From Bacteroidaceae bacterium (lineage in GTDB: Bacteria > Bacteroidota > Bacteroidia > Bacteroidales > Bacteroidaceae), in NCBI GenBank assembly GCA_017560125.1, contig JAFYOS010000018.1:329545-393544 (forward strand): a DNA stretch of 64,000 nucleotides, in the 5' to 3' direction. The translations under genes were made by a program, and so were the position numbers. Shown one piece after another: positions 1-64,000 of the stretch. Every line of letters begins with the position of its first letter. Positions within the stretch are counted from its first letter, which is position 1. The notes beneath the pieces are model-generated. The model ran no database searches. It was not told the DNA's origin and saw only the letters and a list, made by a program, of their open reading frames with translations.

Positions 1-3000
1 AAGGGTCACCCCGTATTGCTCAACCGTGCGCCGACACTTCACCGTCTCGGTATCCAGGCCTTCCAGCCCAAGATGATCGAGGGTAAAGCTATCCAGTTGC
101 ACCCGTTGGCATGTACAGCGTTCAACGCCGACTTCGACGGTGACCAGATGGCTGTTCACTTGCCCTTGAGCAACGAGGCAGTACTCGAGGCACAGATGCT
201 GATGTTGCAGTCACACAACATTCTCAATCCTTCGAATGGTGCTCCTATTGCCGTTCCTTCACAGGATATGGTTCTCGGACTCTATTATATCACAAAATTG
301 CGCGAGGGCGCCAAAGGTCATGGAATGACATTCTATGGTCCCGAGGAGGCACTCATCGCATACAACCAGGGCCGCGTTGATATTCACGCTCCCGTTAAGG
401 TTCTTGTTGAGGACCTCGACGAGCAGGGCAACTATGTGAATGTTCTTCGCGAGACCTCGGTAGGTCGTGTTATCGTTAACCAGATTGTTCCCCGTGAAAT
501 GGGTTACGTTAACAAGATCATTTCAAAGAAATCGCTCCGCGATATCATCAGCGATGTAATCAAGCGCGTCGGCGTTGCACGTTCGGCCGATTTCCTCGAT
601 GGTATCAAGAACCTCGGTTACTACATGGCGTTCAAGGGTGGTCTTTCGTTCAACTTGGATGACGTTATCATCCCCAAAGAGAAAGAGGAACTCGTACGTA
701 AGGGTAACGAAAAGGTTGAGGAGATTCTTGCCGAGTATAACCTCGGTCTTATCACCGACAAGGAGCGTTATAACAAGGTTGTCGATGAGTGGACACACGT
801 TAACGCCGACCTTGCAAACGTACTTATGAAGACTATCTCGACTGACGACCAGGGCTTCAACTCGGTATATATGATGCTCGACTCAGGTGCCCGTGGTTCT
901 AAGGACCAGATTCGTCAGCTCTCGGGTATGCGTGGTCTTATGGCTAAACCCCAGAAGGCTGGAGCCGAGGGTGCACAGATTATTGAGAACCCCATTCTTT
1001 CGAACTTTAAGGAGGGTCTTTCGGTGCTCGAGTACTTTATCTCTTCTCACGGTGCTCGTAAGGGTCTTGCCGATACCGCTTTGAAGACTGCCGACGCGGG
1101 TTACCTTACACGTCGTCTTGTCGATGTATCGCACGACGTTATCATCAACGAGGAGGATTGTGGTACATTGCGTGGTCTTGTATGTACAGCACTCAAGAAC
1201 AACGACGAGGTTATCTCTACACTCAGCGAGCGTATCCTTGGTCGTGTGTCGGTACACGATGTTATCAACCCCATCACAGGCGAAATGCTTGTTGCTTCGG
1301 GCGAGCTCATCACAGAGGCTATCGCCGAGGCTATCGAGAACTCTCCCATCGAGAGCGTCGAGATACGTTCGGTATTGACATGTGAATCTAAGCATGGTGT
1401 TTGTGCCAAGTGTTATGGCCGCAACCTTGCAACAAGCCGCATGGTCGAGAAGGGCGAGGCTGTCGGAGTTATCGCAGCACAGTCAATCGGTGAGCCCGGT
1501 ACTCAGCTTACACTGCGTACCTTCCACGCCGGTGGTACCGCTGCCAACATTGCAGCAGATGCAAGCATCAAGGCTAAGCACGCTTCACGTGTGAAATTCG
1601 AGGAGTTGCGTACCGTTGACGCTATCGATTCAGACGGTTCACCCGTTAAGATTGTAGTTAGCCGTTTGAGCGAGGTACGTTTCGTTGATACAAATACAGG
1701 TATCGTACTCTCTACACACAATATACCTTACGGTTCTAAGCTCTATGCAGTCGAGGACGACTTGGTAGAACCCGGTAAGATTGTAGCAACATGGGACCCC
1801 TTCAACGCAGTGGTTGTAACCGAGGTCGCAGGTCGTGTGGAATTCGAGTCGGTAATCGAGAATATCACATACAAGGTCGAGACTGACGAAAGTACAGGTC
1901 TTAAGGAGATTATCATCATCGAGTCACGTGACAAGAACAAGATACCTACAGTACGCATCCTCGACGAGGAGGGCAACGTTCTTCACAACTACAACCTCCC
2001 CGTGGGTGGTCACGTAGTGATAGAGAACAAGCAGTTGCTGAAGGCCGGTGATATCCTTGTTAAGATTCCTCGCGTGTTCGGTAATGCCGGTGACATCACC
2101 GGTGGTCTGCCCCGAGTAACAGAGCTCTTCGAGGCTCGTAACCCCTCTAACCCCGCAGTGGTTTCTGAAATCGATGGCGAGGTTACAATGGGTAAGGTTA
2201 AGCGTGGTAACCGCGAGATTGTCGTAACATCGAAGGTTGGCGACGTCAAGAAGTATCTTGTAGCGCTTTCTAAGCAGATTCTTGTTCAGGACGGTGACTA
2301 TGTACGTGCCGGAACACCCCTTTCGGACGGTGCCATCACTCCCTCGGACATCTTGGCTATCAAGGGTCCCACCGCCGTTCAGGAGTACATCGTTAACGAG
2401 GCTCAGGACGTTTACCGTTCACAGGGTGTGAAGATTAACGACAAGCACTTCGAGATTATCGTTCGCCAGATGATGCGCAAGGTACAGATTAACGAGCCTG
2501 GCGATACACGCTTCCTCGAGTTGCAGGTGGTTGACAAGCTTGAATTCCAGGAGGAGAACGACCGCATCTGGGGCAAGAAGGTTATCGTCGATGCAGGCGA
2601 TTCAGAGAACCTCAAGGCCGGTCAGATTGTAACAGCCCGCAAGTTGCGCGACGAGAACAGTATGCTCAAGCGTCGTGACCTGAAGCAGATTGTAGCTCGC
2701 GATGCAGTTCCCGCAACATCAACACAGATACTCCAGGGTATCACACGTGCAGCATTGCAGACAACAAGCTTCATGTCGGCTGCATCGTTCCAGGAGACAA
2801 CAAAGGTATTGAACGAGGCTGCTATCAACATGAAGAGCGACTACCTCTTGGGTATGAAGGAGAACGTAATCTGCGGTCACCTCATCCCCGCCGGAACCGG
2901 ACAGCGCGAATACAAGCGCATCGCGGTAGGCTCAAAAGAGGACTACGAGCGCATGATGGCCAACAAAAGAACAGTACTCGATTTCACAGATGTAGAGGAC

Positions 3001-3015
3001 GAAAACGAAGATTAA
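1..3015 (+). CDS. rpoC: DNA-directed RNA polymerase subunit beta' (5'-truncated by window edge)
   Basis: This is the largest catalytic subunit of RNA polymerase. The frame is open from base 1, so about 1004 C-terminal residues of a protein that is usually about 1400 residues long in this group are present. The Mg-binding catalytic motif NADFDGD lies at 124-144. Downstream are the bridge-helix and trigger-loop segment (RGLMAKP to [10 protein letters not shown], about 930-1130) and the second zinc site (EDCGT, then [13 protein letters not shown], about 1156-1420). Codon use is strongly biased to GGT, CGT and GTT, as expected for a highly expressed gene. The stop at 3013-3015 is followed at once by a strong terminator, so rpoC ends its transcription unit. 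The true start is outside the window. Confidence 0.99.
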
Positions 3016-3034
3016 TAAACAATAATCATACATG

Positions 3035-3080
3035 AAAATGAGAGGCAGAGCTTTACGACAAGCTCTGCCTCTCATTTTTT
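3035..3080 (+). terminator. rho-independent terminator of the rpoC operon
   Basis: A 19-bp perfect inverted repeat (3035-3053 with 3060-3078) has a 6-nt loop and ends in a T-run. It lies 20 nt after the rpoC stop. The A-run on the left arm makes it potentially bidirectional. Confidence 0.95.
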
Positions 3081-3147
3081 GTGTCGCCGGGCTCGTTTTT
3101 TGCCCGATAATTATAATTAAAACATAGAAAAAACTGTTTTCTTAAAA

Positions 3148-3179
3148 TTTCATAATCTGAAAAATATATCATACATTTG
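3148..3179 (+). promoter_or_regulatory. Bacteroidota-type promoter for glsA-glsB
   Basis: A perfect -7 box TACATTTG (3172-3179, consensus TAnnTTTG) lies 20 nt after a TTTC -33-like box (3148-3151). Transcription should begin near 3186. This gives a leader of about 60 nt that contains a small GGCCC/GGGCC hairpin (3198-3213). The position argues against translation from the upstream in-frame ATG at 3177. Confidence 0.7.
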
Positions 3180-3248
3180 CATATTATAACATATGTAGGC
3201 CCTTTTGCGGGCCGACTTATTTTGAATCTTTTATATGCCCCGAAACAT

Positions 3249-4070
3249 ATGAGCGAAAAGATGTTGATAGATATAGACGCAATCCTTGCGAGCAAGGCTG
3301 GCAAGAAAGCGCGTTACGTTCCTCGTTTTTTGGTATCCTATCTCAAGAAGATAGTACATCAGGATGAGCTCAACGGCTTCCTCGAGAACGAGCAGGATAC
3401 CTACGGCGTTGAATTCATCGAGGACTTCTTCCGCTTCTTCGATAACCACTTCGAAGTAGAGGGCATGGAAAATCTTCCCACCGAAGGGTGGCACACATTT
3501 GTGAGCAACCACCCCCTGGGTGCCTTGGACGGCATGGGCCTGGGTATGATACTCGGCAAGCATTACGACGAGAAGATAAAATACCTTGTCAACGACCTGC
3601 TCATGAACATCCCCCAGCTCAAATCGCTCTTCATTCCGGTGAACAAAACCGGACGCCAGGCCAAGAACCTCCCCCGTCAGGTCGATGAGGCTTTCAAATC
3701 GGACAACCACATACTGATGTTCCCCGCCGGCATATGCTCGCGTCGCAAGAACGGCGTCATCCGCGACCTCGAGTGGAAGAAGACATTTATAACGAAAAGC
3801 ATACAAACACAAAGAGATATAGTACCCATCCATTTCGAAGGCCGTAATTCGGATTTCTTCTACAATCTGGCCAATATCAATCAGATGCTGCATATTAAAT
3901 TCAATATCGCAATGCTATACTTGGCCGATGAGATGTTCAAGAACAGAGGAAAGACCTTCAAGGTGACCATCGGTAAGCCAATCCCCTGGCAGACCTTCGA
4001 CAAATCGAAGAAACCCGCCGAGTGGGCACAATATGTACAGGATGTCGTATATTCTTTAAACAGAGACTAA
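3249..4070 (+). CDS. glsA: glycine-lipid O-acyltransferase, GlsA-like (PlsC/lysophospholipid acyltransferase superfamily)
   Basis: The 273-residue protein shows the acyltransferase signature NHPLGALDG (H88, D94) and a FPAGICSRR block near residue 148. The spacing is H-x5-D rather than the textbook H-x4-D. The next gene, 9 nt downstream, is a GNAT-type N-acyltransferase. In Bacteroides the pair GlsB/GlsA first N-acylates glycine with a 3-hydroxy fatty acid and then O-acylates the product to a diacyl glycine or serine-glycine lipid. The function here is inferred from that pairing. I chose ATG 3249, because the in-frame ATG at 3177 overlaps the -7 promoter box. It probably acts at the cytoplasmic face of the inner membrane. 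A general 1-acylglycerol-phosphate acyltransferase remains possible. Confidence 0.82.
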   Translation: MSEKMLIDIDAILASKAGKKARYVPRFLVSYLKKIVHQDELNGFLENEQDTYGVEFIEDFFRFFDNHFEVEGMENLPTEGWHTFVSNHPLGALDGMGLGMILGKHYDEKIKYLVNDLLMNIPQLKSLFIPVNKTGRQAKNLPRQVDEAFKSDNHILMFPAGICSRRKNGVIRDLEWKKTFITKSIQTQRDIVPIHFEGRNSDFFYNLANINQMLHIKFNIAMLYLADEMFKNRGKTFKVTIGKPIPWQTFDKSKKPAEWAQYVQDVVYSLNRD

Positions 4071-4079
4071 CACTACAAC

Positions 4080-5084
4080 ATGGAAGAAATTATTGCTCCA
4101 GTTCCGGTGGAACTATTGAAAGCGGAACTAACCGAAGATAAGCGATTGCGCTTTACCAATCGTAGCAAAAACGAAATTTATGTGCTCACAGCAGCCGATT
4201 CTCCCAATGTTATGCGCGAGATCGGTCGTCTGCGCGAGATAGCATTCCGTGCGGCGGGTGGTGGCACCGGCATGTCTGTCGATATTGACGAATTCGATAC
4301 AATGGAGAAGCCCTACAAGCAGCTTATTGTATGGAATCCCGAGGCGAATGACATCGTTGGAGGTTATCGTTTCATCGTCGGCTCCGACGTGCGATTCGAC
4401 GAGCATGGCGCACCCATCTTGGCTACAGCCCACAATATGTTCCATTTTTCGGAGCGTTTCATCAAAGAGATATTGCCCGAGACCATTGAGCTTGGCCGTT
4501 CGTTCGTTACACTCGAATACCAATCTACCCGTATGGGCTCGAAGAGCCTCTTTGCTCTCGACAACCTGTGGGACGGTCTTGGAGCGCTTACGGTGGTTCT
4601 TCCCAACGTAAGATATCTGTTCGGTAAAGTTACCATGTACCCCTCGTACCACAAACAGGGCCGCGATATGATTCTCTACTTCCTGAAAAAGCACTTTGCC
4701 GATCCCGATAATCTTATCGTGCCCATGACACCGCTTCAGATAGAAACCGACGAGAAACTGCTCGAGAATCTCTTCTGCGAAAAGAGTTTTGTGGATGACT
4801 ACAAGATACTGAACCGCGAGATTCGTGCCTTGGGCTACAATATCCCTCCGTTGGTGAATGCATATATGAACCTGTCGCCCACTATGCGCGTCTTCGGTAC
4901 AGCGGTAAACACCGATTTCGGAAACGTAGAGGAGACCGGAATCCTTATTGCTGTCGACGAAATTATGGAGGACAAGCGACTGAGATACATCGAGTCTTTC
5001 GCCAAGCAGAATCCCGCCTCCATACAGTTGAAGACCGGTTCGCACAAGGTCTTTTATCCCGGCGACGAAAAAACAGCAGAGTAA
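4080..5084 (+). CDS. glsB: GNAT-family N-acyltransferase, GlsB/commendamide-synthase-like
   Basis: The 334-residue protein resembles the hemolysin/ornithine-lipid type of N-acyltransferase with a GNAT core. Visible blocks include IVGGYRFIVG near residue 91 and an ELGRSF strand near residue 138. In Bacteroides, GlsB forms N-acyl-3-hydroxypalmitoyl glycine (commendamide), the substrate of GlsA. Here it follows glsA by 9 nt in one operon, and a terminator follows it at 5099. The gene order is acyltransferase first. No signal peptide is seen, so the protein is cytoplasmic or peripheral. The family call is firm. The exact acceptor (glycine rather than another amino acid) is inferred from the pairing. 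Confidence 0.82.
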   Translation: MEEIIAPVPVELLKAELTEDKRLRFTNRSKNEIYVLTAADSPNVMREIGRLREIAFRAAGGGTGMSVDIDEFDTMEKPYKQLIVWNPEANDIVGGYRFIVGSDVRFDEHGAPILATAHNMFHFSERFIKEILPETIELGRSFVTLEYQSTRMGSKSLFALDNLWDGLGALTVVLPNVRYLFGKVTMYPSYHKQGRDMILYFLKKHFADPDNLIVPMTPLQIETDEKLLENLFCEKSFVDDYKILNREIRALGYNIPPLVNAYMNLSPTMRVFGTAVNTDFGNVEETGILIAVDEIMEDKRLRYIESFAKQNPASIQLKTGSHKVFYPGDEKTAE

Positions 5085-5098
5085 ATGAACTGCATAAC

Positions 5099-5136
5099 AA
5101 AAGGACGGCAACAACCATTGTCGTTCTTTTGCTTTA
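5099..5136 (+). terminator. terminator after glsB
   Basis: A 12-bp stem (5099-5110 with 5119-5130) contains two G-U wobbles and an 8-nt loop. The right arm ends in TTTT and the following bases are T-rich. It lies 14 nt after the glsB stop. Confidence 0.7.
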
Positions 5137-5212
5137 AGGTCGATACCTGCATGTCATGGGCAAGCAAGCGCCCCTTCGGTGCGTGGCGGGCTTCTTAAAA
5201 AGTGTAAAATGG

Positions 5213-5243
5213 TATGCGGAATGACAATAAAAGAGTAACTTCG
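5213..5243 (+). promoter_or_regulatory. possible promoter for the dut operon
   Basis: TAACTTCG (5236-5243) matches the TAnnTTTG -7 box at all but one position. A weak -33-like TATG lies 19 nt upstream. It sits about 60 nt before the dut start, downstream of the glsB terminator. Confidence 0.4.
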
Positions 5244-5300
5244 CAAATATAAACAGCGGGTTGGTTGTTAAACAATCGCCCATCCAACGTAAAGAATACA

Positions 5301-5732
5301 ATGAAGGTAAGAATAATAAATAAATCGAAACACGCCCTTCCCGAATATGCAACCGTGCAGTCGGCCGGCGTTGACCTCAGAGCAAATATAGATGCTCCCA
5401 TCGTGCTTGCCCCCATGCAGCGCGCTCTTGTGCCCACGGGCTTGTACATGGCCCTTCCCGCAGGCTACGAAGCGCAGGTGCGTCCCCGTAGCGGTCTTGC
5501 AATCAAAAAGGGTATCACCGTGCTCAATTCGCCCGGAACCATCGACGCCGATTATCGTGGTGAGGTATGCGTCATCCTTGTGAACCTCTCCGATACTCCC
5601 TTCGAGATTGTCGATGGCGAACGCATAGCCCAGATGGTCATAGCTCGTCATGAGCAGGCCGAGTGGGTGGAGTGCGACGTGTTGGACGACACCGAACGCG
5701 GTGCAGGTGGTTTCGGACATACAGGCGTGTAG
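5301..5732 (+). CDS. dut: deoxyuridine 5'-triphosphate nucleotidohydrolase (dUTPase)
   Basis: The enzyme hydrolyses dUTP to dUMP and pyrophosphate, supplying dUMP for thymidylate synthesis and keeping uracil out of DNA. All five trimeric-dUTPase motifs are present in the 143-residue protein: AGVDLRA (22-28), RPRSGLA (61-67), [10 protein letters not shown] (79-88), GERIAQ (106-111) and the C-terminal [10 protein letters not shown] (133-142). I chose ATG 5301 because it gives the normal family N-terminus; the longer frame from 5265 adds residues that the family lacks. The TPR gene begins at the base after its stop codon, so the two are translationally linked. It probably heads the long operon that runs to 15128. 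Confidence 0.96.
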
Positions 5733-7511
5733 ATGATGGGCAAGTACCGGGCAATAATCCTACTGTTCTTGCTGTTTATGGTCGGCATATCTTCGGTGCC
5801 GGCTGCCTCCATATGCCCGCAAGCGGTCACCACTGCCCAGTCCGATGATTCACTCTCGCGCCAGCGTGCATTCGACTATTTCTATCTTCAGGCGCTCTCG
5901 CTCAAAGAGCAGGAGGCGCACGATGCGGCACTCGAAATGTTCGAGCACTGTCTTGCGCTCAATCCCTCGTCGCCCGCGGTCATCTTCGAGCTCTCCAACT
6001 ACTACATGTTCCTTGGAAAGAAGAACGAAGCCCTTGGTCTCATGCAGCAGGCGGTGAAGATGGAGCCCGGCAATTTCTGGTACAGGCAAATACTTGCCTC
6101 GGCCTACGAGGACAACGGCCGCAGGGACGATGCCATAGCCGTTTACGAGAGCATGGCAGCCGATTTCCCCACTAACACCGAGATGTACCTGGTGCTTGCT
6201 GGCTACTACAGCGAGGAGTCGCTCTACGACAAGGCGTTGGCCGCCCTCGAGAACTATGAACGCAAAGAGGGCAAGAGCGAGCAGATAAGCATGCAGAAGT
6301 ACAACATCTGCGTGATGATGGACGATACGCTCCGCGCCATAGCCGAGGTTAACAAACTGGTTGCCGACAACCCCGACGACCTGCGCTACCGCGTGCTGCT
6401 GGGCGATATATATATGCATAACGGCAACCCCGCTCGCGCCGAAAAAATCTATCGTCAGGTGCTGTCGCAGGAGCCCGACAATGTGAACGGACGTCTGGCC
6501 ATTGTAAATCTGCACAAGTCGGAGGGTAACGACTCGCTCTTCAGAATGGAATTCGATTCGCTGCTCATGAACAGGAAGATATCTCCTTCGGCACGAGCCG
6601 AGCTGCTAACAAAAGCGCTCCCCGAGCTTGCAAAAAGCAGCGACGACAGCATCTATATAGACAATCTGTTCAAGCGCGCCATGCAACTGCCTGGCAATCA
6701 GCTGCCAACCACTCTGCTGTATGCCCAGTATCTCTCCATCGTAGGTGCCGAGGAGAGCGACATCACCCCCGTGCTCGAAAAGGTGCTGAGCGTGGAGCCC
6801 GAGAACAAGGCTGCACAGCTGCAGTTGCTCGCCTATGCAATAAAACACGAAAATTACGACGAGATAATAGCCCGTGCCGATACGGCCATCCTCTACAACC
6901 CCGAGATGCTGCAGTTGTACTACTATCGCGGCTTGGCATACTTCCTGAAAGATATGCCCGACGAGGCGTTGGCGACCTATCGCAGGGGATTGCAAAGCAG
7001 GAGCGAAGAGAGCGATGCGAAGCTCGTTTCCGATATCTTTGCGCTCATAGGCGACACCGAGCACGAACTGGGCAACCGTTCTGCCACTATGGCGGCCTAC
7101 GATTCGGCCCTCATATACAACCCCCACAACGTGCAGGTGCTCAACAACTACGCCTATTATCTTGCCGTCGATGGAGAAAACCTCGAACGCGCCGAGGAGA
7201 TGAGCCTGAAGACCGTAAAAGAGAACCCCGACAACCCCATATATATAGACACATACATGTGGGTGCTTTTCAAGCAGGGACGCCACGAAGAGGCCAAGGC
7301 CTATGCCGAGAAACTGCTTGCCACCAACGACGATATGAGTGCGGTGGAGTATAGCCATTGTGGTGACATATTTGCCGTCTGCGGCGACACCGAGCGCGCC
7401 GTGGAGCTATGGAGCGAAGCGCAGCTGAAGGGCGACGATTCGAAAATACTGAAACGTAAGATTAAGAAAAAGAGATATATACCCGATGAAAAGAGAAAAA
7501 AAGATAAATAG
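5733..7511 (+). CDS. periplasmic tetratricopeptide-repeat protein
   Basis: The 592-residue protein has a Sec signal peptide (hydrophobic core about residues 6-22) followed by TPR repeats over most of its length. Examples are the blocks ending in ALNPSSPAVIFEL, KMEPGNFWYRQ, SQEPDNVNGR, SVEPENKAAQ and ENPDNPIYIDTYMW. The C-terminus is basic (KKKRYIPDEKRKKDK). TPR arrays are protein-protein scaffolds and no catalytic domain is visible. The order dut, TPR protein, DUF4292 lipoprotein, EnvC-like protein recurs in Bacteroidales as far as I recall. That suggests a role in the cell envelope, perhaps in outer-membrane or cell-division assembly, but this is inference. It starts directly after dut and overlaps the next gene by 26 nt if that gene starts at 7486. 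Confidence 0.88.
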   Translation: MMGKYRAIILLFLLFMVGISSVPAASICPQAVTTAQSDDSLSRQRAFDYFYLQALSLKEQEAHDAALEMFEHCLALNPSSPAVIFELSNYYMFLGKKNEALGLMQQAVKMEPGNFWYRQILASAYEDNGRRDDAIAVYESMAADFPTNTEMYLVLAGYYSEESLYDKALAALENYERKEGKSEQISMQKYNICVMMDDTLRAIAEVNKLVADNPDDLRYRVLLGDIYMHNGNPARAEKIYRQVLSQEPDNVNGRLAIVNLHKSEGNDSLFRMEFDSLLMNRKISPSARAELLTKALPELAKSSDDSIYIDNLFKRAMQLPGNQLPTTLLYAQYLSIVGAEESDITPVLEKVLSVEPENKAAQLQLLAYAIKHENYDEIIARADTAILYNPEMLQLYYYRGLAYFLKDMPDEALATYRRGLQSRSEESDAKLVSDIFALIGDTEHELGNRSATMAAYDSALIYNPHNVQVLNNYAYYLAVDGENLERAEEMSLKTVKENPDNPIYIDTYMWVLFKQGRHEEAKAYAEKLLATNDDMSAVEYSHCGDIFAVCGDTERAVELWSEAQLKGDDSKILKRKIKKKRYIPDEKRKKDK

Positions 7512-8328
7512 CATAAAGCGCATGTTCATGCGTTGTAACGTAATAGCAATCATAGCAATGGTGCTTATGTCCACCGCCATGGTCGGCTGCCGCTCTTCGA
7601 AGAAGGCAACGACCGGCACATTGCGTATGGCCGAGATAGAGAAGAGCATTATGCCCGCTCTCTCTTCGGTAGGTGACAACCTTTCGGCGAAGGTGAAATT
7701 TGATGTCAACCTCAACGGCAAGGACTTGTCGCTCAACGGCAACATCAAAGTGAAGCGTGGCGAGGGCATCATCGCAAGCATCAATGCGCTTGGCGGAATA
7801 ATAGAGGTGGCCCGCGTCGAGCTCACCCCCAAAGGCATGTTGCTGCTCTATCGTCTGGGCAAGCAGTATGTGCGCGTCGATTACGACGAGGTGGATGCCC
7901 TGCGCAATTTGGGCTTCGACTACTCGATGCTCGAAGCCATCTTCCTGAACGAGCTTTTCGCCCCCGAGGGCAAGTCGTTCGAAAAGGCCATTGTAGATAT
8001 CAAGGCGGCAAACGGCGAGATTGTGCTGACCACAAAGCGCAGCCGCGATATGCAGTATAGTTTCCATATTGAGCAGAGCAGCGGCAACCTGGTGCTCACT
8101 CGTGGCGACTACGACGACCGTATAAACGTCGATTGCAACTACAGCGACTTCACCACATTGAGCGGTCGCTCTTTCCCCAAGCAGATACGCTTCGCCGTTG
8201 CCGGCTCGGCGCTCGATATGCGACTGAGCAACATCAAGAATAGCGAGATAAAGCTCAGCTTTACAAAAGATTTGTCATCGTACGCGCCGGCCGACCTGTC
8301 GGGATTGATGAAAAAGCTTAAACAGTAG
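7486..8328 (+). CDS. DUF4292 family lipoprotein
   Basis: The 280-residue protein has a basic N-terminus, a hydrophobic helix and a lipobox AMVGC with Cys35, so it is a lipoprotein. The mature part, KVKFDVNLNGKDLSLNGNI onward, resembles LolB/LolA-like beta folds that bind lipid chains; this is a fold-level impression. DUF4292 has no established reaction. ATG 7486 overlaps the TPR gene. An internal ATG at 7522 would avoid the overlap and give a more ordinary 23-residue signal peptide, so the start is uncertain. It sits between the TPR and EnvC-like genes in the same operon, which points to envelope assembly. Confidence 0.85.
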   Translation: MKREKKINSIKRMFMRCNVIAIIAMVLMSTAMVGCRSSKKATTGTLRMAEIEKSIMPALSSVGDNLSAKVKFDVNLNGKDLSLNGNIKVKRGEGIIASINALGGIIEVARVELTPKGMLLLYRLGKQYVRVDYDEVDALRNLGFDYSMLEAIFLNELFAPEGKSFEKAIVDIKAANGEIVLTTKRSRDMQYSFHIEQSSGNLVLTRGDYDDRINVDCNYSDFTTLSGRSFPKQIRFAVAGSALDMRLSNIKNSEIKLSFTKDLSSYAPADLSGLMKKLKQ

Positions 8329-8366
8329 AAAACAGACCTCACGCTCCAAGCAAATATCTTATTACT

Positions 8367-9725
8367 ATGCCCAACAAACGGATGCCGCTGGCACTCATAC
8401 TCCTTTTAGTCCTCTTTTTGCCGATGTTTGCACAGCAGACTTCGGTGAAGGATATGCGTAGCCGTGTCAAGCGTCTGCAACAGCAGATAAAAGAGAAAGA
8501 GAATATCCTGTACTCGTCCGAGAAGGACGTGGCATCCAAGATAAGAAACCTGGGGCTGCTTACATCGAAAATAGATGAGCAGAAATCGTTGATAAAGCTG
8601 TTGGAAAACGAGGTGACGCTCATCGACAAAGAGATTGAGAAACTGTCGGGCGAGGTGAAACGTGGCGAGGAGTCTGTTTCGAAATCGCGCAGCGAGTATG
8701 CCGCCGCCCTCACCCGTGCCCGCCGATACGGCACCCTGCAGGATAAATTGCTTTTTGTGGTTTCGGCCGACGATTTCAATTCCATGCTTCGTCGTTACCG
8801 CTACACCCGCGAGTATATGAATGCCCATCGCAAATTAGCCGACGAGCTCAAAGAGGGTATAGCCGTCTTGCAGGCCAAGCGTAGCGAGATAGAGAAGGTG
8901 CGCGCCGATAAAATGACCTCAATCGAGGAGCGCAAGGGCGAGCAGCAGACGCTCAGAACGCTCGAAGAGCAGCAGCGCACGCTTGTGGCTGAACTGAAGC
9001 GCGAGAACAACAAGGTGAAAAAGGAACTCAATCGTCAGCGCACCGAGCTCGACAATCTGAATGCGGCTATCGACAAGGCCATTGCCCAGGAGATAGAGGC
9101 GCGTCGCAAGGCCGAGGAGCGTGCCGCGCAGAAGAAGCAGATGGCAGCCAAGGCCGAAAAGGAAAAATCCAAGGGCAAGAGCGGAGGCAAGAAAAAAGAG
9201 AAGGCTCGCAAGGAGGCCAAGGAGCCCGAACTGCAACAGCCCAAGGAAGAACCCCGTACCGAACCTCAGCCCGAGGAGTATATACCCAGCAGCGCCGACA
9301 TTAAAAAACTTACCGGCTCGTTCAGCGAGAACCGCGGCCGTCTGCCCGTCCCCATCACCGGCCCCTACAGTGTGGTCAATTCCTATGGTCTGCAGCGTGC
9401 CATCACCGGCAAGGGTAATGTGCAGATAGACCTTGGCGGTGTCACATTCACCGGCCAGCGTGGAGCGAAGGCTCGTTCCGTTTTTCAGGGCAATGTCATG
9501 GGCGTCTATGGCGACAACGAATATGTTTTTGTGCTCATAAGCCACGGCTCGTACATCACGGTCTATACCCGATTGAAAAATGTGCGTGTGAAGAAGGGCG
9601 ACAAGGTAAAAGCCGGCGACATTATAGCCGATATTGCAACCGATATCAGCGGCAACACATCGTTGCTCTTCCAGATAAGAAACGGAAAGACCAAACTGAA
9701 CCCCTATCAGTGGTTGAAACTGTAA
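8367..9725 (+). CDS. EnvC-like murein hydrolase activator (coiled coil plus degenerate LytM/M23 domain)
   Basis: The 452-residue protein has a Sec signal peptide, two long coiled coils (about residues 25-120 and 145-260), a Lys/Glu-rich linker, and a C-terminal LytM domain (about 325-452). The domain keeps the M23 fold (ISHGSYITVYTRL, KKGDKVKAGDIIA, LLFQIRNG). The metal ligands are missing: YTRL stands where active enzymes have YAHL, and LFQIR where they have an H-x-H. EnvC and NlpD are also inactive LytM proteins, and they switch on N-acetylmuramoyl-L-alanine amidases at the septum. I infer the same role here. No amidase gene is adjacent. It is co-directional with its neighbours (38-nt and 12-nt gaps). 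Confidence 0.88.
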   Translation: MPNKRMPLALILLLVLFLPMFAQQTSVKDMRSRVKRLQQQIKEKENILYSSEKDVASKIRNLGLLTSKIDEQKSLIKLLENEVTLIDKEIEKLSGEVKRGEESVSKSRSEYAAALTRARRYGTLQDKLLFVVSADDFNSMLRRYRYTREYMNAHRKLADELKEGIAVLQAKRSEIEKVRADKMTSIEERKGEQQTLRTLEEQQRTLVAELKRENNKVKKELNRQRTELDNLNAAIDKAIAQEIEARRKAEERAAQKKQMAAKAEKEKSKGKSGGKKKEKARKEAKEPELQQPKEEPRTEPQPEEYIPSSADIKKLTGSFSENRGRLPVPITGPYSVVNSYGLQRAITGKGNVQIDLGGVTFTGQRGAKARSVFQGNVMGVYGDNEYVFVLISHGSYITVYTRLKNVRVKKGDKVKAGDIIADIATDISGNTSLLFQIRNGKTKLNPYQWLKL

Positions 9726-9737
9726 AATGGTAACACA

Positions 9738-10352
9738 ATGAAAAACACGACGATAAAAAGATTTCTGCTTGGTGCGTTGCTCGTTTTTGCGACAACCATG
9801 GTGCATGGACAGATTTTGGACGGAACCGTGCAGTCGGCACGCTACCGTGTGTCACTGCCGTTGACCTTCAATTTCGACGACGGCTCAATCAATTCCTCGC
9901 CCTATATCAGCTACAAGCACGACATAGCATCGTGGCTCAAGGGCGCGGCTTTTGCCCAATACAACATCAAGCAAGAGGCCTTCGTGCCGCAACTGTGGTT
10001 CGAATTTTCCGCTGCAAAGCGCTACTATCTGCTGTCGCGCTCCATTTTCAATACCCGCACCGGAAAATATTCACACGGTCTTGCCGCCACAGTGAAACTG
10101 CCCTCGCACCTGTCGATCGATGCCACATGGGACAATATGTTCCAGCAGGCGGGCACCACACACCTCGACCGCTTTCAGGTGGTTGGCGGTTACATAAACA
10201 AGCGTTTCATAGCCAATGCCGGTTACTCCATGCTCTACAAAAAGGGCATCGTGGCCAACCTGCGCATCATATTCAGCCGCTACTATTTCCTTCAGATGAA
10301 GTACGACGGCGGTCAGAACTGCTATGTGCTTACATCGTATATAAACCTATAA
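9738..10352 (+). CDS. secreted protein, probable small outer-membrane beta-barrel, function unknown
   Basis: The 204-residue protein has a Sec signal peptide ending near VHGQ (residue 25). Alternating aromatic/polar strands follow (RVSLPLTFNF, SPYISYKHDI, LSIDATWDNMF, QVVGGYINKRFIANAGYSM). It ends in the strand YVLTSYINL. That pattern fits an 8-strand-like barrel but does not prove it. I recognise no family. It lies 12 nt after the EnvC-like gene and 15 nt before the nucleotidyltransferase fusion, so it is probably part of the same transcript. Confidence 0.65.
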   Translation: MKNTTIKRFLLGALLVFATTMVHGQILDGTVQSARYRVSLPLTFNFDDGSINSSPYISYKHDIASWLKGAAFAQYNIKQEAFVPQLWFEFSAAKRYYLLSRSIFNTRTGKYSHGLAATVKLPSHLSIDATWDNMFQQAGTTHLDRFQVVGGYINKRFIANAGYSMLYKKGIVANLRIIFSRYYFLQMKYDGGQNCYVLTSYINL

Positions 10353-10367
10353 CATAATCCCAAGATT

Positions 10368-11504
10368 ATGAGCAAGAAAGTATTTGTATCGGGATGTTAC
10401 GATATGCTCCATTCGGGGCATGTGGCATTCTTCGAAGAGGCAGCCTCGTATGGCGACCTCTATGTAGGAATCGGTTCGGATAGAACCATTCGCGACCTAA
10501 AGAACCGCAAGACAATAAATACCGAGCGCGAGCGTCTTTATATGGTAAAGGCCATACGCTACGTGAAGGATGCCTTTGTGAATTCGGGCAGCGGCATCAT
10601 GGACTTCGCCGAGGATGTGAAGCGCCTGAAGCCCGACATATTTTTTGTCAACAGCGACGGTTACACCCCCGAGAAGCGTCGTTTTTGCGAGGAGCACTCC
10701 ATAGAGCTCGTGGTCAGCAAACGCGAACCGGCAGCCGGTCTTCCGCGTCGTTCCACAACAGCCCTGCGACAGGAGTGCAATATACCTTATCGCATCGATC
10801 TTGCAGGTGGATGGCACGACCAGCACAGCGTGAACAAACTGTTCCCCGGCTCGGTGATAACCATTTGCATCGAGCCCGATTACGAATTCAACAACCGCAG
10901 CGGCATGAGTACTTCGTCGCGCAAGGCAGCGATAGAGATGTGGCATGTCGATATTCCCGAGGGCGACCGTGAAACGCTTGCCAAGATGGTGTTCCGCTAC
11001 GAGAACCCTCCCGGCAGCACATATATCAGCGGCTCGCAGGATGCAATAGGTATCGTTATGCCCGGTCTTAACCGCCTCGACTACGACAACGACTTCTGGC
11101 CGGTGGCAATAGAGAGCGTGACCGACCCTGCTGTGCTCGATTTCATCGAACGCAACATATGGTTGGTGCCTATGTCGCCCCGCATGAGCGACTACAACGT
11201 CCTCGAGAACACAAATATCACCGTCGAGGGTGCGCAGCGTCTTGCAGCGGCCACAGACAAGTGCTGGCAGGCGCTTGTGGCACGCGACATCGATGCATGG
11301 GGCGCCGCTTCGGTCGAGGCCTTCAATGCCCAGATTGCCATGTATCCCAATATGGCTCCCAAAGAGGTCATCGACAGCATAAATATCTACAAGGACAGCG
11401 TCAAGGGATATAAAATAACCGGCGCCGGCGGTGGCGGCTATCTTGTCCTCATAAGCGACAAACCCGTAGAGAATGCCCTGCAGATAAGAATAAGAAGGGG
11501 ATAG
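10368..11504 (+). CDS. bifunctional nucleotidyltransferase / GHMP-kinase-like fusion
   Basis: The N-terminal 125 residues form a cytidylyltransferase-like Rossmann domain with the HSGH signature (residues 15-18), ERERLYM (about 53-59) and a terminal RRST block (127-130). The rest is GHMP-kinase-like: RIDLAGGWHDQ (142-152), SGMSTSSRKA (178-187) in the place of the ATP loop, SGSQDAIG (about 231-238) and ITGAGGGGYLVLIS (340-353). These blocks resemble fucokinase (FKP) and heptose-kinase (HddA) families. Such a fusion could phosphorylate a sugar and then activate it as a nucleotide-sugar. The kinase half, about 240 residues, is shorter than a usual GHMP kinase and its ATP loop is non-canonical, so activity is open. 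The substrate is unknown. Confidence 0.75.
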   Translation: MSKKVFVSGCYDMLHSGHVAFFEEAASYGDLYVGIGSDRTIRDLKNRKTINTERERLYMVKAIRYVKDAFVNSGSGIMDFAEDVKRLKPDIFFVNSDGYTPEKRRFCEEHSIELVVSKREPAAGLPRRSTTALRQECNIPYRIDLAGGWHDQHSVNKLFPGSVITICIEPDYEFNNRSGMSTSSRKAAIEMWHVDIPEGDRETLAKMVFRYENPPGSTYISGSQDAIGIVMPGLNRLDYDNDFWPVAIESVTDPAVLDFIERNIWLVPMSPRMSDYNVLENTNITVEGAQRLAAATDKCWQALVARDIDAWGAASVEAFNAQIAMYPNMAPKEVIDSINIYKDSVKGYKITGAGGGGYLVLISDKPVENALQIRIRRG

Positions 11505-11536
11505 AATATTTAGTGAAAATACAATAAGTCTTTTAT

Positions 11537-13495
11537 ATGAACAGAATTACGGTTTTTATATTAGCGGTTTTGTGTACGCTCGGCGTGGCGGCACAGAACT
11601 GGTCGGCAGCGGTCGAAAAGGCGATGGGCAGCAAGGCCTTCTCGTCGGCTTCGGCAGCGGTGCTGCTCGACAGTACAGGAGTGAGTGTCACCGACAATGG
11701 TTCGGGTAGTTTTACCATCCACAAGGTGGTGCGCATACAGGACAATAAGGGCGCCCTTGCCCACAGGGTGTTGGTCTATGACTACGATCCCCTGACGGCT
11801 TCGGCCCGCTTCGACAAGGTTACTGTGACATCGTCCAATGGCGATGTGCGCGAGATTGACCCTTCGACCGCATGCGACTATGCAGCTCCAGCGCGTGCCA
11901 TCTATTGGGGCGCACGACAGATAATGATTGAGCTTGGTGCGTTGCAGCCCGGCGACATTGTAGATTATACAATAGCCAAGAAGGGTTTCACATATGCTCT
12001 GTTGGCCGATGTTCCTGCCGACGATGACGAGCGCTTTGTGCCTCCCATGCGCGGCGAATTCTACGATATTGTTCCTTTCTGGGTGGAATATCCCACCGTC
12101 GAGAAAATTTACAGCGTGAGCGTTCCTCAGGACAAGCCCGTGCAGTATGAATTCTATCAGGGTGAGTGCCGTTCATCGGTGCGCAAGGCCGGTGGACGCA
12201 ATCTGTTTACCTTCTCGGTGTCAATGGCATTGCCCTTCAAGCGCGAGCCCAATATGGCCGACCTCTACGATGTGGCGCCCAAGCTCATGCTCTCGTCAAC
12301 AGAGACATGGAACGAAAAATCTCTTTGGTTCCACAAGGTAAACGAGGACTATGGCAGTTTCGAGCCCACACCCGAAGCACAGAAGAAGGTCGATGAACTG
12401 CTCAAGGGCGTTAAGGACGACATGCAGAAAATTTCTATCCTCACCCACTGGGTAGCCGACAATATGCGCTATTCGGGTATTCCCATGGGCAAGGGCGAGG
12501 GTTATACGCTGCACAACACCAAGATGAACTTCACCGACCGTTGCGGCGTGTGCAAGGACAAGGCTGCGATGCTTATCTCCATGCTCCGTATGGCCGGCTT
12601 CGAGGCCTATCCCGCAATGACCATGGCCGGTTCGCGCATCGAGACCATCCCTGCCGACCACTTCAACCACTGCGTTACGGTTGTGAAGCTGCAGGATGGC
12701 ACATATATGCCTCTCGACCCCACATGGGTTCCCTTCAAACGCGAGCTGTGGTCGAGCGCCGAGCAGCAGCAGAACTATCTTCCCGGTATTCCCGAAAGTT
12801 CCGACCTTTGCATCACACCCGTTTCCGATCCCATGAACCACTACCTGAAAATCACCGCTAAGACATCGCTTGCGGTCGATGGTACGCTCAGTGGCGAATT
12901 TGTGGTTAACGCCGAGGGTCAGTCCGACGGTTCGGTTCGTTCACCCTTCCTTCAGGGCTATGCCGACCGTGTGTATCGTGCGCTCGAGTCGCAGTTGAAG
13001 GCTGTGGCCCCCCAGGCCACTCTGCTTGGCTACACCTGCAAGGATGCCAAGGATTATCAGAAGGCACCCATCGAGCTCAAGATACGTTTCACCATCCCCG
13101 CCTATGCAACAGTGGGCGAGGGTGTCATCATGTGCAAGCCCCTTGTATTCTCGGGCCTTTACGGCGGTGTGTGCAGTTTCCTTCGCGTCGATACAAGCAT
13201 CGAGGAACGTAAATATACCTTCAAGGATGCCTGCTCGCGCTATGTTGAGCTGACCGAAACGATGCAGTTGCCCGCTGGCTACAAAATGTTGCAGCCCGCC
13301 CGTGAACGCTCGGTCGAGGGTAGCGTGGCCAATGCATCGGGAAGCATTGCTCAAGAGGGTAACAAACTGCTTGCCAAGCAGAAGATATCTTTGGGCAAAC
13401 GCGTTTACGAGGCTTCGGACTGGAGCGAGTTCCGTGCGGCCGTGAACGCCTACAAAGAGATAACAAACGCGATGTTGGTATTCGAGAAGAAGTAA
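11537..13495 (+). CDS. DUF3857 protein with transglutaminase-like domain (intact triad)
   Basis: The 652-residue protein has a Sec signal peptide (about residues 1-19). An N-terminal DUF3857 beta region follows to about 260, then a transglutaminase-like core and a C-terminal beta domain. The core holds a plausible Cys-His-Asp triad: Cys339 in RCGVCKDKAAM, His378 in FNHCV, and Asp394 in PLDPTWVPF. Proteins of this kind are exported cysteine-protease or transglutaminase-like enzymes of unknown substrate. It starts 32 nt after the fusion gene and ends 4 nt before a paralogue, so both are likely co-transcribed. Confidence 0.88.
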   Translation: MNRITVFILAVLCTLGVAAQNWSAAVEKAMGSKAFSSASAAVLLDSTGVSVTDNGSGSFTIHKVVRIQDNKGALAHRVLVYDYDPLTASARFDKVTVTSSNGDVREIDPSTACDYAAPARAIYWGARQIMIELGALQPGDIVDYTIAKKGFTYALLADVPADDDERFVPPMRGEFYDIVPFWVEYPTVEKIYSVSVPQDKPVQYEFYQGECRSSVRKAGGRNLFTFSVSMALPFKREPNMADLYDVAPKLMLSSTETWNEKSLWFHKVNEDYGSFEPTPEAQKKVDELLKGVKDDMQKISILTHWVADNMRYSGIPMGKGEGYTLHNTKMNFTDRCGVCKDKAAMLISMLRMAGFEAYPAMTMAGSRIETIPADHFNHCVTVVKLQDGTYMPLDPTWVPFKRELWSSAEQQQNYLPGIPESSDLCITPVSDPMNHYLKITAKTSLAVDGTLSGEFVVNAEGQSDGSVRSPFLQGYADRVYRALESQLKAVAPQATLLGYTCKDAKDYQKAPIELKIRFTIPAYATVGEGVIMCKPLVFSGLYGGVCSFLRVDTSIEERKYTFKDACSRYVELTETMQLPAGYKMLQPARERSVEGSVANASGSIAQEGNKLLAKQKISLGKRVYEASDWSEFRAAVNAYKEITNAMLVFEKK

Positions 13496-13499
13496 AGCT

Positions 13500-15128
13500 A
13501 TGAAAAGAAATATAATTGTAATGATGGCTATGATGTTTGCCATGCAGATGTTTGCGGTAGCCGACGGTACATATAAAAGCATAATAAGCGAATACACGCT
13601 GGCGGCCGATGGCACAATGACACAGCGTGTGAAGAAGGTGCTCAAGTACAACACCCACCATTCGTTCTTCAGCCTCTTTGGCGAGACGTTTGTGGTGTTC
13701 AATCCCGAATTTCAGACCATCAAGGTCGATACTTCATATACTGTGCAGCAGGATGGTACGGTGATACATACCCCTGCCAATGCCTTTAATTACGTGCTTC
13801 CTTCGATGGCAGCCAAGGCTCCCGACTACAACAAGCTCACCGAGCTTGTGATTACCCACACAGGCCTCGAGCTTGGTGCAACCACCTATCTCGAATATAC
13901 CATTACCACAGCTCCCGATGTGTATGGTTCGCTCGATATAGACGAGGTGATAGGAGTGGCGGGTGCCGATATCGATAAATATCAGGTGGTGGTAAATGTC
14001 CCCGAAGGTACTTCGCTTCGCTGGAGCCTCACCGATTCCAAGGTGAAACCCACTGTCAAGGGTGGTCGATATGTGTGGACATTTACCGGCGTGAAATCGG
14101 CCAAGGGCGAGGCTAATACCCCCTGCGAATATGGTGGCGTACCCCATTTGTCGGTGACAACAGCCGCTTCGCTTGCCGAAAATCTGCTGCCGCTGACCAT
14201 AGAGACACGCGACCTTTGCCGTGTACCTGCCGAGTACCTGTTGCCTAATGGAACCAATGCACAGCGTGCGGCGGCCATTCAGAAATATATCGTCAACGGT
14301 CTTTCGCTCTGCAAGGTGCCTGCCTATTACACGGGCAACCGTGTGCGCCAGTGCCGCAGTGTGATGGCTACGGCCTATGGCACCGAACCCGAGAAGGCAC
14401 TTGCCATGGCCAAGCTCATGCGCACCGAAGGCCTTCAGGCACAGGTGGTTGTTGCTTTCCCTGCAATGCAGCAGGTGAAGACCGTGCGCAACATCGCCGA
14501 GTATATGGTGCTTTGCGACGGAATCTTCTACTCGGTACGCACCCTCGGCGAGTCGCCGTTGCGTTGGCGCACCGCGCACTACGATTTCTACGACCTTGGC
14601 GGCACCAAAATAGATGCACCCGCAAACGACACCGAGATCAAGCTCGTGGGCAAGATTGCACTTTCGGCCCAGAAGGCTGGTGTGGAGTGCGAATACAGCG
14701 TTACACCCGAGCGCTCTTCTAAGGATGCTGGAAAATATACCGAAGAGACCAAGCCCTATGCAGGTAACGGTTATGTAGTATATTCGCTTCCCGATCCCGT
14801 GTCGGGCTCTGCTGCCCGATGGGGTATGCTTTCGCTTTCCAAGGAGCGCCACGCTTCGTTTGCGCTTCCTTACAAGGTGAACGAGGCCTATGAATACACC
14901 GTGTCGCTCGATGGCATAAAATCGGTTACCAAGGATGTGCGTAAAAGCATCAAAAATTCGGTGGGTAGCGTGAATATTACCATCGTGAACAGTGGCGACA
15001 GCATTGTTGTAAAGCGTTCAATAGCACTGAATATGGCCGTTGTGCCTGCCGGTAAGTATAGCGAGCTTTTGCAGATGATGAACCTTTGGAACAATCCCAA
15101 TTACCGCAAGATAGTGGCACAGCAGTAA
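13500..15128 (+). CDS. DUF3857 protein, paralogue with degenerate transglutaminase domain
   Basis: The 542-residue exported protein (signal peptide ending near residue 20) has the same overall plan as the upstream gene, but the catalytic motif is lost. The G-x-C-x-D block is replaced by TAYGTEPEKALAMAKLM, and no His/Asp pair is visible around EYMVLCDGIFYSVRTLG. It is about 110 residues shorter than its neighbour. A pseudoenzyme partner of the active copy is one reading. It begins 4 nt after the upstream stop, and a hairpin (15154-15179) follows it. Confidence 0.82.
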   Translation: MKRNIIVMMAMMFAMQMFAVADGTYKSIISEYTLAADGTMTQRVKKVLKYNTHHSFFSLFGETFVVFNPEFQTIKVDTSYTVQQDGTVIHTPANAFNYVLPSMAAKAPDYNKLTELVITHTGLELGATTYLEYTITTAPDVYGSLDIDEVIGVAGADIDKYQVVVNVPEGTSLRWSLTDSKVKPTVKGGRYVWTFTGVKSAKGEANTPCEYGGVPHLSVTTAASLAENLLPLTIETRDLCRVPAEYLLPNGTNAQRAAAIQKYIVNGLSLCKVPAYYTGNRVRQCRSVMATAYGTEPEKALAMAKLMRTEGLQAQVVVAFPAMQQVKTVRNIAEYMVLCDGIFYSVRTLGESPLRWRTAHYDFYDLGGTKIDAPANDTEIKLVGKIALSAQKAGVECEYSVTPERSSKDAGKYTEETKPYAGNGYVVYSLPDPVSGSAARWGMLSLSKERHASFALPYKVNEAYEYTVSLDGIKSVTKDVRKSIKNSVGSVNITIVNSGDSIVVKRSIALNMAVVPAGKYSELLQMMNLWNNPNYRKIVAQQ

Positions 15129-15153
15129 TGCGTGCCACTATGTAATGCCGCCC

Positions 15154-15179
15154 GGGGTAAAATAAATCCCTTTTACCCC
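15154..15179 (+). terminator. hairpin terminator after the DUF3857 pair
   Basis: A perfect 9-bp inverted repeat, GGGGTAAAA (15154-15162) with TTTTACCCC (15171-15179), has an 8-nt loop. It sits 26 nt after the last stop and abuts the -33 box of the rplS promoter. There is no long T-run downstream, so termination may be partial. Confidence 0.55.
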
Positions 15180-15209
15180 TTGTGGATTAAGTAATTTTAT
15201 CTATCTTTG
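15179..15209 (+). promoter_or_regulatory. promoter for rplS
   Basis: CTTG (15179-15182), a 19-nt spacer and a perfect -7 box TATCTTTG (15202-15209). Transcription should start near 15216, giving a leader of about 80 nt. Confidence 0.75.
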
Positions 15210-15248
15210 CATCCGCTTTCGGCGTAATCGCTGTCAAGGAAGAGTAAC

Positions 15249-15291
15249 TTGGTATGTTGCGCTGGAGAGATGAACAATTTTTTAATACCAA
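15249..15291 (+). promoter_or_regulatory. inverted repeat in the rplS leader, possible translational control element
   Basis: TTGGTAT (15249-15255) pairs perfectly with ATACCAA (15285-15291). The right arm ends 4 nt before the rplS ATG at 15296. Folding would place the initiation region at the foot of a stem with a 29-nt loop. Ribosomal protein genes are often controlled through such leaders, but control here is only inferred from position. Confidence 0.35.
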
Positions 15292-15295
15292 TACA

Positions 15296-15646
15296 ATGGA
15301 TTTACTTAAAATTGCTAAAGAAGCATTTGCAACAGACGTTAAACGTGAGTTGGATTTTCATCCCGGTGACACAATCACAGTAGCTTACAAGATTATCGAG
15401 GGTACAAAGGAGCGTATTCAGTTGTATCGCGGTGTAGTTATCCGCATCTGCGGCCACGGCGAAGAGAAGCGTTTCACAGTACGTAAGATGTCAGGTACTG
15501 TAGGTGTTGAGCGTATCTTCCCCTTGAACTCGCCTTCAATCGACAGCATCACAATCAACAAGTATGGTCGTGTTCGTCGCGCGAAGCTTTACTACTTGCG
15601 TGCTCTTACTGGTAAGAAAGCTCGTATCAAAGAGATTAAGAAGTAA
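15296..15646 (+). CDS. rplS: 50S ribosomal protein L19
   Basis: The 116-residue protein begins [11 protein letters not shown] and carries the L19 core: [40 protein letters not shown] and a basic tail ending [11 protein letters not shown]19 sits at the 30S-50S interface. ATG 15296 was chosen because it matches the family N-terminus; the frame extends to 15254 but those extra 14 residues lie in the leader. It is monocistronic, with its own promoter and a terminator 12 nt after the stop. Confidence 0.98.
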
Positions 15647-15657
15647 TTTGCAATTGC

Positions 15658-15700
15658 AAAACATAAAAGGCTGCCCCTCAAAGGCAGCCTTTTATGTTTT
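15658..15700 (+). terminator. bidirectional terminator between rplS and the DUF2007 gene
   Basis: An 18-bp perfect inverted repeat (15658-15675 with 15683-15700) has a 7-nt loop, A-rich on the left foot and T-rich on the right. It lies between convergent genes and can serve both strands. Confidence 0.92.
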
Positions 15701-15714
15701 ATGCGCTCAGGCCT

Positions 15715-15966
15715 TTAATTGTATGGTACCGACGAAAGCGAATTTGTCGATATCAGTTTTTCGGCCGATTCCCTATCCCTGCTGTCCACCAAAACAAATA
15801 CCTCGCCGCCCAAGGTAGCGTAGGGCGATGTTACGGCCGAGAGCGTATCGTTCTCGAGCATACATGCAATATGGTTGGCCTCCAACAAGCCTTGTATTAT
15901 CTGTGCCTGCCACAGATTTCCGCAGAAAACCTTTACCAATCTGTGCTGTGAATCCTTGCCTGACAT
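15715..15966 (-). CDS. DUF2007 domain small protein
   Basis: The 83-residue protein reads RLVKVFCGNLWQAQIIQGLL, then ANHIACMLEN, then GGEVFVLVDSRDRESAEKLI. This is the GlnB-like DUF2007 pattern often labelled a putative signal-transducing protein. No partner or ligand is established for the family. It has no signal peptide and should be cytoplasmic. It is convergent with rplS and shares the terminator. A CAAAAATA sequence (16066-16073, a minus-strand TAnnTTTG) about 100 nt upstream could be its -7 box, but no clear -33 box accompanies it. Confidence 0.8.
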   Translation of the reverse strand: MSGKDSQHRLVKVFCGNLWQAQIIQGLLEANHIACMLENDTLSAVTSPYATLGGEVFVLVDSRDRESAEKLISTNSLSSVPYN

Positions 15967-16148
15967 ATTTACCTCCTTTTCTTTATAGACACCCTCGTCA
16001 AAAGGCGTTCAATTAAAAAACAAAGCATGGGCGCTATTGTTGCCCCGCCAACATATAAATTGATTCAAAAATATCGTGCAACAGGGCTTGTAATGAAGAA
16101 TTATTTATTAAAAAATCTTAAAATTCATTATCATTCCTGCTTATTCCC

Positions 16149-16156
16149 TATTTTTG
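16149..16156 (+). promoter_or_regulatory. -7 box of a probable frr promoter
   Basis: TATTTTTG is a perfect TAnnTTTG box 58 nt before the frr start codon. No convincing -33 TTTG is at the usual distance. Confidence 0.5.
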
Positions 16157-16214
16157 TAAAACCGAGGCAATAAATAGGCCTTAATAACAAATGTAAAACC
16201 AAAAACACAATATT

Positions 16215-16775
16215 ATGTTAGACGTAAAAGCATGCTTGAATGATTGCGAAGAGATGATGGAGATGGCAGTAATGCACCTCGAAGAAGAATTCTCACATAT
16301 ACGTGCCGGCAAGGCCAATGTTCACATCCTCGACTGTGTACGCGTGAATTCGTACGGTTCGGAGGTACCCTTGAACAACGTAGCTACAGTGACTACTCCC
16401 GACCTCAGAACAATTTCAATCAAGCCCTGGGACAAGAGCATGTTCAATGCCATCGAGAAGGCTATCATCGACTCACCCGTAGGCATCATGCCCGCCAATA
16501 ACGGCGAAGTAATCATCCTTGCTATTCCCCCCTTGACCGGTGAGCGTCGTCAGCAGCTGGTTAAGCAGTGTGCCAAGGAGATGGAGACTGCAAAAATCAG
16601 CATCCGTAACGCACGTCGCGACGGTATCGACACCCTTAAAAAGGCTATCAAGGATGGTCTGCCCGAGGATATGGAGAAGGACGGCGAGGAGAGCTTGCAG
16701 CGCATTCACGACAAGTTCATAAAGAAGACCGAAGAGCTCTTCGCAATAAAAGAGAAAGAGATAATGACTGTATAA
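16215..16775 (+). CDS. frr: ribosome recycling factor
   Basis: The 186-residue protein has the RRF signature throughout: FSHIRAGKANVHILD, NNVATVTTPDLRTISI, SPVGIMPANNGEVIILAIPPLT, RRQQLVKQCAKEMETAKISIRNARRD cut by the usual hinges, and a C-terminal helical arm. With EF-G it splits post-termination ribosomes. The next gene, rsgA, follows its stop with no gap. Codon use is of the highly expressed type. Confidence 0.98.
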   Translation: MLDVKACLNDCEEMMEMAVMHLEEEFSHIRAGKANVHILDCVRVNSYGSEVPLNNVATVTTPDLRTISIKPWDKSMFNAIEKAIIDSPVGIMPANNGEVIILAIPPLTGERRQQLVKQCAKEMETAKISIRNARRDGIDTLKKAIKDGLPEDMEKDGEESLQRIHDKFIKKTEELFAIKEKEIMTV

Positions 16776-17714
16776 TTGGCTGGTGTGCAAGGATTAGTAA
16801 TTAAAAATACAGGTAATATATACACCGTAAAAACCGACAATGGGGTGGTGGAGTGTCGCATCAAGGGCAATTTCCGCCTGAAGGAGATAAAGAGCACCAA
16901 CCCTGTTGCCGTGGGTGACTATGTTACAATATCCATGCGCGAGGACAATACCGCCTACATAAGCGATATACTTCCGCGCCGCAACTATATTGTGCGCAAG
17001 GCGTCGAACCTCTCCAAGCAGTCGCACATATTGGCCGCTAACGTCGATATATGCCTGCTTGTGATAACGGTCAACTACCCGGTTACATCCACCACGTTCA
17101 TCGATCGCTTCCTGGCTTCGGCCGAGGCCTACCGAGTGCCCGTGGTGCTTGTCTTCAACAAGATAGACCTCTACGACGATGCCGACCGTGCCACCATGGA
17201 GCAACTGATGGCGCTATACACGGGCATTGGTTATCGTTGCGTCTGCACTTCGGCTACCACAGGCGAGGGTATAGACGAGGTGAAGGAGATTGTCGGCGGG
17301 CGCATATCGTTGCTCGCAGGTAATTCCGGCGTTGGAAAATCGAGCCTTGTCAATGCCGTTTCGCCCGAGACAGCTGCACGCATTGGCGAAATTTCGCGCA
17401 TACACAACAAAGGTATGCACACCACCACCTACTCCGAAATGTTCGAACTGATGCCCGGCAGCTACCTTGTGGACACCCCGGGAGTGAAGGGCTTCGGTAC
17501 ATACGACATGGAGATTGAAGAGATTGCCGATTATTTCGTCGAAATATTCAATTGCTCCAAGGGCTGCCGCTTCGGCAACTGCATACACATACACGAACCC
17601 GGATGTGCGGTGCTTCAGGCGGTGGAGCGTGGCGAGATAGCCCTGTCGCGTTACTCATCATACCTTAGTATGATTGAAGAGAAAAAAGAGGGAAAATATA
17701 GAGCTTCAGAATAA
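16776..17714 (+). CDS. rsgA: ribosome small-subunit-dependent GTPase RsgA (non-ATG start)
   Basis: This is a circularly permuted GTPase that checks late 30S assembly. The 312-residue frame has an OB-fold N-terminus, NKID (128-131), GNSGVGKSS (182-190), DTPG (233-236) and a C-terminal zinc site with C264, C269, H271 and C277. There is no ATG at the family N-terminus. Translation could begin at TTG 16776, the base after the frr stop, or at GTG 16785. The GTG start gives MQGLVIKNTG, closer to relatives. Its stop overlaps the ATG of the next gene by one base (TAATG), so frr, rsgA and the lipoprotein are probably coupled. Confidence 0.96.
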   Translation: MAGVQGLVIKNTGNIYTVKTDNGVVECRIKGNFRLKEIKSTNPVAVGDYVTISMREDNTAYISDILPRRNYIVRKASNLSKQSHILAANVDICLLVITVNYPVTSTTFIDRFLASAEAYRVPVVLVFNKIDLYDDADRATMEQLMALYTGIGYRCVCTSATTGEGIDEVKEIVGGRISLLAGNSGVGKSSLVNAVSPETAARIGEISRIHNKGMHTTTYSEMFELMPGSYLVDTPGVKGFGTYDMEIEEIADYFVEIFNCSKGCRFGNCIHIHEPGCAVLQAVERGEIALSRYSSYLSMIEEKKEGKYRASE

Positions 17715-19666
17715 TGAAAAACATATTTTTTGTAATATCACTGCTTGCGCTCCTATGCGGGTGCAGCAGTGATTCGCGTTTATATATCAGTGGTAACGAA
17801 CTGCTTTTCGACGGCCAGTGTGTGGCGCGTCTGCTGCCATGCGGCGACAGCCGTTTGCGCTGTACCGATGCGGTCGAGCGCATCGATGACAACACGTTGA
17901 AGGTGACACGTACATATACTGCCCTGTGCGACATCGACTCGGTGCGATTGACGCTCGATGTGAGCCACCTGTCGCCATGCGAGCAGATAATCATCCCCTC
18001 GGTGTGCTACAACGGCAATACATGGGGACGTGGCAAGGAACCCAAGGGTTATGCAACGGACGGAGTGTGCCACACATACTCCTATCGTCGTACCCCCATC
18101 CCCGGTGCCACCTATTCGCGCAGTGACAAGTACTCGGTAGCCATGTGGGGCAAGCTGCCCGCGAGCGAGGCCGAGGCCTTCTCGTGCTCCATGCTCCCCG
18201 ATTCGCTTTCGGTGACCCATTCGCTCATCATGCCCGAAGAGGAGCGCCCCTTTACCTATGTCGATAAGAATATATACGGCCCCGAGTACGTTGGCAAGCT
18301 CTCTATGAGCAGGGGCGAGAGCCGTTCAATAGAGGCCTACATCCTTGTATCGGCCAACGATGGCGGCAACCCCATAGCCCCCTTCCTCGACAAGGCGTGG
18401 GCTATGTGCGACAAGAATTTCGCCAAGGTCATCCCCACCGACAAAGTGTGGGAATATGGTATCAGATATGCTAAGGAGTCGTTGTGGGCCGAGGAGGGCG
18501 ATTACAAGGGCTTCAGCATAGGCTTGGTGCCCGATGGCAACGGCGGTTGGAAACAGCGCCCCTTCATCAAGTACGAAATAGGCTGGTGCGGCCAGAATTC
18601 GTCGTTCATCAATTCGCTGCTCACCGACTATCTGAACGGTGGCGCCGCCGACTCCAAAGAGAAGGCGCTGGCAGCCCTCGACACATGGACGGCGCCCGCC
18701 ACACAGCGTCCCAACGGCTTCTATGTCATCAGCTACGATAATATCCTTTCCGGCAAGCAGGGAATAGTTTCCGACGCTTGCAATCTGGGTACAGCTGCAT
18801 ACAATTTCTTCGAAACGGCTACGCTGCTCGAAAAATGCGACGAGCCCGCCCGTGCAGCCCGTGCCCGCGAGGTGGCGCTTGCCATCTGCGATTTTGTGCA
18901 GGCCGACCAGCTTGCCACAGGCGTCTATGGCAAGGGATGGAACGAGACGGGCGAATGTCTTTATCGCGACGGCACCGTTGGCGCCTTCATGATAGCTCCC
19001 ATGCTGTCGGCCTATGGCCTAACAGGCGATAAAAAGTATCTGACCTCGGCGCTCAAGGCCTACGACTACTATTACGACGAATTCGACCGTAACGGCTACA
19101 CCACAGCCGGCGCCCTCGATACATGGTGTGTCGATAAGGAATCATCGATGCCCATGCTGCGAGCATCGTTGCAACTGTTCGATGTCACAGGCGATTCGGC
19201 CTACATCGACAAGGCCGAGCACATATCCTACTACCTCTCTACATGGCTGTGGCACTATAAGGCTGCCTACGATGGCGATACCGATATGATGCTGTACGAC
19301 TACAATACCTTCGGCGCAACCTCGGTATCGGTGCAGCACCACCACCTCGATGTGTATGCCCTGCTGTGGGTGGGCGAGTGGTTGCGCCTTGCCGAGCTTA
19401 CCGGCAACGATGTGTGGCGCGAAAAAGCACTCGCTGTGTGGACCAACGGTTGCCAGCTGATATCCGATGGCGCGCTCAATATAAACGGCCTTGTGCGCCC
19501 CGTAGGTGGTCAGAACGAGGCATTCTTCAATTGCCGTTGGGGCTTCGGTGGTACGCCCGGAAAATCGCGCATAAACAACTGGCTTGTTGCATGGCCGGGA
19601 GCCTTCCGCCTCGAGGTGCTTAGAAAACTGTCCGATTGGGCTGTGCTCGACGGCGAAAGCAAGTAA
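17714..19666 (+). CDS. lipoprotein with (alpha/alpha)-toroid, glycoside-hydrolase-like fold
   Basis: The 650-residue protein has a lipobox LLCGC (Cys at about residue 17), a beta-rich N-terminal domain (to about 215) and a C-terminal helical domain. Repeated motifs such as CNLGTAAYNFFETATLL, KYLTSALKAYDYYYDEF and MPMLRASLQLFDVTGD mark an (alpha/alpha)6 barrel as in several glycoside-hydrolase and lyase families. W, D and E residues are plentiful (WAEEGDYKGF, GWCGQNSSF, ALDTWCVDKESS), but I cannot assign a family or catalytic pair. It overlaps rsgA by one base and is followed by a terminator. Its place behind two translation genes is odd for a carbohydrate enzyme. Confidence 0.7.
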   Translation: MKNIFFVISLLALLCGCSSDSRLYISGNELLFDGQCVARLLPCGDSRLRCTDAVERIDDNTLKVTRTYTALCDIDSVRLTLDVSHLSPCEQIIIPSVCYNGNTWGRGKEPKGYATDGVCHTYSYRRTPIPGATYSRSDKYSVAMWGKLPASEAEAFSCSMLPDSLSVTHSLIMPEEERPFTYVDKNIYGPEYVGKLSMSRGESRSIEAYILVSANDGGNPIAPFLDKAWAMCDKNFAKVIPTDKVWEYGIRYAKESLWAEEGDYKGFSIGLVPDGNGGWKQRPFIKYEIGWCGQNSSFINSLLTDYLNGGAADSKEKALAALDTWTAPATQRPNGFYVISYDNILSGKQGIVSDACNLGTAAYNFFETATLLEKCDEPARAARAREVALAICDFVQADQLATGVYGKGWNETGECLYRDGTVGAFMIAPMLSAYGLTGDKKYLTSALKAYDYYYDEFDRNGYTTAGALDTWCVDKESSMPMLRASLQLFDVTGDSAYIDKAEHISYYLSTWLWHYKAAYDGDTDMMLYDYNTFGATSVSVQHHHLDVYALLWVGEWLRLAELTGNDVWREKALAVWTNGCQLISDGALNINGLVRPVGGQNEAFFNCRWGFGGTPGKSRINNWLVAWPGAFRLEVLRKLSDWAVLDGESK

Positions 19667-19731
19667 TACACCAAGAAGGTGGCGATAAAATAGCATCGCC
19701 ATTCTCTTGTGGCTTAGTATGAATGGTAAAT

Positions 19732-19763
19732 AAAAAGCGCCGGATTTTGTCCGGCGCTTTTCT
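19732..19763 (+). terminator. bidirectional terminator between the lipoprotein gene and asd
   Basis: A 12-bp perfect stem (19733-19744 with 19750-19761) closes a 5-nt loop, flanked by A- and T-runs. It lies between convergent genes. Confidence 0.93.
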
Positions 19764-19787
19764 GTATCGTGTTAACGATTTATTCCA

Positions 19788-20795
19788 TTACTTCTTGGGG
19801 TTCTTTATAAGGAACTCGGCAATCTGAACGGCGTTCAGTGCAGCACCCTTCTTAATCTGGTCGCCCACAATCCACATGGTGATTCCATTGGGGTTTGTGA
19901 GGTCCTTACGGATGCGACCTGCATATACGGGATCTTTGCCGGCAAGGAACAAGGGCATGGGGTACTCCTTCTTCTCGGGGTTGTCCATGAGTACAAGGCC
20001 GTCGCCACCGGCGATAGCTTCGCGTACCTGCTCCACTGTCAAGGGCTCCTCGGTCTCTATCCACAACGACTGCGAGTGTGAACGAAGCGCGGGAACGCGT
20101 ACGCATGTGGCGCTTACTGCGATGTCGCTGTGCATAATCTTGCGTGTTTCGTTGAACATCTTCATCTCCTCCTTGGTGTAACCATTGTCGGTGAACACGT
20201 CAATCTGGGGAATGAGGTTGAAGGCAAGCTGGTAGGCGAATTTCTCCACTGTGGGCTCCTCGCCTGCAAGCACCTGGCGGTACTGCTCGTAGAGCTCGGC
20301 CATAGCCGATGCACCGGCGCCGCTGGCTGCCTGGTATGTCGATGCGTGTACGCGCTTGATGTGCGAAAGGTTTTCAATGGCCTTCAGTGCCACAACCATC
20401 TGTATGGTTGTACAGTTGGGGTTGGCGATGATGCCGCGGGGGGTGTCGTAGGCATCTGTGGGGTTTACTTCGGGAACAACAAGGGGTACATCGCTATCCA
20501 TGCGGAATGCGCTTGAGTTGTCAATCATTATTGTTCCGTGCTTTGTGATGGTCTCGGCAAACTCCTTCGATGTGGAACCACCGGCCGATACAAAGGCGTA
20601 GTCGATGCCCTTGAAGTCGTCGTTGTGCTTGAGCTCCTTCACAGTGTAATCTACACCACGGAAATTGTATGTTGTTCCTGCACTACGTGACGAACCGAAC
20701 AATACAAGTTCGTCGAAGGGGAAATTTCTCTCGTCGAGTACGCGGAGGAACTCCTGTCCTACTGCGCCACTGACACCAACGATTGCTATTTTCAT
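19788..20795 (-). CDS. asd: aspartate-semialdehyde dehydrogenase
   Basis: The enzyme reduces aspartyl phosphate to aspartate semialdehyde with NADPH, in the route to lysine/diaminopimelate, threonine and methionine. The 335-residue protein has the nucleotide loop GVSGAVGQE (7-15), active-site Cys128 in NPNCTT and His240 in RSHSQ, plus the usual C-terminal [20 protein letters not shown]. It is monocistronic. Downstream it shares a terminator with the convergent lipoprotein gene. Upstream it is divergent from tcdA. Confidence 0.98.
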
Positions 20796-20867
20796 TTTTT
20801 TATTTTTGTTTTGTGTTTATACTATTTTTCTTTTTCGCTGCCATTGTCGTTCAGCGCGAAAGCGCTG

Positions 20868-20875
20868 CAAAAGTA
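20868..20875 (-). promoter_or_regulatory. -7 box for asd on the minus strand
   Basis: CAAAAGTA on the plus strand reads TACTTTTG on the minus strand, a perfect TAnnTTTG box about 73 nt upstream of the asd start. A CAGCGC/GCGCTG hairpin with a 4-nt loop (20852-20867) follows immediately, at the predicted start of the transcript. No clear -33 box. Confidence 0.5.
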
Positions 20876-20893
20876 CAAGAAAAATCGCATATA

Positions 20894-20927
20894 GTTGGAT
20901 GTGTGTTGCTCTTTTTTTGTAAATTTG
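20894..20927 (+). promoter_or_regulatory. promoter for tcdA-lolD
   Basis: A perfect -7 box TAAATTTG (20920-20927) lies 22 nt after GTTG (20894-20897). It stands 59 nt before the tcdA start and is divergent from the asd promoter. Confidence 0.6.
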
Positions 20928-20986
20928 CCAAAATGTGTAGATAAAAATGGGCGTTTGGCCTCTTTTTTGTAAAAAAACGGTTCATT

Positions 20987-21691
20987 ATGAGTGAAAATTG
21001 GTTGCAACGTACGGAACTATTTCTTGGCAGTGAACGCCTTGCGCGACTGGCCTCTTCGCGTGTGCTTGTCGTGGGGCTCGGTGGCGTAGGCTCGTGGGCG
21101 GCCGAGATGTTGTGCCGTTCGGGTGTGGGGCATCTGACCTTGGTCGATGCCGATTTGGTCGATGTTACCAACATCAACAGGCAGATGCCGGCGCTGGTAT
21201 CCACGGTGGGACGTCCCAAATGCGATGTCGTTGCGGCCCGTTTGCGCGAGATAAATCCGCAGGCCGATATTGTGGCTGTGAATATGTTTGTCGATGCCGA
21301 TAATATCCCCTCGTTGCTCGATGGGGGCTACGACTACGTGGTCGATGCCATCGATTCGCTTCCACAGAAGGCTGCTCTCATAGTCGAGTGCTGGCAGCGT
21401 GGATTGAACATCGTTTCGAGCCTCGGTGCGGGTGCCAAGGGCGACCTGTCGCTCATACGCATCGGCGATCTGTGGCGCAGCGAGCACTGCGTGCTTGGCA
21501 AGAACCTGCGCCGTCTGCTGCGTGACTATCGTGGCAAATACCGTCTGCCGGTGGTCTATAGCATGGAGGATGCACGCAAAGATGCCCTTGCACCGTCGCC
21601 CGGTGGCGGCAAGCCCATAATAGGTACGGTCAGCTACTACACCACCACTTTCGGCTGTTATTTGGCAGCCTATGTAATTGAAAATATATGA
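20987..21691 (+). CDS. tcdA: tRNA threonylcarbamoyladenosine dehydratase
   Basis: This E1-like, ATP-dependent enzyme cyclises t6A37 in ANN-decoding tRNAs to ct6A. The 234-residue protein has the adenylation loop [11 protein letters not shown] (30-40), the [15 protein letters not shown] block, [13 protein letters not shown], and the family C-terminus with [18 protein letters not shown]. The last four bases overlap the lolD start (ATGA), so the two genes are translationally coupled although their functions look unrelated. Confidence 0.95.
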
Positions 21692-22356
21692 TAAGAATAG
21701 AGAATATAACAAAAAGCTTCGGCTCATTGCAGGTGCTCAAGGGTGTCGATTTGCAGATAGGCAAGGGCGAGGTGGTGAGCATCGTCGGCCCCAGTGGCGC
21801 CGGCAAGACAACGCTTTTGCAGTTGATAGGTGCGCTCGACACGCCCGATGGCGGTGCCATATGGTTCGGCAACGAAAATCTGTGTGCCATGAACCGCAAC
21901 CGCTTGGCCACATTCCGCAACAAGCATATAGGCTTCGTGTTTCAGTTCCACCAGTTGCTGCCCGAATTCACGGCGTTGGAGAATGTGATGATTCCTGCCC
22001 TTATAGCGGGTAAAGGACGCGCCGAGGCCGAGAAAGAGGCACTTGAACTGCTCGACCTCATGGGGCTTGCGGCTCGTGCCAACCACAAACCGGCTCAGAT
22101 GTCGGGTGGCGAAAACCAGCGTGTGGCAGTGGCGCGTGCGCTTGTGAACCGCCCCGATGTGGTGCTTGCCGACGAGCCTTCGGGCAGCCTCGACAGCCAC
22201 AATAAAGAGGAACTGCACAGGCTGTTTTTCGAGCTGCGCGACCGTTTCGGGCAGACATTTATCATTGTAACGCACGACGAGCACCTGGCGACACTCACCG
22301 ACCGCACCATACGCATGGTCGATGGAGTGGTTTCCGACGATTCAAGTGTTAAATAA
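21688..22356 (+). CDS. lolD: ABC transporter ATP-binding protein, LolD-like
   Basis: The 222-residue ATPase has Walker [10 protein letters not shown] (34-42), a Q-loop in [19 protein letters not shown], signature [15 protein letters not shown], Walker [13 protein letters not shown] and the switch His in VTHDEH. The ENVMIPAL region and the length fit the LolD/MacB/FtsE subgroup. LolD powers release of lipoproteins from the inner membrane to LolA. The LolC/E permease genes are not adjacent, so a MacB-type or other export partner cannot be excluded. It overlaps tcdA by 4 nt. Confidence 0.82.
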
Positions 22357-22436
22357 TAGTTAAAGTGCGGGTTCCCGTTTTTACATTCGTTTATTAACAG
22401 CGTCATATAGGTATAAATTTATAAAATCACAGAACT

Positions 22437-23012
22437 ATGAAGAAATTATTTATTCTTGCATTTATAATGCTATCTTGTATCAGCCTCAGTGCTCAAGAGA
22501 GACATTTCCCTCGTCGTGGCGAAGGTCAGCAGCCCGGACGACAGATGCAGCGTCGTAATTTCGACCCCGAAACGATGGCTCGCATGGAGGTCGATGCCAT
22601 TAACGCCGCAGTGGGCCTCGATTCGTTGCAGTACCAGTTGGTATATATCCTCAAATACTCCGACATGTCTGCTATGCAGGACAGCATGAAGGTGCGCGGC
22701 GAGCGTATGAGAAAAATGGCCGAGAAGGGCGAAAAGCCTGCTGCTCCCCAGCGCGACGACAAGAGCTGGGAAGAGATGCGCAAGGCAAGCCAGGAGATTA
22801 TGAAAAAGCGCCGCGAGGCTATGAACGAGCAGATGAAGCAGATACTATCGCCCGAGCAGTATCAGAAATATCTGAAGTACGAGGAATCGAAGATGATGCG
22901 TCCCCGTCAGGGTATGGGTCGTCCCGGCGGTAAGGATGGCGCTAAGGGCAAGGATGATGCCAAGGGAAAGAAGGGGTCTAAGGGTAAAAATCGTCCCGAT
23001 AAGAAGAGATAA
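22437..23012 (+). CDS. DUF4890-like secreted protein with basic Gly/Lys-rich tail
   Basis: The 191-residue protein has a Sec signal peptide ending at LSAQ (about residue 20) and a helical middle rich in M, R, K and E. The pattern QILSPEQYQKYLKYEE recalls the periplasmic Spy/CpxP-like and DUF4890 families. The tail is very basic and of low complexity (GGKDGAKGKDDAKGKKG). Charge suggests binding to nucleic acid, polyphosphate or anionic envelope polymers, or a chaperone role, but nothing shows which. It stands alone after lolD (80-nt gap) and a hairpin terminator follows. Confidence 0.7.
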   Translation: MKKLFILAFIMLSCISLSAQERHFPRRGEGQQPGRQMQRRNFDPETMARMEVDAINAAVGLDSLQYQLVYILKYSDMSAMQDSMKVRGERMRKMAEKGEKPAAPQRDDKSWEEMRKASQEIMKKRREAMNEQMKQILSPEQYQKYLKYEESKMMRPRQGMGRPGGKDGAKGKDDAKGKKGSKGKNRPDKKR

Positions 23013-23035
23013 ATTTTTTATAAATATCGTGCAAT

Positions 23036-23066
23036 GGTCTGTCGTGTGGCAGGCCGTTGTTTTTTT
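23036..23066 (+). terminator. terminator after the DUF4890 gene
   Basis: An 8-bp stem (23036-23043 with 23048-23055, including two G-T pairs) closes a 4-nt loop and is followed by GTTG and seven T. Confidence 0.65.
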
Positions 23067-23322
23067 GTGCCTGTATGCGTGGTGGTGTGTATTGAAAATA
23101 ATTTACAAATACATGCGTCGTTGTCGTGGTATTTGCCATCCTGTAGCGCTACCGACTTCCTGCGATGGTTGTGCCAAGCTGTAATCATCGCAACTGTTGT
23201 TCTGGTCTAATAGCTCGCCGAGGATGTTCATTTTTTACGTGCAGCGTGGAATTTTGTGATGAATAACGAATCTTTTTTTATAGATTTTATTCCCGTTTAT
23301 CGCGACTATTATTTATTCCTTA

Positions 23323-23330
23323 TATATTTG
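23323..23330 (+). promoter_or_regulatory. -7 box of probable promoter for the solitary fasciclin gene
   Basis: TATATTTG is a perfect -7 box 142 nt before the ATG at 23473. GTTTA around 23295-23299 could be a weak -33. The resulting leader of about 135 nt contains the AAAACC/GGTTTT hairpin at 23407-23422. Confidence 0.5.
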
Positions 23331-23472
23331 CCTACGGATGGTTGACGATGCTGCATCGAAAGCCGTGCGATTGTATAATGTTAAACGACGTTAAATCAGG
23401 GGGGGTAAAACCTTGCGGTTTTTATTGTAAAAATATTTACAAACGCTTCTCTCCTTGTAAAACGCAGTAATT

Positions 23473-25455
23473 ATGATAGGAACGATAAAGCGCCTTTTCT
23501 GCATGCTTGCAATAGCCTTGTCTGTGGTTGCCTGCACCGAGGAGATTGACGAGAGCAACCGCTATACCTTTACGGGCGAGACGATGGCTGATTTTTTGCT
23601 CAACCGCAGCGACCGCTACTCCCATTTCATCAATCTGCTCAAGCGAGCCGAGCTCTTCTCGCTGCTACAGACCTATGGGCAATATACGCTCTTCCTGCCC
23701 GACAACGCCTCGCTCGAAAAATATATTGCCGAGCAGGACAGCATCTACCATGCCACCGAGGGCACACCCAAATTCCAGAATACCGGCATCACTTCGCCGC
23801 TGGTGCATGAGTTGAGCGACTCCATGGCTAACGTCATTGCCCGCATGCACCTGATAGAGAGGAACTACCACATGGCCGATTTCGGCGAGGGTGCGATAGG
23901 TAAATGGAATTTCAACGACAAGGCGTTGGTAATCAGCTACAATGTGGTTGATGAGCAGTTCTACATAATGCTCAACAACTGTTCGGCGATTGTAGATGGC
24001 GACAACGAAGTGGAGAATGGTATTGTTCACATAATAGACAAGCCCATAGACACCAAGCATGTCACCATAGCCAACCACATCATGGAGCAGGGCTTCTTTC
24101 AGATATTCAGCCGCGCGGTGGCCGAAACGGGCTATGTTAATGCCGTTTCCGACTATATTGACCATGCATATAAATTCCCCGAGGAGCATTTGGATTACTT
24201 TGGCAGGAATAAAAATAAATATATAAAATACACAGCCTTTGTGGAGCCCGACGAGGTCTATAATGCCAACGGCATATACAATCTTGACGACCTTGTGGCC
24301 TTTGCCGAAAAGTGGTACGGCACCGAGGATAGGGGCGACTATCGCAGCCCCCGCAACGCGCTGTACCGCTTCGTGGCCTACCACTTCGTAGAGGGCGAAT
24401 TGGCCTATAACCGCTTGGTGCCCACGCCCTCCGGTGCGGGGCAGTACGAAAATTCCTGCATCCCGGGGTTTGATCTATATAACTATTTTACCACCATGTA
24501 TGGCAAGCTGTTGAAGGTGCTGAAGCCGCTGAGCAAGGGCAACCAAAATGTTTACATCAATTACTCCAAACGCGAGATACCGTATAATTTCGAAATGCGT
24601 AAGCACTTGAATGTGCGTGTGATAGAGCTTACCGAATTCCTCAAAATGCGCGACGAGTATGCCACCTTCAACCCCGTGGCAGCCAACGGCATCATTCACC
24701 CTATAGATAAAATACTCATTTATAACGACGACGAGATGGCGGGCAACATACTCAACGAGCGCATGCGTTTTGCTGCAGCCGCCTTGCTGCCCGAGCTCTC
24801 GAGCAACAATATATGGCTCAATCATTCATTTGATATTCCGGGCGATTTTTGTAAAAACCTCCAACAGAAAGGCTCCGAGAAGTTTCTGGGTTATATTCAA
24901 ATGCAGGGGTATAATTGCGATGTCTTGTTCTTCATAAATCGCTACGATTGGGCTTTCAAATTGCCACCGGTGCCAAGCAGGACATATGAAATAAGAATAA
25001 ACGCAGAACTGCGTAAAGAACCTATCTCCAGAAATTATGAGGATAATCGCATGCAGGTGTATCTGGACGATAAAATATGCGACCTTCCCGTAAACTTCGA
25101 TTTGTATGCGCGGGACGAACGTGTAGGCTGGCGCTCCGATGCCGAAACATACGATAACGGTGCCGAGAATGACAAACAGCTGCGAAACAAGGGCTGGATG
25201 AAGGCTCCCGACAGTTTTATTAAGTCCAAGGATAATGTAAGAATGTCCGCAAGAGATAACTATTCTCAAATGCGTAAGATCATAACTACCAAATATCTGA
25301 GCGAGGGCGAGCATTGGCTGCGTTTCAGGAATCTGGCGGAAGACGTGTTTAAGCTCGAAGATAGTTACGGGGTAGCCTATTATGATTTTAACTACATCGA
25401 GCTGGTGCCGTTGCGTATTATCAGCGACCCCACGCGCCCCGAGGACAGGCACTAA
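23473..25455 (+). CDS. fasciclin-domain lipoprotein, solitary paralogue
   Basis: The 660-residue lipoprotein (lipobox VVAC, Cys about residue 22) begins its mature part with TEEIDESNRYTFTGET, nearly identical to the proteins at 50125 and 52366. It has two FAS1-like modules with H2-type ends VENGIVHIIDKP (about 182-193) and ANGIIHPIDKILIYN (about 407-421). A C-terminal beta-sandwich-like region follows, ending YIELVPLRIISDPTRPEDRH. FAS1 domains mediate adhesion or ligand binding. Unlike its paralogues it has no SusC/SusD neighbours, and its codon use is of the ordinary housekeeping type. A long hairpin follows it. Confidence 0.88.
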   Translation: MIGTIKRLFCMLAIALSVVACTEEIDESNRYTFTGETMADFLLNRSDRYSHFINLLKRAELFSLLQTYGQYTLFLPDNASLEKYIAEQDSIYHATEGTPKFQNTGITSPLVHELSDSMANVIARMHLIERNYHMADFGEGAIGKWNFNDKALVISYNVVDEQFYIMLNNCSAIVDGDNEVENGIVHIIDKPIDTKHVTIANHIMEQGFFQIFSRAVAETGYVNAVSDYIDHAYKFPEEHLDYFGRNKNKYIKYTAFVEPDEVYNANGIYNLDDLVAFAEKWYGTEDRGDYRSPRNALYRFVAYHFVEGELAYNRLVPTPSGAGQYENSCIPGFDLYNYFTTMYGKLLKVLKPLSKGNQNVYINYSKREIPYNFEMRKHLNVRVIELTEFLKMRDEYATFNPVAANGIIHPIDKILIYNDDEMAGNILNERMRFAAAALLPELSSNNIWLNHSFDIPGDFCKNLQQKGSEKFLGYIQMQGYNCDVLFFINRYDWAFKLPPVPSRTYEIRINAELRKEPISRNYEDNRMQVYLDDKICDLPVNFDLYARDERVGWRSDAETYDNGAENDKQLRNKGWMKAPDSFIKSKDNVRMSARDNYSQMRKIITTKYLSEGEHWLRFRNLAEDVFKLEDSYGVAYYDFNYIELVPLRIISDPTRPEDRH

Positions 25456-25523
25456 GCTTCGAGCTGTCCGAATGATGTGAAATATTTAATAGAGATGTTA
25501 AATACTGCTTGTTGGTGAAAATA

Positions 25524-25562
25524 GGCGGGCGTTTATTGTTTTTTAACAAATAAGTGCCCGCC
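25524..25562 (+). terminator. long hairpin between the fasciclin gene and the thioesterase gene
   Basis: GGCGGGC (25524-25530) pairs with GCCCGCC (25556-25562). The intervening sequence continues the stem through two wobble and several A-T pairs, with one bulge, to a TTTT loop. It is likely a terminator or a 3'-end stabilising hairpin. There is no T-run after the right arm. Confidence 0.55.
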
Positions 25563-25590
25563 ACACCTTATTCGTTTATTTATAAAGTGG

Positions 25591-25598
25591 TATCTTTG
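25591..25598 (+). promoter_or_regulatory. -7 box for the acyl-ACP thioesterase gene
   Basis: TATCTTTG, a perfect TAnnTTTG box 60 nt before the ATG at 25659. CTTA (25567-25570) at 20-nt distance is a weak -33 match. Confidence 0.6.
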
Positions 25599-25658
25599 CC
25601 ACGGGCGCAACGAGCAGAATGTGCCCACAGAGATTGCAATAATTTAATCGGATATATT

Positions 25659-26423
25659 ATGGAAATTTTACCCAAAATAGATCGCTTTGATTTCGAGGTC
25701 GATAAGACAACAGTAGATAAACTGCACCGCATGCGCCCCAGTGCATTGTGCAATATGATGTTGGCTTGTGCCGGCCGTCATGCCGATGCCCGCGGCTTCG
25801 GCGCCACCCGCAAGCTTGGTTGGGTGATGGCTCGCATGGTGCTCGATATAAAGAATATACCCCTCGGCTCGCAGCCTTTTACCATAGAGACATTCATCAA
25901 GAACGCCTATCGCGGTTTCACCGACCGCTGCCTGCGTGCCATCGATGAGAATGGAAATGAAATGGCAGCCATGATGTGCACATTTGCCATGATTGACCTC
26001 GATACACGCGCGCCGTTCGATTTCGACAGCGAATTCCACGACCGCTTTATCCACTACCTTACCCCCGAGGAGCCCTTCAGCATTCCACGTGTGCCCTCGC
26101 CCCGTCGTTGCAGCGTAGAGGATGTAGAGGCGGTTCATCGCCGCATACGCTACAGCGATGTGGATATAAACGGCCACATGAACAGCATACGCTACATAGA
26201 CCACATAATGGATATCCTTCCGCTCGACTACCTTTATACCCACGATTTCAGCCGTTTTGTGGTTGCCTACATGCAGGAGGCCAAGCCCGGCGAGGGATTG
26301 AACTACTACATGAAGGAGGTAGAGGAGGATACATTCTACGTGCAGATTGTGAAGGATAGCGGCGAGGCTATATGCCGTTGCGAAATGAGCTTCCTTCCCC
26401 GCCCCGAGGTAGATGAAGATTGA
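25659..26423 (+). CDS. acyl-ACP thioesterase (FatA-like double hot-dog)
   Basis: The 254-residue protein has two hot-dog modules. The second carries DVDINGHMNSIRYIDHIMD, the N-x-H-x-N-x-x-Y type block of acyl-ACP thioesterases. The first contains the central helix MLACAGRHADARG and GWVMARMVLDI. The enzyme releases free fatty acids from acyl-ACP and so ends fatty-acid elongation. The frame opens at 25554, but the -7 box at 25591 and family length favour ATG 25659. It stands alone between two hairpins and is convergent with the RND operon. Confidence 0.9.
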   Translation: MEILPKIDRFDFEVDKTTVDKLHRMRPSALCNMMLACAGRHADARGFGATRKLGWVMARMVLDIKNIPLGSQPFTIETFIKNAYRGFTDRCLRAIDENGNEMAAMMCTFAMIDLDTRAPFDFDSEFHDRFIHYLTPEEPFSIPRVPSPRRCSVEDVEAVHRRIRYSDVDINGHMNSIRYIDHIMDILPLDYLYTHDFSRFVVAYMQEAKPGEGLNYYMKEVEEDTFYVQIVKDSGEAICRCEMSFLPRPEVDED

Positions 26424-26447
26424 TATTTTCCATAACCGCAAATAGAT

Positions 26448-26485
26448 AATTACCCCCATGGCTAAAAAAGGCCATGGGGGTAATT
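26448..26485 (+). terminator. hairpin between convergent thioesterase and RND transporter genes
   Basis: A perfect 15-bp inverted repeat (26448-26462 with 26471-26485) has an A-rich 8-nt loop. It has no clear T-run on either side but is placed exactly where both transcripts end. Confidence 0.65.
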
Positions 26486-26501
26486 GCTTGTTGTTCAATG
26501 C

Positions 26502-29500
26502 CTATTTTCGTCCGGCGCGCTCCTCCAACGTCTGCATCCATTCATACCAGTTAGGAATATACAGTGTGGCAATCATGGTATTCAGGAACATGCCATAGAC
26601 GACAGCCGTGCCAAGCGACAGGCGGCTCTCGGCGCCTGCGCCGTCGGCAAAGAGCAACGGCATCACTCCGAAGACGAACGACAGCGAGGTCATCAATATG
26701 GGGCGCAGTCGTATGTGCCCTGCCTGATAGGCGCTCTCCCTGATGTCGTTGCCCGCCTTGCGGAAATCGCGGGCAAATTCCACTATCAGGATGCCGTTCT
26801 TTGCGCTCAACGCAACCAGCAGCACTATACCAATCTGCGTGTAGATGCTTATGGGCTGTCCCATCACCCAGCAGCCGAGCAGTGTGCCCAAAAGGGCTAT
26901 CGGCACGCCCATGATGGCCGCCACCGGGCTGCTCCAGCTCTCGTATTGTGCGGCTAGCACCAGGTAGGCTACCACTAGTGCAAGCACCAGTATTACAATG
27001 GCCGAACCTCCGGCGCTCTTCTCCTGGTAGGCCACTCCCGTCCATTCGTACCCATATTCGTTGCCAAGCTTTTCGTTGAACAGCGCCTCCATCTCCTCGA
27101 TGGTTTCTCCCGTGCTGAAGCCCGCAGCGGGGTTGCACGTTATCGTTGCGCTGTTGAACATGTTATATCTGCCCAATTGGTCGATACCCAGCACCATTCC
27201 GCTGCTCATGAAGCTGCTGAAAGGCACCATCTCGCCGCGGTTATTGGCGAGGCTCAGCTTCATGACGCTGTCGATGAATTTCTGGCTGTTCTCGCCCGCC
27301 GCCATTCTCACCTGCCACACGCGGCCCAGCATCACGAAATCGTTTATATATGCGGCGCCCATGTAGTTGCTCAACGTCGAGAGCAACGAGCCTACATCCA
27401 CGCCCATGCTGATGGCCTTTTCGCGGTTTATGTTCAGATAGTACTGTGGCACGTTGGCCTCGAAAGAACTGTTCATGGCTGCTATGGCGGGCTTCTCTCG
27501 GTATGCGGCCAGCAGTATGTCGATGGCCTGTTGCATGTCGGCTGTTCCCAATGCCAGCCTGTCCTCTATCTGCAACTGCATGCCGCCGGTGTTTCCCATG
27601 CCGGGAATTGCCGGTGGAACCATGGCGAAGCATTGCGCCTCGGCTATCGTGGCATAGGCCTCCCTGTTGAAGCGCGCCACAATGTCGCTTGCCGAGTGCC
27701 CCTTGCCCTTGCGCTCTTTCCAATCCTTCAGCACCACGAATACGCTCACCGCATTGCTCTGTTCGCCGTTGTTCATGATACTGAATCCGCTGATGCTGAT
27801 GTTGCTCTTCACCTCGGGGTAGGATTGCAGTATCTCGTTTATCTTCATGGCGACCTCCTCGCTTCGTGTCAGCGACGACGCGGGTGGCAACTGCGCCGCT
27901 ATTATCATGTAGCCCTCGTCCTCGTCGGGGATGAAGGTCGATGGCCACTTGATGAACATCAGTATGGCTGCCACGCACATGGCGATGAATGTGGTTGCAG
28001 CTATCAGCGGCTTGCGCAACAGATAAGCGGCGCTATGGTCGAATGCCTGCTGCATGTAGTCGTATATCCTATCGAAAAAGCGGAATACGACGCCCTTTTT
28101 GCGGTTCTTGTCGGTGGGGCGCAGCAGTATGGCACACAGTGCGGGGGTTAGCGTGAGCGACACCATTCCGCTGAGCAGCGTCGAGGCTGCGATGGTCAGT
28201 GCAAACTGCTTGTATAGCTGTCCGGTGATGCCGCTTATCATGGTTGTGGGTATGAAAACTGCCATCATCACCAGCACCACGCCCACAATGGGGCTTGTTA
28301 TCTCGGACATGGCCTTCTCGGTGGCCTCTTTGGGCGGTAGCCGCTCCCCGTCGAGGATGCGCGTTACGTTCTCCACCACCACTATGGCGTCGTCCACCAC
28401 TATGGCAATGGCAAGTATAAGGCCGAAGAGTGTCAGGGTGTTTATAGAGAAACCGAGCAGCTCCATCACCGCCAGCGTGCCTATGAGCGACACGGGGATT
28501 GTGAGGCAGGGGATGAGTGTGGCACGCCAATTTTGCAGGAATAGGAATATTACCAATATCACAAGCAGCGTGGTCTCGAGCAGCGTGTAGAGCACCTCCT
28601 CGATAGAGCTTCGCACCACCTCGGTGGTGTCGAGCGTCGTTTGGTATTCCACTCCGGCGGGGAAATTTTGTGCGAGCTCTTCCATCTTGGCGCGTACAGC
28701 CTTCGATACATCGAGCGAATTGGAGCCGGGCAGCTGATATACGGCAAGCGCGGCGGTAGGGCGGCCATCCAGACGCGACGATGCCGAGTAGGTTTCGCTG
28801 CCTAGCTCGATGGTTGCTATCTCCTTGAGCCGTAGCATGGTGATGCCGTCGTTCTTGATGACGATGTTCCCGAATTCCTCTTTGCTCGAAAGGCGTCCCT
28901 GCACGTTGAGCGTGTACTGGAAATCGTTGTCGGCGCCCTTACCGTAGGTCTGTCCCACATAGCCCGCCGATACGGCCATGTTTTGCTGTGTGATGGCTGT
29001 ATAGACCTCCGAGGGTGTCACTCCGCGTATCCTCATCGTTTCGGGGTCGAGCCACACGCGCATGGAGTAGTCGCCGGCGCCCATTATGTTCACGGCGCCC
29101 ACGCCGGGGGTGCGGGTGAGCTGGTCGGTTATTTGCAGCTTGGCATAGTTCGACAGGTAGAGCTGATCGTATATGGAGTCGCCCGTTAGGGTAAGGAATA
29201 GCACTATGTTGGACGACTGCTTCTGCACGGTCACGCCCAGCTGTGTCACCTCGCTCGGCAGTGAGTTCATGGCTACGTTTACGCGGTTCTGTACGAGCAC
29301 GGTTGCCATGTCGATGTCCGTTCCCACCTCGAATGTAACCGTCAGCTGGTATGTTCCTGCCGACGACGATGTGGAGCTCATGTATATCATGTTGTCAACG
29401 CCGTTCACCTGCTGCTCAATGGGTATTCCCACTGTCTGTGCAATGGTTTCGGCGTTGGCGCCGGGGTAGCTGGCGGTCACCTGTACGGTGGGTGGCGTTA

Positions 29501-29618
29501 TCGAAGGGTATTGGTCTATGGGCAGTACAAAGAGGCATATGCCTCCGCCTATGAGCAACAGCAACGATAGCACGGTTGCGAATATAGGTCGTTCTATGAA
29601 AAATTTCGGGAAGTTCAT
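26502..29618 (-). CDS. RND efflux transporter, HAE1/AcrB family inner-membrane pump
   Basis: The 1038-residue protein is full length for AcrB-type proton antiporters. It begins [20 protein letters not shown], has QNRVNVA and [14 protein letters not shown] in the first porter domain, the TM4 proton-relay pair in [17 protein letters not shown], and the TM10 Lys in [16 protein letters not shown]. As a trimer it takes substrates from the periplasm or membrane and passes them to the outer-membrane channel. It is the last gene of a three-gene minus-strand operon with its adaptor (13-nt gap) and channel. Substrates cannot be read from sequence. Confidence 0.97.
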
Positions 29619-29631
29619 ATGGCGTTCTATG

Positions 29632-30729
29632 CTATTTTTCCATGACGGGTGTAATCTTTATTCCGTTTCTCACTTTCACGAGTGCGCGCGTTACGTAGCG
29701 CTCGTTGCTGTCGAGCCCTTTGGTTACAAGGCGCATGGTGTCATCGACAATGTCGGCGGCCTCTATGTGGCGATATTCCACAATGTTCGAGTCGTTTACA
29801 ACGTAAATGTATCGTCCCAACTGGTCGCTGCCTATCGCCGCATCCTTTATCAGTATGCCGTCGCTTATGTTCTTGTATGGCAATACGACGCTGATGTATG
29901 CTCCGCTCTTCAGGAAGCCGTCGCTGTTGTCGAGCTGCGCCCTCACCTTGAGCGTTCCTGTGCCCAGGTCGATGTTGGGCGACAGGTAGTCCATCCTTGC
30001 CTTGCGACGGAAATATTTGTCGCCGCCCAAATTGAAGGTAATGTATTCATCCTGCGCCACTTTGCCCCTTTTTTGTCGTTGCAGCCACTCGTTGTCGGTG
30101 ATGTCGAAATAGGAGTACATCGTGTCGTCCTTGTAGAGCGTGGCAAGGGTGACGGGCGACATGCTGCCGGCTATGTAGCTGCCCGAGGAGTATTCGCTCA
30201 GGCTGACAAGGCCGTTGTGCGGCGCCTTCACATAGCAGTAGTCGAGGTTGGTCCTGGCGTTGCTCAGCTGTGCTTCGGCGTCGTTGACGGCAGCCTTGCC
30301 GGTGGCAACGTTCGTTTCGGCCTGCAACAGGTCTATTTCGCTCACAGCATTGCGCTTTATGGCTGTTTTCATTCGTTCGTAATTGTTTTCGGCATATTTG
30401 AGCTTCGCTTTGGCGGTCTGCAAAGCCGCCTCGGCCTGCTTCACTGCATTGATGTATTGCGTGGGCTCTATGATGAACAGTATGTCGCCTTTTTTTACCC
30501 TTTGTCCGGCGGTGTAGTACGAGCCCTGAAGCGTGCCGTTTACCCGCCCGACGATGGCTATTGTGGCGTCGGCGTCGAGGTAGCCCGGATACTCGCGGGT
30601 GAGCACTACATCCCTTGTTTCGGGGTAGGATACTTCTATTGGCAACGGTGCCGTTGCGATGCTTTTCTCTCTCTTGTCGCAAGCGCCTGTTATTGCCGCC
30701 ACGACCAATATGAATGCAATTGTTCTCAT
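29632..30729 (-). CDS. RND efflux periplasmic adaptor (membrane fusion protein), lipoprotein
   Basis: The 365-residue protein has lipobox ITGAC (Cys17), so it is anchored in a membrane. It shows the usual order: a first lipoyl half ([25 protein letters not shown]), a helical hairpin ([22 protein letters not shown] split across about residues 95-160), a second lipoyl half ([13 protein letters not shown]) and beta-barrel plus membrane-proximal domains. It bridges the AcrB-like pump and the outer-membrane channel. It lies between their genes with gaps of 21 and 13 nt. Confidence 0.95.
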
Positions 30730-30750
30730 ATTATTTTCTGTTATTTTTGT

Positions 30751-32139
30751 TTACCAACCGCCTCCGAGGGCTTTGTATAGCTGCACGAGGGCTGTGAGCG
30801 AGTAGCCCTGCGTGCGTACAAGATTGTTCTGATAGCTCAACAGAGAACGTTGGGCATCAAGCACATTCTGAAACGGGGTTAATCCCTGCTTGTAGAGCTC
30901 GAGCGATAGTGCGAGTGTCTCCTCGCCCTGTTTTACCGTCTCCTTTAGTGTGCCTATCGTCAGTATAGCGTTCTTGTATAGTGTCATGGCGTTGTCAACC
31001 TCCTGAAGGGCGGTCAGTACGGTGTTGTTGAACTGGATGATGCTCTGCTCGAGCTCGGCCTTGGCTGCGTATGTGGCGCTCAGCTTGCTGCCACCGCTGA
31101 AGAGGTTCCACGTCATGGTGGGCGCTATCTCCCACGCCATGCTTTTTTCGCGCATCAGCTTGTTAAGATTATTCGCGGTGAACCCGATGGAGCCGTTCAG
31201 GTAGAACGATGGCAACCAATCGCGTTTCGTGGCGCCCAGCATCGAGGCCTTGGAAGCAATCGACAGCTCGGCCGCCCTGATGTCGGGGCGTCTTAGCAGC
31301 AGGTTGGCCGGCACGCCCACCGCCACGGCTTCCACATAGTCGGGTAGTGGGGCCTCCTTTTCCAGTTTGCTGTCTATCTGCCCGGGGTATAGCGCCAGCA
31401 GTACGCTGATGGCGTTTATGTATTGGTCTATATTTGATTGCATTGCGGGGATTGACGAGAGCGTGCTGTAATATACCGACTTGGCCTGTGCGACGTCGAG
31501 CTTCGATACAAGGCCGCTCTCGTATCGCGTTTCGGTAATCTCCATAATCTCCTTCTGCGACATGGCGTTTTTGCGTAGAACGGCCATTTCGGCCTGGCAT
31601 TCGCGCAGCGAGAAATAGTTGCTTGCCACTTCGGCACACAGGGTTAGCAGCACCGCTTTGTACTCCTCTTCGGTCGCCTGAAAATCTCTTTTTTGCGACA
31701 GCGCGCGTTTGAATAATTTACCAAAAATATCGACTTGCCAGTTCATTTCGAGCATGCTGCTGAAATAGCCGTACCACGCCTCGGCGTCGCCCGTTTGCGA
31801 CAGGTTGCCGCTCGATTTTTCGCGCGTCCATCCGGCCGAGAGGTCGAGCGAGGGGAGTAGCGCGCTTTGTGCCGTGCGCCATCCCGCCTTGGCAATCCTG
31901 ATGTTGGTGATGGCGGTCATTGCCGACAGGTTGCGTTCGGTGGCAATGGTTATGAGCGAGTCGAGCAGCGGGTCGTCGAACCGGCTCCACCAGAAGCTGT
32001 CGTCGGGTGGCGCTTGTATGAACATCTCATCGCCGCTCCATTCATGCGGAAGCGGCTCCATCAGGATGTCCCGTTTCTGCCCCGCGGCCTCGATGGCGAC
32101 GAGGAACAGGAAAATAATAGTCGGTAAAAATTTTTTCAT
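30751..32139 (-). CDS. TolC/OprM (NodT)-type outer-membrane efflux channel
   Basis: The 462-residue protein has two outer-membrane-efflux repeats, with typical blocks DPLLDSLITIATERNLS, LPSLDLSAGWTREKS, RRPDIRAAELSIA and QRSLLSYQNNLVRTQGYSLTALVQLYKALGGGW. The N-terminal signal ends AIEAAGQ and has no lipobox Cys, although many NodT-type channels are lipoproteins. It is the first gene of the efflux operon. No TetR/AraC-type regulator adjoins it. The 196-bp space to the divergent etfB gene should carry the promoter, but I found no perfect minus-strand -7 box there. Confidence 0.95.
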   Translation of the reverse strand: MKKFLPTIIFLFLVAIEAAGQKRDILMEPLPHEWSGDEMFIQAPPDDSFWWSRFDDPLLDSLITIATERNLSAMTAITNIRIAKAGWRTAQSALLPSLDLSAGWTREKSSGNLSQTGDAEAWYGYFSSMLEMNWQVDIFGKLFKRALSQKRDFQATEEEYKAVLLTLCAEVASNYFSLRECQAEMAVLRKNAMSQKEIMEITETRYESGLVSKLDVAQAKSVYYSTLSSIPAMQSNIDQYINAISVLLALYPGQIDSKLEKEAPLPDYVEAVAVGVPANLLLRRPDIRAAELSIASKASMLGATKRDWLPSFYLNGSIGFTANNLNKLMREKSMAWEIAPTMTWNLFSGGSKLSATYAAKAELEQSIIQFNNTVLTALQEVDNAMTLYKNAILTIGTLKETVKQGEETLALSLELYKQGLTPFQNVLDAQRSLLSYQNNLVRTQGYSLTALVQLYKALGGGW

Positions 32140-32285
32140 GGCTCCAGTGATTGTTTTCTGCTGTCTAAAACAATCTTGCGGGCTTTAGGTTTCGCGGTTG
32201 CTCTGTTTGCAGCTTTTTCGGTCGGGCGATTATCACAAAAAGCAGTTCATTATCGCGTGTGATAACTAATTTTTAATCGAGCTAC

Positions 32286-32317
32286 GTTGGCATTTATCCA
32301 AACTATTCTTAACTTTG
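32286..32317 (+). promoter_or_regulatory. promoter for the etfB-etfA-acd operon
   Basis: GTTG (32286-32289), a 20-nt spacer and a perfect -7 box TAACTTTG (32310-32317). Transcription should start near 32324, so the leader before ATG 32336 is only about 12 nt. Confidence 0.65.
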
Positions 32318-32335
32318 TGCTCTAATTTTACAGTT

Positions 32336-33208
32336 ATGGAATTAAACATCATTGTCTTGGCAAAGCAGGTTCCGGACACCCGTCAGGTGGGTCAGCAGGC
32401 TATGAACCCCGATGGCACGGTCAACCGTTCGGCGCTTCCCGCCATTTTCAATCCCGAGGATTTGAACGCGCTCGAACAGGCGCTCCTCATCAAGGATGCC
32501 AATCCCGGAAGCCGTGTAACCATCCTTACCATGGGCCCCGGTCGTGCAGCCGACATCTTGCGCGAAGGCCTCTATCGTGGAGCCGATGCCGGTGTGCTGT
32601 TGAGCGACCGTGCATTTGCCGGTGCCGATACATTGGCCACTTCGTATGCCCTTACAACTGCCATTCGAAAAATAGGTAAATTCGATATCATTCTCTGTGG
32701 TCGCCAGGCTATCGACGGCGACACAGCACAGGTGGGCCCGCAGGTTGCTCAGCAGCTCGGCTTGCCCCAAATTACATATACCCGTCGCATAGTGGAGCTC
32801 ACTGGCGACAAAATAACCGTGGAACGTACAATAGAGAACGGCGTCGAGATAGTAGAGGCACCCTTGCCCCTTCTGCTCACCGTTGATGGCGCAGCAGCGC
32901 CCTGTCGTCCGCGTAACGCCTACAGATTGCTTCGTTTCCATCGCGCCGCTACTCCCACCGAGCAGGCTGCCGAGGGCTTCCCCTATGCAGCGAAGGTGGC
33001 AGCCGACAGCGAGCTCACCCTGGGCGAGTGGAACCTTGCCGACGTTGGCGGCGATGCGTCGCGTTGCGGCCTTTCGGGCTCGCCCACCAAGGTGAAGAAG
33101 GTTGATAATGTTATTTTTCAGGCAAAAGAGAGCAAACGCTACACAGCCGACGACGAGCAGATTAAAGAGCTTATCGGCGAACTGCTTGCCAATCACACAA
33201 TAGGATAA
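32336..33208 (+). CDS. etfB: electron transfer flavoprotein beta subunit
   Basis: The 290-residue protein begins MELNIIVLAKQVPDTRQV and has the beta-subunit blocks NPEDLNALEQALLIKD, TMGPGRAADILREGLYRGAD, CGRQAIDGDTAQVGPQVAQ and TVDGAAAPCRPRNAYRLLRF. EtfAB takes electrons from acyl-CoA dehydrogenases. The ATG at 32336 suits the family; the frame extends to 32315, which overlaps the -7 box and must be wrong. It heads an operon with etfA (5-nt gap) and an acyl-CoA dehydrogenase. Whether the complex is a classical or a bifurcating type cannot be told from what I can see. Confidence 0.95.
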   Translation: MELNIIVLAKQVPDTRQVGQQAMNPDGTVNRSALPAIFNPEDLNALEQALLIKDANPGSRVTILTMGPGRAADILREGLYRGADAGVLLSDRAFAGADTLATSYALTTAIRKIGKFDIILCGRQAIDGDTAQVGPQVAQQLGLPQITYTRRIVELTGDKITVERTIENGVEIVEAPLPLLLTVDGAAAPCRPRNAYRLLRFHRAATPTEQAAEGFPYAAKVAADSELTLGEWNLADVGGDASRCGLSGSPTKVKKVDNVIFQAKESKRYTADDEQIKELIGELLANHTIG

Positions 33209-33213
33209 TTACT

Positions 33214-34233
33214 ATGAACAATATATTGGTTTATTGCGAACTCGATGGCACTCGCGTGGTCGATGTCAGCCTCGAGCTGTTGAGTAAAGGACGCGAGCTT
33301 GCCGACACCCTTGGCGTAGCGCTCGAAGCAGTTGCACTCGGCGCCAACCTTGCCTCGGTGGCTTCTCAGGTGTTCCCCTACGGTGTAGATAAATTGCACC
33401 TGTTCGATGACGAGCGTCTGTCGCCCTACACGACATTGCCCCATGCTTCGGCGCTTGTGAAATTCATTGGCGAGGAGCAACCACAGATATTCCTTCTCGG
33501 TGCGACGGTAATCGGTCGCGATCTTGGCCCCCGCGTTTCATCGGCGTTGGGCAGCGGACTCACAGCCGACTGCACATCGCTCGAGATAGGCGATTACGAG
33601 GACAAGAAAAAGGGCGAAACGATAAGTAACCTCCTCTACCAGATACGTCCTGCCTTCGGTGGAAATATCGTGGCAACCATTGTGAATCCCTACAACCGCC
33701 CGCAGATGGCAACCGTTCGCGAGGGCGTGATGCCTCTCAAGCGTGTTCGCCCCGACGACTATGTGGGCGAGGTGGTGAACCACACCGTTGCCGACTATGT
33801 GAACGAGGCCGATTTTGTGGTGCGCATCCTTGAGCGCCACTTGCAGAAGGCCGAGAATAATCTGAAATCGGCTCCTATCGTCGTTGCCGGCGGTTACGGA
33901 ATGGGCAGCAAAGAGAATTTCGACATGCTCTTCACTCTTGCCCACGAACTGCACGGCGAGGTGGGTGCTACCCGCGCTGCTGTGGATGCAGGTTTCACCA
34001 CACACGACCGTCAGATAGGTCAGACAGGCCTTACGGTGCGTCCCAAGGTCTATTTCGCTTGTGGCATTTCGGGCCAGGTGCAGCACATTGCCGGCATGCA
34101 GGATAGCGGAATCATCATTTCCATCAACAGCGACCCCGATGCGCCTATCAACGCCATTGCCGACTATGTGATAACAGGCAAGGTCGAAGAGGTCATCCCC
34201 AAACTAATCACTCAATACCAGAAGAAGTCATGA
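33214..34233 (+). CDS. etfA: electron transfer flavoprotein alpha subunit
   Basis: The 339-residue protein has an N-terminal adenine-nucleotide-alpha-hydrolase-like domain and the conserved C-terminal FAD-binding region: VVAGGYGMGSKENFDML, VGATRAAVDAGF, QIGQTGLTVRPKVYFACGIS and IISINSDPDAPINAIADYVI, each cut at usual loops. It forms the FAD-carrying half of the Etf heterodimer with the upstream gene. Its stop overlaps the start of the dehydrogenase gene by 4 nt (ATGA). Confidence 0.96.
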   Translation: MNNILVYCELDGTRVVDVSLELLSKGRELADTLGVALEAVALGANLASVASQVFPYGVDKLHLFDDERLSPYTTLPHASALVKFIGEEQPQIFLLGATVIGRDLGPRVSSALGSGLTADCTSLEIGDYEDKKKGETISNLLYQIRPAFGGNIVATIVNPYNRPQMATVREGVMPLKRVRPDDYVGEVVNHTVADYVNEADFVVRILERHLQKAENNLKSAPIVVAGGYGMGSKENFDMLFTLAHELHGEVGATRAAVDAGFTTHDRQIGQTGLTVRPKVYFACGISGQVQHIAGMQDSGIIISINSDPDAPINAIADYVITGKVEEVIPKLITQYQKKS

Positions 34234-35933
34234 ATTACTATACCGACAATCCGGTGCTGAAGCACTATTTGAGCCATCCTCTTTTTCGCCGCATTGTGGA
34301 GATAAGAGAGAAGAATTTTGCCGAGGCCGATAAATATGACTATGCCCCTATGAATTTCGAAGAGGCTGTGGCCGGCTACGAGCAGGTGCTTGCACTTGTG
34401 GGCGAGCTTTGTGCCGAGGTGGTGGCTCCCAACGCAGCCACTGTCGATAGCACAGGGCCTACGCTTGCCGAGGGTAGAGTGGCTTACGCCCCTGCCAGCG
34501 AGAAGAATATGGAACTGTTCCGCCAGGCTGGTCTTATGGGCATATCTCTGCCCCGTCAGTATGGCGGCTTGAATTTTCCTACAACGGTGTTCACCCTGCT
34601 CGAGGATATTGTAGCCCGTGCCGATGCCGGCTTTGGCAACCTGTGGGGCTTGCAGGAGTGTGCCGAGACCATAAATTCGTTCGGCACCGAGGAGCAGCGC
34701 CAGCGCTATCTTCCCCGCATTGCGTCGGGCGAAACGATGTCGATGGACCTCACCGAGCCCGATGCGGGAAGCGACCTTCAGAGCGTGCGCCTGAAGGCAA
34801 CCTACAACGAGGCCGACGGTCGTTGGTATCTGAATGGCGTGAAGCGCTTCATCACCAACGGCGACGCCGATATACACCTGGTGCTTGCACGTAGCGAGGA
34901 GGGTAGCAGCGATGGTCGTGGCCTTTCGCTCTTCATCTACGACAAGCGCAATGGCGGTGTTTACACACGTCGCATCGAAGAGAAGATGGGTATTCACGGT
35001 TCGCCCACCTGCGAGCTTGTCTATAACAACGCTCCCGCCGAATTGTGCGGCAGCCGCAAGATGGGCCTCATAAAATATGTGATGGCGCTCATGAACAGCG
35101 CCCGTATAGGTATTGCTACACAGAGCGTGGGCCTCTCCGAGGCAGCATATAGCGAGGCACGCAGTTATGCCGCCGACCGCAAGCAGTTCGGACGCGCCAT
35201 AGAGAATTTCCCTCCCGTATATGAGATGCTTGGCGAGATGAAGGCTCGCCTCGATGCTTCGCGCAGTCTGCTTTACGAAACAGCGCGTAACGTGGATATG
35301 ACCGCCTGCTTCGAGATTATTGCCCGCGAGCGCACCCTCACCCCCGAGGAGCGCCAGGAGGCGAAGGCCTTCTCGCGTGCGGCCGACGCCCTAACCCCCA
35401 TCGTTAAGGGTATGGGTAGTGAGTTCAGCAACCGCAACGCCTACGATTCGGTGCAGGTGCATGGCGGTTCGGGCTATATGAAGGACTACGCTTGCGAGCG
35501 CCTCTATCGCGATGCACGCATCACCAGCATCTACGAGGGTACCACGCAGTTGCAGGTGGTTGCCGCCATACGCTACGCTACCAACGGCTTCTATTCAACC
35601 ATGATAGACGAGTATCTCGCTCGCGAGGTGTCGCCGGCAATGGCTCCCCTGCGCGACAGAATAGCCCGCATGGCCGAGGTCTATCGTTCGGCGGTGGCAC
35701 GCGCTCAATCGTTCGGCTGCCAGGAGACCAACGATTTCTTGTCGCGCCGCATATACGAAATGGCATCCTATTGCGTGATGTCGGCACTGCTCATGCTCGA
35801 TGCATCGGCCAACGAAGAGCTCTTCGCTGCGTCGGCACGTCGTTTCACCGCAATGAGCGAGGCTATTGTGGCTTCACACGCTACATTCATCGAAAACTAC
35901 ACACCGGAAATGCTTGCCGATTACAAAAAGTGA
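34230..35933 (+). CDS. acyl-CoA dehydrogenase
   Basis: The 567-residue protein has the full acyl-CoA dehydrogenase fold: N-terminal helical domain, central beta domain with MDLTEPDAGSDLQSVRL and RFITNGDADIHLV, and C-terminal helical domain with the catalytic Glu436 in SIYEGTTQLQ. About 100 extra residues follow the core, as in the long ACAD subgroup. It oxidises an acyl-CoA and gives electrons to the EtfAB encoded just upstream. The reverse direction, crotonyl-CoA reduction in an electron-bifurcating set, is possible in an anaerobe. Chain-length preference is not visible. Confidence 0.94.
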   Translation: MNYYTDNPVLKHYLSHPLFRRIVEIREKNFAEADKYDYAPMNFEEAVAGYEQVLALVGELCAEVVAPNAATVDSTGPTLAEGRVAYAPASEKNMELFRQAGLMGISLPRQYGGLNFPTTVFTLLEDIVARADAGFGNLWGLQECAETINSFGTEEQRQRYLPRIASGETMSMDLTEPDAGSDLQSVRLKATYNEADGRWYLNGVKRFITNGDADIHLVLARSEEGSSDGRGLSLFIYDKRNGGVYTRRIEEKMGIHGSPTCELVYNNAPAELCGSRKMGLIKYVMALMNSARIGIATQSVGLSEAAYSEARSYAADRKQFGRAIENFPPVYEMLGEMKARLDASRSLLYETARNVDMTACFEIIARERTLTPEERQEAKAFSRAADALTPIVKGMGSEFSNRNAYDSVQVHGGSGYMKDYACERLYRDARITSIYEGTTQLQVVAAIRYATNGFYSTMIDEYLAREVSPAMAPLRDRIARMAEVYRSAVARAQSFGCQETNDFLSRRIYEMASYCVMSALLMLDASANEELFAASARRFTAMSEAIVASHATFIENYTPEMLADYKK

Positions 35934-35992
35934 GCATCCGGCCCAATAATACAGAATACAGATTAACAAATAAATAAAAACAGCTTGTAATT

Positions 35993-36571
35993 ATGGAAAC
36001 AAAGCATCAGTTTCTCCGTGTGGCATACGAACTTGTATCACATCGCGACGGCATCGCCGAAGAGATAGAGAAGGCTACACGCGAACAACCCTTCAGCTTC
36101 ATCACCGGTTTCAATTTCACACTCGATACATTCGAGAACAACCTGAAAGAGCTCAAGAAGGGCGACAATTTCGATTTTGTAATTCCCTCGGCCGAGGCTT
36201 ACGGTGACTACGATCCCGACCACGTACAGGATTTCGACCGCGAGGTGTTTACCATCGACGGCAAATTCGATTCGACACACATATTCAACGGTAACATCGT
36301 AGAGATGTTGCGCAGCGACGGCTCGCCCATCCTCGGTACAGTGAAGGAGGTAACCCCCATGAAGGTGGTTATGGATTTCAACCATCCTTTGGCCGGTTGC
36401 GACCTTCAGTTCGTGGGTACAGTGGTTGAATCGCGTCCTGCTACAGAAAAAGAGATCAATAAATTTCTCGATTCACTGAAGCCCAGCGGATGCAACTGTG
36501 GTTGCAGCGGTTGTGGCGGTGGCAGTTGCGGCGATGGCTGCGGTGATAGCGGCTGCGGCGGTTGTCATTGA
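35993..36571 (+). CDS. slyD: SlyD-like FKBP peptidyl-prolyl isomerase with Cys-rich metal-binding tail
   Basis: The 192-residue protein has a split FKBP domain with an insert-in-flap (QPFSFITGFNFTLDTFE, PSAEAYGDYDPDHV, VMDFNHPLAGCDLQF). It acts on prolyl bonds and as a chaperone. From about residue 165 it ends in a Gly/Cys-rich tail with eight Cys and a final His. SlyD tails bind Ni, Zn or Cu and can deliver Ni to hydrogenase. No hydrogenase or urease genes are in the window. It is 59 nt after the dehydrogenase and 15 nt before aroC. No clear promoter lies in that 59-nt gap. Confidence 0.92.
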   Translation: METKHQFLRVAYELVSHRDGIAEEIEKATREQPFSFITGFNFTLDTFENNLKELKKGDNFDFVIPSAEAYGDYDPDHVQDFDREVFTIDGKFDSTHIFNGNIVEMLRSDGSPILGTVKEVTPMKVVMDFNHPLAGCDLQFVGTVVESRPATEKEINKFLDSLKPSGCNCGCSGCGGGSCGDGCGDSGCGGCH

Positions 36572-36586
36572 TAATCTGTCGATTAG

Positions 36587-37660
36587 ATGAATACAATAGG
36601 AACACAGGTGCGACTCACTACATTTGGTGAGTCGCACGGCGTTGCTATAGGTGGTGTCCTCGACGGCTTCCCCGCGGGGATTGTGGTTGATGAGGATTTT
36701 GTGCGTAGCGAAATGCGTCGTCGTCGTCCCGGACAGAGCGCTGTGACAACAGCACGCAACGAGGCCGACGAGGTGCAGTTCCTCTCGGGCATATTCGAAG
36801 GTCGCACCACCGGTACGCCTATAGGCTTCGTGATATACAATACCAATAACCGTAGCAACGACTACGACAATCTGCGCGACGCGTTTCGTCCGTCGCATGC
36901 CGACTACACTTATTCGGTGAAGTATGGCGTGCGCGATCATCGTGGCGGTGGACGCTCGTCGGCGCGCGAAACGGCTGTCCGCGTGTGTGCAGGTGCGCTG
37001 GCCAAGCTCGCACTCAACCAGTTGGGTATCAGTGTGCAAGCCTACACCTCTCAGGTGGGCGATATTGCGCTCGATAAGGGCTACGAGGCTTACGACCTCT
37101 CTCAGGTCGAGAGCAACGTGGTGCGTTGTCCCGATGCCGAGAAGGCTGCTGCTATGGAGCAGCTCATTCTCGATGTGAAACGCGCCGGCGATACAATAGG
37201 TGGAGTGGTGACCTGTGTGGCCAAGGGTGTCCCTGCCGGCATTGGCGCTCCGCTCTACAACAAGCTCTCGTCGTCGTTGGCCCATGCCATGCTCACCATC
37301 AACGCCGCCAAAGGATTCGATTATGGCGACGGATTTGCGTCGGTGACAGGTCGCGGTTCGCAGCAGAACGATATATTCTACAACGACAACGGTTCTATAA
37401 ACACCCGCACCAACCACAGTGGCGGCATTCAGGGCGGAATATCCAATGGACAGGATATCTATTTCCGAGTGGCATTCAAGCCGGTGGCTACCATCCTGTG
37501 CGAACAGCCTACGGTGGGTGTCGATGGAGAGGATACAACCATTTCGGCGCGCGGACGCCACGATCCCTGCGTGGTACCACGCGCGGTGCCTGTTGTGGAG
37601 GCTATGGCGGCATTGACCATTCTCGACCACTATCTGTTGTCGCGCTGCACAAGGCTTTGA
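36587..37660 (+). CDS. aroC: chorismate synthase
   Basis: The enzyme converts 5-enolpyruvylshikimate-3-phosphate to chorismate, with reduced FMN as catalyst, at the end of the shikimate pathway. The 357-residue protein has [17 protein letters not shown] at the N-terminus, [17 protein letters not shown] with [13 protein letters not shown], the [10 protein letters not shown] block and [13 protein letters not shown], and [17 protein letters not shown] near the end. Codon use is ordinary. It ends the plus-strand run that starts at etfB, or a separate slyD-aroC unit, and a terminator-like hairpin follows at 37729. Confidence 0.98.
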
Positions 37661-37728
37661 TTTTTGTGTTTATTCACCGTGGCGGCGCTCTAATTAACCA
37701 TTGCGGTGAGTATAAATTTTATAAAAGA

Positions 37729-37770
37729 GTTGCAATATTTAAAATAATATTGCAACTTTGTTTTTTCTTA
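37729..37770 (+). terminator. AT-rich hairpin terminator after aroC
   Basis: An 11-bp perfect inverted repeat, GTTGCAATATT (37729-37739) with AATATTGCAAC (37746-37756), has a 6-nt loop and a T-rich tract after it. It lies 68 nt after aroC and 129 nt before the DUF6057 gene. An operator role is an alternative. Confidence 0.6.
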
Positions 37771-37885
37771 TAGAAACCCTTGCGCGGGGCTTTCCCGATG
37801 CTCGGATGGCGGTGTATGGCCTGTGTGTGGCAGCGTCTTCGGGTGGTTGGCAATATTTTTGAATGATAAGAAATAAATATTCAAT

Positions 37886-39790
37886 ATGAAAGAAAATGGT
37901 GTATCCACAATGGTCGAGGATGAAATCGAGGTAAAGGAAAAAAAGAAATTTTGTTTGAATTTTTCCGAGCGTTTCATTCAGCGAACCATTCTTTTCCTTT
38001 TTGTGGCGCTGTGGGCGGTTCTCGTCCTGTTCGAGTATTCGCAGTTGTATCGCATACAGAACCTGTCGCTCTTTTTGCAGACTGAGCTCTTCTTCGAAGA
38101 GGCTATGCGAGCCCCTGCCGGATTGCTCTCCTATGCGGGCGCCTTCCTTATGCAGTTCTTCTACTACCCGGCATTGGGTGCGGCTATATATGTAGCTCTG
38201 CTCTATGCGGCCTATCTGCTTGTGAGAAAAGTATTTGATATCCCGCGTCGATGGGCGCTTGTAGCGCTCGTGCCGTTGGTGTTTGTCGTTGCCACAAACA
38301 GTCAGATGGGCTATTGGATTTACTACATTAAGATCCAGGGCTTCTACTATGTGCTTCTGCTGGGCGTCATAGTCATGCTGCTTGCCATGTGGGCGTGCAA
38401 AAAACTTCCCATGTGGGCGAAATTTGTTTTCGTGGCGTTGTGGGCGGCAAGTTACCCGCTTTTCGGCGTCTTCTCGCTTGCAGGAGCTGTCTTTATGGCG
38501 GTGAGCTCGTTCCGCGTTTCCAAGGGTAGGGTAGCGCCTTCGTTGCTGTTGCTCTTTGCAGTGGCGCTCGTTGCGGCTGTGCCTGCTCTCTATTTCTATT
38601 GCTACACAAGTACTTCGCTGCCCCTGATGTATCTTGCGGCGGTGCCCGGCTATCAGTGGTCGCTCTTCGGCGACGGATGGTTTGCGAGCGTCGTATGGCC
38701 CATGTGGCTGCCCTACGTTTTCCTGTTTGTTGCCTTCCTGCTCATGTCGGCCCTCTATGGCAAGAGCGCGCGTGGCCTTCTCGAGGCGCGTTATTCGTGG
38801 GTGCAGGTGGCGTTGATGCTCTTTGTAGTGGGCTTCTCGTGGCTCTATTGGTTCACCGACGAAAATTTCCATGTCGAGAATGCTCAGGATCGTGCCCTGT
38901 GGAACGAGGACTGGCAGCGTGTAGTGGAGCTCGGCAAGGTCGATGGAACCCCCACTCGTCTTATTGTTATGAATAGAAATATAGCCCTTCTGCGTCTTGG
39001 ACGCGCCGGCGAGGATATGTTTGCCTTGCCCGATGGCTCGGCTACCATGAATTCGCCTGTGAGCGTGCGTCTTACGCAGACCGGTGGTAAGATGGCCTAC
39101 TATCAGTATGGTCGTTTCAGCTTCTGCTATCGTTGGTGTATAGAGGATGCCGTGGAGTATGGCTGGAAGGTGGAGTACCTGAAGCATGCCGTGCGTTCGA
39201 TGATGGCTGTGGGTGAATACAAGCTCGCTAGCCGATATATTAACATCCTCAAAAAGACCATGTTCCATCGTTCGTGGGCCGAGGAGTGCGAGGCGCTGAT
39301 AAGCAAGCCCCAAAGCATTGAGCGTCGTCCCGAATTTGTGGTTCCGCGCCAGTTGTTCAGCTACAAAAACACGCTCGATGTCGATGATTCATACGTTGAG
39401 GCCTACCTTATAAACGCGATGACCTCGACGCTCTTTGTGAACCCCGGCCCCCTTTGCACCGAGGCTTCGCTGATGCATGCCCTCATTCGCAAGGATACCC
39501 AGCTCTTCTGGAATACGCTCATTCCCTACCTTAATACCCATAAAACCTTCCGCATACCCACTCACTATCAGGAGGCTATCATGCTCTATGGCAATATCGA
39601 CCGTCGCGCCGATATCTCCAAGTTCAAGTTCGATGCAAGCATTCAGCAACGCTTCCGCGAGTTCATGAAGCTCACATCCAAGTACAAGGGTATGACCGAG
39701 GAGCAGATGGCGCCCTATTTCAAGGAGGCTGGTTTTGGTGACACCTATTGGTATTTCTATTTCTTTGTTCGTGATATTAAAAGTAACTAA
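37886..39790 (+). CDS. DUF6057-like multi-pass membrane protein
   Basis: The 634-residue protein has about ten hydrophobic segments between residues 30 and 330 (for example TILFLFVALWAVLVLFEY, YVLLLGVIVMLLAMWA, VALMLFVVGFSWLYWF). A soluble, helical, TPR-like C-terminal half of about 300 residues follows. I know of no established function for this Bacteroidales family. Its stop overlaps the first base of the PD40 lipoprotein gene (TAATG), so the two are translationally coupled and probably work together in the envelope. The in-frame ATG at 37910 (residue 9) is an alternative start. Confidence 0.8.
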   Translation: MKENGVSTMVEDEIEVKEKKKFCLNFSERFIQRTILFLFVALWAVLVLFEYSQLYRIQNLSLFLQTELFFEEAMRAPAGLLSYAGAFLMQFFYYPALGAAIYVALLYAAYLLVRKVFDIPRRWALVALVPLVFVVATNSQMGYWIYYIKIQGFYYVLLLGVIVMLLAMWACKKLPMWAKFVFVALWAASYPLFGVFSLAGAVFMAVSSFRVSKGRVAPSLLLLFAVALVAAVPALYFYCYTSTSLPLMYLAAVPGYQWSLFGDGWFASVVWPMWLPYVFLFVAFLLMSALYGKSARGLLEARYSWVQVALMLFVVGFSWLYWFTDENFHVENAQDRALWNEDWQRVVELGKVDGTPTRLIVMNRNIALLRLGRAGEDMFALPDGSATMNSPVSVRLTQTGGKMAYYQYGRFSFCYRWCIEDAVEYGWKVEYLKHAVRSMMAVGEYKLASRYINILKKTMFHRSWAEECEALISKPQSIERRPEFVVPRQLFSYKNTLDVDDSYVEAYLINAMTSTLFVNPGPLCTEASLMHALIRKDTQLFWNTLIPYLNTHKTFRIPTHYQEAIMLYGNIDRRADISKFKFDASIQQRFREFMKLTSKYKGMTEEQMAPYFKEAGFGDTYWYFYFFVRDIKSN

Positions 39791-41307
39791 TGATTATGAA
39801 AAATATAACAGTGCTGATGCTTGCTTTGGCATCGCTTTTCGGAGTGGCGTCGTGCACCCCCTCGGTGCCCGACAACCCCTTGGCTACCAAGAAGTCGCCG
39901 CTTATTTACCCCGACTACAAGGATGTTACCGTCCCCTGTAATATAGCTCCGCTCACCTTCGAACTGAGAGAGGCTGGTGCCACCTCGTTTGTGACACGTT
40001 TGTCGGTGAATGACAAAGAGATAGTGCTCTCGGGTAGCGATGTTGTGCCCTCTATTAAGGATTGGCGCAACCTTACCGCGGGCTTCACAAAGCCTGGTAA
40101 GATAGCGGTCGAGGTCTTCTTCCAGAAGGGTGGCAAATGGTATGCCGATAAACCCTTCAATATCAACGTGTCGCCCGATTCCATCGACCCCTATCTTTCA
40201 TATCGTCTGATACCACCTTCGTACGTGGCCTACGAGAAACTAGAGATTATGCAGCGCGACCTCAGCAGCTTCGACGAGGAGGTAATCTTCAGTAATATGC
40301 TGCTCGCCACCGAGCAGAGCGGTCAGTGCATCAACTGCCACGCTTACAAGAACTTCAAGACCGATAACATGCAGTTCCACGCCCGTCAGTATCTTGGTGG
40401 TACGCTCTTTGTACACAACGGTGAAATGCGCAAGATTGACCTCAAGACCGACTCGACGCTGTCGGCCGGTGTATATCCCGCCTTCAACCCCAAATACGAC
40501 GTGGTGGCCTATTCTGTGAACCACACGGGACAGGTGTTCCACACCGCTCATGCCGATAAGGTAGAGGTGCAGGACGTAGAGAGCGATATTATCCTCTACA
40601 ACCCTGCAAACAACACCGTTTCGCACGTGTCGAGGGGCAAGAACGACCTCGAGGTATTCCCCTGGTGGTCGGCCGATGGTCGCACCCTTTACTACTGCTC
40701 GGCGCACTTCGAAGTGACCGATACATCGAGAACTTACAGCCAGAACGAAATCGCTCGTTACAAGGAGATTAAGTACGATATCCTCAGTCGTTCGTGGAAC
40801 CCCGAAACCTTCGAATTCGGCGAGCCCGATACGGTTTATGCCGCTTCGCGCATGGGCAAGAGTGCCACTCTGCCGCGCGTGTCGCCCGATGGCCGCTACA
40901 TGCTTTTTGCGCTCGGCGAGTATGGCTGTTTTCACGTATGGCACAGCGACGCCGACATATATATGCTCGACCTCACCACAGGTCGCTGTCGCGAGCTCAA
41001 ACGCAGTAATTCGGCGTTGGCCGAGAGCTATCCTTCGTGGAGCAGCAACGGCAAGTGGATAATGTTCTCATCGCGCCGCGACGACACCAATTATACACGT
41101 GTGTATATAGCCCATGTGGAGCCCGGCTGCAAGACCGCCAAGGCCTTCCTGTTGCCCCAGAAGTCGCCTTCGTTCTACCCCCTGTTCGACAAGTCGTTCA
41201 ACCGTCCCGAATTCATGGTTGAACCCGTTCAGTTCACTCCCTACGAGGCAGCCGATGTGCTTGCCGGCGATCCCCAAAAGGCGACCTACTCCGACAATTG
41301 CAAATAG
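39790..41307 (+). CDS. PD40/TolB-like beta-propeller lipoprotein with a CXXCH motif
   Basis: The 505-residue protein has lipobox VASC (Cys about residue 22), an N-terminal beta domain, and a C-terminal propeller with WD40-like blocks such as PWWSADGRTLYYCSAH, LPRVSPDGRYMLFALG and YPSWSSNGKWIMFSSRR. Between them, QCINCHAYKN gives a single c-type haem-binding motif (Cys180, Cys183, His184). Whether haem is attached is unknown; one CXXCH is not proof. Some relatives are labelled as cytochrome-c related on this basis. It overlaps the upstream DUF6057 gene by one base and a strong terminator follows. Confidence 0.82.
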   Translation: MIMKNITVLMLALASLFGVASCTPSVPDNPLATKKSPLIYPDYKDVTVPCNIAPLTFELREAGATSFVTRLSVNDKEIVLSGSDVVPSIKDWRNLTAGFTKPGKIAVEVFFQKGGKWYADKPFNINVSPDSIDPYLSYRLIPPSYVAYEKLEIMQRDLSSFDEEVIFSNMLLATEQSGQCINCHAYKNFKTDNMQFHARQYLGGTLFVHNGEMRKIDLKTDSTLSAGVYPAFNPKYDVVAYSVNHTGQVFHTAHADKVEVQDVESDIILYNPANNTVSHVSRGKNDLEVFPWWSADGRTLYYCSAHFEVTDTSRTYSQNEIARYKEIKYDILSRSWNPETFEFGEPDTVYAASRMGKSATLPRVSPDGRYMLFALGEYGCFHVWHSDADIYMLDLTTGRCRELKRSNSALAESYPSWSSNGKWIMFSSRRDDTNYTRVYIAHVEPGCKTAKAFLLPQKSPSFYPLFDKSFNRPEFMVEPVQFTPYEAADVLAGDPQKATYSDNCK

Positions 41308-41385
41308 GCTGAAATGTGTCTTTTGTAATTTTTTAACTATTTTTACAATTATTTTTGCGTTCAATTTTTCGCAAAAAATAGCTGA

Positions 41386-41431
41386 AAAGCCCGCCCGATT
41401 GACTCGAAAACAGAGTCGGGCGGGCTTTTTA
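41386..41431 (+). terminator. terminator of the DUF6057-PD40 unit
   Basis: The left arm AAGCCCGCCC plus GACTC pairs with the right arm GAGTC plus GGGCGGGCTT. There is a 4-nt bulge, a 7-nt loop and a final T-run. Confidence 0.92.
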
Positions 41432-41605
41432 ATTGTTAAAAATGATTAGAAAATTAACAATTAAATGTTAAAATTAGGAAAGAAACGAACGCTCTCTTTT
41501 TAACGGAAAATCGCACTTTGTTTGCCGATTTTGATACACATTTTGTAGAAATTCCCCATATATAGGTAAAAATAAAGACCGAATAGTGAAAAATATTCGA
41601 ATTTA

Positions 41606-41636
41606 TTAGAACATTTGTAGAAAAGAGTTATATTTG
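41606..41636 (+). promoter_or_regulatory. promoter of the fasciclin-SusCD operon
   Basis: TTAG (41606-41609, one mismatch to TTTG), a 19-nt spacer and a perfect -7 box TATATTTG (41629-41636). Transcription should begin near 41643, inside the repeat at 41642-41667. It is the only perfect -7 box I noticed ahead of the eight-gene run. Confidence 0.7.
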
Positions 41637-41641
41637 CACGT

Positions 41642-41667
41642 TACATAGTCTATACTACATAGTATAG
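41642..41667 (+). repeat. palindrome with overlapping direct repeats at the operon's transcription start
   Basis: CTATACT (41650-41656) and AGTATAG (41661-41667) form a perfect 7-bp inverted repeat around ACAT. TACATAGT occurs twice, at 41642-41649 and 41656-41663, with a 14-bp period. The position just after the -7 box would suit an operator or a 5'-end mRNA hairpin. Confidence 0.6.
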
Positions 41668-41719
41668 GTGTCTGAAAACGCAATTAGAAAAATTTTAATT
41701 ATTTATAAAATTTATATTT

Positions 41720-44700
41720 ATGTTTAAACACTGCTTAAGTAAATTTAGCTGCGCACTTATCGCAATGTGTGCGCTTGTTACAGGCGGCTTGTTCCAGTCT
41801 TGTACAGACGAGTTCGACGAGTACAAGTACGACGACAGTGAGCCGTCTTGGCTGGGTTCCAGTATCTACGACTTCTTGAATGACGAGGCTGGTGACCGTA
41901 CCTATCAGAACTATGTACGTATCATTGAGGACTTGGGCCTCAAGGAGGTTCTCTCACGTACAGGTAGTAAAACTCTCTTCATTGCCGATGATGCGGCATT
42001 CGACAGATTCTACGCGAATAACAATTGGGGTGTAGAGTCTTACGCAGATCTTTCTCTTGCACAGAAGAAGATTATTCTTTACAATGCAATGCTTGACAAC
42101 GCTTATCTTCTCGATATGCTTTCAAGCCGCGAGGGTGATCCTCCCGTAGAGGGTAGCTGCTTGCGTCGTACAACATCAGCTTCAAGCATGGACACCGTTC
42201 CCTACTTCACTGATGATGCTACAACAGCAGTAGGTTTCCGCCTTCCCCAGAACAACAAGTATTTCGACCGCTACCGTGCAGCCAACGAGGGTAAAGGTAT
42301 GCGTATCATGTCGGGTGCTTCTGACCCCATGATGGTACACTTCCTCCACGAGTACCTCACAACCAACAGCGTGCTCGACTCGGACTTCGACATCTTCTTC
42401 AACCACAAGAAGAGCCGTACAGGTACAGAGGCGTTCCTCTATGGTAACAAGATTCTCGCAAGCGGCATCGATTACGGTAACTTTACAGACGATACATTGA
42501 CTATCACATGTAAGAACGGTTACATCTACCGCATGGACAGCGTGCTCGTTCCTCCTTCGGATATGGCACAGGAGCTTCGCAAAAACCCCAAAACACAGCT
42601 CTTTAGCCGCATGCTCGACCGTTTCGCATACCCCGTTTACGACGCAGCAGTATCAGCTGAGTACAACCGTATCTATCACTACGGCGACGCTGAGAACGAG
42701 GAGCGTATATATAAGATGAAGTACTCTATCAAGGACGCATCTACATTTAAAGATGACGACGACAAGGATCAGAGCTTCAACAACATCGAGCTTCCCTTCG
42801 ATCCCGGTTTCACACAGATTGCCGGTTCAAGCGCCAAGGAGGCCGATATGGCTGCTATGCTCGTTCCCATGGACGAGATGGTATTCCGTTTCTTCGCTCC
42901 CATCTCTAAGCAGGATGTTAACTACGCTGACCTCACAGCTCAGCAGAAAGAGGTTTACGGTGTAGGTGCTGCTATCGTAGAGCGTTACGCTAATCCCGAG
43001 GACTTCGATGCAATCAACATCAACGACTACATGTCAATTGCTCCCTGTCTCGATTCAATCCCCTTGGATATCGTACAGGCGTTCCTTGCCAACCTCATGA
43101 AGGGTTCATTCGTTTCTAACGTTCCCAGCAAGTTCGACAAGGTAACAAACGACGCTCGTGACCCCATGGGCATCACACCTGCCGACGTTGAGGAGTGCGT
43201 ACTCGCAAACAACGGTGTTATATATATATTAAATAATGTATTCGGTCCTGCAAAATATCAGGCGGTTATGACACCTCCCCTTATCATGCAGAACATGCGT
43301 ATCATGAACCGCGTCATCAACGACCTCGATTATGATTCATACCTCTTGGCTATGGACTCATACTTCAGCTTCCTCGTACCCGATGACGAATACTTCGTTT
43401 ACTTCGATCCCTCTTCATTGCAGAGCGGTACACCCCTCGCATGGAAGTTCAAGTATGGCCGCAAGAAAGCTAGCGACAAGTCAGACGGTGTATGGGCAGA
43501 CAAATTTGCGTTCGATCCCACTACATACGAGATTCTCGACTCAATAGGCACAGAGGCCTTGACAACAAAGCTTTCAGAGTCTAGCGCAATGGGTAACCGT
43601 TTGCACGACCTCATGGAGTACCTCATCATCGTTGACTCAATCGAGTCAGGTAACCAGTACTACCTCACAAAGGGTTACGGTACAGTAAAATGTAAGGTTA
43701 CATCACGCGACGAGCAGGGCGTTAAGTTCTATGGTGGTGAGCAGATTGAGAACGGTTCAGAGATCGCCGTTAAACAGCGCTTCCCCGAGAAGAACGGTAT
43801 CACATACTGTACCTACTCAGAGGATCCCACAAAACCCTCAGGTGTTGTATCACCTCCCACAAAATCGGTTAACTACCTCATGAACGCGAAGAGCGCCGAG
43901 GGTGGTCCCTTCAGCTCATTCTTCGAGCTCTGTAACGGTCCCGAGGATTGGGATGGTTTCCTCAAGGCTACATTCCCCTTGGTAACAGACCTCACCAAGC
44001 TTTCAACCGACTCACTCAAGAAGTACTCAATCTTCTTCAAGGGTACATCTAAGACAGAGGTTCCCGCCGACTACGCAGTACCTTTCTTCAGCACATACCA
44101 CTACTCGGTATATGTACCCACAAACGACGCTATCCAGGCAGCATACAACCTTGGTCTTCCCACATGGGAGCAGGTAGAGGCTGAACTCGCCGAGGGTAAC
44201 GTAGGTCGTGTAGCTTCAGCGCTCCGTCTTATCAACAAGTTCGTTCGTTACCACTTCCAGGATAACGCCGTTTACGTTGACAACATGCCCTTCTCAGTTC
44301 TTTCAGCAGGTGTTAAGTACGACACAGTACGCTACGAGACAGCAGCTATCGACGATGCAACTGGCCGATTCTTCGAGACAATTATCAAGACACGCCCCAA
44401 CCCCACAACAGGCAAGGCAACAATCTCTGTTAAGGACAACATGGGCAACATCGCATACGTAATGAACGAAGATGGCAAGGAGGGTGACACATGGAACGTT
44501 CTTGCACGTGACCTTCTCCTCAAGGGTGCAAGCCCCGATAAGGCTACAGGTATCTCAACATCATCATTTGCCGTTATTCACCAGATTGATAAGGCTCTCT
44601 ACAACTCAGGCGTAATCGGTTACGATGGTCGTTTCCGTCGTTTCGCTACCGATGGTGAGCTCGTAGAAGAGATTGAGGTTGGTGCCGAGAAAACAAAATA

Positions 44701-44998
44701 CCTCATTGGTTACCGCAACAGCATGTTGTTCGAAACCGCAGAGGGTGAGGTTTACCAGAAGACTGGTTACATCATGAAGGCTAAAAACGAATCTGAGTGG
44801 ACACCCATGTCACGCGAGGATTATGTAATGCGTGCCGACACAGCTAAGATTCTTATCACAGAAGATGGTTACCTCATCAACGAAGAGGGTAACTTCATCA
44901 ACTGGGACGGTGTAGCTCTCGGTCTCGATTCACTCGGAAACGTAATGTTCCCCGACTCAATTGTTACCGTAAGCCCCGAAGGTCTTCCTATTAAATAA
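41720..44998 (+). CDS. large multi-domain fasciclin-like lipoprotein, first gene of the SusCD operon
   Basis: The 1092-residue lipoprotein has lipobox LFQSC (Cys about residue 28) and then CTDEFDEYKYDD. It holds several FAS1-like modules: the first from about residue 48 (SIYDFLNDEAGDRTYQNYV, TLFIADDAAFDRFY), others recognisable by ANNGVIYILNNVFGP, YFSFLVPDDEYF, YSVYVPTNDAIQAAY and FAVIHQIDKALYNSGV. No enzyme motif is seen. Its place ahead of SusC/SusD (17-nt gap) and its lipidation suggest a surface-exposed binding or adhesion protein, by analogy with SusE/SusF-type proteins. Codon use is strongly biased (GGT, CGT, TCA), like rpoC. Family membership of the later modules is by pattern only. 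Confidence 0.82.
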   Translation: MFKHCLSKFSCALIAMCALVTGGLFQSCTDEFDEYKYDDSEPSWLGSSIYDFLNDEAGDRTYQNYVRIIEDLGLKEVLSRTGSKTLFIADDAAFDRFYANNNWGVESYADLSLAQKKIILYNAMLDNAYLLDMLSSREGDPPVEGSCLRRTTSASSMDTVPYFTDDATTAVGFRLPQNNKYFDRYRAANEGKGMRIMSGASDPMMVHFLHEYLTTNSVLDSDFDIFFNHKKSRTGTEAFLYGNKILASGIDYGNFTDDTLTITCKNGYIYRMDSVLVPPSDMAQELRKNPKTQLFSRMLDRFAYPVYDAAVSAEYNRIYHYGDAENEERIYKMKYSIKDASTFKDDDDKDQSFNNIELPFDPGFTQIAGSSAKEADMAAMLVPMDEMVFRFFAPISKQDVNYADLTAQQKEVYGVGAAIVERYANPEDFDAININDYMSIAPCLDSIPLDIVQAFLANLMKGSFVSNVPSKFDKVTNDARDPMGITPADVEECVLANNGVIYILNNVFGPAKYQAVMTPPLIMQNMRIMNRVINDLDYDSYLLAMDSYFSFLVPDDEYFVYFDPSSLQSGTPLAWKFKYGRKKASDKSDGVWADKFAFDPTTYEILDSIGTEALTTKLSESSAMGNRLHDLMEYLIIVDSIESGNQYYLTKGYGTVKCKVTSRDEQGVKFYGGEQIENGSEIAVKQRFPEKNGITYCTYSEDPTKPSGVVSPPTKSVNYLMNAKSAEGGPFSSFFELCNGPEDWDGFLKATFPLVTDLTKLSTDSLKKYSIFFKGTSKTEVPADYAVPFFSTYHYSVYVPTNDAIQAAYNLGLPTWEQVEAELAEGNVGRVASALRLINKFVRYHFQDNAVYVDNMPFSVLSAGVKYDTVRYETAAIDDATGRFFETIIKTRPNPTTGKATISVKDNMGNIAYVMNEDGKEGDTWNVLARDLLLKGASPDKATGISTSSFAVIHQIDKALYNSGVIGYDGRFRRFATDGELVEEIEVGAEKTKYLIGYRNSMLFETAEGEVYQKTGYIMKAKNESEWTPMSREDYVMRADTAKILITEDGYLINEEGNFINWDGVALGLDSLGNVMFPDSIVTVSPEGLPIK

Positions 44999-45015
44999 GT
45001 AAAGAGATAACCGCT

Positions 45016-48000
45016 ATGATAAAGATAAAACATTTATTATTTCTCCTCCTCTGCTGCTTCGTAGGAACTGCATTTGCACAGAAGAGCGCGAGAATTTCCG
45101 GAAACATTTCAAGTGATTCCGAAGGTCCGCTTATGATGGTAAACGTTACCGAGCGCGACAAGACCAACCGTATTATCGAGGCTGCCGTAACCGATATGGA
45201 GGGTAACTTCAGTATGGTTGTAAAGAACACAGCCAACCGTCTCGAAATCTCTTATATCGGATATAAGACACAGGTTCTTGAGATTGGTTCACGCACCGTC
45301 TTCAATGTAAAGATGGTAGAGGACAACATGATGGACGAGGTCGTTATCGAAGCAAAGCCCCGTACACAGACAGGTGCCCTCGACATTCTCTCACGTGAGG
45401 TTTCACAGGCTACTCAGAAGTTCAGCATGTCAGAGATGGAAGGTCTTTCTTTCGCATCGGTTGACGAGGCTCTTCAGGGACAGATTGCCGGTCTTGACAT
45501 TACCTTCAACTCGGGTGACCTTGGTTCAGGTACAACAATGCGTTTGCGTGGTACCTCATCAATCAACGGTAACGCACAGCCCTTGATCGTTGTTAACGAC
45601 AACATCTTCGAGATGCCTACCGGTGAGGAGTTCAACTTCCAGGATGCCAACCAGGAGTCATTTGCACAGTTGCTTACCGTTAACCCCGACGACATCGAGT
45701 CAATCGAGGTATTGAAGGATGCTTCAGCTTGTGCTATCTGGGGTTCACGTGGTGCTAACGGTGTCATCAAGATTAAGACAAAGCGTGGTTCACGCGGTAA
45801 GACACGTTTGCAGTACAGCTACCGTTTCAAGGACAAATGGATTCCCAATGGTCTTAACCTCCTCAATGGTGACGACTACACTATGTTGCTCAAGGAGTCA
45901 CACTTCAATCCCAAGCAGAACGCTTCTATCGGCGATGTAGAGGAGTTGAACTACAACCCCAACTTCGCTCAGTACGAGAACTACAACGAAAACACCGATT
46001 GGGTTGACGCTGTATCTAAGCACGGTTACACCAACGAGCACAACATCTCACTTACCGGTGGTGGTGAGAAGGCTACATTCCGTATCTCAGGCGGTTACTA
46101 CAACGAGACAGGTACCATCATCCGTCAGTTGCTCGACCGTTACACCTCTACTATGGCTTTGGACTACTACGTATCAGACCGTATTAAGGTTATATCTGAC
46201 TTCTCTTTCACTTACACAAACAACCGTAAGAACTACGACAACGACATTCTTAACATCGCACAGGTTATCATGCCTAACATGTCAATCTATGCACAGGATC
46301 GTTTCGGTAACAACACACCCGACTACTACCAGATGCTCGAGAATGCTTCAGGTATCTTCGACGGTAACCAGAAAGACAAGAAGAACCCCATTGGTAAGGC
46401 TAACCTTGCTCGCAACGACGAGGAGACATACTCAATCACACCTCAGTTGACATTGGAGTACAACCTCCTTGGCCTCGAGGACGACGAGACACAGTTGAAG
46501 TACCGTGGTATGGTTAACATGAACATCAACACCTTCACCGAGACAAGCTTCATGCCCTCGGCTCTTACTACAAAGGACTGGACAAACGACCAGATCAACC
46601 GTTCATGGATGAAGGACTACAAATCATTGCAGTTCACCACACGTCACAACCTTATCTTCACTCCTCACTTCAACAACAGCGACCACTTCCTTACAATGAC
46701 TGGTCAGTTCGAGCTCTACTCAGGTAACAACTCTGCACAGGAGGAGACAACCTATGGTCTTCCCACAGGTAACATCACCTCTACAACAGTAGGTTCATAC
46801 CTTACAAACGCAGGTACCTCTACAGGTGAGTGGCGTTCAATGTCATTCGCTTACCAGAGCCACTACTCTTACAAATCTAAGTATTCACTCGGTCTTACAC
46901 TCCGTGCCGAGGGTAACACCAAGTTCGGTAAGGACAACAAGTGGGGTATCTTCCCCGCTATCTCAGGTCGTTGGAACATCACCGATGAGCCCTGGATGAA
47001 GTGGTCAGAGAAATGGTTGAACATGTTGTCAATCCGTCCCGGTTACGGTTGGTCAGGTTCAGCTCCCGGTCAGGACTACCTCATGTACTCTACCTATACA
47101 CCCGATGGTGCATATATGAACATGACAGCGTTCGTTCCCGGTGGTATGCGTCTTACAACCCTCCGTTGGGAGAAGAAGAAGGAGCTTAACATCGGTTCAG
47201 ACTTCGAGCTCTTCAACAGCCTCATCACCGGTTCGTTCAACTACTACGACAACAACACCAGCGACCAGCTCATGAGCAGCTACTCAATCCCCTCAACAAC
47301 AGGTTACACCTCACTCCGTTACAAGAACACAGGTGAGCTCCGCAACAAGGGATGGGAGTTGAACGTAAGCACAGCTAAGATTAAGCTCGTTAAGGACTTC
47401 ACAGTAAGTGCATTCTTCAACATCGGTCAGAACTTCAACACCGTTGAGGCAATGGAGAAATCGGTGCTCGATAACAACAACCCCGACTACGACTTCAATA
47501 ACGGTACATACCTTGGTCGTATCCAGGTAGGTAACCCCTTGGGTTCAATCTACGGTTTCCGTTACAAGGGCGTTTACCGCTACAGCTACAAGAACTGGGA
47601 GAAGGCTATCTCTGAGGCAGCAGCTGGTCGCAACGGTACATGTCCCATCGTTTACGATGCAGAGGGCAAGGTTGTTTACAACGCTGACGGTACTCCCAAG
47701 CAGATGGTTTACAACTACGACACCGAGACAGGTACATCATCGTACACATTCAAGGGTGGTGACGCTATCTACGAGGATATCAACTTCGACGGTAACATCA
47801 ACGAGCTCGACCTTGTTTACCTTGGTAACTCAAACCCCAAAGCACAGGGTGGTTTCGGTTTGACCTTCCAGTACAAGCGTCTCTCTTTGAAGGCTAACTT
47901 CACATACCGTTACGATATCGACGTAATGAACACCGCACGTATGCGCGTTGAGAACATGCACACCAACGACAACCAGAGCATCGCAGTTAACTGGCGTTGG

Positions 48001-48324
48001 CGTAAGGAGGGTGACATCACCGAGATTCCTCGTGCACTCTACAACACAGGTTACAACTGGTTGGGTAGCGACCGCTACGTAGAGGATGCTTCATACTTGC
48101 GTCTTTCTTACCTCCAGCTCTCTTACAACTTCGAACCCAACTGGTTGAAGCGTTACGGTCTCCAGACCTTGAACCTCTACGCTTCGGCAGACAACCTCTG
48201 CTTCTGGTCTAAATATACAGGTCTCGATCCTGAGATTGGTTTAGGAGGTTGGGGACGTGCAGAGGACCAGTCTAAGACACCTCGTTCACGTTCATACACA
48301 ATTGGTCTTACAGTAGGTTTCTAA
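45016..48324 (+). CDS. SusC/RagA-type TonB-dependent transporter 1
   Basis: The 1102-residue outer-membrane protein has a signal peptide ending TAFAQ, a carboxypeptidase-regulatory-like beta domain (about residues 25-95), a TonB-box-like DEVVIEA (about 105), a plug domain (SVDEALQGQIAGLDI, MRLRGTSSINGNAQPLIVV, IESIEVLKDASACAIWGSRG) and a 22-strand-type barrel ending SRSYTIGLTVGF with terminal Phe. SusC proteins import large nutrients with energy from TonB-ExbBD; the SusD encoded 12 nt downstream is its lid. The substrate is unknown because no degradative enzyme is encoded nearby. Codon use indicates high expression. Confidence 0.97.
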   Translation: MIKIKHLLFLLLCCFVGTAFAQKSARISGNISSDSEGPLMMVNVTERDKTNRIIEAAVTDMEGNFSMVVKNTANRLEISYIGYKTQVLEIGSRTVFNVKMVEDNMMDEVVIEAKPRTQTGALDILSREVSQATQKFSMSEMEGLSFASVDEALQGQIAGLDITFNSGDLGSGTTMRLRGTSSINGNAQPLIVVNDNIFEMPTGEEFNFQDANQESFAQLLTVNPDDIESIEVLKDASACAIWGSRGANGVIKIKTKRGSRGKTRLQYSYRFKDKWIPNGLNLLNGDDYTMLLKESHFNPKQNASIGDVEELNYNPNFAQYENYNENTDWVDAVSKHGYTNEHNISLTGGGEKATFRISGGYYNETGTIIRQLLDRYTSTMALDYYVSDRIKVISDFSFTYTNNRKNYDNDILNIAQVIMPNMSIYAQDRFGNNTPDYYQMLENASGIFDGNQKDKKNPIGKANLARNDEETYSITPQLTLEYNLLGLEDDETQLKYRGMVNMNINTFTETSFMPSALTTKDWTNDQINRSWMKDYKSLQFTTRHNLIFTPHFNNSDHFLTMTGQFELYSGNNSAQEETTYGLPTGNITSTTVGSYLTNAGTSTGEWRSMSFAYQSHYSYKSKYSLGLTLRAEGNTKFGKDNKWGIFPAISGRWNITDEPWMKWSEKWLNMLSIRPGYGWSGSAPGQDYLMYSTYTPDGAYMNMTAFVPGGMRLTTLRWEKKKELNIGSDFELFNSLITGSFNYYDNNTSDQLMSSYSIPSTTGYTSLRYKNTGELRNKGWELNVSTAKIKLVKDFTVSAFFNIGQNFNTVEAMEKSVLDNNNPDYDFNNGTYLGRIQVGNPLGSIYGFRYKGVYRYSYKNWEKAISEAAAGRNGTCPIVYDAEGKVVYNADGTPKQMVYNYDTETGTSSYTFKGGDAIYEDINFDGNINELDLVYLGNSNPKAQGGFGLTFQYKRLSLKANFTYRYDIDVMNTARMRVENMHTNDNQSIAVNWRWRKEGDITEIPRALYNTGYNWLGSDRYVEDASYLRLSYLQLSYNFEPNWLKRYGLQTLNLYASADNLCFWSKYTGLDPEIGLGGWGRAEDQSKTPRSRSYTIGLTVGF

Positions 48325-48336
48325 AATTAGCGAAAT

Positions 48337-50058
48337 ATGAAAAGAATAAAAAATATATTAGGTAAAGCGGTTATGGCAACCGTCCTCGGATGCTCAATGC
48401 TGATGACATCTTGTACGGACTACTTGACCATCTATCCTACCAACTCCGTGATTTTGGAGAACTATTGGAAAACCGCAGAGGACGTTAATGGTATGTTGGC
48501 TACCTGTTACAAGAACATGGTAAAAGCAGACGCCATTAAGAGAATGATGATATGGGGCGAGTTGCGTGCCGACAATATGATCACACGTACAAGCGCTTCA
48601 ACCGACCTTAAATACATTGTCGAGGCCAACCTTCTCGAGACCAACGACTGGTTCAAGTGGGATGTGTTCTATCAGACAATCAACTATTGTAACATGCTCA
48701 TCAAGTACGCTCCCGGCGTAATGGAGGAGGATCCCGACTTCACACAGGGTGACCTTGAGGTTGTAATGGGTGAGGCTTACGCACTCCGTGCACTTTGCCA
48801 CTTCTACCTCGTACGTTCATTCCGCGACATCCCCTTGGCACTCGAGGCTAAGGATGCCGACGAGCAGGAGATGATTTATCCCCAGCGCGCTCCCATGGAG
48901 GTGCTCGACAGCATCATGGTTGACCTTGAGCGTGCTTCAGGCCTTGTAATGAAGAAGGGTGGTTTCACCTACAAAGATTACAACTACAGCCGCATCAACC
49001 GCAACGCTGTTTATGCTATGATGGCCGACGTTAACCTTTGGCGTGCAGCCTTCACACAGTACGAAGAGGCACTCGAGGCTCCCTCGGCTAAGGCATTGGA
49101 GTACTACACCAAGGCTATCGAGAACTGCGACTCTGTAATCGAGCCCATGCAGCGCGAGATGATCGAGCAGTACGAGAAACGTAACGAGCAGATGACCGAG
49201 GTAGGTCCCGGTACCAAGAACCCCTACTTCCTCATCACCAACGAGACCACAAAGGCTGCGATGGTATCAAAGGCTTACGACGAAATCTTCGGTGAGGAGC
49301 GCTCAACCGAGTCAATCTTCGAGCTCGACTTGGATGGTCGTTCTAACGCCAACGACGCAGTTACCGATTTCTATGGTTACAGCAAGACAACAGGTTCATT
49401 CATCGCTCCCGCGAAGGCTCCCATCACACAGTCTATCTACGGCGAGAACGACTTGCGTCTTACCAGCTTCACCAACGCTCCCCTCAAGGCTACAGGCGAG
49501 GACAAGACAGAATATACTATTGCTAAGTACGCAGCACGTCGTTCACCCCTCAACGGTGACGCCAACGCTAACTACTGGTGGGGTAGCAGCGAGTGTCCTG
49601 CAAACTGGATTATCTATCGCAAGACCGACGTAATGCTTATGAAGGCTCAGGCGCTTGCATACCGCAACACCGATACCGACGACCTCAACAAGGCATTCGA
49701 GCTTGTACAGAGCGTAAACCGCCGTTCACTCATCAACGAGCGCGACACACTCAAGTTCGAGTCATACAGCACACCCGACCAGATGAAAGCACTCGTACTC
49801 GACGAGCGTCTTCGCGAGCTTTCATTCGAGGGCAAGCGCTGGTACGACCTTGTGCAGAAGGCACTCATCGAGCGTAGCACAAAGAGCATCCTCGACCTCA
49901 TCGTCAAGAAGCTCGACAGCAACGCAGGTGCGGTACAGAGCAAGATGGCATCTATCAACTCGCTCTTCTGCCCCATCCACGAGAGAGAGCTTAAGTTGAA
50001 CCCGTTGCTTAAACAGAATCCTGCATTCGAGAGCAACAGCTCAATCGAGCAGAACTAA
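48337..50058 (+). CDS. SusD/RagB-type surface lipoprotein 1
   Basis: The 573-residue lipoprotein has lipobox LMTSC (Cys26) and SusD-type helical TPR pairs. Typical blocks are VMGEAYALRALCHFYLVRSF, YPQRAPMEVLDSIMVDLE, the SusD C-terminal block LVLDERLRELSFEGKRWYDL and a final PIHERELKLNPLLKQNPAF. It closes the SusC barrel from outside and binds ligand. It follows SusC by 12 nt, and a 10-bp hairpin separates it from the next gene. Confidence 0.97.
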   Translation: MKRIKNILGKAVMATVLGCSMLMTSCTDYLTIYPTNSVILENYWKTAEDVNGMLATCYKNMVKADAIKRMMIWGELRADNMITRTSASTDLKYIVEANLLETNDWFKWDVFYQTINYCNMLIKYAPGVMEEDPDFTQGDLEVVMGEAYALRALCHFYLVRSFRDIPLALEAKDADEQEMIYPQRAPMEVLDSIMVDLERASGLVMKKGGFTYKDYNYSRINRNAVYAMMADVNLWRAAFTQYEEALEAPSAKALEYYTKAIENCDSVIEPMQREMIEQYEKRNEQMTEVGPGTKNPYFLITNETTKAAMVSKAYDEIFGEERSTESIFELDLDGRSNANDAVTDFYGYSKTTGSFIAPAKAPITQSIYGENDLRLTSFTNAPLKATGEDKTEYTIAKYAARRSPLNGDANANYWWGSSECPANWIIYRKTDVMLMKAQALAYRNTDTDDLNKAFELVQSVNRRSLINERDTLKFESYSTPDQMKALVLDERLRELSFEGKRWYDLVQKALIERSTKSILDLIVKKLDSNAGAVQSKMASINSLFCPIHERELKLNPLLKQNPAFESNSSIEQN

Positions 50059-50069
50059 TATATCGTAAT

Positions 50070-50095
50070 CCTGTCGGGCTTTCCGGCCCGACAGG
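50070..50095 (+). other. intercistronic hairpin between SusD1 and the second fasciclin gene
   Basis: A perfect 10-bp stem, CCTGTCGGGC (50070-50079) with GCCCGACAGG (50086-50095), has a 6-nt loop. It has no T-run, so it more likely shields mRNA ends or marks a processing site than terminates. It sits in one of the two wide gaps of the operon. Confidence 0.75.
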
Positions 50096-50124
50096 GACGA
50101 TTGAAAAAAGTTCACAAAAACAAA

Positions 50125-52344
50125 ATGAGCATAAATAAAAGAATTATGGCATTTAAGAAAGAGATTTTCAAAAATATTATAGGAGCCCTCTCGGCAGCAG
50201 CACTCTGTTTCACCGGAGTAGCTACACAGAGCTGTTCCGACGATATCGACCAGTCTAACCGTTATACATTTACCGGCGAGACCGTAATCGACTATCTCGA
50301 GAACCGTTCGGACGTGTTCAGCGACTTCATCTCTATTTTGAACAGAGCAACCATCGGTCGCGAATCGGCAGGTAGCGTGAAGCATTTGCTTTCTACCTAC
50401 GGTCACTACACCTGCTTCGCACCCACCAATGCAGCCGTACAGCGTCACCTTTTCGAACAGGACTCAATCTACTGGGCCGAGAAGGCTAAGCTCGATGCAG
50501 GACTCATCGATCCCAAGGATTTCCACGACACAGGTATCCACTCACCCCTCCTCGAGGATTTGAGCGACTCAATGTGTTGCGAAATTGCTAAGAACCACAT
50601 TCTCGAAGAGGGCTACCTTACAATCGACCTCGCCGAGGGTGCGTTCCCCACTCCTAACCTCAACGACCGTTACATCACACTCTACTGGAAGGCCGACTCG
50701 GTAACAGGTGAAGTGTCAATCAAGCTCAACGACAGCTCGACCATCCTCGAGTCTGATAACGAGGTAGAGAACGGTATCGTTCAGATAATCGACCGCGTGC
50801 TCAGCCCCTCAACAGCGCTGTTGCCCGACCTTCTCAAGAGCTACGAGGATGTGTTCAGCATCTACTCAGAGGCTCTCTTCAAGACAGGTCTCGACGAGCG
50901 TATGCGTGAGACCAAGCGCGATATTCCCGGCACAGTGCCCGGTTGCAGCTGGAATTACGGCGACCACTTCCCTCGCGAGTGGCAGTCATCAGGTGCAAAA
51001 CCCGCGTTGGTTCCCGAGACACACTACGTGAAGTACACACTTCTTGCAGTTCCCGATAAGGTGCTCCGCGAGATGGGTATCAAGACCATTGAGGACCTTG
51101 AGGAGTTTGCCAACAAGTGGTACGGCGAGACATATCACGAGGGTACTCCCAACTACGAGGACCCCACAAGTCCCGACAACCCCTTGTACCGCCTCATGGC
51201 CTACCACGTGGTTGACCGTCAGTTGCAGTACTCAGGTGGTTTCGTACAGGATAACATCAAGATCAGCAACTCGAGCTTCGACTCAGAGAAGCAGAATGGT
51301 GCATCGTTCGGTTACGACCGTTACGAGTACTACGAGACATTCCTGGGCAACGGTAAGCTCATGAAGTTTACAAAGCCCTACTCGGAGTCATACTATCCCG
51401 AGCTCACCAACCAGATTGTAGCTAACTACGCTCAGGACAAGGGTGCACGTTTCCGCAATCCCGATATGCGTAATCACATGAACGTACGCATTTATCCCGT
51501 TGCCGACTTCAAGTCACTCATCGACTCAACCTTCGACTTCAAGCAGGAGGCTATCAACGGTATTATCCATCCCGTTAACAAGATTATCATCTACAACGAT
51601 AACGAGATGAAGGGTAATATCCTCTACGAGCGCATCCGTATGAACTTCATGTCGTTCTTCCCCGAGCTCACCAACAACAACATCCGTTGGGTCAACAACG
51701 ACTTCGCACAGACACAGTATCACATGATTCCCGATGGTTACTGTGAGCGCATCAAGTTCAACTCGTCTCAGTCGCACATGTACTACCTCTATCCCCACTA
51801 TGCTTACACCAACTCGTGGGCAGACTACCAGGGTGACGAGATTATTACAGCAGGTATGTACGACTTCGAGTACCGCATACCTCACGTTCCCGCCGGAACA
51901 TACGAGCTCCGTCTCGGTACATGTCTTTGCGATACACGTGGTGTAGCTCAGACATACGTTGACGGTAAGGTAACAGGTATCCCTGTTGACCTCCGCACCG
52001 AGTCTGCGAGCCAGCTTGTGAAAGAGCGCTTCGCCTTCGTAACCGATAAGAAACTCGGTGACCCCGAAGCTATCGACGAGGACGACAAGGCACGTCGCAA
52101 CCGTGGTTGGATGAAGGGTCCCGCCTCGGCATTCTGTGGCGACGGTGTAACACCCTTGCGCGATGGTCTTAATGCCGCACGTCTTATCCTCGGTACATTC
52201 CAGCTCACAGATGGCGACCACTGGATTCGTTTCAAGAACGTGATGGAGGGCGACAACACAGTTGCCGAGTTCATGCACAACTACTTTGAGATTGTGCCTC
52301 GCGGTATCATCATGGATCCCACAAACCCCGAGGATAAAAACTAA
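50125..52344 (+). CDS. fasciclin-domain lipoprotein 2
   Basis: The frame opens with TTG at 50101, but ATG 50125 (MSINKRIMAFKKEIF) gives a normal signal peptide; ATG 50146 is also possible. The 739-residue lipoprotein has TQSC as lipobox, then SDDIDQSNRYTFTGET. It has two FAS1-like modules (TYGHYTCFAPTNAAVQ to VENGIVQIIDRVL, and AINGIIHPVNKIIIYN) and a beta-rich C-terminal region (HVPAGTYELRLGTCLCD, VDGKVTGIPVDLR). It ends NYFEIVPRGIIMDPTNPEDK. It is a close paralogue of the next gene and of 23473-25455. I infer an accessory surface binding protein for the flanking SusCD pairs. Confidence 0.88.
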   Translation: MSINKRIMAFKKEIFKNIIGALSAAALCFTGVATQSCSDDIDQSNRYTFTGETVIDYLENRSDVFSDFISILNRATIGRESAGSVKHLLSTYGHYTCFAPTNAAVQRHLFEQDSIYWAEKAKLDAGLIDPKDFHDTGIHSPLLEDLSDSMCCEIAKNHILEEGYLTIDLAEGAFPTPNLNDRYITLYWKADSVTGEVSIKLNDSSTILESDNEVENGIVQIIDRVLSPSTALLPDLLKSYEDVFSIYSEALFKTGLDERMRETKRDIPGTVPGCSWNYGDHFPREWQSSGAKPALVPETHYVKYTLLAVPDKVLREMGIKTIEDLEEFANKWYGETYHEGTPNYEDPTSPDNPLYRLMAYHVVDRQLQYSGGFVQDNIKISNSSFDSEKQNGASFGYDRYEYYETFLGNGKLMKFTKPYSESYYPELTNQIVANYAQDKGARFRNPDMRNHMNVRIYPVADFKSLIDSTFDFKQEAINGIIHPVNKIIIYNDNEMKGNILYERIRMNFMSFFPELTNNNIRWVNNDFAQTQYHMIPDGYCERIKFNSSQSHMYYLYPHYAYTNSWADYQGDEIITAGMYDFEYRIPHVPAGTYELRLGTCLCDTRGVAQTYVDGKVTGIPVDLRTESASQLVKERFAFVTDKKLGDPEAIDEDDKARRNRGWMKGPASAFCGDGVTPLRDGLNAARLILGTFQLTDGDHWIRFKNVMEGDNTVAEFMHNYFEIVPRGIIMDPTNPEDKN

Positions 52345-52365
52345 TACGATACAGAAAGAATCATT

Positions 52366-54501
52366 ATGTCTTATATAAATAACATATTCAGAAACACATT
52401 CGGCAAGTTGGTTATGGGCTTGTCGGCATGTGTTGCACTCTGCACAGTTGGATGTACAGAAGACATAGATGAATCGAACCGTTATACATTTACGGGCGAG
52501 ACTATTATCGACTACATGGAGAACCGCTCGGAGATTTACAGCAGCTACCTGTACATCCTCGACCATGCACGCATCGGTCGCAGCGAGTCGGGTAGTGTAA
52601 GACACCTCCTTTCTACATATGGTCACTACACATGTTTCGCACCCACAAATGATGCAATAGCTCGATTCCTTTTTGTGCAGGATTCTATCTACCACGATAA
52701 TCTTGCCAAACTGGAGAGCGGGGAAATGGATCCCAAGGACTTCCGCGACACAGGTATTCACTCACCTCTGTTGGAAGATATTTCGGATTCAATGTGCACC
52801 GAAATTGCAAAGAATCACCTTCTGGAAAGAGCCTATCTCACGATAGACCTTTCCGAAGGCTCTTTCCCCAGCCCCAATATGAACGACCGCTTTATCACAA
52901 TGGTTTGGACCGTCGATTCGGTTACAGCAGTGGTTCGTCCCCTGTTGAACAACAACGCCCGAATTGTTGAAAGCGACGTTGAGGTAGAGAATGGTGTAGT
53001 ACAGACATTGGACGCTGTGCTGAACCCCTCTACAGCGCTTCTTCCCGACCTTCTTGCATCGCAGGAGGAGTACTTTGCCATCTGGATTAAAATCCTCGAA
53101 ATGACAAAGCTCGACTCGGCTATGCGTCTTACAGAAGACAAGGAGTATGCCAACAGCGATGTATGCGGCCAAAGCTACAGTTCGGATTACATTAACTCGA
53201 CAAGCCACAGAGGAAAGTGCTACTATCCCGGCGGCAAGAAGTACAAATACACTATGCTCGTTGAGCCCGATTCAATCTTCAAATTGTACGGCATCAACAA
53301 CGAGGAGGATTTGATTACTTATTGCCAGAAGTGGTATGGCACCGAGTGCCCCGATGAATACGATAATCCCAAGAACGCACTCTATCAGTTCGTTGCTTAT
53401 CACATTCTCGACCGTCAGTTGCAGTATGCAAGTGGCGCCGGCCCTGGTGGTTTCATCATGGAGAACTACAAAGGTTCATCGTACAACAGCGAGAGCATGA
53501 TGTGTGGTTCGGAGTTCGACCGTTACGACTACTTCGAGACAATGTTGCCCTACACAATGGTGAAGGTAACACGTCCCTTGACAAGCATGGAGTATGGTTC
53601 GGACGTCGTAATCAACTACGCACAGAACGGCGGTAAGAAATTCTTCAATGCCGAAATGCGTAACCACCTCAATGTCGTAGTAATGTCGCCCAGCCAGTCT
53701 CTTGAGTACATGCCCGGCTTCATCGACGAGGCAATCAACGGACGTCTTCACCCCATTAACAAGTTGCTTATCTACAACGAGGGTGAGATGGCAGGTAACG
53801 TGTTGCGCGAGCGCATGCGTTGGGACTTCACATCGTGGTTCCCCGAACTTACCAACAACAATGTGCGCTGGTACAACCGTGATAGCAAGATTGAGGTATT
53901 CTTCATACCCGACGGATATCTTGCACGTGCGCGTTTCAACTCGACATTGAGCGAAAACTACTACCTCACAGGTACAAACGGCTGGAACAACTATCAGGGT
54001 GACGAGATGCTTGCATCAGGTCTCTTCGATATCGAGTACCGTATGCCCTACGTACCCGATGGTACATACGAATTGCGTTTCGGTTATGCACGATACAGCA
54101 ACCGAAGTGTGGTTCAGTTCTACATCGACGGTAAGCCCACCGGCATCCCCGTTGACCTCCGTAACAACAGCGAGACTGAGGCCTTCATCGGCTTCATCCC
54201 CGACTCGCAGTTCGGTGGCGACGAGACCGAGATTGCCGAGAACGACAAGGAGATGCACAACCGTAACTGGATGAAGGCTCCCGCATCGTTCAAGGTTGCA
54301 GGCGGTACCATTGCACGCGATACAAGTACACCTATCCGCTATGTGCTCGGTACTTTCCACCTGTCGAAGGGCGACCACTGGTTCCGTATGAAGAACGTAC
54401 GTGAGGACCAGGCTACCGACTCACAGGGACATCACGACTACTTCGAGATTGTACCCAAGGCTGTGGTAACCGACCCCACCGTACCCGAGGATCGCTATTG
54501 A
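52366..54501 (+). CDS. fasciclin-domain lipoprotein 3
   Basis: The 711-residue lipoprotein (lipobox TVGC) begins its mature part with TEDIDESNRYTFTGET and mirrors the upstream gene: HLLSTYGHYTCFAPTNDAIA, DTGIHSPLLEDISDSM, VENGVVQTLDAVLNPSTALL, AINGRLHPINKLLIYNEGEM, YVPDGTYELRFGYARY, and the end DYFEIVPKAVVTDPTVPEDR. The tandem pair probably arose by duplication, but the middle parts (about residues 230-330) have diverged strongly. That is where ligand specificity could differ. Gap to the upstream gene is 21 nt. Confidence 0.88.
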   Translation: MSYINNIFRNTFGKLVMGLSACVALCTVGCTEDIDESNRYTFTGETIIDYMENRSEIYSSYLYILDHARIGRSESGSVRHLLSTYGHYTCFAPTNDAIARFLFVQDSIYHDNLAKLESGEMDPKDFRDTGIHSPLLEDISDSMCTEIAKNHLLERAYLTIDLSEGSFPSPNMNDRFITMVWTVDSVTAVVRPLLNNNARIVESDVEVENGVVQTLDAVLNPSTALLPDLLASQEEYFAIWIKILEMTKLDSAMRLTEDKEYANSDVCGQSYSSDYINSTSHRGKCYYPGGKKYKYTMLVEPDSIFKLYGINNEEDLITYCQKWYGTECPDEYDNPKNALYQFVAYHILDRQLQYASGAGPGGFIMENYKGSSYNSESMMCGSEFDRYDYFETMLPYTMVKVTRPLTSMEYGSDVVINYAQNGGKKFFNAEMRNHLNVVVMSPSQSLEYMPGFIDEAINGRLHPINKLLIYNEGEMAGNVLRERMRWDFTSWFPELTNNNVRWYNRDSKIEVFFIPDGYLARARFNSTLSENYYLTGTNGWNNYQGDEMLASGLFDIEYRMPYVPDGTYELRFGYARYSNRSVVQFYIDGKPTGIPVDLRNNSETEAFIGFIPDSQFGGDETEIAENDKEMHNRNWMKAPASFKVAGGTIARDTSTPIRYVLGTFHLSKGDHWFRMKNVREDQATDSQGHHDYFEIVPKAVVTDPTVPEDRY

Positions 54502-54532
54502 TTTTAACGAAATAAATTAAATTATTAACAAT

Positions 54533-56296
54533 ATGAACAGAAAATTTAAACATGGAATGTCGATGGCTCTTGCTGTCCTGAGTGCAATGTTTATGAACAC
54601 TGCCTGCACCGAGGATTGGAACGACCATTACGATGACAATGGCACAAACGCGAGCCGTACATCAATTCTTGACATTGTTAAGGGCGATGCCGATCTCTCG
54701 AACTTCAGTGCCGTAGTAGAAGCATTGGGTTGCGCAGACTCATTGCTCAACCAGTCACGTGTTTACACATTGTGGGCTCCTGTCAACGAGTATGTAAATA
54801 AAGACTCACTCTTGGCAGAGATCGAAAAGGGTAACCGTGATAAAGTGCTTAACCGTTTTGTTGAGTCACACATCGCTAACTTCAAGTATGCAGCGTCTGA
54901 CTCGATGAAGGCCGATAACTACATGCTCCTTCTCAACGAGAAGATGGTGCCTTTCTGTGGTAACTACAGCGATGGCTACACATTCGACGGCATGGCGGTT
55001 GTCGAGAAGAACATCCCCGCATTCAACGGTATCGTTCACAAAATCGGCGGTACAGTAACTTACGCTCTCAACCTTTGGGAGTACCTCGAGAACGCCGAGG
55101 GTGCCGATTCAGTTGCTAAGTTCCTCTACTCATTCAACGTAAGCAAGTTCGATGAGTGGGCAAGTATCGAAGGTCCCACAGTACAGGGTAACAAGACATA
55201 CCTCGACTCGGTATTCTCTAACTCGAACCAGTGGTTCTTCACTTACGGTGACAAATACACCGCAGGTATCGGTAACGTATCTATGGAGGACTCTTCTTAC
55301 ATGTTCGTAGTTCCCGCAAACGAGGTTTGGACTGAGTGGACAGAGAAGGCCGAGAAGTACTACAACCTCTACCTCGACGAGAAACTTGGTGAGGCTGAGA
55401 AGTTCCGCACCGACTCATTGAGATGGTTCTATGCTCGCAAGTCTATCTTGAACTACTCATTGTTCAGCAAGCGCGACCAGACTCCCGTTCACAAGCTCGC
55501 TTGGGCAGTTGATAACGACGGTGACGGTCTTCGCGATGACTCAATCTTATCTACATACTCTGTTAAGCGTCGTCTTTTCTCTAAGGAGGATGTTCTTGCA
55601 GGTACACGCGAGGGCGTTGAGTGTTCAAACGGTACATTCTACGTGAAGGATGTATTCAACTACTCACCCTTCTACACATGGCACGACACCATCAAGGTTG
55701 AGGCTGAGTACCCCAGATATCAGGGTAACGAGAAGAACAAGGACAACTTCGTAACTTCGGGTACCGACCCCAACGTAGTATATGTTTCAGAGTCTCAGAT
55801 GCACGATTCACTCGTTGCACAGGGTGCTAAGCTTTCAAGCAACCAGTACGTAGAGGTAGCTCCTCTTGCAAGTACAGGTAACCCCAAGCTTATCTTCACA
55901 ATCCCCGAGACACTTTCTTCTACATACAACGTGAAGATTGTGTTTGTACCTCCTCACATTGCATCTCCCCGTGCTAACCCCGCCGATTCAGAGCCCAACA
56001 AGGTGAAGCTTATTCTCCGCGCTACAGGCGACAACGGCAAGCAGGCTAAGCTCGTAGAGGTTAAGAACATTCAGAACGATCCTACACGCATCGACACAGT
56101 ATTTATCCCCGATGCAGAGGATCCCAGCAAGCCCATGAAGATTAAGTTCCCCTTCACAGAGTATGGCTTTGCCGACAATCTGCTGAATGCTTCTCTTGAG
56201 ATTACTTCAGATGTTGCTCGTAACGACAAGGGCTTCACACGCGTATTGCGTATCGACTGCATCATCCTTGAACCCGTTGCCGAGGACGAAGAATAA
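54533..56296 (+). CDS. fasciclin-like lipoprotein 4 (shorter form)
   Basis: The 587-residue lipoprotein has lipobox NTAC (Cys about residue 25) and then TEDWNDHYDDNG. Two FAS1-like modules are visible: SILDIVKGDADLSNFSAVVE with VYTLWAPVNEYVNKDSLL and AFNGIVHKIGG in the first, and NLWEYLENAEGADSVAKFL onward in the second. A beta-rich C-terminal domain ends LRIDCIILEPVAEDEE. It lacks the SNRYTFTGET start and PEDR end of the two genes before it, so it belongs to another subfamily. It sits 15 nt before SusC2 and so mirrors the position of the 1092-residue protein before SusC1. Confidence 0.85.
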   Translation: MNRKFKHGMSMALAVLSAMFMNTACTEDWNDHYDDNGTNASRTSILDIVKGDADLSNFSAVVEALGCADSLLNQSRVYTLWAPVNEYVNKDSLLAEIEKGNRDKVLNRFVESHIANFKYAASDSMKADNYMLLLNEKMVPFCGNYSDGYTFDGMAVVEKNIPAFNGIVHKIGGTVTYALNLWEYLENAEGADSVAKFLYSFNVSKFDEWASIEGPTVQGNKTYLDSVFSNSNQWFFTYGDKYTAGIGNVSMEDSSYMFVVPANEVWTEWTEKAEKYYNLYLDEKLGEAEKFRTDSLRWFYARKSILNYSLFSKRDQTPVHKLAWAVDNDGDGLRDDSILSTYSVKRRLFSKEDVLAGTREGVECSNGTFYVKDVFNYSPFYTWHDTIKVEAEYPRYQGNEKNKDNFVTSGTDPNVVYVSESQMHDSLVAQGAKLSSNQYVEVAPLASTGNPKLIFTIPETLSSTYNVKIVFVPPHIASPRANPADSEPNKVKLILRATGDNGKQAKLVEVKNIQNDPTRIDTVFIPDAEDPSKPMKIKFPFTEYGFADNLLNASLEITSDVARNDKGFTRVLRIDCIILEPVAEDEE

Positions 56297-56311
56297 TAGA
56301 GAATTTTGAGT

Positions 56312-59300
56312 ATGAAAAATAAAAAATCAACTATGTATATGCGACAAATTATGCAAGCAATGGTGGCATTGGTGGTACTGATGTCATCTACCGCACCTGT
56401 AGCCGCAATGGTTTCAGGCGGTAACGAAGCGAACGATACCGTTTCGGCTAAGGCCGGAAAGGCTGCTGCCGAGATAGTTGCGGCACGTAAGATTACCGGT
56501 ACCGTTTATGACGCAGCAACTAAAGAACCTCTCCCCGGTGTTCGCGTACAGGGTACAGGACATAGCAATGTTACTACCATGACCAACTCTGAGGGTGCCT
56601 ATACTTTGAACATCCCTTCATATGTTACTTTGCTTAACTTCTCTACTCCCGGATACGGACTCATCCAGCGCCCCGTTCTCAACGACGACGTGATTGATGT
56701 TTATATCTACACAGACAAGTTCAGCCAGAAGTACAACGAGGATATTGTTATCACAGCTACAAACAAGGCCGAGATCGGTATCGGTTCTGCTCTTACAGTA
56801 GATGCTGAAATCGCTAACAACCTTGGTGCTGATGTACGCAGCATTACACGTTCGGGTACTCCCGGTATCGGTAACGCTATGTTCATCCGTGGTATCAATT
56901 CAATCAATGCCAACACTCAGCCTCTGGTTGTAGTTGACGGTGTCATCTACGACTTGCAGGAGGATGCAGGTGCTCTTCACCTTGGTGCATACAACAACAT
57001 TCTTGCTGCTATCGACATCAACGACATCGCTGATGTAAGGGTATTGAAGAATGCTACTGCTCTCTATGGTGCGCGCGCTGCCAACGGTGTGCTCCTCATC
57101 ACTACCAAGCGTGGTCGCAGTATGGCTACACGCATTACTGCAAACATCTTCGGTGGTGTGACACTTACACCCAACCTCCCCGACCTCATGGGCGCTGAGC
57201 AGTATCGTACATATGCCAACGAGCTTATCGGTACTATGGAGACAAACATGAAGGTGTTCAACTTCCTCCAGAGCAACCCCGACTTCTATTATTATAACAT
57301 GTATCATAATAATACAGACTGGTCGGACTACATCTACCGCGAGGCTTACACACAGAACTACAAGGTTAATGTAGAGGGTGGTGACGAGATTGCTATGTAC
57401 AATTTCTCACTCGGTTACACAGGCGCACAGAGCGCATTGGAGAAGAACGACTTCAACCGTTTGAACATCCGCTTCAACTCGGACATTGTATTGGCTAAGG
57501 ACTTCAAGACACGCTTCGACATTGGTTTCAGCCGTGTACAGCGCAACTTGCTCGATGATGGTGCTCCCGCAGAGTATGCTTCTGCTCCCATCTCATCTCC
57601 CGGTTTCCTTTCAATGATCAAGGCTCCCTTCTTGAGCCCCTACAAGTTCTCTCAGTATGGTGTTAAGACATCTGCACTCGACGATTCTGATACATTCGCT
57701 TTCGGCATCGACCGTACAGTTGACCACACAAACAACTCATACTACAACCCCCTTACCATCCTTGCTAATGGTAACGGTGAGAACAAGAACTTCCAGGAGT
57801 ACTCACAGTTCACACTTAGCTTGGCTCCCGAGTACACACTCGGCGACTTCAAGATCTCTGAGCTGTTCAACTACTCATTGCACCGCATGAGCGAGAAATA
57901 CTATCTCCCCTACGGTTCTAACCCCAACAACAACCAGTATCACTTCTATGCCGAGAACCTCGGTTACATTGGTAACTCACTCGCATCTTACTTCGGTAAA
58001 GAGGCGTCTATTACCAGCGATACTCGTGTTGAATGGAAGAAGTCATTCGGCGCTCACAGCTTCGATATCTTCGGCGGTTTCCGTTACACCAACTTCAAGA
58101 TGGACGGTAACTACCTTTCATGTGCTAACTCGGGTAACGACAACGCTACCAACATCGACAAGGACTACGACTACATCACCGACAACGGTGACAACAACGA
58201 GTGGACTAACCTTGCATGGTACTTGAACGCTAACTACAACTACCTTACACGTTACTTCTTGCAGGGTACTGTATCTATGGAGACATCTTCACGCTTCGGT
58301 AAAGAGGCTGACGGTGGCGTAGGCATGGGCGGTCTCCAGTGGGGTATCTTCCCCTCTGCTCAGGCAGCTTGGTTGCTCTCTTCAGAGTCTTGGTTCAAGG
58401 TTCCCGGTATCAATTCATTGAAGCTCCGCGCAGGTTACGAAGAGGTTGGTAACGACGCTATCAACTACTACGCAGCTCAGAGCTACATGGAGGCTATCAA
58501 GTACTACGACAAGTACATGGGTGTCCAGATTGGTAACGTAGAGAACGACGGTGTTAAATGGGAGACAACAGGTCGCTTCAACGTAGGTGTTGACGCTCTT
58601 CTCTTCAACAACCGTGTTGCTGTATCGTTCGACTGGTACAAGGCTACTACAAAAGACCTCCTCGTACAGAAGAAATATCAGTACATCACAGGTATGGATA
58701 CATACTGGAGCAATGGTGGCGAGATGGAGAACACCGGTTTCGAGGCTTCTATCAATGCTAAGGTAATCAACACCAAGGACTTCACATGGGAGCTCGGTGC
58801 ATCGGTAGGTAGCTACAAGAACGAGGTAACTGCTCTCGACGAGAATGTTGCACCCGTAAATGTTTACGGTGCTCAGGTTGTTACTCAGGTAGGTCAGGCT
58901 GTAGGTTCATTCTATGGCTACAAGACCGACGGTGTTATCAAATCTGCCGAGGAGGCTGCTCAGCTCGGTCTCTACCAGATTGATGCTACAGGTAAACGCG
59001 AGTACTTCAAGCCCGGTGATGTTAAGTTCGTTGACATGACAGGTGAGGGCGAAATCAGCGACGCCGACAAGGTAATCCTTGGTGATGCTCACCCCGACTT
59101 CTATGGTAACATCTTCTCTAAGTTCACATACAAGAACTGGCAGCTCGACCTTCTCTTCAACTACTCTGTAGGTAACGACGCTTTCAACTACTATCGTCAG
59201 CAGCTCGAGAGCGGCAGCAACTTCTTCAACCAGACAACAGCTGTGTTGAACCGCTGGTCTTACGACGGTCAGGAGACAAATACTCCTCGTATTGCTTATG

Positions 59301-59581
59301 GCGACCCCATGAACAACAACCGTTTCTCAGACCGTTGGATTGAGGATGCTTCTTACTTGCGTCTCAAGAAACTTCAGATTTCTTACAACCTGCCTCTCTC
59401 TTTGAGCTGGTTGCAGGGTATCACCATCTGGGGTGCTGCTGAGAACCTTCTCACATTCACTAAGTATTTGGGTAGCGATCCCGAGTTCTCGGTTAGCAAT
59501 AATGTAATGTTCCAGGGTGTAGATGCCGGTTTGCTTCCGCAGAGCCGCAGTTTCCACTTGGGTGTTAAAGTTAACCTCTAA
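56312..59581 (+). CDS. SusC/RagA-type TonB-dependent transporter 2
   Basis: The frame opens at TTG 56306, but ATG 56312 is the likely start, giving 1089 residues. A long signal region ends near APVAAM. A carboxypeptidase-regulatory-like domain follows (KITGTVYDAATKEPLPGVRV), then a TonB-box-like DIVITATN (about 137), a plug (MFIRGINSINANTQPLVVVD, DVRVLKNATALYGARAANG) and a barrel ending SRSFHLGVKVNL. It is clearly different from SusC1 in sequence, so the two pairs are not a recent duplication. It follows the short fasciclin gene by 15 nt. A long hairpin lies between it and SusD2. Confidence 0.96.
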   Translation: MKNKKSTMYMRQIMQAMVALVVLMSSTAPVAAMVSGGNEANDTVSAKAGKAAAEIVAARKITGTVYDAATKEPLPGVRVQGTGHSNVTTMTNSEGAYTLNIPSYVTLLNFSTPGYGLIQRPVLNDDVIDVYIYTDKFSQKYNEDIVITATNKAEIGIGSALTVDAEIANNLGADVRSITRSGTPGIGNAMFIRGINSINANTQPLVVVDGVIYDLQEDAGALHLGAYNNILAAIDINDIADVRVLKNATALYGARAANGVLLITTKRGRSMATRITANIFGGVTLTPNLPDLMGAEQYRTYANELIGTMETNMKVFNFLQSNPDFYYYNMYHNNTDWSDYIYREAYTQNYKVNVEGGDEIAMYNFSLGYTGAQSALEKNDFNRLNIRFNSDIVLAKDFKTRFDIGFSRVQRNLLDDGAPAEYASAPISSPGFLSMIKAPFLSPYKFSQYGVKTSALDDSDTFAFGIDRTVDHTNNSYYNPLTILANGNGENKNFQEYSQFTLSLAPEYTLGDFKISELFNYSLHRMSEKYYLPYGSNPNNNQYHFYAENLGYIGNSLASYFGKEASITSDTRVEWKKSFGAHSFDIFGGFRYTNFKMDGNYLSCANSGNDNATNIDKDYDYITDNGDNNEWTNLAWYLNANYNYLTRYFLQGTVSMETSSRFGKEADGGVGMGGLQWGIFPSAQAAWLLSSESWFKVPGINSLKLRAGYEEVGNDAINYYAAQSYMEAIKYYDKYMGVQIGNVENDGVKWETTGRFNVGVDALLFNNRVAVSFDWYKATTKDLLVQKKYQYITGMDTYWSNGGEMENTGFEASINAKVINTKDFTWELGASVGSYKNEVTALDENVAPVNVYGAQVVTQVGQAVGSFYGYKTDGVIKSAEEAAQLGLYQIDATGKREYFKPGDVKFVDMTGEGEISDADKVILGDAHPDFYGNIFSKFTYKNWQLDLLFNYSVGNDAFNYYRQQLESGSNFFNQTTAVLNRWSYDGQETNTPRIAYGDPMNNNRFSDRWIEDASYLRLKKLQISYNLPLSLSWLQGITIWGAAENLLTFTKYLGSDPEFSVSNNVMFQGVDAGLLPQSRSFHLGVKVNL

Positions 59582-59602
59582 TGATATAACCTAAGACATG
59601 GC

Positions 59603-59644
59603 GTTCCGCGGCTGTTTGCCGCACACCGACAAGCAGCGCGGAAC
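59603..59644 (+). other. intercistronic hairpin between SusC2 and SusD2
   Basis: GTTCCGCG (59603-59610) pairs with CGCGGAAC (59637-59644). After a one-base bulge the stem continues with seven more pairs (59612-59618 with 59630-59636). There is no T-run. A hairpin here could lower SusD2 relative to SusC2 or protect an upstream mRNA 3' end. Confidence 0.75.
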
Positions 59645-59681
59645 TTCATAAGGAAATTTGGAAAACATTAATTCTACTAAA

Positions 59682-61712
59682 ATGATGAAAAAGAATTTTA
59701 TTTATAGTCTTTGCATGTTACTCTGCGGTGCCATCTTCATGAGCTCTTGCGAGGACATGATTGAAATCGAATCAGACCGTGTCGATTACGATATGAGTAC
59801 TCTGACACTCAACGACACCGTTTACTCGGTACTCGGTATCTTGAAGGGTGTTCAGGGTGTTATGGACCGTCAGGTTCTGTTGGGCGAGCTCCGTGGCGAC
59901 CTTATGGTTGTTAACGAGGCTAAGGCCGTTACCGATATTCAGAAGATTGCTCGTTTCGAGTTCGATTCTGATAATGAATATCTCGATATCAAGGATTACT
60001 ACACCATCATCAACAACTGTAACATCTACCTTGCACGCGTTGATACCACACTCGAGCGCAATAACGTTAAGTTGATGCTCCGCGAGTATGTTGGTGTACA
60101 GAGCGTTCGCGCATGGGCTTACATGCAGCTCGCAATGAACTATGGTGAGGTTCCCTTCTTCGAGGAGCCCATCCTCACACACAGTCTTGCCGAGGAGGTG
60201 ATGACACGTCCCATGGCCGACATGAACACCATCGCTCCCAAGCTCATCGAGACACTTCTTCCCTACGAGGATCCCGAGGCTTATCCCATGCCTGCATTCT
60301 CGGGCTTGACCTACAAGACCAGTTTGTACTTCGTACCCATCCGTCAGTTGCTTGGTGACCTCTACTTGTGGACAGGCAACTATGTTGAGGCTGCTAAGAT
60401 GTACCAGAAGCTCATTGTAGAGAACGAGTACGAGGATAAACTCGGCGTTGTACTGTGGGCCGACGAGGAGGGTAAAGATTACAACGGTACCTTCGATCAG
60501 GTATTCAAATCAACAAGCCCTGCTAATACTATCGCAGTATCTACATTCTCTGCCTCTTCATCTACAGGTACAGTATCTCAGCTTGCAAGCATCATTGCTC
60601 CTCAGGCACAGGGCGAGCACATGGTACAGGCTGCTCCCGGTTACTATGGCTTGAGCAAAGCTCAGGTTTACAAGTACTACAAGGCCGAGGGTACTAAGAT
60701 TACAGAGGCTGTTAACCCCAGCGACGAGAAACCCGGTGACCTCCGTATCTACCAGAGCGTTTACTCTACACGTAACTTCTCTGAGAATGTTGTTTACGGT
60801 GGCGTAATTGGTAAGTTCAACCTCATGACAGCAAGAAACGAGAATGGTGTTTCTCTTGGTAACTTCAGTGAAGTTATCAACGAGATAAAGTACGGTCGTA
60901 CCATCCAGATATACCTCCGCTTTGCCGAGGCTCTCGCAGGTATTGCTGCCGAGCAGGGCGAGAACAGATGGCAGGGTGCTAACGAGCTCGCTATGCGCGT
61001 TCTCAAAGAGGGTATCAGAGCCGAGAAGTACTACGTTCAGAAGTATTTGAACGACTTCGAGGTTCAGTACATGGATGTTAAGAGAGACGAGGCAGGTAAA
61101 ATTGTATATGATTCAACTGTATATGAGATTGACACCCTCGGTAACTACATCTACACTCTTCCCGATTCTATTCTCGTAACTGAGACACGTCAGCTCTTCG
61201 ATACAATCATGTTCGACTTCACCGATGTTCCCGAACTCGACAACAACATTGGTGTTCACTCACGTGGTTCAGGTTTCGCTGAGTACAACCAGTACTACTC
61301 ACTCGACAACGACTCATGCATCGCTCTCTACCTTGGTAAGGAGGGTGTAGCTGCCGAGAAGGAGATTCCTTTGCTCAACGATAAGGGCAAGGTTCAGTTC
61401 GACGAGAACGGCGACACAATCATGACTACTGTTGCTTACACTGAGTACGGTTTGACAGCAGACGACAAGATTGAGTACGTTCGTAACCTTATCATCGACG
61501 AGTGCGCTCTCGAGACAGCATTCGAGGGTTACCGTTTCACAGACCTTATCCGTTTTGCTAAGAACATGGGCAGCAACGATGTTCTTGCTAAGCGTGTTGC
61601 CGGTCGTGCAATCGAGAACAAGGTTAGCGTTCTCCACCCCGAATTCCAGTACGACGCTGCTCTCTATGGCAAATTGTCTGACCAGGCTAACTGGTATCTT
61701 CCCAAGAAGTAA
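59682..61712 (+). CDS. SusD/RagB-type surface lipoprotein 2
   Basis: The frame opens at TTG 59658. ATG 59682 (or 59685) gives a normal lipoprotein signal with lipobox FMSSC. The protein is about 676 residues, about 100 longer than SusD1, and carries SusD blocks such as REYVGVQSVRAWAYMQLAMN, VPIRQLLGDLYLWTGNYVEA and, near the end, IIDECALETAFEGYRFTDLI. An acidic insert precedes the C-terminal block (about residues 470-600, with DTLGNYIYTLPDSILV). It pairs with SusC2 and ends the operon at a strong terminator. Confidence 0.95.
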   Translation: MMKKNFIYSLCMLLCGAIFMSSCEDMIEIESDRVDYDMSTLTLNDTVYSVLGILKGVQGVMDRQVLLGELRGDLMVVNEAKAVTDIQKIARFEFDSDNEYLDIKDYYTIINNCNIYLARVDTTLERNNVKLMLREYVGVQSVRAWAYMQLAMNYGEVPFFEEPILTHSLAEEVMTRPMADMNTIAPKLIETLLPYEDPEAYPMPAFSGLTYKTSLYFVPIRQLLGDLYLWTGNYVEAAKMYQKLIVENEYEDKLGVVLWADEEGKDYNGTFDQVFKSTSPANTIAVSTFSASSSTGTVSQLASIIAPQAQGEHMVQAAPGYYGLSKAQVYKYYKAEGTKITEAVNPSDEKPGDLRIYQSVYSTRNFSENVVYGGVIGKFNLMTARNENGVSLGNFSEVINEIKYGRTIQIYLRFAEALAGIAAEQGENRWQGANELAMRVLKEGIRAEKYYVQKYLNDFEVQYMDVKRDEAGKIVYDSTVYEIDTLGNYIYTLPDSILVTETRQLFDTIMFDFTDVPELDNNIGVHSRGSGFAEYNQYYSLDNDSCIALYLGKEGVAAEKEIPLLNDKGKVQFDENGDTIMTTVAYTEYGLTADDKIEYVRNLIIDECALETAFEGYRFTDLIRFAKNMGSNDVLAKRVAGRAIENKVSVLHPEFQYDAALYGKLSDQANWYLPKK

Positions 61713-61730
61713 TTGACAGATTCCATATAC

Positions 61731-61767
61731 AAAAAATGGCCCGCCACTGTGGCGGGCCATTTTTTTT
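61731..61767 (+). terminator. terminator of the fasciclin-SusCD operon, probably bidirectional
   Basis: A 16-bp perfect stem (61731-61746 with 61750-61765) closes a CTG loop, with an A-run before and a T-run after. It lies 18 nt after SusD2 and 15 nt from the convergent PqqD-like gene. Confidence 0.95.
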
Positions 61768-61782
61768 GTGTGTAGTGGGATG

Positions 61783-62055
61783 TTACATTGTAACCAGTCC
61801 CATCTCGTTCCATGCCTCTATTATCAGGCCGCAGTCCTCGCGGGCTGTTTCGTCATCCACCTCGTACTCGCGTTGCAGCAGCGCTATCATGGTGTCGATG
61901 TCGAACTCCTCAATCTTCTCCAGTTCGCCCCACAGATAGGCTGTCAGTTCGTCTAAATTTATTACGCTCTGTTTGCTTGCGTTCTCTTCGTCCGTGGGCA
62001 CGAGCAGGGGCTCGCCACACACGTACTGCAATTCATATTCTTTTGCTGTTTTCAT
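61783..62055 (-). CDS. PqqD family protein (stand-alone RRE-like domain)
   Basis: The 90-residue protein reads ELQYVCGEPLLVPT, then INLDELTAYLWGELEKIEEF, then MIALLQREYEVDDETARED and LIIEAWNEMGLV. This is the PqqD/RRE winged-helix pattern, which binds leader peptides of ribosomally made, modified peptides. I see no precursor peptide, radical-SAM or other RiPP gene in the window. The frame extends ten residues upstream, but the -7 box at 62075-62082 favours ATG at 62055. It is divergent from folP. Confidence 0.82.
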   Translation of the reverse strand: MKTAKEYELQYVCGEPLLVPTDEENASKQSVINLDELTAYLWGELEKIEEFDIDTMIALLQREYEVDDETAREDCGLIIEAWNEMGLVTM

Positions 62056-62074
62056 GTGGAAAATATTTTTTTTG

Positions 62075-62082
62075 CAAACATA
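62075..62082 (-). promoter_or_regulatory. -7 box for the PqqD-like gene (minus strand)
   Basis: CAAACATA reads TATGTTTG on the minus strand, a perfect -7 box 20 nt upstream of the start codon. It faces away from the folP -7 box at 62104-62111. No good -33 match. Confidence 0.5.
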
Positions 62083-62103
62083 CAAAATTCCATCGATTTT
62101 GTG

Positions 62104-62111
62104 TATGTTTG
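62104..62111 (+). promoter_or_regulatory. -7 box for folP-cdaA
   Basis: TATGTTTG is a perfect TAnnTTTG box 36 nt before ATG 62147. It uses the same octamer as the divergent minus-strand box. No good -33 match. Confidence 0.55.
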
Positions 62112-62146
62112 CAGTTCAAACATGCGCCATGCATGCAACCAGTTTT

Positions 62147-63010
62147 ATGCCGAAACTAAATATTATGCCGAAACTGCCTTTTACCATCAACGCCGGGGGA
62201 CGACTGCTCAGTCTGGAGCGTCCCGTTGTCATGGGTATTGTGAACGTCACTCCCGACTCCTTCTATGGGGGCTCGAGGGTGGGCGACGATGAGCTGCTGT
62301 CGCGTTGCGCGGCGATGATAGAGCAGGGGGCTGCCATCATCGATGTGGGGGCTTGCTCCACACGTCCTTCGGGCGATTTTGTTTCGTGCGACGAGGAACT
62401 GGAGCGCCTGCACAGGGCTTTCGAACTGCTCGACAAGGCCTTCCCCGACGCCATCTTCTCGGTCGATACGTTCCGTGCGCGTGTGGCACGCGAGTGTGTG
62501 GCCCATCACAATGTGGCTATCATCAACGATGTGTCGGGCTACGATTGGGATAAGGATATGTTCGATACGGTGTGCCAGCTGAATGTGCCTTACATACTTA
62601 CGCACACCAAGGGCGTGGCGGGCGACGAACCCGAGTATGCCAATTTCATCCCCGAGGTGGTGGAGCAGCTTGCGCGCAAGCTGTGGGCGCTGCGCCAGGC
62701 GGGTGTGAACGATGTCATTGTCGATGCCGGCTTCGGCTTCGGAAAATCACTGGAGCAGAACTATGCCCTCATGGCCGCGCTTGGCGAATTTTCGCTGCTC
62801 GAGGCTCCCATGCTTGTGGGTGTCTCTCGCAAGTCGATGATTACCAAGGTACTGTCGGTGGCGCCGGCCGATGCTCTCAACGGCACCACGGTGCTCAATA
62901 CCATCGCCCTCATGCAGGGTGCCAACATTTTGCGTGTCCACGATGTGGCGGCAGCGGTCGAGGCGGTCGCCATCGTCGAGAAACTGCGCGAATGCACCCC
63001 CGTTTTTTAG
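62147..63010 (+). CDS. folP: dihydropteroate synthase
   Basis: The enzyme joins p-aminobenzoate and the pterin diphosphate to dihydropteroate in folate synthesis, and is the sulfonamide target. Motifs: VMGIVNVTPDSFYGGSR, DVGACSTRPSGDFV, SVDTFRARVARE, IINDVSGYD, DAGFGFGKSLEQN and GVSRKSMI. The frame extends upstream through the promoter, so the start must lie after about 62118. ATG 62147 (MPKLNI) and 62165 (MPKLPF) are both possible; a near-repeat of ATGCCGAAACT covers the two. Relatives usually begin just before the FTINAGGRLL strand, which slightly favours 62165. cdaA follows after 30 nt. Confidence 0.96.
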   Translation: MPKLNIMPKLPFTINAGGRLLSLERPVVMGIVNVTPDSFYGGSRVGDDELLSRCAAMIEQGAAIIDVGACSTRPSGDFVSCDEELERLHRAFELLDKAFPDAIFSVDTFRARVARECVAHHNVAIINDVSGYDWDKDMFDTVCQLNVPYILTHTKGVAGDEPEYANFIPEVVEQLARKLWALRQAGVNDVIVDAGFGFGKSLEQNYALMAALGEFSLLEAPMLVGVSRKSMITKVLSVAPADALNGTTVLNTIALMQGANILRVHDVAAAVEAVAIVEKLRECTPVF

Positions 63011-63040
63011 TACTATAATAATGTATATATATATAAGGAT

Positions 63041-63799
63041 ATGTTTTTCGATTTTTCTATAATGGATTTTGTCGATATTCTGCTGGTGGCAGCGTTGCTC
63101 TACTACTTCTATCAGCTGATGAAGGAGTCGGGCACCATAAACATCTTCGCCGGAATATTGGTATTTATCGTTCTGTGGATATTTGTGTCGCGTGTGCTCG
63201 AAATGCGACTGCTGGGCTCTATCTTCGACCAGATGATGAACGTGGGAGTGCTTGCGCTCATCATTATCTTCCAAGAGGAGATACGCCGATTCTTCAAAAC
63301 CCTTGGCTCGCAGCACCGTTTTCGCCGCATATCGTCGCTCTTCTCCAAGGATAAGGACAAAAAAGAGGACACCGCGGTCATGCTGCCCATCGTCATGGCA
63401 TGCATGGGCATGAGCCAGCAGAAGGTAGGCGCCCTCATCATTATAGAGCGCGACGAGAGCCTCGACGAGTATATGCAGGCCGGCGAACCTATCGACGCCA
63501 ACATAAACCAGCGACTCATCGAGAACATATTTTTCAAAAATTCGCCCCTGCACGACGGCGCGCTCATAGTGCAGAATGGTCGCCTGAAGGCCGCTTCGTG
63601 CATTTTGCCCGTGTCCCACGAGGTGAATATCCCCAAAAAATTGGGCCTCCGCCATAGAGCAGCCCTCGCAATTTCGCAAGAAACCGACGCAATTGCGATA
63701 ATTGTGTCCGAGGAAACCGGTGCAATCTCGGTTGCGCAGAAGGGAAAATTCAAGCTCGGACTCACCGCACAACAGCTCGAGCGCATTTTGGTTCGATAA
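63041..63799 (+). CDS. cdaA: membrane diadenylate cyclase CdaA (DacA)
   Basis: The enzyme makes cyclic di-AMP from two ATP. The 252-residue protein has three N-terminal hydrophobic segments (about residues 9-25, 35-52, 65-80) and a DAC domain with DGA (172-174, in LHDGALIV) and RHR (204-206, in GLRHRAALAISQETDA). ATG 63041 gives the family N-terminus MFFDFSIMDFVDILLVA. The order folP-cdaA is familiar in Bacteroidota. In Firmicutes cdaA sits with cdaR and glmM, neither of which is here. Confidence 0.96.
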   Translation: MFFDFSIMDFVDILLVAALLYYFYQLMKESGTINIFAGILVFIVLWIFVSRVLEMRLLGSIFDQMMNVGVLALIIIFQEEIRRFFKTLGSQHRFRRISSLFSKDKDKKEDTAVMLPIVMACMGMSQQKVGALIIIERDESLDEYMQAGEPIDANINQRLIENIFFKNSPLHDGALIVQNGRLKAASCILPVSHEVNIPKKLGLRHRAALAISQETDAIAIIVSEETGAISVAQKGKFKLGLTAQQLERILVR

Positions 63800-63890
63800 A
63801 CCGCAAAAAAAAGTTACATAGCTAAAAGCCTGTTTCCGAATATTTTACAAAATTAGCTTAAATTTTCTTTAAATTTTCTTCTTAAAAAGT

Positions 63891-63920
63891 TTTGTAGTTC
63901 GGAAAAAAGCTGTACCTTTG
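63891..63920 (+). promoter_or_regulatory. strong promoter, probably of an rRNA operon beyond the window
   Basis: A perfect -33 box TTTG (63891-63894), an 18-nt spacer and a perfect -7 box TACCTTTG (63913-63920) make this the best promoter match in the window. No ORF starts in the remaining 80 bases. Confidence 0.75.
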
Positions 63921-63923
63921 CAC

Positions 63924-64000
63924 TCGCTTTCGACAAGGAACACAGTTCACACGAAAGCGATACGATCCTTGAAAACATTCCATACAGACATAGCAGTACA
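63924..64000 (+). other. hairpin leader resembling a 16S rRNA precursor leader
   Basis: TCGCTTTCG (63924-63932) pairs with CGAAAGCGA (63952-63960). The sequence then runs CCTTGAAAACATT and ends with AGCAGTACA. From memory, Bacteroidales rRNA leaders carry a similar TTGAAAACATT block and a GTAGTACAA-like end shortly before the 16S gene. The rRNA itself is not in the window, so this is a prediction. Confidence 0.5.

Follow-up and report, generated by a model that had tools for sequence, protein, structure and literature searches.

The closest described counterparts of the operon analyzed here are the Sus-type PULs, with their SusC/SusD pairs, surface lipoproteins and CAZymes in the same locus. 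The xylan system xusABCD of Prevotella bryantii contains two tandem SusC/SusD pairs together with a xylanase and, to our knowledge, no fasciclin proteins. We also know of no FAS1 partners of RagAB, a peptide importer that shares the SusC family with our operon. Tandem FAS1 architectures occur in TGFBIp and periostin, but these are animal matrix proteins, whereas the proteins studied here are lipoproteins of a bacterium and belong to a transport operon. In Gramella portivictoriae (Flavobacteriaceae), a cellulose/hemicellulose-like PUL that also includes SusD, GH5, GH9 and GH26 shows a FAS1-domain protein; however, FAS1 is a gene label there, and the part of the text available does not state a double-SusCD FAS1 core (PMC4891872). 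Fasciclin is also mentioned in another genus (PMC7661554, part of the text). Among the literature matches listed, which are mainly open-access and no proof of absence, there was no description of a FAS1 double-SusCD operon type, and no assigned nutrient-uptake role for FAS1 proteins was found in the mainly open-access literature searched.

The window, i.e., the whole 64,000-nucleotide stretch of Bacteroidaceae DNA that was analyzed, originates from an uncultured gut bacterium. It carries eight plus-strand ORFs in the order FAS-A, SusC1, SusD1, FAS-B1, FAS-B2, FAS-C, SusC2 and SusD2, with gaps of 17, 12, 42, 21, 31, 9 and 76 nt (5' to 3'). The places, order and spacing given by the initial annotation were all borne out, and so were its four fasciclin genes (Pfam Fasciclin in genes 1, 4, 5 and 6) and two SusCD pairs (Plug in genes 2 and 7, SusD families in genes 3 and 8). 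FAS-A (41720..44998) is a lipoprotein with the weakest Fasciclin score (5.9e-6). It is followed by the TonB-dependent transporter SusC1 (45016..48324; Plug and CarbopepD_reg_2) and the lipoprotein SusD1 (48337..50058; SusD-like_3 and SusD_RagB). The lipoproteins FAS-B1 (50101..52344; Fasciclin 7.3e-12) and FAS-B2 (52366..54501) are 51% identical, and FAS-B1 starts either from TTG at 50101 or from an ATG further on. The lipoprotein FAS-C (54533..56296; Fasciclin 1.2e-8) precedes the second transporter, SusC2 (56306..59581; Plug), and a divergent SusD lipoprotein, SusD2 (59658..61712; SusD_RagB 1.1e-5); the last two genes are listed from TTG, with in-frame ATGs at 56312 and 59682. Two linked genes lie just upstream on the same strand, encoding a DUF6057 membrane protein (37886..39790; PF19529, 2.1e-80) and a PD40 beta-propeller lipoprotein (39790..41307; PF07676, 1.6e-15).

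The eight genes are probably expressed as one transcript. The -7 promoter box TATATTTGC (41629..41637, plus strand) precedes a leader of approximately 77 nt, and a TAnnTTTG box was present in 27 of the 28 genus loci tested, in 26 of them at -83 to -91. The promoter had been called perfect, which holds for the -7 box but not for the upstream element; read by eye against the general consensus spacing of promoter boxes, this is TTAG in the window and TTTG in some sister loci. Scanning each of the seven junctions, with 100 nt on its 5' side and 60 nt on its 3' side, revealed no further TAnnTTTG box. A 9-bp inverted repeat in the SusD1/FAS-B1 gap (50070..50095, plus strand; CCTGTCGGG...CCCGACAGG) and another inverted repeat in the SusC2/SusD2 gap (59603..59644, plus strand; GTTCCGCG...CGCGGAAC) both lack a T-run, and the strong terminator proposed after gene 8 is plain in the sequence as the intrinsic terminator ATGGCCCGCCACTGTGGCGGGCCATTTTTTTT (61736..61767, plus strand). 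Taken one by one, the leaders form hairpins, but no consensus pair emerged when RNAalifold was applied to 25 of the 28 genus leaders (L059, L076 and L079 left out); therefore, we do not claim a leader riboregulator.

The FAS1 fold was recovered by Pfam in all four fasciclin genes, by models and Foldseek for FAS-A and FAS-B2, and by profile only for FAS-C, which matches periostin at 6e-24. The FAS-A model (pLDDT 84.0) matched TGFBIp and periostin over 944-950 columns with a best E of 2.9e-16, while the whole-chain TM-scores were low (0.20-0.35); the model suggests four tandem FAS1 domains. For FAS-B2 (pLDDT 82.5), Foldseek matches included TGFBIp, a fasciclin I pair, MiXBM (7ehg, 3.4e-7) and CBM35 (2w1w, 1.2e-4). 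The resemblance to MiXBM is modest (TM 0.63-0.65 on target) and was also seen with the FAS-B profile against PDB (9e-4 at profile positions 507-550 of 656). Together, this suggests that FAS-B consists of two FAS1 domains and a predicted CBM-like tip, a C-terminal beta-sandwich. FAS1 domains have other ligands too, namely proteins and hydrophobic compounds, which counts against a glycan reading of the operon.

The gene order is conserved far beyond this genus. The same gene set and order were seen in dozens of genomes, and the arrangement is therefore more than chance. Other genera, families and orders, and relatives at class level, share the order FAS-A, SusC1, SusD1, FAS-B, FAS-C, SusC2 (SusD2). 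FAS-B followed by FAS-C stands after SusD1 in 43 of 57 non-genus loci chosen by FAS-A match, all seven other genomes with long FAS-A matches in a phylum search (E below 1e-60) share the order, and all 20 downstream stretches have SusD2 after SusC2 (one via L186). Within the genus, matches were found in 43 of 44 genomes for FAS-A (weak in G020 and G028) and in 42 of 44 for both FAS-C (weak in G028) and SusD2; a FAS1 match was present in 42 of the 61 genomes searched, 37 of which belong to this genus. The PD40 gene directly precedes FAS-A in 32 of the 39 genus stretches, while some of the remaining ones end at this point, and DUF6057 homologs adjoin the operon in L151, L178 and L233. The window differs by its double FAS-B, and 32 sister-species stretches have the operon without FAS-B. 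Both the FAS-B pair and the absence of FAS-B from the operon in most sister species look recent. In contrast, the recent merger of two modules suggested by the initial annotation is unsupported, because a single seven-gene order already exists in other families and orders and because FAS-A and FAS-C differ both in their size and in the domains they contain. A merger in the distant past may have taken place.

Compared with Sus-type PULs, the window locus has adjacent SusC and SusD genes, in two pairs of fixed order, but its surface lipoproteins are FAS1 proteins and it shows neither a recognized enzyme nor a recognized sensor. Pfam found no CAZyme family in the eight operon genes (E 0.1 or better), no CAZyme in the DUF6057 and PD40 genes, and no glycan sensor or regulator (HTCS, ECF sigma, SARP) in the operon or these two upstream genes. 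The earlier statement that the operon has no degradative enzyme is thus correct at this locus, but it is only local and not a property of the system, because many loci of relatives carry enzymes nearby. Of the 47 non-genus loci whose upstream sequence extends for 3 kb or more, at least 17 have glycan-active enzymes within approximately 8 kb upstream; these include GH10/43/67, PL11, pectate lyase, GH51, GH95 and GH98. Operon copies elsewhere lie near xylanases, GH43, GH67, RG lyases, pectin enzymes and sugar-catabolism genes as well as sugar transporters, e.g., MFS-GH10-GH43-GH67 upstream in L166 and GH28-like/GH106/GH2/oligogalacturonate lyase downstream in L189. No enzyme could be assigned in the other 30 loci. 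Upstream in L151 and L178, the loci nearest to the window outside the genus, none could be assigned. In some of the 17 loci, other genes sit between the enzyme and FAS-A (e.g., RNase R-like in L153 and L160); therefore, not every enzyme need be functionally linked. These counts are based on same-strand ORFs of 250 aa or more, with the divergent enzymes of L190 added by hand; the listing omits L106 and L204 (which coincide with L164 and L173), the genus loci L147 and L150, and L161, and 13 of the 95 listed ORFs, by eye housekeeping or glycosyltransferase-like, were skipped in the Pfam scan. We also considered whether the window's own SusC1 branch is enzyme-free, and this was ruled out by PL11, which flanks both sides of one operon (L181/L229), and by glycosyl-hydrolase-core proteins near L146 and L179. 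The 12 enzyme labels on the SusC1-branch tree predate these assignments; the long branches L107 and L192 are placed unsurely, and L106, L204, L161, L150, L158, L163 and L197 are omitted.

Distant relatives have the same gene order, in many cases close to enzymes that digest plant fibre; the FAS1/SusCD operon therefore appears to be a type of sugar-capture system that has been overlooked, and it is probably a conserved core for surface capture and import of glycans or glycopeptides. FAS-A, FAS-B and FAS-C would be long multi-domain surface lipoproteins in place of SusE/F or other surface glycan-binding proteins, and would hold the ligand at the surface, with the CBM-like tip as the binding part of FAS-B. 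The ligand could then be passed to two SusD-capped SusC barrels and imported by the power of the TonB system, with hydrolases supplied from near the operon in many relatives and from elsewhere in the genome here. Glycan binding by FAS-B and complex formation of the operon products are inferred. The initial annotation had proposed a surface system importing a peptide, glycopeptide or cofactor, or working in adhesion. Capture and import is well supported as a gene arrangement, whereas the enzyme neighborhoods of relatives weigh against uptake of peptides or cofactors and against adhesion alone.

A RagAB-like system is unlikely; in this scheme, the FAS1 lipoproteins would capture host proteins, and peptides freed by secreted peptidases such as M60 would enter through SusCD. 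The genome has eight M60 peptidase matches and the locus lacks CAZymes, but M60 enzymes are often O-glycopeptidases and fit glycopeptide import as well. FAS1 domains do bind proteins in animals (PMC6032426, part of the text), while FAS-B has a predicted CBM-like tip and many operon copies lie near glycan enzymes. Additionally, neither SusC is nearest to RagA among solved SusC chains: the top PDB sequence match is the SusC homolog 8aa4 for both SusC1 (3.6e-89) and SusC2 (7.4e-94), and both are closer to 8aa4 and the SusC homolog 5t3r than to RagA or BT_2264, although RagA is still a strong match (160-167 bits).

It is very unlikely that the FAS1 proteins chiefly fix cells to matrix or mucus, with the transporters being secondary. 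The four-FAS1 architecture as in periostin and TGFBIp and the large set of orphan FAS-B genes without SusCD would agree with such a role, but every operon copy that is readable throughout has its FAS1 genes interspersed with two SusCD pairs, and relatives have enzyme-bearing neighborhoods. It is exceedingly unlikely that the system takes up a cofactor or another small hydrophobic molecule (carotenoid, haem, vitamin). Solved astaxanthin-binding FAS1 structures match the FAS-B profile (E ~1e-8), with several other FAS1 proteins scoring higher; against this stand the glycan-enzyme context in relatives and the high number of FAS-A matches in single genomes of the family, which looks like PUL expansion. 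Returning to glycan capture, the substrate in this genome would most likely be host O-glycans or glycopeptides, followed by pectic or arabinan glycans; since the genome has five GH43 matches, host and plant glycans are indistinguishable.

FAS1 proteins would gain a role, i.e., surface capture for SusCD importers, from a fixed seven-gene core found both in ruminant-gut Bacteroidaceae and in other orders. In this assembly (contamination 6.41%), the only two SusD matches and the only two SusC-length Plug proteins found are in the operon, and no second SusCD system was found, while sixteen intact FAS-B paralogs lie outside it. One orphan in the window (23473..25455, plus strand; FAS1 match) has no adjoining SusCD and is 36% identical to FAS-B1 over 735 columns. 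Tentatively, and with considerable doubt, one import chassis may serve many receptors: other SusCD systems would have been lost in the lineage, and the nutrient range would be set by a growing FAS-B bank of single genes and five-gene tandem arrays, all docking on the single double-SusCD operon via a near-invariant N-terminal tether (C-x3-ID-x-SNRYTFTGET), while the CBM-like tip would have diversified to suit different glycans. Across 37 genus genomes, rank correlations of FAS1 counts with SusD counts (rho -0.19, p 0.25) and with M60 counts (rho 0.20, p 0.23) were not significant. In a grouped contrast of the same genomes, five FAS1-rich genomes had 0-3 SusD, compared with a median of 6 for the remaining 32, which may represent one event since all five might belong to a single clade. 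A genus member that combines one double-SusCD operon with a large orphan FAS1 bank is a simple natural system for asking how many receptors feed one transporter, a question that is hard to test in Bacteroides species, which have dozens of SusCD pairs. In support of glycan capture, one orphan FAS-B of this genome lies inside a SASA acetylesterase/GH110-type/M60/GH123 cluster; in other genomes, FAS-B is found near a GDSL/SASA-GH123 pair (G001, G012 and G034) and adjoins GH20 (G021).

The initial annotation had placed eight plus-strand genes at 41720..61712, and both their coordinates and their families hold in the open reading frames and in Pfam. FAS-A (gene 1), a lipoprotein modelled at pLDDT 84.0, is read from its predicted structure as four tandem FAS1 domains. 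The model aligned with TGFBIp and periostin over 944-950 columns (Foldseek, best E 2.9e-16) with low whole-chain TM-scores of 0.20-0.35; such scores are expected if the domain arrangement differs, and the match is thus domain by domain. FAS-C (gene 6) matches periostin by profile only (6e-24). FAS-B1 (gene 4) and FAS-B2 (gene 5) are sister proteins with 51% identity. The FAS-B2 model (pLDDT 82.5) is read as two FAS1 domains with a C-terminal beta-sandwich. This predicted sandwich resembles CBM35 and MiXBM (7ehg; Foldseek), the latter a xanthan-binding module, and the FAS-B profile matches MiXBM in its C-terminal part (E 9e-4). The nearest solved chain for both SusC1 and SusC2 is 8aa4 (303 and 319 bits), followed by 5t3r (211 and 186), while RagA scores lower than either (160 and 167).

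Of the 28 genus loci whose upstream sequence is long enough, 27 have a TAnnTTTG box 5' of FAS-A, at -83 to -91 in 26 of them and at -39 in one, where the position is measured from an early start picked by the script. The single locus scored without a box has one relative to a later start. The window promoter had been described as perfect, which is true of its -7 box but not of the degenerate upstream element. The seven intergenic gaps measure 9-76 nt and have no TAnnTTTG box near them, and the eight genes appear to be co-transcribed. Two of these gaps contain inverted repeats without T-runs (50070-50095, after SusD1, and 59603-59644, after SusC2), which possibly set relative expression. A further inverted repeat, CTATACT/AGTATAG, is found at 41650-41667, just past the expected transcription start. 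The genus leaders often formed hairpins on folding, and no consensus structure was common to them. Directly upstream of the operon, a DUF6057 membrane protein and a PD40 lipoprotein are encoded at 37886-41307. This pair also adjoins the operon in the non-genus loci L151 and L178, and in L233 it occurs inverted on the downstream side, so a functional link with the operon is possible.

At family level, FAS-A found matches in 56 of 101 genomes, five being of the window's genus; the highest number of matched segments in a single genome was 15. Among the 57 non-genus loci examined, every one found via a FAS-A match, 43 have FAS-B and then FAS-C 3' of SusD1, and six more have FAS-B there in a locus that is cut or whose FAS-C is unrecognised. 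The remaining eight comprise three loci cut short, three with an antisense ORF taken by the ORF picker, one with no room for FAS-B (L173) and one FAS1-like set without SusCD (L183). SusD2 follows SusC2 in all 20 downstream stretches. The phylum search with FAS-A matched 28 of 395 genomes, many through one FAS1 domain; long matches (E below 1e-60) occurred in seven genomes besides this one, all seven having the operon. Because the order is conserved across the non-genus loci and these long-match genomes, the ancestral core likely had seven genes, the window's eight including an extra second FAS-B. Three FAS-B copies are seen at the operon in G152. The 56-row SusC1 tree places the window with its genus, and next with L151 and L178 (support 100).

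Within the genus, FAS-A is matched in 43 of 44 genomes (only weakly in G020 and G028), FAS-C in 42 (only weakly in G028) and SusD2 in 42. The named relatives are mostly uncultured genomes from ruminant cecum, colon or rectum, labelled Bacteroidaceae or Bacteroidales. We extracted 40 genus stretches and listed 39 for gene order. The order FAS-A, SusC1, SusD1, FAS-C, SusC2, SusD2, without FAS-B, is found in 32 of the 39 (one with a cut FAS-A), the FAS-B pair stands in the operon as in the window in five, from three further species (G011, G024 and G065), and two hold a partial operon. The operon is absent from the fortieth stretch (L090, of G028). Many sister species have FAS-B at a separate locus, often in two copies. 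In L091, L093, L095 and similar sister-species loci, a gene of about 640 aa, by eye NAD synthetase-like, lies between the two FAS-B genes, often with a ClpB-like gene next. The two inverted operon copies on contig C60 of G030 score identically and result either from recent duplication or from an artefact of assembly.

The operon probably works like the core of a polysaccharide utilization locus (PUL). Taken by itself, the window's copy falls short of a full Sus-type PUL under the enzyme criterion, and the operon family overall appears to be a FAS1-type variant within the SusCD/PUL kind. In the part of the literature read, the finds were a PUL figure legend that names a FAS1 protein (PMC4891872) and a brief remark, linked to a fasciclin reference, for a SusCD-bearing symbiont (PMC10199937).

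Among the 47 non-genus loci with at least 3 kb upstream, Pfam scans assigned enzymes near the operon in at least 17, a lower bound since the scans covered 82 of the 95 upstream ORFs listed and in part give families, not members; 30 loci had no assignable enzyme. L166 encodes MFS, GH10, GH43 and GH67, and L167 the same set (partly by family counts). GH43 is found at L153, L174, L176 and L193, a GH51-type enzyme at L169, GH95 at L184, GH10 and GH31 at L160, a pectate lyase at L155, GH115, an acetylesterase and GDSL at L189, divergent GH88/GH95/GDSL at L190, PL11 at L181, GH98 at L201, GHL10 at L165, and a glycosyl-hydrolase core at L146 and L179. By contrast, L185 carries genes for an FGGY kinase, an isomerase-like protein and a fusion of aldolase and dehydrogenase. 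Downstream, L189 continues (L243) with GH106, an oligogalacturonate lyase, GH28-like and GH2, L181 (L229) with PL11 and SASA, and L176 and L193 (L233 and L235) with GH43.

The enzymes around FAS-B favour host O-glycans or glycopeptides as substrate. The neighbours of the orphan FAS-B at C13:225762 are SASA esterases, an M60 peptidase, GH123 and a GH110-type protein (GLAA-B); GDSL/SASA and GH123 are near FAS-B in G001, G012 and G034, and GH20 is next to it in G021. However, SASA esterases are present in plant-glycan loci too, and these, together with the five GH43 hits in this genome and the relatives' operons in plant-glycan loci, count against host glycans. Our judgement gives host glycans roughly a little under an even chance, and pectic or arabinan glycans a smaller but substantial one.

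Ten Plug-domain hits were found in this genome, and only the operon's two are SusC-length (frames of 1109 and 1093 aa; others 557-822). The one Plug protein cut by a contig end (C27) reads by eye as a receptor that lacks the N-terminal domain of SusC. Neither PF07980 nor PF14322 hit anything in this genome besides SusD1 and SusD2, and for PF14322 the second of these hits falls below the curated cut-off; 37 of the other 43 genus genomes have at least four SusD hits. This genome has 22 FAS1 hits. Its intact FAS-B proteins longer than 600 aa number 18, the operon's two and sixteen encoded elsewhere. Identity among the sixteen falls from 82% in the 23-residue tether to 60% in the first FAS1 domain, 50% in the second and 42% in the C-terminal tip. 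A fixed dock with a varied tip, with the one double-SusCD operon serving a bank of FAS-B lipoproteins, would give this gradient, but it would also result from a tip under relaxed constraint. In the five genomes with at least eight FAS1 hits, SusD hits number 0-3 and M60 hits 5-8, whereas the medians in the other 32 are 6 and 2; rank correlations of FAS1 counts with SusD and M60 counts over all 37 genomes were not significant. G028, one of these five (26 FAS1 hits; 85%-complete assembly), has zero SusD hits, no FAS-A ortholog and no full FAS-C, and the reading of one operon serving many FAS-B must explain this absence as a gap. At L090 5467-9894, G028 encodes three short secreted proteins in a row, weakly like FAS-A, FAS-C and FAS-B, without SusCD, and the set at L183 is similar. 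In this genome, one FAS-B paralog is split across two overlapping frames (L003 7588-9533) and is probably broken. At L001 and at L002, five FAS-B paralogs stand in tandem and SusCD genes do not adjoin them; the last copy in L001 runs past the contig end.
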